In this document: piece by piece, positions 1 through 34,475 of the stretch
Numbering within the stretch: position 1 is the first letter of the stretch
Layout of the letters: each line of letters starts with the position of its first letter
Source: Candidatus Udaeobacter sp.
Lineage (GTDB): Bacteria; Verrucomicrobiota; Verrucomicrobiia; Chthoniobacterales; UBA10450
Reading direction: 5' to 3'
DNA: 34,475 nt
NCBI GenBank assembly: GCA_013372845.1
Contig: JAALOD010000001.1
Span: 24,109 to 58,583 of the forward strand
Made by a program: the position numbers and the translations under genes
Notes under the pieces: model-generated
Told to the model about the DNA's origin: nothing
The model's input: the letters and a program-made list of their open reading frames with translations, nothing else
Databases searched by the model: none

Positions 1-1281
1 ATGAAGGAATCACAGAACCGAAAACCGCGCGTCATAATCGTCGGCGCTGGATTTGGCGGGCTTCAGGCCGCGAAGAAGCTCGCTCGCAAGAATGTGCTGA
101 TCACAGTGATTGACCGCACAAATTATCATCTTTTTCAGCCTTTACTTTACCAGGTCGCGACTGCTGCGCTCTCACCGGCAGACATTGCGGCACCGGTGCG
201 CTCCGTGCTGAGCAAATCCAAGAACGTAGAGGTAATTCTCGCCGAAGTGCAGTCCGTGGACGTAGAGGCCAAAAAAGTGAGAACGGCCGACCTGGAATTC
301 GACTACGATTATTTGATTCTCGCGACTGGTGCCCGGCATTCCTACTTCGGACATAATGACTGGGAAAGACTGGCGCCAGGATTGAAGAGTCTTGAAGACG
401 CGATTGAGCTCCGGCGTCGGATTCTGATGGCATTCGAATATGCGGAAAAAACCAACGATGAAGCGGCGCGCAAGGCTGCGATGACGTTTGTGATCATCGG
501 TGGCGGCCCCACTGGTGTGGAAATGGCCGGAGCAATCGCAGAAATCTCCCGTCACACGTTAGCAAAAGATTTTCGCCATATCGATCCGTCTCGGGCACGA
601 GTCATTCTCATCGAAGGCGAGTCGCGCTTGCTATCTGCCTTTCCCGAGGACTTATCGCAAAGCGCTCAAAAACAGCTCACACATCTCGGCGTGGACGTGC
701 GCACCGGCGTGCAGGCAACGAATCTTAATGAGGACGGAGTGCAACTCGGCGACGAATTCATTCCCTGCCGTGTGAAAATCTGGGCAGCCGGCAACAATGC
801 GTCGTTCATCGGCAAAACACTCGGCGCGTCAATTGACAGGGTCGGCCGCATCGTTGTGAACGATGACCTTAGCATTCCCGGCCACCCTGAAGTTCAGGTC
901 ATCGGTGACCTGGCGAACTTTTCATATCAGACCGGAGAACCGTTGCCGGGCGTATCGCCTGTAGCGATCCAACAAGGGCGCCACGCTGCGCGCAACATTC
1001 TTGCTATGATTAAAGGGCGGAAACCTCAGCGCTTCCATTATTGGGACAAGGGAAGCCTGGCAACAATTGGGCGGAACAAAGCGGTCGCCGATCTAAAATT
1101 CATGCATTTGAGCGGTCTTCCCGCGTGGCTGGCGTGGTTGTTTGTGCATATCATTTTTCTGGTCGGTTTTCGAAACCGCTTGCTCGTCCTTTTTCAATGG
1201 GCTTGGGCGTATTTTACGTTCGATAAAGGCGCGCGGTTGATCACCCGCAATTTTCAATCGGAGCAAAGACCGCCGGCGTGA
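1..1281 (+). CDS. ndh: Type II NADH dehydrogenase (NDH-2), FAD-dependent
   Basis: Single-subunit, non-proton-pumping NADH:quinone oxidoreductase of 426 aa that would feed electrons from NADH into the membrane quinone pool. The N-terminus carries a Rossmann dinucleotide motif (VIIVGAGFGG, residues 11-20) followed by the NDH-2 signature NYHLFQPLLYQVAT near residue 41. A second nucleotide-binding motif, FVIIGGGPTGVEMAG, lies near residue 163. The C-terminus has a hydrophobic stretch (LPAWLAWLFVHIIFLVGF) and a conserved-looking FTFDKGARLI tail, as expected for the membrane anchor of this family. Length is normal. The ATG is the first base of the window, so the promoter cannot be seen and a longer start cannot be excluded. 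The menaquinone genes mqnE and mqnA further along suggest its electron acceptor is menaquinone (inference). Confidence 0.93.
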   Translation: MKESQNRKPRVIIVGAGFGGLQAAKKLARKNVLITVIDRTNYHLFQPLLYQVATAALSPADIAAPVRSVLSKSKNVEVILAEVQSVDVEAKKVRTADLEFDYDYLILATGARHSYFGHNDWERLAPGLKSLEDAIELRRRILMAFEYAEKTNDEAARKAAMTFVIIGGGPTGVEMAGAIAEISRHTLAKDFRHIDPSRARVILIEGESRLLSAFPEDLSQSAQKQLTHLGVDVRTGVQATNLNEDGVQLGDEFIPCRVKIWAAGNNASFIGKTLGASIDRVGRIVVNDDLSIPGHPEVQVIGDLANFSYQTGEPLPGVSPVAIQQGRHAARNILAMIKGRKPQRFHYWDKGSLATIGRNKAVADLKFMHLSGLPAWLAWLFVHIIFLVGFRNRLLVLFQWAWAYFTFDKGARLITRNFQSEQRPPA

Positions 1282-1285
1282 CTCA

Positions 1286-1377
1286 TGTCATATTGAGCGA
1301 AGCGAAACACTTCTGATTATTGTTTGGGATTGCCCAGCAGAAACAATCTGAGATTCTTCGCTTCGCTCAGAATGACA
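1286..1377. repeat. Dispersed inverted-repeat element, copy 1 (GAGCGAAGCGAA type)
   Basis: Two arms of about 21 bases face each other: 1286-1306 contains GAGCGAAGCGAA and 1357-1377 contains TTCGCTTCGCTC. About 50 bases lie between. Two further copies lie at 11810-11902 and 28086-28182. The right arm runs into the ATG of ybeY at 1372, so the repeat supplies the start codon region of that gene. Confidence 0.75.
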
Positions 1378-1812
1378 GCTCCGGACATTTCCGTGCGCAA
1401 TCGTCAGCGAAAAATCCCGGTCAATGTGGCTGATCTCGAGATATTCGCAGGGAAAGCGTTGCGCCGCTGTCTGCAATTGCAGAAGCGGAAACCGACGGAC
1501 TTGGATAAATTGCATGAGGTTTTCGTGTGGCTCATTTCGGATCGACGAATGGCTTCGTTACATCGGAAATTTATGCATCAAACGGGTCCGACCGACGTGC
1601 TGACGTTTCAACACGGCGAAATCTTTATCAGCGTCGAGACCGCGAAAAAGCATGCCCGCGCATTTGGGAACTCGCTCGCCAGCGAGATTTGCCTCTACAT
1701 CGCCCATGGGCTTTTACATTTGCACGGGTTTGACGATCGAACGCAGGCTGCCACGCGCAAAATGAAAGCGATGCAGAAAAAAATTCTTCGTGATTGCAGC
1801 CGGGATCGATGA
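1372..1812 (+). CDS. ybeY: Endoribonuclease YbeY (rRNA maturation factor)
   Basis: Metal-dependent single-strand endoribonuclease that acts in 16S rRNA 3'-end maturation and 70S quality control in the cytoplasm. The family block is clear: TGPTDVLTFQHGEIFIS, then IAHGLLHLHGFDD. The usual zinc motif is H-x3-H-x5-H; the first two His are present, but the third position is Asp. An open frame extends upstream to 1324, but those codons come from a dispersed repeat, so ATG 1372 (MTAPDIS, 146 aa) is preferred; YbeY proteins are usually about 150 aa. The last four codons and the TGA stop lie inside a palindrome (1799-1819), so the natural C-terminus may have been overwritten by it. No strong Shine-Dalgarno sequence is seen. 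Confidence 0.88.
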   Translation: MTAPDISVRNRQRKIPVNVADLEIFAGKALRRCLQLQKRKPTDLDKLHEVFVWLISDRRMASLHRKFMHQTGPTDVLTFQHGEIFISVETAKKHARAFGNSLASEICLYIAHGLLHLHGFDDRTQAATRKMKAMQKKILRDCSRDR

Positions 1813-1819
1813 CCCCGGC
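1799..1819. repeat. Small palindrome with 3-base loop (ybeY end)
   Basis: GCCGGGATC, loop GAT, then GACCCCGGC, with one A-C mismatch between the arms. It supplies the stop codon of ybeY. It closely matches the elements at 4270-4290 and 15110-15130. A more decayed relative (GATCGGTCGTGCCGATTC on the minus strand) seems to lie at about 1836-1866. Confidence 0.7.
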
Positions 1820-1911
1820 AGAACTAATAATTCCAGAATCGGCACGACCGATCCCGACTACAACCCTACAGCTTGTTTGAACTGAGAGCGCCGTATGTTA
1901 GCGTTTCTGCC

Positions 1912-2283
1912 ATGAGTCGCGAGCGACGGCGGGGCGTCGGATGCCGGGCGCAGAGCAAAGATACAGAAGGAACGACTCATGTTTTGGACGAGACTGGCTC
2001 TGTAACGACTGCGGAGCCCACCAAGGAAACGCGCTCGGAAGAAGATCTCGATCTTCCCTGGCAGATCGTGGTCCACAATGATCCCGTGAATTTAATGAGC
2101 TACGTGACGATGGTTTTTCAACGGGTGTTCGGCTATCCGCGCGAGAGAGCCGAAAGACACATGCTGGAAGTGCATCAAAAGGGACGTTCGATCTTGTGGG
2201 CCGGCATGCGGGAGCCTGCCGAGCTTTATGTGCAGCAGTTACACGGCTATCTTCTGCTCGCCACTTTGGAAAAACTCAGTTGA
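1912..2283 (+). CDS. clpS: ATP-dependent Clp protease adaptor ClpS
   Basis: Adaptor that binds N-degron substrates and hands them to the ClpA/ClpC unfoldase. The core PWQIVVHNDPVNLMSYV, FQRVFGYPRERAERHMLEVHQKGRS and the C-terminal AELYVQQLHGYLLLATLEK match the ClpS fold, including the N-D pair at the substrate pocket and the H-x-K-G segment. The start is uncertain. ATG 1912 gives 123 aa. A TTG at 1984 is preceded by AGAAGGAA at 1965-1972 and would give 99 aa, closer to the family norm. A TTG at 1873 is also open. The N-terminal 30-45 residues are not conserved-looking. The stop is one base from the next start (TGATATG), so the two genes are probably translationally coupled. Confidence 0.88.
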   Translation: MSRERRRGVGCRAQSKDTEGTTHVLDETGSVTTAEPTKETRSEEDLDLPWQIVVHNDPVNLMSYVTMVFQRVFGYPRERAERHMLEVHQKGRSILWAGMREPAELYVQQLHGYLLLATLEKLS

Positions 2284-2284
2284 T

Positions 2285-2776
2285 ATGGAGATTTGCCGGC
2301 ACAACGACCAGATCGAGATCTCCGAGCTGGACCCGTTTCTTGCCGAGCTGCTTCGGCAGATTCCCGCAAGCGCCAGCCCAGACGGAGTACCAACTGCCGA
2401 GCAACGTCTCTTCAGTTCCCCAACAAATGGAGAAGAACCGGAGCTTTGCGCAGAATGGAAGCAGTACGTCGAACCTGAACTGCGGCGCCTGTTTCAGAGC
2501 GCAACCGAAACCGTGGCTGCCGATTTGGAACAACTAAATGGCAATGAAAAAAGCCTGGCGAATCGTACCCTGCATATTCCCGCCAAACACACCGACGCCT
2601 GGCTGAACGCACTCAATCAGGCGAGGCTGGTCATCGCCGCAAAAAATAACTTTACCGAACTCGAATTAAGCGACCATTTTCGCTCACCCATCGGATCGCG
2701 CCGGGACCTGAGCCTGTTCCAGATAAACTTCTACGGTTTTCTTCAGGAAGTTATCCTGCGCGAGCTGGATGGTTGA
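2285..2776 (+). CDS. DUF2017 family protein, ClpS-linked
   Basis: A 163-aa soluble protein with no signal peptide or membrane segment. DUF2017 genes are known next to clpS in Actinobacteria, and this gene begins one base after the clpS stop, so context and length support the assignment. Visible features are an acidic N-terminal part (ISELDPFLAELLRQIP), a central helical segment, and a C-terminal block FRSPIGSRRDLSLFQINFYGFLQEVILREL. Its function is not established; a role with ClpS in proteolysis is inference from the pairing. ATG 2285 was chosen over upstream in-frame codons because those overlap clpS. It converges with the anti-sigma-like gene 17 bases downstream. Confidence 0.7.
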   Translation: MEICRHNDQIEISELDPFLAELLRQIPASASPDGVPTAEQRLFSSPTNGEEPELCAEWKQYVEPELRRLFQSATETVAADLEQLNGNEKSLANRTLHIPAKHTDAWLNALNQARLVIAAKNNFTELELSDHFRSPIGSRRDLSLFQINFYGFLQEVILRELDG

Positions 2777-2793
2777 GCCACCAGGGCTCACAA

Positions 2794-3030
2794 CTACGCT
2801 TCCTTCCGCACGCGCACCATCGCCATGAGCCGGTCTTTGATTGCGCCGGAGGCTTTTGCCGGACGCAGACTCAGCGCAAATGCTTCGTGTAAACCGTAAC
2901 ATTCGCCGATGTAGTCTTCGGCCTTTTTCCCAAATTTCTTGCGTGCTTTTTCGAATTCCTCCACCTCTTCCGGCTCCAAGGCGCCAATGACGTAGAGCCG
3001 TGACTGGTTCTGGAATTCCTTAAAGTTCAC
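2794..3030 (-). CDS. Short anti-sigma-factor-like protein (sigma-binding domain only)
   Basis: A 78-aa product starting with GTG inside the last codons of the ECF sigma gene (11-base overlap), so the two are translationally coupled. The sequence FQNQSRLYVIGALEPEEVEEFEKARKKF resembles the N-terminal helical domain of RskA/ChrR-type anti-sigma factors, which sequesters the partner sigma factor: an 'x-A-L-G-x-L' type core followed by a helix rich in E and K. Classical members continue into a membrane helix and a periplasmic domain. Here the frame stops after the helical domain at 2794. It could be a cytoplasmic anti-sigma factor or a truncated one. The assignment rests on position and weak similarity. 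Confidence 0.55.
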   Translation of the reverse strand: MNFKEFQNQSRLYVIGALEPEEVEEFEKARKKFGKKAEDYIGECYGLHEAFALSLRPAKASGAIKDRLMAMVRVRKEA

Positions 3031-3697
3031 CTCTCAGCTCCTTGAGGCCGTCATAGATTTTTTTAAGTCCAAGTTCAAGCCTAGTCTTCACGGTTCCCAA
3101 GGGTGTATTCGTTTTTGCGGCGATTTCGCGCTGGCTCATACCTCGAAAAAATGCGAGGTCGATAGCCTCTTGTTGGGCTGGCGGAAGGCCGGCGATCACC
3201 TTCCGAATGAGGTCACGCGTGTCACTGAGCACGATCTCCTCTTGGGTGGCATTATGTGCCCAGGCATCAGGCTGTTGTTCAGTTTCATTTTGCAGACGCT
3301 CTTCTGCCCGCGCATAGGCCTGCTTTTTCCGCAACCCGTCAATCGCCCGTCGACGGGCCAATGTCACCATCCAGCCGAGCGGTTTGCCCTTTTGGGAAGA
3401 GAAGTTTTTCGCCTGGTTCCAAATCTCCATGAAGATCTCTTGCAAGAGATCGTCGGCCTCGGCTTCGTTGTGAATCACTCGCAAAATGAGCGCCTTCAAA
3501 ATGCCGTTGTACCGATCGTAGAGCTGAGAGAGCGCATCGGGGTCCTCCGCTTGGATCGCCTTCATTAGCTCCAAGTCACTCGGAGCTCCGGGCTCGACTT
3601 GCGGGACGACGGAGACGGCCGGCGCGCGCGATTTTGCAAGGCGGGCGCGTTTCCTTGGCTCGCGACGCGCAGGAGAAATGAGTTTGGATCGTCCCAT
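3020..3697 (-). CDS. RNA polymerase sigma-70 family, ECF sigma factor
   Basis: A 225-aa sigma factor. A basic N-terminal extension of about 40 residues precedes region 2 (ALSQLYDRYNGILKALILRVIHNEAEADDLLQEIFMEIW), the -10 binding segment (GKPLGWMVTLARRRAIDGLRKK) and region 4 with a helix-turn-helix (LPPAQQEAIDLAFFRGMSQREIAAKTNTPLGTVKTRLELGLKKI). The arrangement resembles SigK-like ECF factors (inference). The overlapping downstream gene looks like its anti-sigma factor. It is divergent from the treS fusion. Start ATG 3697 gives an unusually long basic head; an internal start is possible. Confidence 0.88.
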   Translation of the reverse strand: MGRSKLISPARREPRKRARLAKSRAPAVSVVPQVEPGAPSDLELMKAIQAEDPDALSQLYDRYNGILKALILRVIHNEAEADDLLQEIFMEIWNQAKNFSSQKGKPLGWMVTLARRRAIDGLRKKQAYARAEERLQNETEQQPDAWAHNATQEEIVLSDTRDLIRKVIAGLPPAQQEAIDLAFFRGMSQREIAAKTNTPLGTVKTRLELGLKKIYDGLKELRGEL

Positions 3698-3882
3698 CAG
3701 AGTTTAAGAACTTGCAATAAATCAATCAGCGGAGCCCGCGTGGACTCGCCATTGAGTCTCTTAAACTGCACAGACAACTTCGTCCACCGGTTTCGAACCG
3801 TGATAAAAGACGCATGATCCGCGCCGAACAATTGTTCAACCGGGGATTGCGCACTGCGTCTTGTGCGTCAAAAATTAAACGC

Positions 3883-6800
3883 ATGGCGCAAGGGGAGACT
3901 CAAACGAGCGTGGATCCGTTGTGGTACAAAGACGCAATCATCTACGAGATGCACGTCAAGACGTTTTGCGACAGCGACGGCGACGGGATGGGCGACTTCC
4001 GCGGACTGATCGAGAAACTGGATTATCTTCAGGAACTGGGGATCACTGCCATCTGGCTCCTGCCGTTTTATCCGTCACCGCTGCGGGATGACGGATACGA
4101 CATCGCCGATTACTTCGACGTCAATCCGAATTTCGGCACCCTCGATGATTTCCGCGCATTCCTTGATGCGGCGCATGCGCGAAATCTGCGCGTCATCACG
4201 GAGCTGGTCATCAATCACACTTCCGACCAAAACCCGTGGTTTCAAAAGTCCCGGCGCGCGGTAGCCGCAGCCGGGGTCGGTGACCCCGGCAGCGATCAAT
4301 CAACATCACGAGCGACAGGCGCCCGCATCTCCAGCAACGATCTCGCCTACAAAGACTTCTATGTGTGGAGTGACACCCCGGAAAAATACAAGGATTCCCG
4401 AATCATTTTTAAGGATTTCGAAACGTCGAACTGGGCATGGGACCCTGTGGCAAAAGCTTATTACTGGCATCGTTTTTATTCGCACCAGCCTGACCTGAAT
4501 TTTGATAACCCGGCGGTGCACGATGCCGTGGAAAAAGTCTGCGATTTCTGGCTCGGTCTAGGCGTAGACGGACTTCGTCTTGATGCGGTCCCGTACCTTT
4601 ACGAACGAGAAAACACCAGCTGCGAGAATCTGCCCGAAACGCATCAGTACCTCCGCAAGCTCCGCGCCCACATCGACGCGAAATTTCCAAATCGCATGCT
4701 GCTTTCGGAGGCGAACCAATGGCCGGAAGATGCAGCCGCTTACTTCGGCAACGGCGACGAATCGCATATGAATTTTCACTTTCCGCTGATGCCCCGCATG
4801 TTCATGGCGCTGCAGATGGAGGACCGCTTTCCCATCATCGATATCCTGGATCAGACTCCGTCGATTCCCGAGCAGTGTCAGTGGGCGATGTTTCTGCGCA
4901 ACCACGACGAGTTAACCCTGGAAATGGTCACGGACGAGGAGCGCGACTACATGTACCGAGTTTACGCTACCGATCCGCACGCTCGCATTAATCTTGGGAT
5001 TCGCCGGCGCCTTGCGCCATTGCTCGTAAACAGCCGACGCAAAATCGAGTTGCTCAACATACTCCTGTTCTCAATGCCTGGCACTCCGATCATTTATTAC
5101 GGAGACGAGATCGGCATGGGTGACAATTTTTATCTCGGCGATCGCAACGGTTGCCGAACCCCAATGCAGTGGAGCCCCGACCGCAACGCCGGATTTTCCA
5201 GAGCAAATCCGCAGCAGCTTTATCTGCCGATTACGATCGACCCGGAGTATCACTACGAAGCCATCAACGTGGAAAATCAGCAGAAAAATCTCTCCTCCCT
5301 ACTCTGGTGGACACGCCGAGTCATCGCCATGCGGAAAAATTTCAAGGCGTTTTCGCGGGGCTCGCTTGAATTTCTTTATCCAGACAATCCCAAGGTTCTC
5401 GCCTTTCTTCGCCGTTACGAGGACGAAATCATTCTGGTGGTAGTGAATCTCTCGCGCTTTGCCCAATCGGTGGAACTGGACCTTTCACGCTTCTCTGGCT
5501 ACGTGCCGATGGAAGTGTTTAGCCGCAATCTGTTTCGGCCAGTTAGAAAATCCCGTTACGTCATTACGCTCGGTCCACACGCGCATTATTGGTTCGCCCT
5601 GCACGCGCCGACCGACGGACGCCGTGCGCCAAGAAAGAGAGCTGTGCCAGTAATCAATGCGCCGATGGAGCTAGAGACGCTGCTGGCCAATAGCCAACGC
5701 GCTGCCATCGAAGGCGAAATTTTGCCCAGGTACCTTCAGACCTGTCGCTGGTTCGGTTCAAAGGCGCGGACTTTTCGCAATCTGAGAGTCGTTGAGCGGG
5801 CTTCGATCTCGGAGGATGCCGATGGCGCCCAACTTTGGTTTGTCGAAGTCAGTTATTTGGATGGACCAACGGAAACTTATGCGCTCCCGGTCAAGATCGC
5901 TTCTGGAGACTCTGCGCGCTCAATTTCTCAAGCCGCACCACACGCGATTATTGCCCGTTTTGAAGGCACTGAAGAAAATATTCTGTTTGATGCCATCTGG
6001 GATCCGAAGTGTCGCTCACAATTCCTTACAGCGATCGTTCGTGGCGAGAAAATGAAAGCGCGAGCCGGCGAACTTGTCGGCACAGTTGCCAAAACGATCG
6101 AACCAGATCAGCCGGTCAGCTTCGAGAATTCAGAGGTATTGGGTGCAGAGCAGAGCAACTCTTCGATGCTCTTTGATAACAAATTTTTCCTTAAGCTTTA
6201 TCGCAAGCTCGAGGACGGCATCAATCCAGATGTTGAAATAACTCGATTTCTCACAGAGCACACCAAGTTTCCAAATGTGCCGGCGTTCGTCGGCGCGATC
6301 GAATACCGCCAGCCAAAAGCGGAACCGACTGTTGTTTGTCTGCTGCAGCGCGCCGTTGCCAGCGAAGGCGATGTCTGGATGCTCGCTTTAGACGCAGTCG
6401 GCCGCTATTACGAGCGTGTACTGGGCCGCAAAGCGGATCTTCAGAATGAAACGGCGGCACCCGGCGCGTTGCTCGATGAGCTGATCGGCGGCGTTCATCC
6501 TGAGAAAACAAATTTGCTAGGACAACGCACCGGTGAGTTACATCTCGCGCTCGCCTCGAATTCCGATGATCCGGCGTTCCGACCGGAGCCATTCAATGCG
6601 ATGGCCCAACGCTCCGTTTACCAAAACATGCGGGCGTCGCTGCGGCGTACGTTTACTCTTTTGGAAAAGAAAATATGCGACCTTTCGGCAGCTTTCCGCG
6701 ACGAAGCCAAGGAAGTGCTCGACGCCGAACAAGAGATACTGGCGCGCGAAAAACGGCTGCTCGATCGTCGCACCAATGCCGCCAAAATCCGGATTCATGG

Positions 6801-7239
6801 CGACTATCATCTTGGTCAGTTGCTTTACACCGGAAAAGACGTCGTCATTTTGGATTTCGAAGGCGAACCTGCGCGACCGCTGAGCGAACGCAAACTGAAA
6901 CGCTCCGCGCTACGCGATGTCGCAGGCATGATGCGATCGTTCCAATACGCCGCCTACAGCGCGCTGTGGCAACCGGCCATGCGCAAAGAAGATGTGCCAT
7001 TTTTGGAGCGCTGGGCCGATCTCTGGTATCGTCACATGGGCAGTGTCTTTCTGCAGAGCTATTTGAAGACAATCGGCACTGCCATCTTCATTCCGCAAAA
7101 CAGCGAAGACCTCCAAATCATGCTCGAAGCCTATTTGCTGGACAAAGCAGTTTACGAAATCGGCTACGAGTTGAACAATCGGCCTGGCTGGGTCGTGATT
7201 CCCGTCCGCGGCATCAAGCACATTTTGAAGTCCGCGTGA
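3883..7239 (+). CDS. treS: Trehalose synthase (maltose alpha-D-glucosyltransferase) fused to maltokinase
   Basis: A two-domain enzyme of 1118 aa. The N-terminal GH13 TreS domain interconverts trehalose and maltose. The C-terminal Pep2/Mak domain phosphorylates maltose to maltose 1-phosphate, the substrate of GlgE for alpha-glucan synthesis. GH13 catalytic residues are visible: nucleophile D234 (GLRLDAVPYLY), acid E276 (LLSEANQWPED) and D342 (FLRNHDELTLE). The kinase part begins near residue 600 (YLQTCRWFGSKARTF) and has HGDYHLGQ (D974) and LDFEGEP (D991). ATG 3883 starts at MAQGETQTSVDPLWYKDA; an upstream ATG at 3814 is in frame but adds atypical residues. An insertion of roughly 24 residues between SRRA and KDFYVWSD contains a palindromic repeat (4270-4290). 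GlgE is not in this window. Confidence 0.93.
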   Translation: MAQGETQTSVDPLWYKDAIIYEMHVKTFCDSDGDGMGDFRGLIEKLDYLQELGITAIWLLPFYPSPLRDDGYDIADYFDVNPNFGTLDDFRAFLDAAHARNLRVITELVINHTSDQNPWFQKSRRAVAAAGVGDPGSDQSTSRATGARISSNDLAYKDFYVWSDTPEKYKDSRIIFKDFETSNWAWDPVAKAYYWHRFYSHQPDLNFDNPAVHDAVEKVCDFWLGLGVDGLRLDAVPYLYERENTSCENLPETHQYLRKLRAHIDAKFPNRMLLSEANQWPEDAAAYFGNGDESHMNFHFPLMPRMFMALQMEDRFPIIDILDQTPSIPEQCQWAMFLRNHDELTLEMVTDEERDYMYRVYATDPHARINLGIRRRLAPLLVNSRRKIELLNILLFSMPGTPIIYYGDEIGMGDNFYLGDRNGCRTPMQWSPDRNAGFSRANPQQLYLPITIDPEYHYEAINVENQQKNLSSLLWWTRRVIAMRKNFKAFSRGSLEFLYPDNPKVLAFLRRYEDEIILVVVNLSRFAQSVELDLSRFSGYVPMEVFSRNLFRPVRKSRYVITLGPHAHYWFALHAPTDGRRAPRKRAVPVINAPMELETLLANSQRAAIEGEILPRYLQTCRWFGSKARTFRNLRVVERASISEDADGAQLWFVEVSYLDGPTETYALPVKIASGDSARSISQAAPHAIIARFEGTEENILFDAIWDPKCRSQFLTAIVRGEKMKARAGELVGTVAKTIEPDQPVSFENSEVLGAEQSNSSMLFDNKFFLKLYRKLEDGINPDVEITRFLTEHTKFPNVPAFVGAIEYRQPKAEPTVVCLLQRAVASEGDVWMLALDAVGRYYERVLGRKADLQNETAAPGALLDELIGGVHPEKTNLLGQRTGELHLALASNSDDPAFRPEPFNAMAQRSVYQNMRASLRRTFTLLEKKICDLSAAFRDEAKEVLDAEQEILAREKRLLDRRTNAAKIRIHGDYHLGQLLYTGKDVVILDFEGEPARPLSERKLKRSALRDVAGMMRSFQYAAYSALWQPAMRKEDVPFLERWADLWYRHMGSVFLQSYLKTIGTAIFIPQNSEDLQIMLEAYLLDKAVYEIGYELNNRPGWVVIPVRGIKHILKSA
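4270..4290. repeat. Small palindrome with 3-base loop, in frame inside treS
   Basis: Perfect 9-bp arms (GCCGGGGTC and its complement) around the loop GGT, preceded by GTAGCCGCA. It is read through as AGVGDPG within an extra segment of the TreS domain. Other members of this family are at 1799, 8121, 13690, 15110, 18992, 19074, 19116 and 31808. Confidence 0.85.
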
Positions 7240-7276
7240 GCCCATCTCTCAGCGGCGATAAACGCGAAAGAAAATA

Positions 7277-7299
7277 GCTCAGCCTTTTTAAGGCTGGGC
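7277..7299. terminator. Hairpin after the treS fusion, possible terminator
   Basis: GCTCAGCCTT, loop TTT, AAGGCTGGGC: a 10-bp stem with one T-G wobble, 38 bases after the treS stop. No long T-run follows, so it could equally be a repeat element. A second hairpin (CCAGCGT, loop TCAG, ACGCTGG) lies at 7336-7353. Confidence 0.4.
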
Positions 7300-7381
7300 A
7301 GGTCTGTTAACGAGGTCGAGTCCTTCATCGGTGTCCCAGCGTTCAGACGCTGGACTATTACCAGGAAATCATACTAAACAC

Positions 7382-7409
7382 TTGCAGCAATTGAGTCTGC
7401 GTTTATAAG
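7382..7409 (+). promoter_or_regulatory. Putative sigma-70-like promoter for the CADD-like gene
   Basis: TTGCAG at 7382-7387 and TATAAG at 7404-7409 are separated by 16 bases and lie 27 bases before the ATG at 7436. This was found by eye only. Confidence 0.35.
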
Positions 7410-7435
7410 CACATTGAGGTGCAGAAACGAATTTT

Positions 7436-8107
7436 ATGAAACAATATCTCGAAGAAATCGACAATGACATTGCGGAGAAACATCTGTTGAAACATCCGTT
7501 TTATCTCGCGTGGACGCGTGGCGAATTGAGCAAAGAAGCGCTCACGGATTACGCGCAACAGTACTATCATCATGTCGCAGCGTTTCCGACGTATCTATCG
7601 GCGGTGCATGCGCACTGCGATCATCAGGCCACGCGGAAACAATTGCTCAACAACTTGATCGATGAAGAAGCTGGCTCGCCGAATCATCCCGAGCTTTGGA
7701 AGAAATTTGCGGATAGTCTGGGCGTCGAAGACGCCGACCTGGCGCAAACCGACAAGCAACCGGAGACGAAAAACTTGATCAACACATTCCGTTCGGTTTG
7801 TGGGCAGCGATCGACTGCGGAAGGTCTCGCGGCACTTTACGCGCATGAGAGTCAAATTCCGTCGATCTGTGAATCTAAAATCGATGGACTGAAGAAGCAT
7901 TATGGATTCACCAAGCCCGAGCATTATGAATATTTTACTGTCCATATCGAAGCGGACCGCGAGCATTCCGCCGCCGAGCGTCAAATGCTGAGCCGTCACC
8001 TGGATGCCCAGAATTTCGAATCAGTGAAAGTCTCTGTGAACCGCGTTCTCGACGCGCTTTGGGATATGCTCTCAGGCGTTTGCCGCCGTCACGCCATCGC
8101 GTATTGA
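7436..8107 (+). CDS. CADD-like diiron protein (TenA/PqqC fold), putative pABA synthase
   Basis: A 223-aa heme-oxygenase-like helical protein of the CADD family, related to TenA and PqqC. The chlamydial member provides p-aminobenzoate for folate by sacrificing its own residues. From memory of chlamydial CADD (Y27, E81, H88, E142, K152, H174, D178, H181), the same residues appear here with a constant offset of four: Y23, E77, H84, E138, K148, H170, D174, H177. They sit in HPFYLAW, DEEAGSPNHPELW, YAHESQIPS, ESKIDG and YFTVHIEADREHS. Metal ligands and the proposed self-cleaved Tyr and modified Lys are therefore all kept. No folate gene is adjacent. Whether pabA/B/C are missing elsewhere cannot be seen from this window. 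Confidence 0.82.
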   Translation: MKQYLEEIDNDIAEKHLLKHPFYLAWTRGELSKEALTDYAQQYYHHVAAFPTYLSAVHAHCDHQATRKQLLNNLIDEEAGSPNHPELWKKFADSLGVEDADLAQTDKQPETKNLINTFRSVCGQRSTAEGLAALYAHESQIPSICESKIDGLKKHYGFTKPEHYEYFTVHIEADREHSAAERQMLSRHLDAQNFESVKVSVNRVLDALWDMLSGVCRRHAIAY

Positions 8108-8120
8108 TTGATGCGGCCTG

Positions 8121-8139
8121 CGGTGCTTGACACAAGCCG
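8121..8139. repeat. Small palindrome with 3-base loop, convergent spacer
   Basis: On the minus strand it reads TGTAG, then CGG-CTTG, loop TGT, CAAG, two bases, CCG. It sits between the convergent stops of the CADD-like gene (8107) and the protease gene (8148) and belongs to the family listed at 4270-4290. Confidence 0.6.
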
Positions 8140-8147
8140 CTACAACT

Positions 8148-9689
8148 TTACCGCGGACGCAGGACGAGGAACGAGCGCATCCGACCGCGACACACTGACA
8201 AGACCTGCGGCTTGCTGGGATCAACCGAGCCAACGATCTTGTTGTAATCCGCAACCGACGTGACCGGTTGTTGATTGATTTCCTCGATCACATCGCCTTT
8301 TCGCAATTCCGCGACGCCACTGTCAGGATCGACGCCGTTGACCACAACCCCTTGCACATTGCCAGGCAGATCGAGTTGCTGCGCTGTTTCTGGAGTCAGC
8401 TCTTCCACGTGAATTGACGCGAGAGATCCGCCGGCGGTTTCTTGATCGCTCGGCTTCCCGGGGCGTTGCGGCTGTGGATCTGGCTGGTTTCGTCGAGGCG
8501 TGACGCCCGAACTTTGATAATCAATCGGTTGCTCTTTAATCTGCGTTTTCACCTTAAGCGGTTTTCCATTACGCAGAACTTCCAAGTCCACTTGTTTATT
8601 CAATGGAGTCTGGGCCACGAAGGTCCGCAGCGCCTCGAAATTCTTTACGTCACGCCCGTCGAATTTGTGGATGACATCACCGGGCTGAACGCCTGCTAGA
8701 GCTGCGGGCGATCCAGGCGTCACGCCCGCGACCGTCACGCCGTCCGTATCAGAGTTGGTTTCATCGGGTTGTAATGCCTGAGTCTGGATCCCGAGATAAC
8801 CGCGAATGATTCGCCCCTGCTTTAACAGGCTTTCCAAGGCGGTGCGGACTGTGTTTGATGGAATGGCAAAACCAATTCCCTGCGAACCGCCCGTAGTCGA
8901 GGCGATCGCCGTGTTGATCCCAATCACTTCGCCGCGGAGGTTGATCAGCGGCCCGCCACTATTTCCCGGATTGATCGCAGCATTGGTCTGAATCAAATCT
9001 CCAAAGAAATCCGTCCGGTTCGGTCGTCCTTTCGAGCTGATGATGCCGTCTGTCACCGTTTCTTCGAATCCAAATGGGTTGCCGATGGCCAGAACAAAAT
9101 CCCCCGGCTGCACCGTGTCCGAATCAGCAAGCTTGAGCGGTTTGACGTTCGGATCCTCAATCTTGAGCACAGCGAGATCAACTTCTGAATCCGCGCCGAC
9201 TAACCGCGCCTTCTTGGTCTGCCCATCGCTCAATTGCACCTCAATCTGATCGACCTGGTTCCCTTCTCTATCGGTGACCACGTGACTGTTTGTGATGATA
9301 TGCCCTTCGTTTGTTACGATCACGCCGGAGCCGAGCGAGTTTTGCACGAGGGTCTCGTCCCGCGGACTACGAAATTGCCGCCGGTTACGGAAGAAAAACT
9401 CGAATGGATCAAGCTCGTATTGACGCTGGACAGCAACCTTCGTTGATGTTTTCACGGCCACAACCGACGGGATCACGCTTTTGACGAGTGCGCGCCGCTC
9501 CCGGTTCAACGCCTCCAGCGACGGGACTTGTTTTGGGTCCACGCTCGGATTCGACGCCAGCGTGTACTTTTCCGGCTTTCGGCCAGAAGCTAGATTCAGT
9601 CCGCCATGCTTCAGGCGGTAGTCGTAAAGCAGAGAAATTCCCGCGCTCACCAGCAGGACAAAGAGCAAAAATTTCGCAAAGTTTTTCAT
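8148..9689 (-). CDS. HtrA/DegP-type serine protease with two PDZ domains
   Basis: A periplasmic protein quality-control protease of 513 aa. Residues 1-25 form an uncleaved-looking membrane anchor or signal (KFLLFVLLVSAGISLLY). The trypsin-like domain has the full catalytic triad: H136 in IITNSHVV, D171 in VDLAVLK and S244 in NPGNSGGPL. PDZ1 covers about residues 290-380 (VTPGSPAALAGVQPGDVIHKFDG) and PDZ2 about 425-500 (VDPDSGVAELRKGDVIEEIN). A Q-linker with FEFFFRNRR near residue 98 resembles the DegP LA loop. The ATG overlaps the recG stop by one base (TAATG on the minus strand), so the two genes are co-transcribed and probably coupled. DegP, DegQ and DegS cannot be told apart here. Confidence 0.92.
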   Translation of the reverse strand: MKNFAKFLLFVLLVSAGISLLYDYRLKHGGLNLASGRKPEKYTLASNPSVDPKQVPSLEALNRERRALVKSVIPSVVAVKTSTKVAVQRQYELDPFEFFFRNRRQFRSPRDETLVQNSLGSGVIVTNEGHIITNSHVVTDREGNQVDQIEVQLSDGQTKKARLVGADSEVDLAVLKIEDPNVKPLKLADSDTVQPGDFVLAIGNPFGFEETVTDGIISSKGRPNRTDFFGDLIQTNAAINPGNSGGPLINLRGEVIGINTAIASTTGGSQGIGFAIPSNTVRTALESLLKQGRIIRGYLGIQTQALQPDETNSDTDGVTVAGVTPGSPAALAGVQPGDVIHKFDGRDVKNFEALRTFVAQTPLNKQVDLEVLRNGKPLKVKTQIKEQPIDYQSSGVTPRRNQPDPQPQRPGKPSDQETAGGSLASIHVEELTPETAQQLDLPGNVQGVVVNGVDPDSGVAELRKGDVIEEINQQPVTSVADYNKIVGSVDPSKPQVLSVCRGRMRSFLVLRPR

Positions 9690-11791
9690 TAACTAACGTT
9701 GGAAAAGGTTCGTCCCTGTTGTTCGACAATTAAACGCCGGAAACGTTGATTCTCAGGCAATTCCAAACGCGCATCCCTTTCCAAAATCGACACCGCGGCT
9801 GCGCGCGCGCGCAGCATCAAGTGCGCATCGGTCCTTAAGTTACCGACTTTAAGCGCAGGCAGCCCGCTCTGGGCCGTGCCAAGCAGATCGCCCGGCCCGC
9901 GCAATTCCCAGTCTGCTTCTGCCACTTTGAAGCCGTCACTTGTCCTTTCTAAAACGGCAAGTTTTTCCGAAGCCTCTTTCGCCTGGGCCGAGGTAAGCAA
10001 AATGCAATACGACTTGTGCTCTCCGCGGCCGATTCGTCCCCGAAGCTGATGCAGCTGCGCGAGGCCAAAACGCTCTGCGTTTTCAATGAGCATCACCGTC
10101 GCGTTGGGAACATCTACACCGACCTCAAGCACGGTGGTGCTGATCAACGCGTTCGTGTCGCCGCGGCGAAAACGTTCCATGATCTCTTGTTTCTCCGGCG
10201 CCGGAATTCGACCGTGAAGCAGATCGCAGCGGAACGGACGCAAACGTTCCCGCCACAAATCGTACTCGGCCGCGGCGGCTTTGGCATCGAGCTTTTCACT
10301 TTCATCGATCAACGGATAAATCACATAAACCTGGCGACCGGCCTCCAACTGTGTTCGCAAAAAGGCAAGTACCTCGCCGAGCTTCGACCCATCGCGCACA
10401 GCCGTAACGATTTTCCCACGGTTCCGAGGCATCTCATCAATCGTCGAGACATTCAGGTCGCCATAAATAGTCATCGTTAACGTCCGCGGGATCGGGGTAG
10501 CCGTCATCACCAGTACATCGGGCGCCGGTTCGCGCGCGCTCAATTGGGCGCGTTGCGTAACTCCGAATTTATGCTGCTCATCAATCACAACGAGTCCGAG
10601 GTTTGAAAATGAAACTTTGTCATACAGCAACGCATGAGTGCCGATAACAATTTGTGGTTGGTTCGTTGTCGTGAGCCTTTCGTCTGGGGATTTCTGCACG
10701 CGCTCAAACAATGGCAATGGCCCACTTTCCTCTTGCCGAGCGGCGGTTCGCAGCGCCATGCGTACGCCGAGCGGCTCCAGCCAGCGACGCAAGACATCAT
10801 AATGTTGCTCCGCCAGAATTTGCGTAGGCGCCATGAACGCGGCCTGATAGCCGCTCTCGACGGCAAGTAGCATTGCTGCGATGGCGACAACGGTTTTTCC
10901 CGAGCCCACATCGCCCTGCAACAAACGATTCATTGGATGATTCGCTGCCAGGTCGTGGCGGATTTCACCGATCACTTTGGATTGCGCAGCAGTTAGCTCA
11001 AAGGGTAACGACCTGAGAAACCTATCGAGCAGCGCGCCGGCCCCGCAGTGCTTCTCACCTCGCCGGGTTGAGGCATCAGCGCGTCGCGATGCAATGAGCA
11101 TTTGCATCACGAAGAACTCAGTGAGCACTAGATGTTCCCGCGCGGCGTCACGCGCTTCCCAGCTGTCCGGGAAATGGATCGCGCGAATCGCTTCGGGTCT
11201 CTCCCCACGAACAAGATTGCTTGGTGCCAATGTTTCCAATCCGGCAGAGGACCATGGAAGTTCGTTCAACAGTCTGTAAATCATGCTGCGCAAGACGCGC
11301 TGTGAAAGGCCTTCTGTTGCGGGGTAGATCGGCGTGATTCTGCGAAAATGGATCGAGATTTCTTCGTCATTCTCAATCACCTCGAACTCCGGATGGTCCA
11401 TGCAAATTCGCGTTCCGCGCAGCCGCGGCTTCCCAAAGACTACCATGCGTTGACCGGTGGCGATCATCTTCTGCACGTAATGCAGATTGAACCATCGGCA
11501 CACAAGCGGCTCGCTCAGAGCGTTTGGGTCCGATTCTTGCAACGTGGCTTCGAAAATTTTCTTCCAACCGCCGAAGCGCCGCAGCGACGTCTTGACCACC
11601 TCCCCGCAAAGACAAATCGGAACATCACTCTCTTCGCGCGGAAACTTCGGAAATTCCGTCCGGTCTTCATGGCGCCGCGGAAAATGCGTAAGTAAATCTT
11701 CGACCGTTTCCACGCCGAGACGTCGCAACGCGAGAAGTTTTGGGCGTGCGATCCAATTCAATCCCTCAAGTTTTTCTGAAACGTCGATCAT
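9689..11791 (-). CDS. recG: ATP-dependent DNA helicase RecG
   Basis: A 700-aa branch-migration helicase that remodels stalled forks and recombination intermediates. The N-terminal wedge/OB part (LLTHFPRRHEDRTEF, ICLCGEVVKTSL) is followed by SF2 motifs: Walker A GDVGSGKTVVA, DEQH box VVIDEQHKFGV, TATPIPRTL, and the motif VI region HQLRGRIGRG. The C-terminal segment ADWELRGPGDLLGTAQSG is diagnostic for RecG. Length is normal. It is followed directly by the HtrA-like protease gene and lies downstream of recJ on the same strand, separated by a dispersed repeat (11810-11902). Confidence 0.95.
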   Translation of the reverse strand: MIDVSEKLEGLNWIARPKLLALRRLGVETVEDLLTHFPRRHEDRTEFPKFPREESDVPICLCGEVVKTSLRRFGGWKKIFEATLQESDPNALSEPLVCRWFNLHYVQKMIATGQRMVVFGKPRLRGTRICMDHPEFEVIENDEEISIHFRRITPIYPATEGLSQRVLRSMIYRLLNELPWSSAGLETLAPSNLVRGERPEAIRAIHFPDSWEARDAAREHLVLTEFFVMQMLIASRRADASTRRGEKHCGAGALLDRFLRSLPFELTAAQSKVIGEIRHDLAANHPMNRLLQGDVGSGKTVVAIAAMLLAVESGYQAAFMAPTQILAEQHYDVLRRWLEPLGVRMALRTAARQEESGPLPLFERVQKSPDERLTTTNQPQIVIGTHALLYDKVSFSNLGLVVIDEQHKFGVTQRAQLSAREPAPDVLVMTATPIPRTLTMTIYGDLNVSTIDEMPRNRGKIVTAVRDGSKLGEVLAFLRTQLEAGRQVYVIYPLIDESEKLDAKAAAAEYDLWRERLRPFRCDLLHGRIPAPEKQEIMERFRRGDTNALISTTVLEVGVDVPNATVMLIENAERFGLAQLHQLRGRIGRGEHKSYCILLTSAQAKEASEKLAVLERTSDGFKVAEADWELRGPGDLLGTAQSGLPALKVGNLRTDAHLMLRARAAAVSILERDARLELPENQRFRRLIVEQQGRTFSNVS

Positions 11792-11809
11792 GTCACGCGT
11801 TCACGGCCC

Positions 11810-11902
11810 GTCATTCCGAGCGAAGTCGAGGAATCCCGTGGCATTACCATATGGTCGCACAACGGGATCCTTCGACTCCGCTTCACTCCGCTCAGGATAA
11901 CA
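11810..11902. repeat. Dispersed inverted-repeat element, copy 2
   Basis: The left arm near 11810-11839 (GTCATTCCGAGCGAAGTCGA) and the right arm near 11862-11902 (ending CCGCTTCACTCCGCTCAGGA) flank a core holding ACCATATGGT. It is related to copies at 1286-1377 and 28086-28182 and fills the recJ-recG spacer. Confidence 0.75.
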
Positions 11903-11939
11903 ACGCGGCGTAACATAACTTGATCTCCAATTTACCGCT

Positions 11940-13760
11940 TCAAGATTGCTCCGCATTTCGCACCGCCTCGATCTGCATGGCGACCAGGGTCTCGCCTTCA
12001 TATTCGTCCGCGCGAATCCGAAATGCGATGTCCCACGGTGTTGGCGGCAATTGGTTTGGCACGCCGTCAAAATATACCGCGCGGCGATGGCAATTGCCCT
12101 GACGCAGACGAAAGATGAGATGCTTATCGTTCACTACCCGAGGCGGGGCCACGGGCGCGACCTCCCGCGCGAGGAAACGCGGCTGGGGATTTCCATTTCC
12201 AAATGGCTGCAACATTTCGTGCCACCGCAGAAAACCTAGATCGATCTCCGTGAACGCCAGCTCATGGTCCAGTCGCACGCAAGGTTGAAGAGCGTCTTCG
12301 GCAAGAAGTTCACGCGCAGCTTTGCGAAATCCTTCAGCAAAAACATCGAAATTTTCTTCGTGCAGCGCAAGACCCGCCGCCATTTCGTGCCCGCCGAATT
12401 TGTCGAGCCTCTCTGCGCAGCAGCTCAAAGCTTCCACCAGATTCAAGCCTTCAATGCTTCGTCCGCTTCCTTTACCGATTCCGTTCTCGTCGAAGCCGAT
12501 CACGATGGTTGGTCGATGATACCGTCGAGCGATCCGCGATGCTACAATGCCAAGTACCCCCGGATGCCAGCCGGGCGCTCCAACGACGATGGCCGCGTCG
12601 CGCGCCACGTCGAGCCGATCCTCTATCTTTTTTATCGCCGCATCGAAAATTTGCTTTTCCACTTCCTGGCGCTCGCGATTCTGCTGGTCGAGCTCGGCTG
12701 CGAGCATTGTTGCCTCGCCGTCATCGTGAGTAAGCAACAGGCGCAAAGATTTTTCAGCCGTGCTCAAACGCCCTGCAGCGTTCAATCGCGGGCCAAGCCG
12801 GTAACCTATGTCCTCAGGCAAAATTGGCGGCCGCACCCCGGCAACCTGCATTAATTTTCTCAGCCCGATACGTGAGGCCTGAGCGATCTCGATCCCGCCG
12901 CGCTGCACCAGAATGCGATTTTCGCCACAAAGCGGTACGATGTCCGCCACTGTGCCGAGCGCCACAAGGTCGAGCTTTGATTTCAAATTGAACTCAGGCA
13001 GTGGCCGTGTTTTCAGCAATGCGTGGCAAAGCTTGAAGACAATGCCCACACTGCAGAGATATTCGAAGACGGAGTCGCTTGTTTTCGGATTTACGATCGC
13101 AACGCAGTCAGGCAATGCAGACTTCGGCTCATGATGATCGAGCACGATCACGTCCACTCCGCGCTTGCGCAGGTCAGCGATCTCTTTTAGCGATGAGGTC
13201 CCGCAATCGATAGCAATCAGCAGTTGGGGTTGATGTTGTCCGAGACAACGTTCGACGCTTTCGGGACTCAAGCCGTAGCCCTCCTCCATGCGGAGCGGTA
13301 AAAACAATTCCGGAGCACCACCGTATGCGCGCAACGTTTCCGCAAGCAATGCCAGCGATGTCACACCATCCACATCGTAATCGCCAAAGAGCACGATGCG
13401 TTCCCGTCGATCTAAGGCCGCGAGAAGCCGAGAAACAGCCGCATGCATTTGGGGCAGTAAAAATGGATCGCTCAGCGAGCTTAGGCGTGGCTGCAGAAAC
13501 GCGTTCACCTCTTCGGCGTCACGAAACCCCTTTCGTAAAAGTAACCGCGCGATGCACTCCGAACCGCAAATTTCGCTCCACGAAATTCCCGACGCGTCGG
13601 CATTCAGCTCTTCAGGCTGCGCAATGATCCATCGGCTTTGCGGCCGGGTAAATTTTCCAAGTGCCTGCTCACCGGCGAAATTGCCCTCAACGCGGCTTTG
13701 CCGCGTAAAGCCCCCCTGCACCTTCGGATCCGTTGAGTCACCTTCTACGCGGCTTTGCAC
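11940..13760 (-). CDS. recJ: Single-stranded-DNA-specific exonuclease RecJ
   Basis: A 5'-3' ssDNA exonuclease used in recombination and mismatch repair. DHH-family motifs are clear: VLFGDYDVDGVTSLALLAE, AIDCGTSS, VIVLDHHEPKSALPDC, and the DHHA1 part with GKGSGRSIEG and FGGHEMAAGLAL. A C-terminal OB-like segment follows. The annotated start is GTG 13760 (606 aa, slightly long). The first 40 residues are two copies of a 19-20 residue repeat (QSRVEG...FTR) that runs into a third QSR just before the conserved-looking RWIIAQPEEL. An internal GTG in the first repeat could be used instead. A possible promoter (TTGTCA, 16 bases, TAAACT) lies within 35 bases upstream. Confidence 0.92.
   Translation of the reverse strand: MQSRVEGDSTDPKVQGGFTRQSRVEGNFAGEQALGKFTRPQSRWIIAQPEELNADASGISWSEICGSECIARLLLRKGFRDAEEVNAFLQPRLSSLSDPFLLPQMHAAVSRLLAALDRRERIVLFGDYDVDGVTSLALLAETLRAYGGAPELFLPLRMEEGYGLSPESVERCLGQHQPQLLIAIDCGTSSLKEIADLRKRGVDVIVLDHHEPKSALPDCVAIVNPKTSDSVFEYLCSVGIVFKLCHALLKTRPLPEFNLKSKLDLVALGTVADIVPLCGENRILVQRGGIEIAQASRIGLRKLMQVAGVRPPILPEDIGYRLGPRLNAAGRLSTAEKSLRLLLTHDDGEATMLAAELDQQNRERQEVEKQIFDAAIKKIEDRLDVARDAAIVVGAPGWHPGVLGIVASRIARRYHRPTIVIGFDENGIGKGSGRSIEGLNLVEALSCCAERLDKFGGHEMAAGLALHEENFDVFAEGFRKAARELLAEDALQPCVRLDHELAFTEIDLGFLRWHEMLQPFGNGNPQPRFLAREVAPVAPPRVVNDKHLIFRLRQGNCHRRAVYFDGVPNQLPPTPWDIAFRIRADEYEGETLVAMQIEAVRNAEQS
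13638..13757 (-). repeat. 60-base tandem repeat encoding the RecJ N-terminal extension
   Basis: Units start with CAAAGCCG at 13757, 13700 and 13640 (minus strand). They encode QSRVEGDSTDPKVQGGFTR, then QSRVEGNFAGEQALGKFTRP, then the start of a third QSR. The junction at 13690-13706 is a perfect palindrome with 7-bp arms (ACGCGGC) and a 3-base loop. Confidence 0.75.
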
Positions 13761-13865
13761 CGATCAGTTTATTTGCGGAAAATTTTCTGACAAGATGGGA
13801 TGAATTACCCGCAACTACGTCGCGATCAGACTCGACAAAGAGCGATTTTCACTGCAAAGAGCCCC

Positions 13866-14364
13866 ATGATTAGAACGATACCGCTTTTCGTAGTGGGTGT
13901 CGCATTACTCACCGCCGCGGGTTGGTCAAACCGGCGGACCAAGCGGTTCGACCACGCAGTCTGCAGCTGTTCAGAGAGATTACGAAACATTGTCGGGCAC
14001 GTGGCAACCAACCCGCGGTGTCGTAAACGGGAAACCTGTGCCTGCGAGTGTGGCGCGAAGTACAATCCTGATCACCGATCACAACACATTCCGATTTCCA
14101 AAGGCGAGCGGCGTTGGTACGCATCCAGCCGGAACTTTTACGGTGAATCCCACTACGAACCCCAAACAAGTTGATTCAATCGCAGAAGGCGGTCCACATG
14201 CGGGTCAACTAACGCGCGGCATCTACGAGATTCTCGATACAACCCATAAGAGCGCGTGTTGGGGTCCGCCCGGTGGCCCGCGCCCGACGGGGTTCACGTC
14301 TCCTCCAGGAAGTGGACGGATTCTTCAGTATTGGAAGAAAATTGGGCCAGTGCCCTCAGGTTAA
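13866..14364 (+). CDS. Secreted TIGR03067-like small protein, frame broken once
   Basis: The first frame starts at ATG 13866 and gives a clean signal peptide (MIRTIPLFVVGVALLTAA). The conserved part lies in another frame, open only from 13894: YETLSGTWQPTRGVVNGKP, then VNPTTNPKQVDSIAEGG, RGIYEILDTTHKSACWG and GSGRILQYWKK. This matches the TIGR03067 pattern known from Planctomycetes-type small proteins. Removing one G from the GGG at 13919-13921 joins the two as TAAVGQTGGPSG and yields a 165-aa secreted protein. So either the assembly has a one-base insertion or translation begins at GTG 13897 without a signal. Function is unknown. It is divergent from recJ. Confidence 0.65.
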
Positions 14365-14419
14365 AGATACATCGAGAATCGGGCCGATGATCCGCCCGTG
14401 TCACAGCCAATTACATTAA

Positions 14420-14923
14420 ATGAAATTCCGCTGGTTAGTGCTCATCGTCGTTTTTCTTCTGTTAGTCTACGGAGCGTCGCCGTACTTTTCATTCTGGCGA
14501 TTCACCGCAGCGCTGCGGTCTGGTGATAGCGTGGCACTGAGTTCACGCATCGATTTTCCAGCTATTCGAGCTTCGCTAAAGAAACAGCTTGTTGCGCGAT
14601 TCGCCCAGGGGACGGCAACTCACAAGTGGTGGAATAACCTCGGACCAACACTGATCGACACGATCATTGATGCTTACGTAACTCCGGAGGGCATCGCCGC
14701 GCTGATATCTAATCCGGAAGTCCTGAAGAACCTCCGGCATCCGCAAGAGTTTCGGTTCCCTACCGGTAGAACTGAAGACTGGTCAAAAGTAAAACACGCA
14801 TTCTTCACCGGTCCGCGCACTTTTGTGGTCGATCGAGAGGGAATCAAACTTCGGTTCCGTTTCACAGGTTTGGGCTGGAAGCTCTACGACCTCGACCTTG
14901 GTCTGGATGAGGCGAAGCAATAG
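14420..14923 (+). CDS. DUF2939 family protein, membrane-anchored
   Basis: A 167-aa protein with an N-terminal hydrophobic segment (residues 4-20, WLVLIVVFLLLVYGASP) that is either an anchor or a signal. The following block FWRFTAALRSGDSVALSSRIDFPAIRASLKKQL matches the DUF2939 family core. The C-terminal half carries beta-rich sequence (FVVDREGIKLRFRFTGLGWKLYDLDL) of the kind seen in this family. Function is unknown. It follows the TIGR03067-like gene by 55 bases on the same strand and converges with mqnA. Confidence 0.75.
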   Translation: MKFRWLVLIVVFLLLVYGASPYFSFWRFTAALRSGDSVALSSRIDFPAIRASLKKQLVARFAQGTATHKWWNNLGPTLIDTIIDAYVTPEGIAALISNPEVLKNLRHPQEFRFPTGRTEDWSKVKHAFFTGPRTFVVDREGIKLRFRFTGLGWKLYDLDLGLDEAKQ

Positions 14924-14947
14924 TTCTTTAACGAACGAAATCGCTCG

Positions 14948-15763
14948 CTAAACAACACGCAACGCGAGGTCGCGCTCTGGGAGCAGACTGTGTTTTATGC
15001 ACAAATTTGCGAAAACTCGCAGACCTTCTTTTTCTTTTTTGCCAAAGCTGAATCGAAGATGTTCACGGTAATAGCGCGAAAGGAATTCCCAATTGACTTC
15101 CTTCCGTCGGCCGGGGTCATCGGCCCCGGCTAAAGCGTCTGCGATTAGATCATCGAGAGTGGCAAGGTTTCCATCTCGGAGATTGCGGAGACGGTTTGCG
15201 ATTTGTTTTGGATCGCCGACTTCGGGGCGAATAAGCCAGAGAGCGTAAACAAACGGAAGTCCGACGGGTTTCTGCCACTGTTCCCCGAGGTCCCAGAAAG
15301 AAAATTCGTTCGCGTACTGTTGTCGGAAACGGATGGCTTGATCGCCGATGAGCAGTCGCGCGCGACGGCCTGTTTTTATTTCCACCGCGCCAGGCCATGC
15401 GCCCGTGCTGCGCCGAATTAGGCGCGAAGGCAATCCGAACTCCGCGATTAAACAATACAAAAGATTAGCAGAAGTTTCTGATGCAGGATCGAGTTCGATC
15501 TCTTCGATCTGGCCAATTTCGCCGCGGTGCGCGACAACGACACTGTAAACCGGTCCGTCCGAGGAAATGGAAACGTCATCAACGATCTGGTAAATAGGGT
15601 TACGCAGAAATTCGAAGCTGGAGACGAGCGCAACATCGAGTTCGCCGGCCGCAAGTTTATTGCAGAGCGCCGATGGATGATCGAAGTCCACGTTGCCTTC
15701 CCAGCCGTGGATGAGCGGGCAGGCGTTGAGATACTTTACGCAACCGATGCGGAGGGAGTTCAA
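14948..15763 (-). CDS. mqnA: Chorismate dehydratase MqnA (futalosine menaquinone pathway)
   Basis: Converts chorismate to 3-enolpyruvoyl-benzoate, the first step of futalosine-type menaquinone synthesis. The N-terminus LRIGCVKYLNACPLIHG, the block LAAGELDVALVSSFEF and SSDGPVYSVVV match the periplasmic-binding-protein-like fold of MqnA/MqnD. GRRARLLIGDQAIRF and GLPFVYALW fit MqnA better than MqnD. The start is TTG 15763; an in-frame stop lies shortly upstream and no ATG is near. A palindromic repeat (15110-15130) is read in frame as LAGADDPG between the two C-terminal helices, so the protein carries a short insertion there. MqnE is encoded 100 bases upstream on the same strand. Confidence 0.9.
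   Translation of the reverse strand: MNSLRIGCVKYLNACPLIHGWEGNVDFDHPSALCNKLAAGELDVALVSSFEFLRNPIYQIVDDVSISSDGPVYSVVVAHRGEIGQIEEIELDPASETSANLLYCLIAEFGLPSRLIRRSTGAWPGAVEIKTGRRARLLIGDQAIRFRQQYANEFSFWDLGEQWQKPVGLPFVYALWLIRPEVGDPKQIANRLRNLRDGNLATLDDLIADALAGADDPGRRKEVNWEFLSRYYREHLRFSFGKKEKEGLRVFANLCIKHSLLPERDLALRVV
15110..15130. repeat. Small palindrome with 3-base loop, in frame inside mqnA
   Basis: GCCGGGGTC, loop ATC, GGCCCCGGC (one T-G wobble). It is almost identical to the treS copy at 4270-4290, and also lies inside a coding frame. Confidence 0.8.
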
Positions 15764-15785
15764 TGTGAGATGCGATTAGTGAGGG

Positions 15786-15862
15786 GTGGGAAGTAAATGC
15801 TCGTGATTTCCGTCTGTCACTTCTCTCCTCTCACATCTCACCTCTCACTTTTCACCTAGCGC
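15786..15862. other. Low-complexity CT-rich spacer between mqnE and mqnA
   Basis: About 60 bases built from TCTCACCTCTCAC-like words. No hairpin or promoter is evident. It resembles other wordy spacers at 17771-17860 and 31008-31080. Confidence 0.5.
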
Positions 15863-17008
15863 TCACACGCGGGCTAATTCCGACTCGTTAGGCCCAGCGG
15901 TTTGCACCACGCCATTCAAATGCCGATAATGGCTGTCACGCTGCACCGGTTCGCGACCCGCTTCGCGGATTGCATGTTCGAGAGCAGCCACAGTCTGATG
16001 CTGCGGAGTGGTTGCTCCGGCCATGTGGAAGATTTTTTCTTCCAAAATCGTGCCATGCAGATCGTCCACGCCATAGCTGAGCGACACCTGTGCGAGAGGC
16101 AACCCGAGGCTGACCCAATACGCGGTGAGATGATCGATGTTATCCAGATAAATGCGGCTCACCGCGAGATTGCGAAGCTGTTCGAATGCGGAGGCGCGCT
16201 TGATCTGGGCGAGGATCCCGTGGGATTGGGACGGTTCGAAAGCGAACGGAACGAAACCGGTGAATCCGCCTGTCTCATCCTGTAATCCCCGGAGCTGGCG
16301 CAAATGATCCACCCGCTGCGGAAGCGTTTCGATGTGTCCGTATAACATGGTGCAAGTGCTGCGGCCACCCATTGAGTGCCACGTCCGATGAACGTCGAGC
16401 CACTCGGCGGCGGTTTCTTTGCCGCGGCAGATCTTATCGCGGACAGCAGGATCGAAAATCTCCGCGCCGCCGCCCGTGATCGAGCCGAGCCCAACCGCGC
16501 GCAAAGTTTCCAGTGTGTCACGGATCGGCATCCGGAAAATTCGCTGCGCCAAATGGCGGACTTCGATCGCGGTGAAAGCCTTGATGTGAAGTTTAGGATC
16601 AAGTGCGCGCAGTCTTCGCAAAAGTTCCATATACCATTCTTTCTTCAGCGTGGGGTGCAGTCCGCCTACCATGTGCACCTCGGTAACGCCGAGGGGGAGC
16701 GCATCCCTCACGACCTGAATAATTTCGTCGATCGCATATTCGAAGGCGTGCGCATCGCGCTTTTTGGCAGCAAAAGCGCAGAACTGACACGATAAGATAC
16801 AGATGTTGGAGTAATTAATGTAACGGTTGTGGATGTAAGTGGCGTAGTTACCGTTTTTTTGCTCACGCACAACGCTGGCAATCATTCCAAGGGCGTTAAG
16901 ATCATTGGCACGATACAACGCGAGAGCGTCTGCCTCTGAAATCCGCTGCTGCGCCTCAACTTTTTCTGCGATCGGCCTGAGTTCTTTCGGAATAAGCTCG
17001 TAATTCAT
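15863..17008 (-). CDS. mqnE: Aminofutalosine synthase MqnE (radical SAM)
   Basis: Radical SAM enzyme that joins 3-enolpyruvoyl-benzoate with SAM to make aminodeoxyfutalosine, the step after MqnA. The iron-sulfur motif CILSCQFCAF (C-x3-C-x2-C) follows YIHNRYINYSN. Other family blocks are VTEVHMVGGLHP, IKAFTAIEVRHLA, GLGSITGGGAEIFD and TCTMLYGHIET. The C-terminal AIREAGREPVQRDSHYRHL favours MqnE over MqnC. ATG 17008 (MNYELIPKELRP, 381 aa) was chosen over TTG 17035, whose extra codons look non-coding. With mqnA downstream it forms a two-gene menaquinone unit; mqnB, mqnC and mqnD are not in the window. Confidence 0.93.
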   Translation of the reverse strand: MNYELIPKELRPIAEKVEAQQRISEADALALYRANDLNALGMIASVVREQKNGNYATYIHNRYINYSNICILSCQFCAFAAKKRDAHAFEYAIDEIIQVVRDALPLGVTEVHMVGGLHPTLKKEWYMELLRRLRALDPKLHIKAFTAIEVRHLAQRIFRMPIRDTLETLRAVGLGSITGGGAEIFDPAVRDKICRGKETAAEWLDVHRTWHSMGGRSTCTMLYGHIETLPQRVDHLRQLRGLQDETGGFTGFVPFAFEPSQSHGILAQIKRASAFEQLRNLAVSRIYLDNIDHLTAYWVSLGLPLAQVSLSYGVDDLHGTILEEKIFHMAGATTPQHQTVAALEHAIREAGREPVQRDSHYRHLNGVVQTAGPNESELARV

Positions 17009-17163
17009 GCGGACGCGAGGCCAAACCCTCGACAACCAAGCATTGCACAGGCCGCTTCAGCCTTGCAACAAAAACCATGGCTACCAACTTGGCGAAGGGC
17101 GAATTTTGGCTAGTTGGCGTTTTTCTGGCAAGCTTTGCCTCAGACAACCGTCTAAATGAACCG

Positions 17164-17775
17164 ATGTCTGCCAACGATCGTGGTAACAAAGGGAGATCGG
17201 AAGACGACGCCGATGACGTGCGCCTCATGCGGCTTATCGGCCGAGGCGAGACCATTGCGCTCGAGGAGCTGATCGAGAAACACCAAGCTTTGGTGGCGGG
17301 CACGGTGGCACGAATGCTGGGCAGCAATTCCGACGTGGAAGACATCGCACAGCAGGTCTTCATTCGAGTGTGGAAAAGCGCGCGTCGCTACGTCCCACGG
17401 GCAAAATTCACGACCTGGCTGTTAAAAATTACGCGCAATCTGGTTTTTAACGAACTGCGCCGCGCAAAGCGTCACGCGCATGTTCCCCTTCAACCGGAAA
17501 CAGGCACAGAAGATCCACCGCTGAAGGATGAGGCGCAGTCCCCTCCGGATGCTTCCCTACTGGAAGTGGAACTTCAGCGAAAAATTGAGGAGGCGATATT
17601 GCAGCTTCCCGAGGCCCAGCGAATGGCACTGGTGCTGCGGAGATACGAGCAGCTTAGCTATGACCAGATTGCCGAGGTTCTCGATCTCTCGGTTCCCGCT
17701 GTGAAAAGCGTTCTCTTTCGTGCCCGCACCGAACTGCGCTCTCGGCTGAGCAAGTATCTGGGCGGGCCCGCGTGA
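17164..17775 (+). CDS. RNA polymerase ECF sigma factor
   Basis: A 203-aa ECF sigma factor. Region 2 is LEELIEKHQALVAGTVARMLGSNSDVEDIAQQVFIRVW, with FTTWLLKITRNLVFNELRR for -10 recognition. Region 4 is LQLPEAQRMALVLRRYEQLSYDQIAEVLDLSVPAVKSVLFRARTEL. Start ATG 17164 (MSANDRGNKG) is preferred; an in-frame ATG at 17077 adds 29 residues that look like leader DNA. No anti-sigma gene is adjacent: the next gene downstream is on the other strand. It is divergent from mqnE. Confidence 0.88.
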   Translation: MSANDRGNKGRSEDDADDVRLMRLIGRGETIALEELIEKHQALVAGTVARMLGSNSDVEDIAQQVFIRVWKSARRYVPRAKFTTWLLKITRNLVFNELRRAKRHAHVPLQPETGTEDPPLKDEAQSPPDASLLEVELQRKIEEAILQLPEAQRMALVLRRYEQLSYDQIAEVLDLSVPAVKSVLFRARTELRSRLSKYLGGPA

Positions 17776-17860
17776 TTCGTTAAATCGTTAAATCGCCTTC
17801 GCGCGTTAATGCGTGATGGATGATCCGGCTTCCGAATTACGAATCTCGAATTACCATTGG
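17771..17860. repeat. AT-rich wordy spacer, GATTCGTTAAATCG type
   Basis: It begins with CGTGATTCGTTAAATCGTTA (17771-17790), a 20-base word found again at 27073-27092. Further on come CGAATTACGAATCTCGAATTA-like words. It lies between converging genes. Confidence 0.6.
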
Positions 17861-17870
17861 CGCTCCTTCG

Positions 17871-18284
17871 TTAGCGCTCGATCACGCGGCCGCGAACACG
17901 CTTGATCTGGCTATGATGCGTAAGCACGTGAACACGTCCATCGCTGCCACGAAAGAACGCGCTCAGCAGCCAGCTGACAATCGAGATGATGATCGCGCCA
18001 AAAAATGCGCGCCAGAAACCTGGAACCTCAAAACATGGCATGATCTCGCCGACGAATTTCAACATCAGCGCGTTAATAATTAAGATGAAAAGCCCTAGCG
18101 TAACGAGAATCAATGGCAGACTCAGCAGCAAAAGCACGGGGCGAATAAACGCGTTGATGATACCGAGCAGGAGCGATGCGCCCAGCAGACAACCGAGGCG
18201 GTCACCATAATTGATTCCAACGATCGGCGCAGCCACAAACACAGCGATTGTGGTCACGATCCAGCGGAAAATAAAATGTCTCAT
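17871..18284 (-). CDS. Phage-holin-family (4-TMS) membrane protein
   Basis: A 137-aa integral membrane protein with four hydrophobic segments: FRWIVTTIAVFVAAPIVG, LGASLLLGIINAFI, PVLLLLSLPLILVTLGLFILIINALML and FWRAFFGAIIISIVSWLL. This pattern (NAFIRPVL...LILVTLGLFILIINALML) is that of the widespread bacterial 'holin family' or DUF360-type proteins, most of which are chromosomal and not linked to phage. No phage genes are nearby. The cellular role is unknown. The last residues are basic (KRVRGRVIER). Confidence 0.85.
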   Translation of the reverse strand: MRHFIFRWIVTTIAVFVAAPIVGINYGDRLGCLLGASLLLGIINAFIRPVLLLLSLPLILVTLGLFILIINALMLKFVGEIMPCFEVPGFWRAFFGAIIISIVSWLLSAFFRGSDGRVHVLTHHSQIKRVRGRVIER

Positions 18285-18390
18285 GCGCGTGACTTTTCTA
18301 AATCTACTCCTCGATCAAAGAAGCGCGAGAAAGCACTTGCCAACCGGCCGATGAACGATAAACGAATTAAAACCATCAACGATAAAATCT

Positions 18391-18723
18391 GTGCCGAAAA
18401 AAAAGAAAACTGTCCAAGATAAAAGTGAGACGTCGCCGGAAACGGGCGGGTCCTTCAAAGTAAAAACCGGCAAAAGCACTCGCGCGCGCGGTGCGACTGC
18501 GAGTCGAAAACCAAGCAAGACCGCGGCCGGTAAAAGCACAACCGCAGCAAAAGCTTCAATGCCACTCCAGGCGGCGGGAATCCCGGAGCCACCGGACGAA
18601 GCGGTTCGTCTCCGAGCCTACTTTATCTCCGAGCGTCGGCGCCGATTTGCCTTGCCGGGTGATTCTGAGTCCGATTGGCTGGAAGCGAAACGACAACTGC
18701 TCTCGGAGATCGGTCGTCGCTAA
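18391..18723 (+). CDS. DUF2934 domain protein with Lys/Ala-rich head
   Basis: A 110-aa protein starting at GTG 18391. Residues 1-60 are low-complexity and basic (Lys, Thr, Ser, Ala). The C-terminal 45 residues, RLRAYFISERRRRFALPGDSESDWLEAKRQLLSEI, match the DUF2934 domain, whose function is unknown. The basic head might bind nucleic acid (inference). It is followed by a small helical gene 37 bases downstream, probably in the same transcript. Confidence 0.75.
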   Translation: MPKKKKTVQDKSETSPETGGSFKVKTGKSTRARGATASRKPSKTAAGKSTTAAKASMPLQAAGIPEPPDEAVRLRAYFISERRRRFALPGDSESDWLEAKRQLLSEIGRR

Positions 18724-18760
18724 GGTCAAAACGAATGACCGCGAATCGCCGTTTAATAAA

Positions 18761-18991
18761 ATGGAAAACGCGCTCGTCGATTTAGCGCAGGCTCTACGAG
18801 AACGCCTTGCGGCGATTCGCGACGAGCAAAGCCGCGACGATGAAGCAAAGCACATCGCGCGATTGCGCAGCGTCTCGGAGAAAATCGACAGGTTACAGGC
18901 AGCGCTTCCGCAGCCCGTCGATCCACGATTGGCGCATTATCTCCAGCGAAGGAGTTACGACAAAGCCCTTGAGTTCTTGGAATCGCTGTAG
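18761..18991 (+). CDS. Small helical hypothetical protein
   Basis: A 76-aa product starting at ATG 18761, all helix-forming: ALVDLAQALRERLAAIRDEQSRDDEAKHIARLRSVSEKIDRLQAALP, likely a coiled coil or helical hairpin, then PRLAHYLQRRSYDKALEFLESL. No family was recognised. The stop TAG is the TAG of the TGTAG flank of the next palindromic repeat, so the repeat may have set the present C-terminus. It is co-directional with the DUF2934 gene. Confidence 0.55.
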   Translation: MENALVDLAQALRERLAAIRDEQSRDDEAKHIARLRSVSEKIDRLQAALPQPVDPRLAHYLQRRSYDKALEFLESL

Positions 18992-19010
18992 CGGCGGTCT
19001 ATGACCGCCG
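18992..19010. repeat. Small palindrome with 3-base loop
   Basis: Perfect 8-bp arms (CGGCGGTC) around the loop TAT, preceded by CTGTAG. It is the first of three such palindromes within 140 bases. Confidence 0.8.
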
Positions 19011-19030
19011 TCTGCCGCTCAGACGGTTTT
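19008..19030 (+). terminator. Rho-independent-terminator-like hairpin
   Basis: CCGTCTG, loop CCGCT, CAGACGG, followed by TTTT, 17 bases after the stop at 18991. It overlaps the end of the preceding palindrome. It would end the DUF2934 transcript. Confidence 0.5.
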
Positions 19031-19073
19031 AGCGAAGGGGCTACGTTCAGCCTTTAATTGGGACGCTGTAGTG

Positions 19074-19090
19074 GCAGGCGTGTCGCCTGC
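19074..19090. repeat. Small palindrome with 3-base loop
   Basis: Perfect 7-bp arms (GCAGGCG) around TGT, preceded by CTGTAGTG. Its flank and arm match the copy inside the coiled-coil gene at 31808-31824. Confidence 0.75.
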
Positions 19091-19103
19091 GACGGAGCGC
19101 TTT

Positions 19104-19424
19104 CTAGTTGTAGCCGGCGTCGCTGATGCCGCTGCTCAATGAAAATTTGGGTGGAGAATCAACAGGAGAAGAAAAAAACAGCCCGAGCAGAGCCACGGGA
19201 ATCGCCACTCCCAGGAGAAGAACAATCGCAACAACCTGCTGCCCGATCGAACGCAACCAAACGCTGCCTCCTACGACAGCTGGCAAAGCGGCCAGGATCG
19301 CCAGCCAGGGCAAAATGTTGACTGATCCCACCCTGCCACCAGCAGCCAGGGAAAAAAAGAAATAGAGCGCAACCGCCGCAATAACAGCATCGATAGCCCA
19401 GAGGAACCAGAACCAAAACTTCAC
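19104..19424 (-). CDS. Hypothetical membrane protein
   Basis: About 106 aa from GTG 19424, which has AGG a few bases upstream; a TTG at 19502 would give 132 aa. Three hydrophobic segments are visible: KFWFWFLWAIDAVIAAVALYFFF, ILPWLAILAALPAVVGGSVW and VVAIVLLLGVAIPVALLGLFF. No family was recognised. The last nine residues (SGISDAGYN) are encoded by a palindromic repeat (19116-19130), so the C-terminus is repeat-derived. Confidence 0.55.
   Translation of the reverse strand: MKFWFWFLWAIDAVIAAVALYFFFSLAAGGRVGSVNILPWLAILAALPAVVGGSVWLRSIGQQVVAIVLLLGVAIPVALLGLFFSSPVDSPPKFSLSSGISDAGYN
19116..19130. repeat. Small palindrome with 3-base loop, end of membrane-protein gene
   Basis: GGCGTC, loop GCT, GATGCC (one wobble), preceded by GTTGTAGCC. 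It encodes the tail of the gene at 19104-19424. Confidence 0.65.
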
Positions 19425-19544
19425 AAGACCTAACGAGATGGAGCTGAGCCACCGCTGGTGGGGGCGAGCGTGGCAAACATCGAGGACCGTTTCACTAATC
19501 AAATGTGGAATTCACATCAGCCAACGGTTGGCTTCAGCGATTGG

Positions 19545-19931
19545 TTAAGTGACTGGCTGCCCATAGTCACTGACTTGGCGAAATGTGCTTCTGATGGCGT
19601 CGAGCACGGACGAATCATCAGAGCGCACAAGATAGTAGCTGCTGTCCACCGCGTCGATGACAACCCATGGTTCTGCTGAGCCAGACTCGAAGCCACTGAA
19701 GACGCCATCGATAACCTGTGTGACGTCCTCGGCAAGCTCGCGCAACCGCTGGCCTGAAACAGTCGTTGTGTCATCAAAGCTTTCAAGCTCTGCCGCGGAT
19801 TTGTCGCCCCTGGCCCATACGTCTCGAACACGCCACTGAGAATTTGCCCAAGGGCCGCAAGAACGTGCCGGAGATCTACGGCCAGAAACGCGAATGTCCG
19901 AATGCATATCGTCAAGCAGCAGCGTTTTCAT
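19545..19931 (-). CDS. Hypothetical protein, possibly frame-damaged
   Basis: The frame from ATG 19931 gives 128 aa. Its C-terminal part reads like a real soluble domain (LRELAEDVTQVIDGVFSGF, EPWVVIDAVDSSYYLVRSDDSSVLDAIRSTF). Residues 15-40 (GRRSPARSCGPWANSQWRV) look less natural. In an alternative frame the same DNA reads FLAVDLRHVLAALGQILSGV, so one or two indels are possible. It sits just downstream of rpsD, where rpoA is usually found, but has no similarity to the RNA polymerase alpha subunit that I can see. No family was recognised. Confidence 0.4.
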   Translation of the reverse strand: MKTLLLDDMHSDIRVSGRRSPARSCGPWANSQWRVRDVWARGDKSAAELESFDDTTTVSGQRLRELAEDVTQVIDGVFSGFESGSAEPWVVIDAVDSSYYLVRSDDSSVLDAIRSTFRQVSDYGQPVT

Positions 19932-19992
19932 CGCGCGTGATTTCTCACCTAACTACGATTCGACGAAATTTTGGTTTCGTCCATTTCGGCTT

Positions 19993-20016
19993 TTATCCAG
20001 TGAACGCTCTGGATAA
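19993..20016. terminator. Perfect hairpin downstream of rpsD
   Basis: TTATCCAG, 8-base loop, CTGGATAA, 25 bases after the rpsD stop. Only a short A/T run follows, so it is a weak terminator candidate for the end of the ribosomal operon. Confidence 0.4.
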
Positions 20017-20040
20017 AGGAATGCATCGCGTGGATGCTTA

Positions 20041-20650
20041 TTACCGCGAATACAGTTCGACGATGAGCTGTTCGTTAACGATTGGCTGTATCTCTTCCCG
20101 AGATGGGATGCGCGCAACCTTGCCGCTGAGTGCATCGCGATCGACCGTTAACCAGTCGGGCACTGGAACAATTTGTGTAAGATCAAGATTACGCAGCACC
20201 AGCTGACGCGATTTTGGTTTATCTTTGATCGTGATTTCGTCTCCAGCTTTCACATTGTAGGAAGCGACATTCACGCCGCGCCCGTTCACGAGCACGTGGC
20301 CATGTGACACAAGCTGGCGAGCAGCGTTGCGCGTGTTGGCGAGGCCAAGCCGGTAAACGACATTATCCAGTCGCGTCTCCAGTAGCTGGAGAAGTGTTTC
20401 GCCTGTCACGCCGCGCTTGCGCAGCGCGCTCTCGAAGATACGCCGGAACTGCCGTTCGAGAAGCCCATACTGATAGCGCAGCTTCTGTTTTTCGCCGAGC
20501 GCAATCGCATACTCTGATTGTTTGCGCCGGGAACCTCTCGGCCATGCATGCCGGGCGGATAATTCTTTCGCTCCAAAGCCTTGGAGGAGCCGAAAATCGG
20601 CACACCGTAACGCCGGCTCACTCTCGTTTTGGTCCTGTATATCTGCCCAT
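20041..20650 (-). CDS. rpsD: 30S ribosomal protein S4, frame broken by two indels
   Basis: S4 nucleates 30S assembly by binding 16S rRNA. Reading begins at MGRYTGPK. One A must be restored at the TTTT run (plus strand 20627-20630) to continue as TRVSRRYGVPIFGSSKALERKN. Another base is missing near 20535-20541, after GMHGR, to continue as GSRRKQSEYAIALGEKQKLRYQYGLLERQFRRIFESALRKRG. The rest (VTGETLLQLLETRLDNVVYRLG, the S4 RNA-binding fold, to the stop) is intact. The repaired length is 203 aa, normal for S4. As it stands no single frame encodes the protein. Confidence 0.88.
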
Positions 20651-20673
20651 AGGATGCGTTGAAGAGTTAAGCG

Positions 20674-21283
20674 TTAGACGCGGCGTTGTTTTGGCGGGCG
20701 ACAACCGTTGTGCGGCACAGGAGTAACGTCGCGGATCACAGTGAGATCGAGCCCGATCGCCTGTAACGCGCGGACTGCGGATTCACGTCCTGCACCCGGT
20801 CCCTTTACCAAGACTTCCACTTCCTTAAGTCCGTGGCCCATCGCCTGGCGGGAGGCATCCTGCGCAACCATCTGCGCCGCGTAGGCAGCGTACTTTACGT
20901 GACCCTTTAAAGCCAACTTTGCCAGCACTCGACCACCCAATCACGTTGCCTTTCATGTCAGTGATCGTCACGATCGTGTTGTTGAAAGTCGAAAGCACAT
21001 GGGCAATTCCCGAGTGAACGTTTTTGCTACCTTTGGCTTTGACGATCTTTGGCTTCTCGATGTTATCAGCAGAAAGCGAAAGATTCTCTGAGGCTGCTGG
21101 CGCGGCGGCGGCTGGCTGTTCCTTTTTGCTTGGTTGCCTTTTTGCAGGCTTGGCCGGCACCTCTGCCTTTGAAGCTGCAGCCGCCTCGCCTTCGCGGGAA
21201 TCCTTCGGAGCCGGCACTGATTTGGGCTCGCTCGCTTTCGGTTCTTCCGGGTTTGGACCGGTTGGATTCTCTGGGTCAGCCAT
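20674..21283 (-). CDS. rpsK: 30S ribosomal protein S11 with long N-terminal extension, frame broken once
   Basis: Two frames together encode S11. From ATG 21283, about 85 residues rich in Ala, Pro, Lys and Glu precede the core ([45 protein letters not shown]). The frame then changes near 20894-20905 and continues as [44 protein letters not shown] to [11 protein letters not shown]. One extra base (or two missing) explains the shift. S11 is usually about 130 aa; the N-terminal extension is real in this frame but unusual. It lies 16 bases downstream of rpsM. Confidence 0.88.
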
Positions 21284-21299
21284 AATTCTAATGAGTCAT

Positions 21300-21694
21300 T
21301 TAAACTTTGCCGGCTTTAGCTTCCGGATTGCGGACAACGCCGACGGTCTTCCGCGGTCCCTTCCGCGTCCGGGCATTTGTCGAAGTGCGCTGTCCACGCA
21401 CGGGTAAGCCCTTGCGATGCCGGATGCCGCGATAAGAGTTGATTGCCTGCAGACGTTTCAAGTTACCCTGGATCTCGCGACGCAGATCGCCTTCGATCTT
21501 GATCTTGTTGTTCGTGATCGCGTGAATGATTTCGTTCAATTGCTGCGGCGTAAGGTTTTTGCTCGCAAGTTTGGATCGATATTGGTCTGCTCCAGAATGC
21601 GCCTGGCTGTGGCAAAGCCGATGCCGTAGATATAAGTGAGCGACGCCTCAATGCGCTTTTCTGCCGGAATTTCGACTCCTAGTAATCTGGGCAT
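21300..21694 (-). CDS. rpsM: 30S ribosomal protein S13, frame broken once
   Basis: S13 sits in the 30S head and contacts the P-site tRNA and the 50S subunit. From ATG 21694: [46 protein letters not shown]. One A is missing from the run at plus-strand 21556-21560. Restoring it gives [16 protein letters not shown] and joins the intact remainder ([43 protein letters not shown]). The repaired length is 131 aa, slightly longer than usual because of a C-terminal tail. Confidence 0.9.
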
Positions 21695-21737
21695 GGCAAG
21701 TAGTTAAAATAGTTAAAGGTTACGAAGTTAAAATCGC

Positions 21738-21851
21738 TCATCCCTGGCGCTGCTTATGGCGCGGGTTTTTGCAGATCACGCGCACCACGTTCTTGCGCTT
21801 CACGATCCTGCAACTGGCACAAAGCCTTTTTACTGATGGTCGTACTTTCAT
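21738..21851 (-). CDS. rpmJ: 50S ribosomal protein L36
   Basis: A 37-aa protein: [14 protein letters not shown], then [23 protein letters not shown]. The zinc-ribbon ligands C-x2-C, C and H are all present, the C+ form of L36. It is intact although it lies within the indel-rich stretch; its short length makes that unsurprising. Order infA-rpmJ-rpsM is the usual one. Confidence 0.95.
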
Positions 21852-21867
21852 AATCCGCGAAATGGAA

Positions 21868-21889
21868 AACGCGGAGCCGGCTCCGCGTT
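21868..21889. promoter_or_regulatory. Perfect 22-base palindrome between infA and rpmJ
   Basis: Arms of 11 bp (AACGCGGAGCC and its complement) meet with no spacer. It starts one base after the infA stop on the transcript and ends 16 bases before the rpmJ start. It could be a processing or attenuation hairpin or a further repeat element. Confidence 0.6.
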
Positions 21890-21890
21890 G

Positions 21891-22110
21891 TCATCTTTGG
21901 CGATACGTAATTCGCCCTTTCGACAAATCGTAGGGTGAAATCTGTAGCATAACTTTGTCTCCTGGCAAGATCCGAATGAAGTGGAGCCGCATTTTCCCAG
22001 AAATATGCGCCAGAACACGATGGCCATTAGCCAGTTCTACGCGAAACATGGTGTTTCGGCAGCAGTTCGACGACTGTGCCTTCTACTTCAATTGCGTCCT
22101 TGCGCGCCAT
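21891..22110 (-). CDS. infA: Translation initiation factor IF-1, frame broken once
   Basis: IF-1 occupies the ribosomal A site during initiation. [18 protein letters not shown] is followed in another frame by [23 protein letters not shown], then [31 protein letters not shown]. Removing one A from the run at plus-strand 22054-22056 joins them exactly to 72 aa, the normal IF-1 length. This gene gives the cleanest evidence that the local indels are base-call errors. Its start overlaps the end of map. Confidence 0.9.
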
Positions 22111-22857
22111 GTCAGAATTTCTGGATCGTCCTTCGTGATCAGAACCGTGTGCTCGAAATGCGCTGAGAGGCATCCCATCGGCCGTGCGCACCGTCCACCC
22201 ATCGTCGAGCAATCTTACATCGGAAGTGCCGATGTTAATCATCGGCTCAATCGCTAGCGTCATCCCAGCTTTCAACTTCGACCGCTGCCGCGTTTCCCGT
22301 AATTAGGAATCTGTGGCTCCTCATGCATTTTTCGTCCAACCCCGTGTCCAACGAATTCACGTCGACAGAGAAAACCAAAGCGGCGCGCTTCATCCTCAAT
22401 TTCAGCGCAGATGTCGCCGACGCGCCTGGCTTCGCGCGCGCGCTAATAGCGCGGGCCAACGCATTTTCCGTCACGCGCAGCAACTGGTCGGGCATGTTCG
22501 TCAATGATTCCCACCGGCACAGTAGTCGCGTTGTCCCCTACCCAACCATCCCGAACGATTCCAATATCCAGTTTTACAATGTCGCCATATTGAATCCGCC
22601 GTTGGCTGCCGATGCCGTGCACCACTTCGTCATTGAGCGAAATGCAAATGTTTCGGAAATACGCGGTGCCCGAGGCGATAGCCGAGAAATGCGCTTTTCA
22701 CATGCGCATCGCTCATGAAATCTGCTGCCGCTTCATCGACTTCTTTTGTTGTAATGCCGGGACGCACCAGGTCGCTAACACGGTCGAGAATATCGCTCGC
22801 GGTGCGGCATGCCTGCCGCATCTTCTCGATTTCCTTAGCGCTCTTAATCGGAATCAT
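22083..22857 (-). CDS. map: Methionine aminopeptidase (type I), frame broken by five indels
   Basis: Removes N-terminal Met from nascent chains using two metal ions. Blocks found in successive frames: [35 protein letters not shown] (His), VKLDIG and [12 protein letters not shown] (Asp ligands), [21 protein letters not shown] (His ligand), [12 protein letters not shown] (Glu ligand) and [17 protein letters not shown] (Glu ligand). Shifts lie near plus-strand 22669 (extra base), 22487 (extra), 22421 (missing), 22277 (missing) and 22167 (extra). The repaired length is 257 aa, normal. It begins inside the adk stop (ATGA overlap) and ends 28 bases inside infA. Confidence 0.88.
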
Positions 22858-23502
22858 CGTTTGTCTTCAATCAACCGCGAGATATCGCTAAAGACTGCCT
22901 CGCGATCGCGGTTACCGTCGATCCGATGTAGTATCGACATTTTTCCATAAAAAGATGCCAGCGGCTCAGTCTTGGTGCGGAACTCTTGCAGGCGGGTCTG
23001 CAACACAGTTAGGTCATCGTCGCCGCGCCGCACTAGCGGACCGTCGCAATAGGGGCATACGGCACGTTCTGCGAACTGCGCGCTCGACGAGCTGGTCGTA
23101 AAGCCGCATTCGCCGCATTGGAGCCGGCCTGCGATGCGATCGCGCACGGTCTGTTCCGACACCTCGAGCCAAATCGCTAAATCCAAAGCGACGCAATCGC
23201 GCCAAAATCGAAGTCAAACTTTCGGCCTGCCGCAGCGTCCGGGAAAACCGTCGAATACGAACCGTGGCCGCCATGCAGGCGCAACCAGTCTTCGATTAGT
23301 TCAATGATGATTTTGTCGGAGACGAGCCCGCCGCTCTGCAGCACTTCGGCGGTCTTCTTTCCCAACGGCGTTCCGAGGTCTCTCTCACGGCGCAAGATTG
23401 CGCCCGGCGAAGTGACGGGAATCCCGAATTGGCGCGTAATCATTTCTGCCTGGGTCCTTTGCCGGAACCGGGCGCGCCGAGAAGAACAAGCCGCCTTTTC
23501 AC
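22854..23502 (-). CDS. adk: Adenylate kinase, frame broken by four indels
   Basis: Interconverts ATP + AMP and 2 ADP. The start is GTG 23502, immediately after the secY stop. P-loop RRLVLLGAPGSGKGTQAEM is reached once a base is restored near 23455. Then come FGIPVTSPGAILRRERDLGTPLG and GLVSDKIIIELIEDWL, followed by FDGFPRTLRQAESL, which needs bases restored near 23254 and 23241. An extra base near 23185 precedes LDLAIWLEVSEQTVRDRIAGR. The LID carries CGEC and CPYC, so it is the zinc-binding type. The repaired length is 216 aa, normal. The stop overlaps the map start. Confidence 0.88.
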
Positions 23503-24991
23503 CTATCGCCCGTAGAGGAAAATGGCGACGCCAGCAATTACAAGCACGGCGATCCCCACGCAACCATTGGCGTGCCGCTCGCTGCCGCGTCGCCGCGACT
23601 GTAGGTAGCGCGATCAAAGGACCGCCCTCGAATGCGACCCTTGCGCAAGAAACCGTCGTAATGCCGCTGAATAAGTGTGTCTCCACCTGGCGCATGGTAT
23701 CGAGCATGACGCCCACAATGATCAACAAACTTGTGCCGCCAAAAATTGCGCCGTGATAATGGGCACATTCAATCCCTGGCTGAGAAGAGTTGGCAATACC
23801 GCTATCAGCGTCAGGAAAATCGCACCGGCAAACGTCAGTCGCGTCATTGTGAAATCAAGAAGAGTCAGCCGTCGGTTTTCCCGGTCGCACACCCGGGATG
23901 TAACCGCCGTATTTCTTCAGGTCATCTGCGATTTGAGTCGGTTGGAACTGCGTTGCGACCCAGAAATAACTGAAAAAGAAATCATCGCCGCGAGAGCGAC
24001 GTAATGGGGCCAGCCGGTGGAAAGCGCGTTGGCGATGCGGTTGGCAATCGGGCTGTTCTTAAAGCCGTAGCTGACAATCGTCGCAGGAAAAAGGAGAAGA
24101 GCCCAGGCGAAGATGATCGGCATCACGCCGGCGTAATTCACTTTTAAAGGCATGTATTGCGTTTGGCCCCGCATTTTGCGGCAACTACGCGCTTGGCGTA
24201 CTGGACGGTAATTTTCCGCACGCCCTGCGTAATCGTGATCACCGCGGCGATTACGATGATCAAAAACAATACCAGCAAAACAAGGACCATCGGATTCACC
24301 TGGCTCGATCCGGTCTGCGCCGAGGGCACAAAAGTCTTCCACGCCTGCGCGAGCGCAGCGGGCAGCCGCGCAACAATCCCCACAGTAATGATCAGCGATA
24401 TCCGTTTCCAATGCCGCGCTCGGTAATTTGGTCGCCCAGCCACATCAATAGAAGCGTCCCAGTAGTCAGGGAAACCACAGTGACGATTCGAAACTTCCAG
24501 CCGAGATCATCCACCAGCGGAATCCGAGGTTCTTGATGGTGTCGATAATCCCCGGCAACATGGTGTGATACGATTCCGGGTGCTGGAACGACAGCGCCAG
24601 CAGCCTGGAAAACGCACAGCACTAGCGTCGCGTAGCGCGTCAACTGCATGATCTTTGCCGGCCTCCATCTGCGCGCGAGCCTGCCAAGTCGCGGGATTAC
24701 AGCAGTTAGCAACTGCATCATGATCGATGCGCTGATGTAAGGCATGATGCCCAGGGAGAAAACCGCGCAATTTTCCAGCGCGCCACCACTGAATAAGTTA
24801 AACAGCGCTGCAAGACCACCTCCGGTGCGTTGGCTAAGCGAGGTGCGAAACCACTCCTGCAACACAGCCTGGTTGACTCCGGGCGTTGTGATTGCCGCTC
24901 CTAGACGCACAATCACGATCACGGCCAGCGTAAACATAATGCGCCGGCGCAATTCGGGTATCTTGACCGTGTTGAGAAACGCCGAAACCAT
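23503..24991 (-). CDS. secY: Protein translocase subunit SecY, frame broken by about ten indels
   Basis: Channel subunit of the Sec translocon with about ten membrane helices. Recognisable segments in successive frames: [226 protein letters not shown] and [12 protein letters not shown]. Breaks lie near 24600, 24520, 24400, 24180, 23975, 23860, 23743, 23675 and 23556, with a compensated stretch near 24655-24676. Repaired, it is about 498 aa with an extra C-terminal membrane helix ([20 protein letters not shown]). Confidence 0.88.
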
Positions 24992-25023
24992 CCGCTAAAT
25001 GTGAAACATCATGTGCCGGGAAG

Positions 25024-25613
25024 CTAGCTCTCCCGCGATGCTTTCTTTTTCGCCTTGGCCGAGGTCTTCTTGGACGACTTTTTCTTCTGTGTTCTCTCTG
25101 ATGCAGCTTCGCCAGCTGGCTTCCCCGGCGACGCTTCAGATGCCGCGGCAGCATGAGGACGCTCTGCTTTCTCACGCAGCGTAATCGTGCCTCCCGCTTT
25201 TCGATTTTTCCCGGGCCGACGCGCTGACTTTATCGGCTTCAACCTTAAGGCCGTGCTTTAATTCTCCGTCACCAAGGATTTTGATACCCACGAAATCACC
25301 GCGGACGAGCTTCGACTCGCGCAGCAGTTCTTCGTTAACGGCAGTCCCGGCTTTAAATGCGTTGAGATCATCAAGGTTGACGATCGCGTACCGCTTGTGA
25401 AAGGCTGCGTTATTAAATCCCCGCTTTGGCAATCGCCGAATCAACGGCATCTGCCCGCCTTCGAACCCAAGGCGAATACTCCCACCTGAGCGCGCCTTTG
25501 TCCCTTATGACCCTTGCCACTGGTTTTTCCGTGACCGGAACTTTCACGCAACCCAGACGCTTCACGCGATGTCGCGAGCCGGGACGCGGTTGCAGATTAT
25601 GAAGACGCATCAT
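25024..25613 (-). CDS. rplO: 50S ribosomal protein L15, frame broken by four indels
   Basis: A late-assembly 23S rRNA-binding protein. From ATG 25613 (preceded by AAGGTGAG): [23 protein letters not shown] base restored near 25547 gives [16 protein letters not shown]. One near 25497 gives [15 protein letters not shown], which joins [30 protein letters not shown]. Two missing bases in the T-runs at 25205-25209 and 25199-25202 are needed to read [26 protein letters not shown]. The C-terminus adds about 40 residues rich in Ala, Lys and Ser. The repaired length is 197 aa. rpmD (L30), which often lies between rpsE and rplO, is absent. Confidence 0.88.
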
Positions 25614-26159
25614 GTTGCTCACCTTTTCCATCGCTAAAGTGAATTCCGCGCACTTTGAAAATTTCGTCCCGCCGGCGAAGCGATTTCAGCGCGGCGATCG
25701 TCGCCTTCACCACGTTGGCGTGATTGCTTGACCCGAGCGACTTGGCCAGCACGTCTCGGATGCCGGCAGCTTCAGCTACGGCCCGCACACCTCCGCCGGC
25801 GATAACCCGGTCCCCGGCGATGCGGGACGCAATAGGACTCGCGCTCCATCATATTCGCCGATCACTTCGTGGGGAATCGTGTTTTCGTTCAATGAAACTT
25901 TTTCCATCGCTTTGCGGGCTGCTTCGGAAGCCTTTCGAATGGCCTCTGATACTTCGTTAGCCTTGCCAAATCCGCATCCAACTTTTCCGTCGTGATCTCC
26001 AGCGACGATCAATGCGCTGAAGCTGAAACGCCGTCCGCCTTTCACAACCTTGGCGCAGCGGTTGATGAACACGACTTTCTCGGTCGTATCACCCCCCGCG
26101 GGCGCCTTATCTTGCCTGCGCATGTCCGGTCTTCTACCTGCCGAAGTTGTTTGAGCCAT
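25597..26159 (-). CDS. rpsE: 30S ribosomal protein S5, frame broken once
   Basis: S5 takes part in decoding fidelity in the 30S body. From ATG 26159 the frame covers [46 protein letters not shown] to RPASPGTG. Restoring one G in the run at plus-strand 25806-25808 gives [40 protein letters not shown], the canonical C-terminal half. The repaired length is 187 aa. The end overlaps the rplO start by 17 bases. This is the last broken gene; everything upstream in the operon (higher coordinates) is intact. Confidence 0.9.
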
Positions 26160-26162
26160 GAA

Positions 26163-26525
26163 TTAAAATTTTAGACCGCCTGCACGCGCCGCGTCTGCTA
26201 ATGCCTTGACTTTGCCATGATAAAGGAACCCGCCACGATCAAAAACGACTCGCTCGAGTTTCTTCGCCAGCAAACGTTCCGCGATTGCTTTGCCGATTTG
26301 TTCTGCCGCGGTTTTGTTTGCAGCTGCTTTATCTTTACCCAATAATGAACGCTCCGCCGTCGATGCAGCGACCAGCGTCCGTCCGGAGTTGTCGTCGATC
26401 ACCTGAGCGTAAACGTGTTTCCCGGAGAAATGAACTGACAGCCGCGGCCGTTGGGCTGTGCCTGCCACTTTTTTCCTGATCCTTTGATGAACACGCTGCC
26501 GCGCTGCCTTACGAATCGTCGCCAT
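26163..26525 (-). CDS. rplR: 50S ribosomal protein L18
   Basis: A 5S rRNA-binding protein of 120 aa. [38 protein letters not shown] and the C-terminal [26 protein letters not shown] are typical. It is complete and lies 3 bases upstream of rpsE in the transcript. Confidence 0.95.
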
Positions 26526-26527
26526 AA

Positions 26528-27067
26528 TTATTGAACGGTCTTGCCTACTTTGCGACGAATCTGCTCGCCCGCGTAGCGAACGCCTTTTCCCTTGTACGGT
26601 TCCGGAGGGTAAAAGCGACGAATGTCCGCCGCCACCTGGCCAACCAATTTTTTGTCCACCCCCTGGACCGTGATCTTCGTGTTATCCGCGACAGTGATTT
26701 TGATGTCCTTTGGAATCGAAAAGGGAACCGGATGCGAGAAGCCGAGGCTCAAGTTAAGCGTGGATCCCTGGAGGGCGGCCTTGAACCCAACTCCTTCGAT
26801 CTCGAGTTGCTTGGTGAAACCCTCGCTCACGCCCTGCACCATGTTGTGCACGAGGCTACGCGAAAGCCCATGTAGCGCTTTCACGCTGCGTGATTCTGCC
26901 TCGCGCACCACAGACACCCGGTTATCCTGCACGCTGGCCCGGATCTGACGCGGAAGTTTCCACTGCAGTTTTCCCTTGGGGCCTTCCACTGAGACCGCTC
27001 CCTCCTCGTCAACGTTCACTTTGACTTTATCAGGGATCTCGACCGCCTTGTTTCCAATTCGTGACAT
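26528..27067 (-). CDS. rplF: 50S ribosomal protein L6
   Basis: Binds near the sarcin-ricin loop at the base of the L7/L12 stalk. It is 179 aa, of normal length, starting [17 protein letters not shown], with [11 protein letters not shown], the C-terminal signature [22 protein letters not shown] and [10 protein letters not shown]. It lies 2 bases upstream of rplR. Confidence 0.96.
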
Positions 27068-27072
27068 GAGTT

Positions 27073-27092
27073 CGTGATTCGTTAAATCGTTA
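27073..27092. repeat. GATTCGTTAAATCG spacer word
   Basis: A 20-base word identical to 17771-17790, in the short spacer between rpsH and rplF. Confidence 0.6.
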
Positions 27093-27097
27093 CATGG

Positions 27098-27496
27098 TCA
27101 CCAAACGTAGGCCAGTAGTTCGCCGCCTACTTTTTGCTTCCGCGCTTCACGTCCCGATAAAACACCGCGTGATGTGGAAAGAATCGCCAAACCCATTCCA
27201 CCCAGAACTCGGGGGATTTCATCAGCGCCAACATAACGCCGCAATCCTGGGCGGCTCACCCGGCGAAGCCCCGCAATGGCGCTCGAGCGATTTACGATTT
27301 TGTTCGTGATCTTGATGCGCGGATGCGCAGCGCTCGTGTCAATCGAGTAATCGGAAATGTAACCTTCATCTTTCAGGATGCGCGCGATCTCAGCCTTGAC
27401 CTTCGAGTACGGGATCAGCACCTCCGGTTTTTGCGCACGCGTGCCATTGCGCACACGCGCCAGAAAATCGGCAATTGGATCAGTAACAGTACTCAT
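27098..27496 (-). CDS. rpsH: 30S ribosomal protein S8
   Basis: Binds 16S rRNA helix 21 and is the translational repressor of the spc operon in E. coli. It is 132 aa: MSTVTDPIADFLARVRNG, VKAEIARILKDEGYISDY, RVSRPGLRRYVGADEIPRVLGGMGLAILSTSRGVLSGREAR. It is complete. It follows rplE after 5 bases, so rpsN (S14), normally between them, is missing from the operon. Confidence 0.96.
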   Translation of the reverse strand: MSTVTDPIADFLARVRNGTRAQKPEVLIPYSKVKAEIARILKDEGYISDYSIDTSAAHPRIKITNKIVNRSSAIAGLRRVSRPGLRRYVGADEIPRVLGGMGLAILSTSRGVLSGREARKQKVGGELLAYVW

Positions 27497-27501
27497 GAAA
27501 A

Positions 27502-28074
27502 TCAGGCGGCTTGCGCAGCGGGCTTCTTTACCCGGTCGCTAAAGGGCATTCCCATTTCGCTTAACAGCGATTTGGCTTCCTCGTCGGTCTGTGCCGTGGT
27601 GACGATTGTAACATCAAATCCGATGTTGCGCTTGATTTTATCCAGCTCGACTTCGGGGAAAATCGATTGATCCGAAATTCCCAGGGTATAGTTGCCGTGA
27701 TCATCAAAGCAGCGGGGAGAGACGCCGCGGAAATCTCGGATACGTGGCAGCGCCGCTTTGATGAAGCGTTCGAGAAATTCGTACATGCGCTCTCCACGCA
27801 GGGTCACCTTTGCGCCAATGGCCTGGCCTTTGCGTAATTTGAAATTGGAAATGCTTTTTTTTGCCAGTGTTTCCACCGGGCGCTGGCCGGTGATTAATGC
27901 CAGTTCGGCCTTCGCTTCTTCCAGAGCCTGCTTCACATCAGATTGCGAGCCGACCGAAGTGTTAATGACCACTTTTTCGACTCTCGGAACCTGGTGAACG
28001 TTTTTGTAACCGTGCAGCTTTTGCAGCGCCGGCATAACGCGCTCTTTGTAATCGCGATAAAATTCGTTTTCCAT
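27502..28074 (-). CDS. rplE: 50S ribosomal protein L5
   Basis: A 5S rRNA-binding protein of the central protuberance, 190 aa from ATG 28074 ([18 protein letters not shown]); a start three codons upstream is possible. [44 protein letters not shown] and [19 protein letters not shown] are canonical. It has a short Ala-rich tail and is complete. Confidence 0.96.
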
Positions 28075-28085
28075 TTTCAACACAC

Positions 28086-28182
28086 TGTCATTCTGAGCGA
28101 AGCGAAGCGGAGTCGAAGAATCCCGCGGTCAAATCGAGGACACTGCTACGGGATCCCTCGACTTCGCTGGGGATGACTGTCA
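28086..28182. repeat. Dispersed inverted-repeat element, copy 3, inside the ribosomal operon
   Basis: The left arm at 28086-28125 contains GAGCGAAGCGAAGCGGAGTC and the right arm at 28149-28182 contains GGATCCCTCGACTTCGCT. It occupies nearly all of the rplX-rplE spacer. Related copies lie at 1286-1377 and 11810-11902. Confidence 0.75.
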
Positions 28183-28197
28183 TTTCCTTAGTTTCGA

Positions 28198-28497
28198 TCA
28201 TGCCGCTTTCTTCTCTGCTTCCTTTTTCGATTTCTTTGTCGCCTTTTTCTCAGTCTTCTTCTCGCGCTCGATTAATTTCACGTTGGAAATATGAATGGGG
28301 CCCTCGCGTTCGGCGATTTTCCCGCCCGGGTTATCCTGGGATTTTCGCAGGTGCTTTTTGATGATCCGTACGCCTTCAACGACGACACGCTGTTTTGCGG
28401 GAAACACCGCCAGGATTCGCCCTGAAGAACCGCGGAAATTCCCGGAGATGACCTCGACTTGGTCGCCTTTTTTAACGTGAAACTTGACGCGGTTCAT
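28198..28497 (-). CDS. rplX: 50S ribosomal protein L24
   Basis: Initiates 50S assembly. It is 99 aa: [48 protein letters not shown] (KOW domain), then [19 protein letters not shown] and a Lys/Ala/Glu tail. The ATG overlaps the rplN stop (ATGA). Confidence 0.95.
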
Positions 28498-28859
28498 AAG
28501 ACTTCCGGGGCAAGCGAGACAATTTTCATGAAATTCCGCTCACGCAATTCACGTGCGACCGGTCCGAAAATGCGCGTGCCGCGGGGATTCAAATCTTTAT
28601 CGATAATCACGATGGCATTGTTATCGAAACGCAGCAGCGACCCATCCTCGCGCCGGATCGGTTGCCTGGTCCGGACGAGCACTGCGCGTACCACTTCGCC
28701 CTTCTTCACTGTGCCGTTCGCGCTTGCTTCCTTGACGTTTGCAGTAATCACGTCGCCGATTCCTGCGTAACGCGTGGCTTTGCCAATGACACCAATCATC
28801 GTGGCCATGCGCGCGCCGCTATTGTCCGCCACATCCAATCTGGATCGAAGTTGTACCAT
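28494..28859 (-). CDS. rplN: 50S ribosomal protein L14
   Basis: A 121-aa protein at the subunit interface. ATG 28859 ([18 protein letters not shown]) is the canonical start; the frame is open further upstream, but that part overlaps the end of rpsQ. VIVIDKD-type core [42 protein letters not shown] is typical. It is complete. Confidence 0.96.
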
Positions 28860-28870
28860 AAAATCGATAG

Positions 28871-29158
28871 TTACTTTTGGATGACTTCCACAAGGCGCCA
28901 CCGTTTTAGCTTGCTTAGCGGCCGCGTCTCCATGATGCGCACCCTGTCACCAGTTTTTGCCTGGTTCTGTTCATCGTGCGCATAGAATTTTTTCATCTGT
29001 TTGACAATCTTGCCGAATTTCGGGTGCGGCACACGCGTCACCGTGCGCACCACAATTGTTTTATTCATGCCGCTGGAAACCACTTCGCCGGTGCGCATCT
29101 TACGCGGGCCGCGCGTGATAGACGCGGGAGCAGATTGCGGTTCGTGTTCGTCAGCCAT
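28871..29158 (-). CDS. rpsQ: 30S ribosomal protein S17
   Basis: A 95-aa primary 16S rRNA-binding protein with an OB fold: [44 protein letters not shown], then [24 protein letters not shown]. The first 19 residues are an extension relative to E. coli S17. Confidence 0.95.
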
Positions 29159-29160
29159 AG

Positions 29161-29364
29161 TTACTTCGTTTCAGTTTGTTTCTCGCGCTGCGACAGCTCT
29201 GTTTCGATCCGCGCAATGTCCCGTCGCAGGAAGCGCAACCTGCTTGGCTGTTCCAACTGGCCACTCTGCTGCTGCAGCCGGAGGTGAAGCCTTTCCTGGC
29301 GAAAGTCCCGCCTTTTAGTCAGCAACTCGTCAGTGCTCAGCTCGGTGATTTCCTTCATTTTCAT
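29161..29364 (-). CDS. rpmC: 50S ribosomal protein L29
   Basis: A 67-aa helical-hairpin protein near the peptide exit tunnel: [59 protein letters not shown]. It is complete. The second Met is an equally good start. Confidence 0.94.
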
Positions 29365-29369
29365 GACGC

Positions 29370-29795
29370 TTAAGCGGCCCTCACATGGTGCCGTGTGAGA
29401 AACTTCGTGCGCACCGGCAACTTGTCCGCCGCCAGCCGCAAGGACTCCCTCGCCACCGATTCCGGCACGCCGTCCAACTCAAACAAAATGTTGCCAGGCC
29501 GCACCGTGGCGACCCAAAACTCGGGCTGGCCTTTTCCCTTGCCCATGCGCGTTTCCGGTGGACGCGAAGTTACCGATTTGTCCGGGAAAATACGGATCCA
29601 AAGCTTGCCCTTGCGCTTCATGTTACGAGTGAGCGCAACACGCGCGGCTTCCAATTGCGTGTTCGTGATCCAGGCGCGCTCGAGTGTTTGCAACCCGAAT
29701 TCGCCAAAATCGATCTTTAGATTGCGCGAAGCGGTTCCCTTGCGGCTTCCCCGCTGGGACTTTCGATACTTCACGCGTTTTGGCATCAACGGCAT
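29370..29795 (-). CDS. rplP: 50S ribosomal protein L16
   Basis: A 141-aa protein near the A-site tRNA elbow: [106 protein letters not shown]. It is complete and canonical. Confidence 0.96.
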
Positions 29796-29806
29796 AAAAT
29801 TTCTCC

Positions 29807-30499
29807 TTAGACTTCAGCCGGCTCTGGTGCCGGAGCTGGCGGCGGTGGCGGTGGGGAAGCGGGCTGAACGGGGGGCTCCTCCTTCTTACACATCCAACAT
29901 TTGACTCCGATTTTTCCGTAAACGGTATTGGCTTCGGCAAATCCGTAATCGACCGCTGTTCGCAGCGTGTGCAGAGGAACTTTGCCTTCCCGATACCATT
30001 CCGAGCGCGAAATCTCCGCGCCATTAAGCCGGCCTGAACAACGGAGCCGAATTCCTTCGGCGCCAAAATCCATCGCCGTCTGCACGGCTTTCTTCATTGC
30101 GCGGCGATAAGCAATCCGCCGCTCGATCTGTAGCGCCACATTCTCCGCCACCAATTGCGCATCGAGCTCCGGTGTCTTGATCTCCTGGATGTCGATCTTG
30201 ACTTGCTTGCCCTGCGCCATCTTGGAAATCTCTTCTGTCATTTTCTCGATCTCGGCGCCTTTGCGTCCGATCACGATTCCCGGGCGCGCCGTAAAAATGG
30301 TTACCCGGATACTGTTCCACGCCCGCTCGATCACAATTTTCGAGACAGCTGCATACTGCAGCTTTTTCTTCACGTAATTACGAATCTCTAAATCGGAGTG
30401 CAAAAATTCTGGCAGCTCCTGAGGCGAGGCATACCAGCGTGAGCGCCAATCGCGGTTCACGCCCAGGCGAAAGCCAATCGGATTAACTTTTTGTCCCAT
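29807..30499 (-). CDS. rpsC: 30S ribosomal protein S3
   Basis: A mRNA-entry-channel protein of 230 aa. [24 protein letters not shown], the KH segment [22 protein letters not shown] and [69 protein letters not shown] are canonical. At the usual VKVWIFKGE position it has VKCWMCKKE, creating a C-x2-C pair. A Pro-rich tail of about 20 residues ([19 protein letters not shown]) follows. Confidence 0.96.
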
Positions 30500-30516
30500 A
30501 AGTCAGTATAACAAAT

Positions 30517-30999
30517 TTACTTCTTCGATTTCTTGGGCGCTTTTTTCGCTTTCGGCTTTTTACCTTCAGTTGCCGGTCCTTCCGCGCCCGTCGTGCCACC
30601 AGCCTTCTTCGCCGCTTTTTCTTCGGCCTTGCGTTTCGCTTTCCTGGTCTCGCGTGTCTCGACTTTAATTTCGTCAGTAAGCACGATTCGAATATGACTG
30701 GTCCGTTTCAAAATCCGACTCGCGCTGCCCCGCGCACGCGCCATGATCCGCTTAAACGTTGGACCTTCGCCTACGACCGCTTCTTTCACGACCAATCCGT
30801 CAGGCTTGAGGTTGGCGTTGTTCTCGGCATTAGCGATCGCGCTCTTCAACGTCTTGTTAATGAGGAACGCCGCTTTCTTGGGCGTGAAAGCGAGGAGATC
30901 GAGTGCTGCCGAGACCGGTAGACCCTGGATCTCACGCGTGACTTCGCGCGCCTTAAACGGCGAAATCCGCGCATACTTGTATATCGATCTGACTTCCAT
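30517..30999 (-). CDS. rplV: 50S ribosomal protein L22 with basic tail
   Basis: Lines the peptide exit tunnel. The core YARISPFKAREVTREIQGLPVSAALDLLAFTPKKAAFLINKTLKSAIANAENN...VGEGPTFKRIMARARGSASRILKRTSHIRIVL is complete. The last 45 residues are Lys/Ala/Glu-rich, extending it to 160 aa against about 110 in E. coli. Upstream lies not rpsS but a coiled-coil gene. Confidence 0.95.
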   Translation of the reverse strand: MEVRSIYKYARISPFKAREVTREIQGLPVSAALDLLAFTPKKAAFLINKTLKSAIANAENNANLKPDGLVVKEAVVGEGPTFKRIMARARGSASRILKRTSHIRIVLTDEIKVETRETRKAKRKAEEKAAKKAGGTTGAEGPATEGKKPKAKKAPKKSKK

Positions 31000-31007
31000 C
31001 GTTTCGT

Positions 31008-31080
31008 TCCGTAATTCGAGAATCGAAATTCGTAACTCGGTTTCCCGTTCTCACGTTCTCGGTTCCGGTTCTCGATTCTT
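31008..31080. other. Low-complexity wordy spacer before rplV
   Basis: Built from GTAATTCGAGAATCGAAATTCG and GTTCTCGGTTCCGGTTCTCG words. No ribosome-binding site is obvious. It separates the coiled-coil gene from rplV. Confidence 0.5.
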
Positions 31081-31086
31081 GTCTTC

Positions 31087-32007
31087 TTATTTCAAACTCA
31101 CATTCGGTTGCGCATCCACCTGGAGGCGGTCCCCTACTTTTATTCTGTCCTTCCTTGAATCCATTTCCTGAATCACAGCGCCGCAAATTCTTTGTCGCAC
31201 ATCAATCACCCGCAGGGTCGCGATCCTTTTGTCGCCGCGCATCACCCGCATTGGCATCCCAATTTTGACGCCTTGTTTTTCGCCAAGGTTACCCACTACG
31301 AAGGACCATTCATCCTTCACGCTGATCACGCTCCCGTCCATCAAACTCGGCTCCGGCAAATCCGGCGCATTCGTGGACTTCGTGACCAGCTTGTCGACGC
31401 TGCGCAGCTGAGTTTCCACGTCCATCCGCGCTTTCGCATCCGCGCTCTGCGACGTTTTCAAGTAACACAACACCGCCTCGTCCAGCCGCAGCATCTGGTC
31501 GCGATATTCGTCGCGCTCCTTCTGCGCGAGCTGAAGATCACTCACCGCCGCCAGTAAACGCTGCTCCAGCTTCGCCCGGTCCTTGTTCGCCGACGCCAGC
31601 CCTAGTGCCTCCATTTGCAATTGCAGATCGGAATACTTGCGCCGAAACAATTCCGCCTCCGCATTGGACTCCGCCAGGCTGCTGGTCAACGCTTTCAGCG
31701 ATTCCTGAGCAATTGATAATTGCCTCTGCAAATCCTCGTTTTGCTGAAGCAAACCCGTCGCAGTCACCTCTGAAGGCAGCCGTGTTGGTCGCGAATTCGC
31801 CGACGCAGCAGGCAAGCCGCCTGCCACTGCGGTGTCATTCGCTCCCGCGTTTTCAGTTTTGGATTCTGACAAAGAACTATTTCCCTCTGCCGCCAGCCCC
31901 TGGGCCAGCGCAACACAACCCACTACGATAAGAGTCGTTAGTTGATGGTTGATCGTCGATGGTTTCACCTTGGCAAAACGCAGCGGCTCATCTCTATCAA
32001 CTCGCAA
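31087..32007 (-). CDS. Secreted or anchored coiled-coil protein embedded in the S10 operon
   Basis: Up to 306 aa from TTG 32007. A hydrophobic signal-like segment (LTTLIVVGCVALAQGLAAEG) ends near residue 42. A Ser/Ala-rich linker contains a palindromic repeat (31808-31824, read as VAGGLPAAS). Residues 85-175 form a long coiled coil (LLQQNEDLQRQLSIAQESLKALTSSLAESNAEAE...). The last 85 residues look like a compact beta domain (GSVISVKDEWSFVVGNLGEKQGVKIGMPMRVMRGDKRIATLRVIDVRQRICGAVIQEM...IKVGDRLQV). No named family was recognised. The start is uncertain because the 5' region is low-complexity. It lies between rpsS and rplV on the same strand, 30 bases after rpsS. Confidence 0.7.
   Translation of the reverse strand: MRVDRDEPLRFAKVKPSTINHQLTTLIVVGCVALAQGLAAEGNSSLSESKTENAGANDTAVAGGLPAASANSRPTRLPSEVTATGLLQQNEDLQRQLSIAQESLKALTSSLAESNAEAELFRRKYSDLQLQMEALGLASANKDRAKLEQRLLAAVSDLQLAQKERDEYRDQMLRLDEAVLCYLKTSQSADAKARMDVETQLRSVDKLVTKSTNAPDLPEPSLMDGSVISVKDEWSFVVGNLGEKQGVKIGMPMRVMRGDKRIATLRVIDVRQRICGAVIQEMDSRKDRIKVGDRLQVDAQPNVSLK
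31808..31824. repeat. Small palindrome, in frame inside the coiled-coil gene
   Basis: GCAGGC and GCCTGC arms around 5 bases. On the minus strand it reads CAGTGGCAGGC, matching the TAGTGGCAGGC start of the element at 19074-19090. Confidence 0.55.
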
Positions 32008-32037
32008 CTCTCGACTAAAACTTACTCTGAGCTAAAA

Positions 32038-32316
32038 TTATTTCGTCACCTTCGCCGTATGCGAACCATGCTTCTTAAACACGCGCGTGGGCGAAAATTC
32101 ACCGAGCTTATGACCGACCATGTTCTCGGTAACGAAAACGGAAATAAACGTCTTTCCGTTATGCACCAAAAACGTGTGGCCGACAAAATCCGGCGTCACC
32201 ATCGAGCGCCGCGACCAGGTTTTGATTGGTTTCTTTACGCCCGAGCTGTTCATCTTGTCGATCTTCTCCAGAAGATACAACTCGACGAAGGGTCCTTTCT
32301 TTAACGATCTAGCCAT
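32038..32316 (-). CDS. rpsS: 30S ribosomal protein S19
   Basis: A 30S head protein, 92 aa from ATG 32316 ([19 protein letters not shown]); an ATG three codons upstream is also in frame. [54 protein letters not shown] is canonical and complete. Confidence 0.96.
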
Positions 32317-32333
32317 AATTTTCAAGTGAATTG

Positions 32334-32381
32334 TGGAGGGTCGAGCTCTGCGAGACCGGCCTCGCAGAGCTCCGCCCTCCA
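32334..32381. promoter_or_regulatory. Very stable hairpin between rplB and rpsS
   Basis: The outer arms TGGAGGG/CCCTCCA and inner arms GAGCTCTGCGAG/CTCGCAGAGCTC are separated by a 2-base mismatch, with a 6-base loop. It starts 5 bases after the rplB stop on the transcript and ends 17 bases before the rpsS ATG. It may act as an attenuator, a processing site or a repeat element. Confidence 0.7.
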
Positions 32382-32385
32382 GGAC

Positions 32386-33234
32386 TCACGCTTTTTTCTT
32401 CGGTCTTCTCCTTTCCAAAATAAAGCGATCGCTCGGTTTATGTTTGCTACGCGTCTTAAATCCTTTGGCCAGTTGTCCCCAGGGACTGACCGGATGATGC
32501 CGTCCGCCGCCGCCTTTTGATTTCCCCTGGCCGCCGCCCATCGGATGATCGATCGGGTTCATCACCATGCCGCGCACGTGGGGACGTCGTCCTCGCCAGC
32601 GAGTACGCCCCGCTTTGCCGCTCGACACATTCATGTGATCGACGTTTCCGACCTGGCCAATTGTCGCGAAGCAGTTTTCGTGGATGCGCCGAATTTCCCC
32701 GGAAGGCATTTTCACCAATGCGTAACCGCCTTCGATGTTTGTTAACGTCGCCTGTTGCCCGGCGCTCCGCGCAACCTGGCCACCGCGACCCGGACTCAAT
32801 TCAATGTTGTGAATGTTTGTGCCCAGCGGAATCGCGCGAAGTGGCAAGGCATTGCCCAGATCGGGCGGGACATTCTCGCCGGCAGCGACCGTCGAACCCA
32901 CTCGGAGTCCATTCGGCGCTAGAATGTAACTGAGCTCGCCGTCCGTGTATTTGATGAGAGCAATCCGCGCAGAGCGATTCGGGTCGTACTCGATCCCGAG
33001 AACCTCTGCAGAGACACCGTGCTTGCGTCGTTTAAAATCAACCTTCCGATATTTCTGTTTGTGTCCGCCCCCAATGTGACGCGATGTGAGCCGGCCGTAG
33101 CTGTTGCGACCGCCGCTCTTTTTCTTCGGCTCAACGAGGCTCCTCTCAGGCCGCCACTTTGTGATTTCATCGAAAGCAGGCAGCGACTTGAAACGGAGCG
33201 TCGGCGTTAATGGGCGGAATTCTTTCAGTGCCAT
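32386..33234 (-). CDS. rplB: 50S ribosomal protein L2
   Basis: A 282-aa protein close to the peptidyl-transferase centre: [61 protein letters not shown], then [24 protein letters not shown] and [21 protein letters not shown] containing the conserved His. It is complete. Confidence 0.97.
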
Positions 33235-33263
33235 AATGCTTTCAAAAATTCGATTTCTCTTCG

Positions 33264-33545
33264 TCAGATGAGATCGATCTTTTCGCCCTCCTTTAACGTG
33301 ACGATCGCTTTCTTCCAGCGTGGTCGTCGCCCCACCGGTCCACGCACGCGTTTTTCCTTGCCCGCGTAATTACAAGTGTTCACATCGACCACTTTCTTTT
33401 GAAACAGGCGTTCGATTGCGTTCTTGATCTCAATCTTGTTCGCACGCGGACTCACGCGAAAGACATACTTGTTCTGCTTCTCGCTCATCAGGGTCGACTT
33501 TTCAGTCAACGACGCGGTTTGAATAATCTCGTGCGGCTCGTTCAT
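33264..33545 (-). CDS. rplW: 50S ribosomal protein L23
   Basis: A 93-aa protein at the exit tunnel, a docking site for SRP and trigger factor: [87 protein letters not shown]. It is complete and lies 4 bases after rplD. Confidence 0.95.
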
Positions 33546-33549
33546 GGCA

Positions 33550-34185
33550 CTACTTCGCGTGTTCGCTGCCTCCAGCCGGCCGAGTCCGTTCCGCCAATCT
33601 TTCCAGCGCCTTTTGGGTGACGAGGATTTTCTCGAAGGCGAGCAACTGCTCTATGTTTACATTGGAAGCAGTGGCAAGCGTCACCGGTTTGACGTTGCGC
33701 CCAGACTTCAAAGTGTTTTGATCAAACGCATCCGATACCAACAAAACTTTCCGGGCGTCTGTTTGTTTTTTCAGCAAACCCACGAACGACTTCGTTTTGA
33801 GTTCCGGCACAACGAATTTGTCGATCGTTAAAACATCACCCGCCTTGATTCGCTCGCTCAGCGCTTTCCGGAACGCCAGACGTCGCACGGATTTCGAAAC
33901 CTTTTTTGAATAGTCTCGCGGCTTCGGTCCAAAGACGACACCACCGCCACGCCAGATCGGCGAAGATTTGTAACCAGCCCGTGCGCGGCCGGTGCCTTTC
34001 TGCCGCCAGGGTTTCGCGCCGGACAAATCCACTTCTGCTTTCGTTTTGGTGTTGGCTGAACCGGAACGACGCGCCGCGCGCATGGCGACGACTGTATCGT
34101 GGACGGCCTGCGAACCTTTTCCGTCTTCGATCAGTTCAATGCCGGCTTCCTTGGCAGCGGCTTTGGTTAAAACTTTTGCGCTCAT
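33550..34185 (-). CDS. rplD: 50S ribosomal protein L4
   Basis: A 211-aa exit-tunnel protein; the E. coli homologue represses its own S10 operon. AMRAARRSGSANTKTKAEVDLSGAKPWRQKGTGRARAGYKSSPIWRGGGVVFGPKPRDYSKKVSKSVRRLAFRKALSERI is the canonical core with the extended loop. It is complete. Confidence 0.96.
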   Translation of the reverse strand: MSAKVLTKAAAKEAGIELIEDGKGSQAVHDTVVAMRAARRSGSANTKTKAEVDLSGAKPWRQKGTGRARAGYKSSPIWRGGGVVFGPKPRDYSKKVSKSVRRLAFRKALSERIKAGDVLTIDKFVVPELKTKSFVGLLKKQTDARKVLLVSDAFDQNTLKSGRNVKPVTLATASNVNIEQLLAFEKILVTQKALERLAERTRPAGGSEHAK

Positions 34186-34188
34186 TTC

Positions 34189-34475
34189 TTATCGCACGGT
34201 TATGGCCGGCTTCTTCGCCGCCGCGGCTTGATCTGCTTTTCTGTGCTCTTGATGCTCCGTAATTTGCGCCGCCGGATTCTTAATCGCCGGTCTGACAATG
34301 ACATAACTTCCATTCGCTCCCGGAACGGCGCCGCTAACCAAGATAATTTTTTCGGCTTCGCGCACCTGCATGACCTGCAGATTCTGGACGGTGACGCGTT
34401 CATCCCCCAGATGACCGGGCATTCCCATGTTTTTCCAAATACGGCCCGGAGTAGAACGATTGCCGACCGCACCAA
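34189..34475 (-). CDS. rplC: 50S ribosomal protein L3, partial (N-terminus outside window)
   Basis: The C-terminal part only, running off the right edge. The reading frame starts at 34473: GAVGNRSTPGRIWKNMGMPGHLGDERVTVQNLQVMQVREAEKIILVSGAVPGANGSYVIVRPAIKNP, canonical for L3, followed by a basic Ala/Lys tail. It is 3 bases upstream of rplD, as expected in the S10 operon. Confidence 0.94.
   Translation of the reverse strand, partial: GAVGNRSTPGRIWKNMGMPGHLGDERVTVQNLQVMQVREAEKIILVSGAVPGANGSYVIVRPAIKNPAAQITEHQEHRKADQAAAAKKPAITVR

Follow-up and report, generated by a model that had tools for sequence, protein, structure and literature searches.

We have analyzed a stretch of 34,475 nucleotides of Candidatus Udaeobacter sp. 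(the window) that contains ybeY, treS, recG, recJ, mqnA and a gene for a coiled-coil protein, together with nine short palindromes that an initial annotation had described as elements of one design. Inspection of the letters of the window revealed a palindrome-like sequence at all nine sites (Table 1). Seven of them can be classed, from their letters, as GTAG-tagged REP elements, intact or decayed, i.e., a GTAG-like head at one end plus a short palindrome with a stem mostly of 6–9 bp and a short loop. The head was exactly GTAG at four sites (8121, on the minus strand, 18992, 19074 and 19116) and one letter off at four others (GCAG at 1799, 4270 and 31808, TTAG at 15110). The single design could be maintained only in part: several families are represented, the element at 31808 is just a possible REP, and 13690, the sole site with no GTAG-like head, was dropped as a family member. 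This last hairpin lies close to the start of the recJ product, whose N-terminus is uncertain.

Table 1. Palindromes and related features of the window (positions are those of the window).
Feature	Positions	Strand	Basis or remark
Decayed GTAG REP, CCGGGRTC family; forms the final codons of ybeY and its TGA stop	1796..1818	+	Sequence, orthologous loci
In-frame insert in treS	4258..4335	+	Palindrome of the CCGGGGTC family at 4267-4289; orthologue comparison
Diverged GTAG REP like the CGGTGCTTG family, between convergent genes	8121..8145	-	Sequence
RecG linker (residues 363-378), free of RAYT here	10658..10705	-	Linker filled in relatives
Perfect 7-bp hairpin in the recJ ORF, close to its N-terminus	13690..13706		No GTAG head; not counted as REP
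In-frame REP in mqnA, CCGGGGTC family, head TTAG, peptide LAGADDPG	15111..15133	-	Orthologue comparison
GTAG REP, stem CGGCGGTC	18988..19010	+	TAG of the head is the end of ORF 18491-18991
GTAG REP, stem GCAGGCG	19068..19090	+	Resembles the family around the genome's own RAYT in L016
GTAG REP, imperfect stem CGGCGTC	19110..19131	+	Head and hairpin
Possible decayed REP in frame in the coiled-coil ORF	31808..31830	-	Head GCAG, 6-bp arms, 5-base loop

As had been proposed, some of these elements form gene ends: the one at 1799 provides the stop of ybeY, with REPs of the same family at the equivalent position in four loci of relatives (L267, L271, L273 and L278), and the head of 18992 terminates an ORF for which no Pfam match was found. 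The convergent ORFs around the REP at 8121 end at 8107 and 8148, and the family that it resembles flanks one of the genome's own RAYTs (L015). Insertion in frame within a gene was confirmed by orthologues for treS and mqnA. The TreS insert was present in 21 of the 26 parsed loci of the genus and missing from five, and the parsed orthologues of other lineages lacked the segment altogether: of 80 such loci, 59 could be parsed (21 could not), and in all 59 the site comprised 13 or 15 residues. Residues 125–150 of the TreS query also stay unaligned against PDB 5x7u. The MqnA segment was found in 16 of 27 parsed loci, ten being without it and one truncated. The idea of a mobile-type palindromic family that creates peptide segments in frame is supported; of the other two proposed copies, that of the coiled-coil gene is indeed in frame, has a 5-base loop and is a possible REP, and that of recJ is the headless hairpin. 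Of 28 distinct palindromes of the window's genome that were examined, 12 fell within a Pfam domain or separated two domains of a single ORF (e.g., DnaE, ThiC and MiaA). The lineage probably tolerates REP elements of a mobile type in frame inside working genes. Intragenic GTAG REPs have already been published, being most abundant in another verrucomicrobium, and the short in-frame copies described here are a new case of a known phenomenon.

Within the window alone, hairpins with loops of 3 bases and arms of at least 7 numbered 10, compared with an expectation of 3.7 from shuffled sequence, and they included no more than four of the nine sites (4270, 13690, 18992 and 19074). By itself this strict count is weak evidence; the family becomes clear when the head and more sequence are considered. 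In a 260 kb sample of the same genome (the window, 16 stretches and four stretches picked for their transposases) a good hairpin followed GTAG in 34.2 per 1000 cases versus 2.0–7.9 per 1000 for nine control tetramers, and in the 206,570 bases that remain once the window and the stretches picked for transposases are set aside the figure was 16 of 687 GTAG, or 23.3 per 1000, versus 0.8–6.9. A large genome-wide excess was seen with the CCGGGGTC pattern, which gave 38 + 40 = 78 matches in the window's genome against 0 + 0 for a control pattern; one palindrome may count on both strands, and these 78 rows correspond to 62 distinct palindromes of one family. The pattern was found in all 35 genomes of the genus (1451 rows in total against 13 for the reversed pattern). 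Inverted REP pairs were present in L013–L017, L023 and L032, and the CCGGGGTC family formed seven adjacent pairs less than 120 bp apart, counted regardless of orientation. An exact 15-mer search of the window's genome gave no match.

Transposases of the RAYT/Y1 type, to which the initial annotation had pointed, are present in the window's genome and in its relatives. Four of the five RAYT-profile matches of the genome were inspected; three had GTAG hairpins on both sides, and the same three exceeded the NCBIfam cut-off for REP_Tyr_transpos. In L013, L015 and L016 both REPs were outside the frame of the RAYT. CCGGGRTC flanks were found at none of the four inspected loci in this assembly (83% complete), so that no mobiliser is known there for the main family of the window. 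A cognate RAYT flanked by the CCGGGRTC family was seen only in relatives, where CCGGG-type REPs adjoin RAYTs at nine of 30 examined loci; the stems at L095 are variants.

The location of 1799, 8121 and 18992 at gene ends, and the small excess in the window taken by itself, are what one would expect of ordinary transcription terminators or chance hairpins. We consider this explanation extremely improbable in view of the enrichment behind GTAG but not behind the control tetramers, the control counts near zero, the REPs inside domains of conserved proteins and the RAYTs beside the same families. Rickettsia palindromic elements, with which the palindromes had been compared, share with them the in-frame insertion in conserved genes (PMC3733652). 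However, as described in that source, they are tagged by CGTC and unassociated with transposase genes, while those found here carry GTAG and are accompanied by RAYTs; the likeness does not hold, and an element of Rickettsia type in these coding frames is very improbable. On the contrary, the GTAG REPs and REPtrons (PMC2817692; Di Nocera 2013, PMC3733652), to the extent that these sources describe them, coincide in the GTAG head, the short palindrome, the inverted pairs, the several families per genome, the RAYT between inverted REPs, the REPs within genes and the use of the head TAG as stop codon.

In relatives, the complete RAYT cassette, from REP to REP, was found in frame within RecG, MetH, AlaRS or ThrRS, whereas the RAYTs of REPtrons are described as separate genes in these same sources. 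At the level of the class (286 genomes), all 28 close matches of the embedded RAYT lineage were in open frames of 730–1513 aa and, counted from the table, spread over 14 families; more distant matches (E of 6e-23 and above) were in frames both long and short. In the genus, 26 of 31 close matches were in frames of at least 569 aa. Most of these genomes are drafts, and the rows cut by contig ends include L349 and G107. In each of the 14 genomes with a RAYT-bearing AlaRS, one AlaRS locus was found, the RAYT-bearing one, and one of these genomes (G284) consists of a single contig. There were also two RAYT copies in one AlaRS ORF and likewise in one MetH ORF. The RecG linker of relatives can contain REP-sized inserts or a whole in-frame cassette, and insertions at this position were seen again in further genera and families. 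The REP_Tyr_transpos profile matched all 17 embedded ORFs scanned (above the cut-off in part of them), and among 49 embedded cores the catalytic HUH motif was kept in all, the Tyr motif in 47 and the W motif, searched by pattern, in 40.

The cassette runs from a GG[T/G]AGC hairpin to a GCT[A/C]CC hairpin and is open through both ends. Both REPs were within the frame in all copies where both were recognised (13 embedded and three standalone), so that in these copies of the embedded lineage the RAYT is not a separate gene lying between two REPs. This openness is not unique: in L114, an ordinary RAYT with a frame of 251 aa, the stop-to-stop frame likewise takes in both REPs, and in four other ordinary RAYTs it takes in one. 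Both ends were recognised for 24 of 46 cores, with a length multiple of three in 15 of the 24. The left end was recognised in 34 copies (12 further cores had none and are outside this count); ahead of the core, ATG was absent from 32 of these, but only 15 had none of ATG, GTG and TTG. Internal initiation may therefore take place, and the presence of GTG or TTG codons in about half of the copies makes the reading of an almost wholly embedded lineage slightly less likely.

The dN/dS values were about 0.06–0.09, and the RAYT core was as strongly constrained as RecG, although dS was high (four of 10 and two of six pairs saturated) and only five of the nine A rows were readable. These ratios show the embedded cores to be under purifying selection. 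On the RecG tree the state of insertion is patchy, with many changes, and in a RAYT tree of 19 cores (10 of the 29 supplied loci yielded none) two clades occupy the same RecG linker. The equal selection, and the recurrence of the RecG site across genera and families, could indicate a domesticated DNA-handling domain that RecG and other hosts retain for its function and that is no longer mobile. We regard this as unlikely, although worth keeping in mind, because the hosts (RecG, MetH, AlaRS and ThrRS) are functionally unrelated, the state changes are many, two clades share one site, single AlaRS and MetH ORFs hold two copies each and REP-type ends are kept wherever they were recognised. The many drafts and the rows that end at contig edges might in turn suggest assembly or pseudogene artefacts, with gene-breaking insertions that stay open by chance. 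This is very improbable when all 28 close matches are open in 14 families, the single-contig G284 has its one AlaRS with the RAYT in frame, dN/dS is low for both RAYT and RecG and the catalytic motifs are mostly kept.

We consider it likely that the palindromes are GTAG REPs spread by RAYTs and tolerated in frame, and that one RAYT lineage is embedded in host genes. RAYTs, as Y1/HUH single-strand transposases, would spread the GTAG-tagged elements, and each family would offer few frames free of stops (for GTAGCCGGGGTC..., VAGVxDPG forward and AGVxDPGY or PGSxTPAT in reverse), so that insertions in tolerant protein linkers would survive in those open frames. The embedded lineage would go further, its cassette, mostly with no ATG ahead of the catalytic core, being read through as an inner segment of the protein that hosts it. 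Where the host gene is indispensable, imprecise loss of the cassette would be counter-selected and the insert tolerated. Transposition of REPs and RAYTs between sites is presumed here, as are precise excision, expression, and intact activity of both host protein and transposase in the embedded copies. Inteins are in-frame inserts in essential conserved genes, with patchy distribution and recurrent sites. Embedded RAYTs resemble them in all these traits, and their persistence would be comparable, minus protein splicing, of which no sign was seen: no intein (Hint) domain appeared in the Pfam matches of L116 (E up to 0.01), nor any intein model among the listed NCBIfam matches of 17 embedded ORFs (E 1e-5 and 1e-15; the best 25 families for two of them). 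The balance tips slightly towards a class-wide RAYT lineage that lives almost only as a translated in-frame internal domain, even in the cell's only AlaRS, mostly lacking its own ATG and stop and persisting like an intein without splicing, in which case the small REPs of the window would represent a lesser version of this tolerance.

In the literature searched, which was covered partially, we came across no earlier description of RAYTs lying in frame within the genes of a host. PMC6006769 describes REPs that have entered tnpA-REP genes and left the frame intact; these are similar in being in-frame REPs in a coding region, although there the host is the transposase itself. The same source sets aside a few unexpectedly long RAYT proteins as fusions or annotation errors, and embedded RAYTs may have been overlooked for this reason. 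It has also been argued that RAYTs have lost the capacity to move their own genes (PMC2817692). If the embedded reading is true, an essential enzyme can carry a transposase as a lasting passenger, which bears on the survival of mobile DNA, the gain of inserted domains by proteins and the persistence of RAYTs. Among close relatives the RecG linker is free in some and filled in others, which makes this reading testable. One near-identical RecG pair (L336 and L122, 94–100% identity per 100 nt of flank) revealed no precise excision, a reading that is unsupported there because the linker letters beside the element differ as well. As a separate observation on this gene, G023 and G028 each have both an interrupted and a free RecG.

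A hairpin scan restricted to the window gave 10 hairpins with a 3-base loop against 3.7 expected, a modest excess; the nine palindromic sites of the initial annotation were also read individually. Over 260 kb of the same genome, a sample that includes the window and four stretches picked for transposases, a good hairpin follows GTAG at a rate of 34.2 per 1000 GTAG, against 2.0–7.9 for nine control tetramers; without the window and the transposase stretches the rate is 23.3 per 1000 (16 of 687 GTAG) against 0.8–6.9. The pattern GTAGCCGGGGTCNNNGACCCCGG, allowing up to 3 mismatches, has matches in 35/35 genomes of the genus, and in the genome under study (a 3.22 Mb draft, 83% complete) it gave 38 + 40 matches, the rows of which correspond to 62 distinct palindromes, against 0 + 0 for the reversed pattern. 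The palindromes thus exceed chance genome-wide. In addition, the GTAG hairpins are frequently arranged as inverted pairs. This arrangement and the enrichment are hallmarks of GTAG-tagged REPs as described in PMC2817692 and PMC3733652.

The initial annotation had considered the palindromes perhaps mobile and had suggested looking for a RAYT (REP-associated tyrosine transposase), and the genome does contain such genes. There were four Y1_Tnp matches and five RAYT-profile matches, and the four Y1_Tnp loci were inspected. The ORFs of three (L013, L015, and L016) reach the NCBIfam cut-off for the REP-associated tyrosine transposase model and have GTAG hairpins on both flanks, with stems such as ACSGGCC, CGGTGCTTG and GGCAGGCG. 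The fourth (L014, on contig 99) is a partial match below the cut-off, with a TCCGCC GTAG-hairpin pair ca. 0.7 kb away on one side. Several sites of the window resemble REPs found next to RAYTs, here or in relatives (see table); the CCGGGRTC family adjoins RAYTs of relatives in 9 of the 30 RAYT loci examined.

Features of the window and their sequence relationships
Position	Feature	Observation
1799	Palindrome	CCGGGRTC family
4270	Palindrome	CCGGGRTC family
8121	Palindrome	Similar to the REP family of L015
13690-13760	recJ ORF	Opens with repeated peptide QSRVEGD, QSRVEGN; putative start
15110	Palindrome	CCGGGRTC family
19074	Palindrome	Similar to the REP family of L016
31087-32007	Coiled-coil ORF	No Pfam match; within ribosomal protein cluster, between S3 and L2 genes

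The position of some palindromes in frame within genes, claimed initially for treS, mqnA, recJ and the coiled-coil gene, was borne out by orthologue comparison for the first two. Between two anchor motifs of TreS there are 22–42 residues in 21 and 13–15 in 5 of the 26 genus loci parsed (out of 30), and 13 or 15 in all 59 loci parsed from other lineages (out of 80), which therefore lack the segment; the solved TreS structure 5x7u has no counterpart of it. Among the named matches listed for the TreS of this genome, a Spartobacteria MAG ranks first, so the genome is probably verrucomicrobial. In MqnA the segment, mostly AVAGVxDPG-like, is present in 16 of 27 parsed loci, absent from 10 and truncated in one, three further loci being unparsed. 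Six MqnA loci (L128, L129, L138, L139, L140, and L151) have a second variable site with other repeat-like peptides, e.g., STGILPVGPAGVSPA. At the end of ybeY (26 of 30 loci parsed) a CCGGG-type GTAG REP is situated at the stop in L267, L271, L273, and L278, and the same spot holds a REP with a different stem in L270, L276, and L289; unrelated stems occupy one spot across species, as though families replace each other in place. Placement was checked in the genome for the 28 distinct, best-matching palindromes (30 of 78 rows): 12 fall inside Pfam domains or separate two domains of a single ORF, including DnaE, ThiC, MiaA, TreS, and MqnA, and 16 are intergenic, close to the end of a protein, or in ORFs that lack such domain support. 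Intragenic GTAG REPs have been reported before, and according to PMC3733652 they are most numerous in Opitutus terrae, a verrucomicrobium, so this layer of in-frame REPs is known in kind.

Some matches of the genus-wide RAYT search sit in very long open frames. One of them (L116) is a RecG with a RAYT in its middle, in a single frame of 982 aa; the RecG of the window itself carries no RAYT insert. Across the genus the RecG linker has four states: short, with a REP-sized insert, or with a RAYT of type A or B. In a tree built on the RecG flanks (29 of 30 rows used: 13 with a free linker, 2 with a REP alone, 10 with type A, and 4 with type B) the states require 12 changes, close to the mean of 13.5 for shuffled labels (35 of 200 shuffles were as low), and therefore gain, loss or exchange is frequent. 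In the RAYT tree (19 rows, 17 of them different; one place appears twice) A and B are separate clades, and B groups with RAYTs from MetH and AlaRS. The median dN/dS was 0.089 for type A RAYTs (10 pairs, 4 saturated; 5 of 9 rows) and 0.061 for type B (4 rows giving 6 pairs, of which 2 saturated), similar to the 0.081 and 0.071 of the RecG flanks. Two drafts (G023 and G028) each contain interrupted and free RecG together, perhaps from mixed strains.

Close matches within the genus (E up to 2.1e-50) number 31; 26 of them are in frames of at least 569 aa and five in frames of 220–271 aa. Over the class (286 genomes) the matches at E of 1.3e-38 or below, 28 in 24 genomes, are all in frames of 730–1513 aa; among the weaker matches listed (E of 6e-23 and above) frames are both long and short. 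Hosts were named for 22 of the 24 fetched class loci, the other two yielding no ORF: 10 by profile (RecG 3, ThrRS 3, AlaRS 3, and MetH 1; one of these AlaRS loci has two RAYT stretches) and 12 by eye (RecG 4 and AlaRS 8). A search with AlaRS gave one locus apiece in 14 genomes selected for an AlaRS that carries a RAYT or for its contig (two <90% complete; G284 a single contig). This locus is in the RAYT-holding frame in 13, whereas G107 has its AlaRS and RAYT on separate contigs. Since AlaRS is an essential enzyme, its interrupted gene is expected to be functional and the embedded RAYT to be translated.

The cassette begins with GG[T/G]AGC followed by a hairpin and finishes with a hairpin followed by GCT[A/C]CC. 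Both ends were recognized around 24 of 46 cores (the catalytic part); the left end is in phase 0 with the frame in 22 of these 24, and 15 have a length divisible by 3. Where both REPs could be recognized, they are within the frame in 13/13 embedded and 3/3 standalone copies, and in the four standalone copies that were read individually (L364, L367, L370, and L374) a single frame extends from ahead of the left REP past the right one. The 15 best-scoring RAYTs of the genus search have frames of 144–252 aa. Among ordinary RAYTs, both REPs are outside the frame in L013, L015, and L016, both within the stop-to-stop frame in L114, and one within it in L093, L097, L100, and L105. Ahead of the core, 32 of the 34 copies with a recognized left end lack ATG; since only 15 lack ATG, GTG and TTG alike, internal initiation may occur in the rest. 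Embedded-lineage cores, chosen by an MP[D/N/G]H pattern and hence biased towards intact ones, retain HUH in 49/49, the Y motif in 47/49 and the W motif (by an ad hoc pattern) in 40/49.

RAYTs are single-strand HUH transposases, relatives of which leave no target duplication when they insert and excise. If one frame of an element is open, it could land in the linker of a host protein, where it would be translated as part of that protein and would be protected, because imprecise loss would harm the host gene. On this proposal the embedded RAYTs may be active and able to move and excise. Long genes also carry in-frame RAYTs of a second type (MPNHVH), with hosts named by NCBIfam as carbamoyl-phosphate synthase large subunit (L314), TsaC/Sua5 (L326), a RarA-like AAA ATPase (L327) and ValRS (L328), the four loci to which profile naming was limited; further loci of this type (L313 and L315–L324) have frames of similar length.
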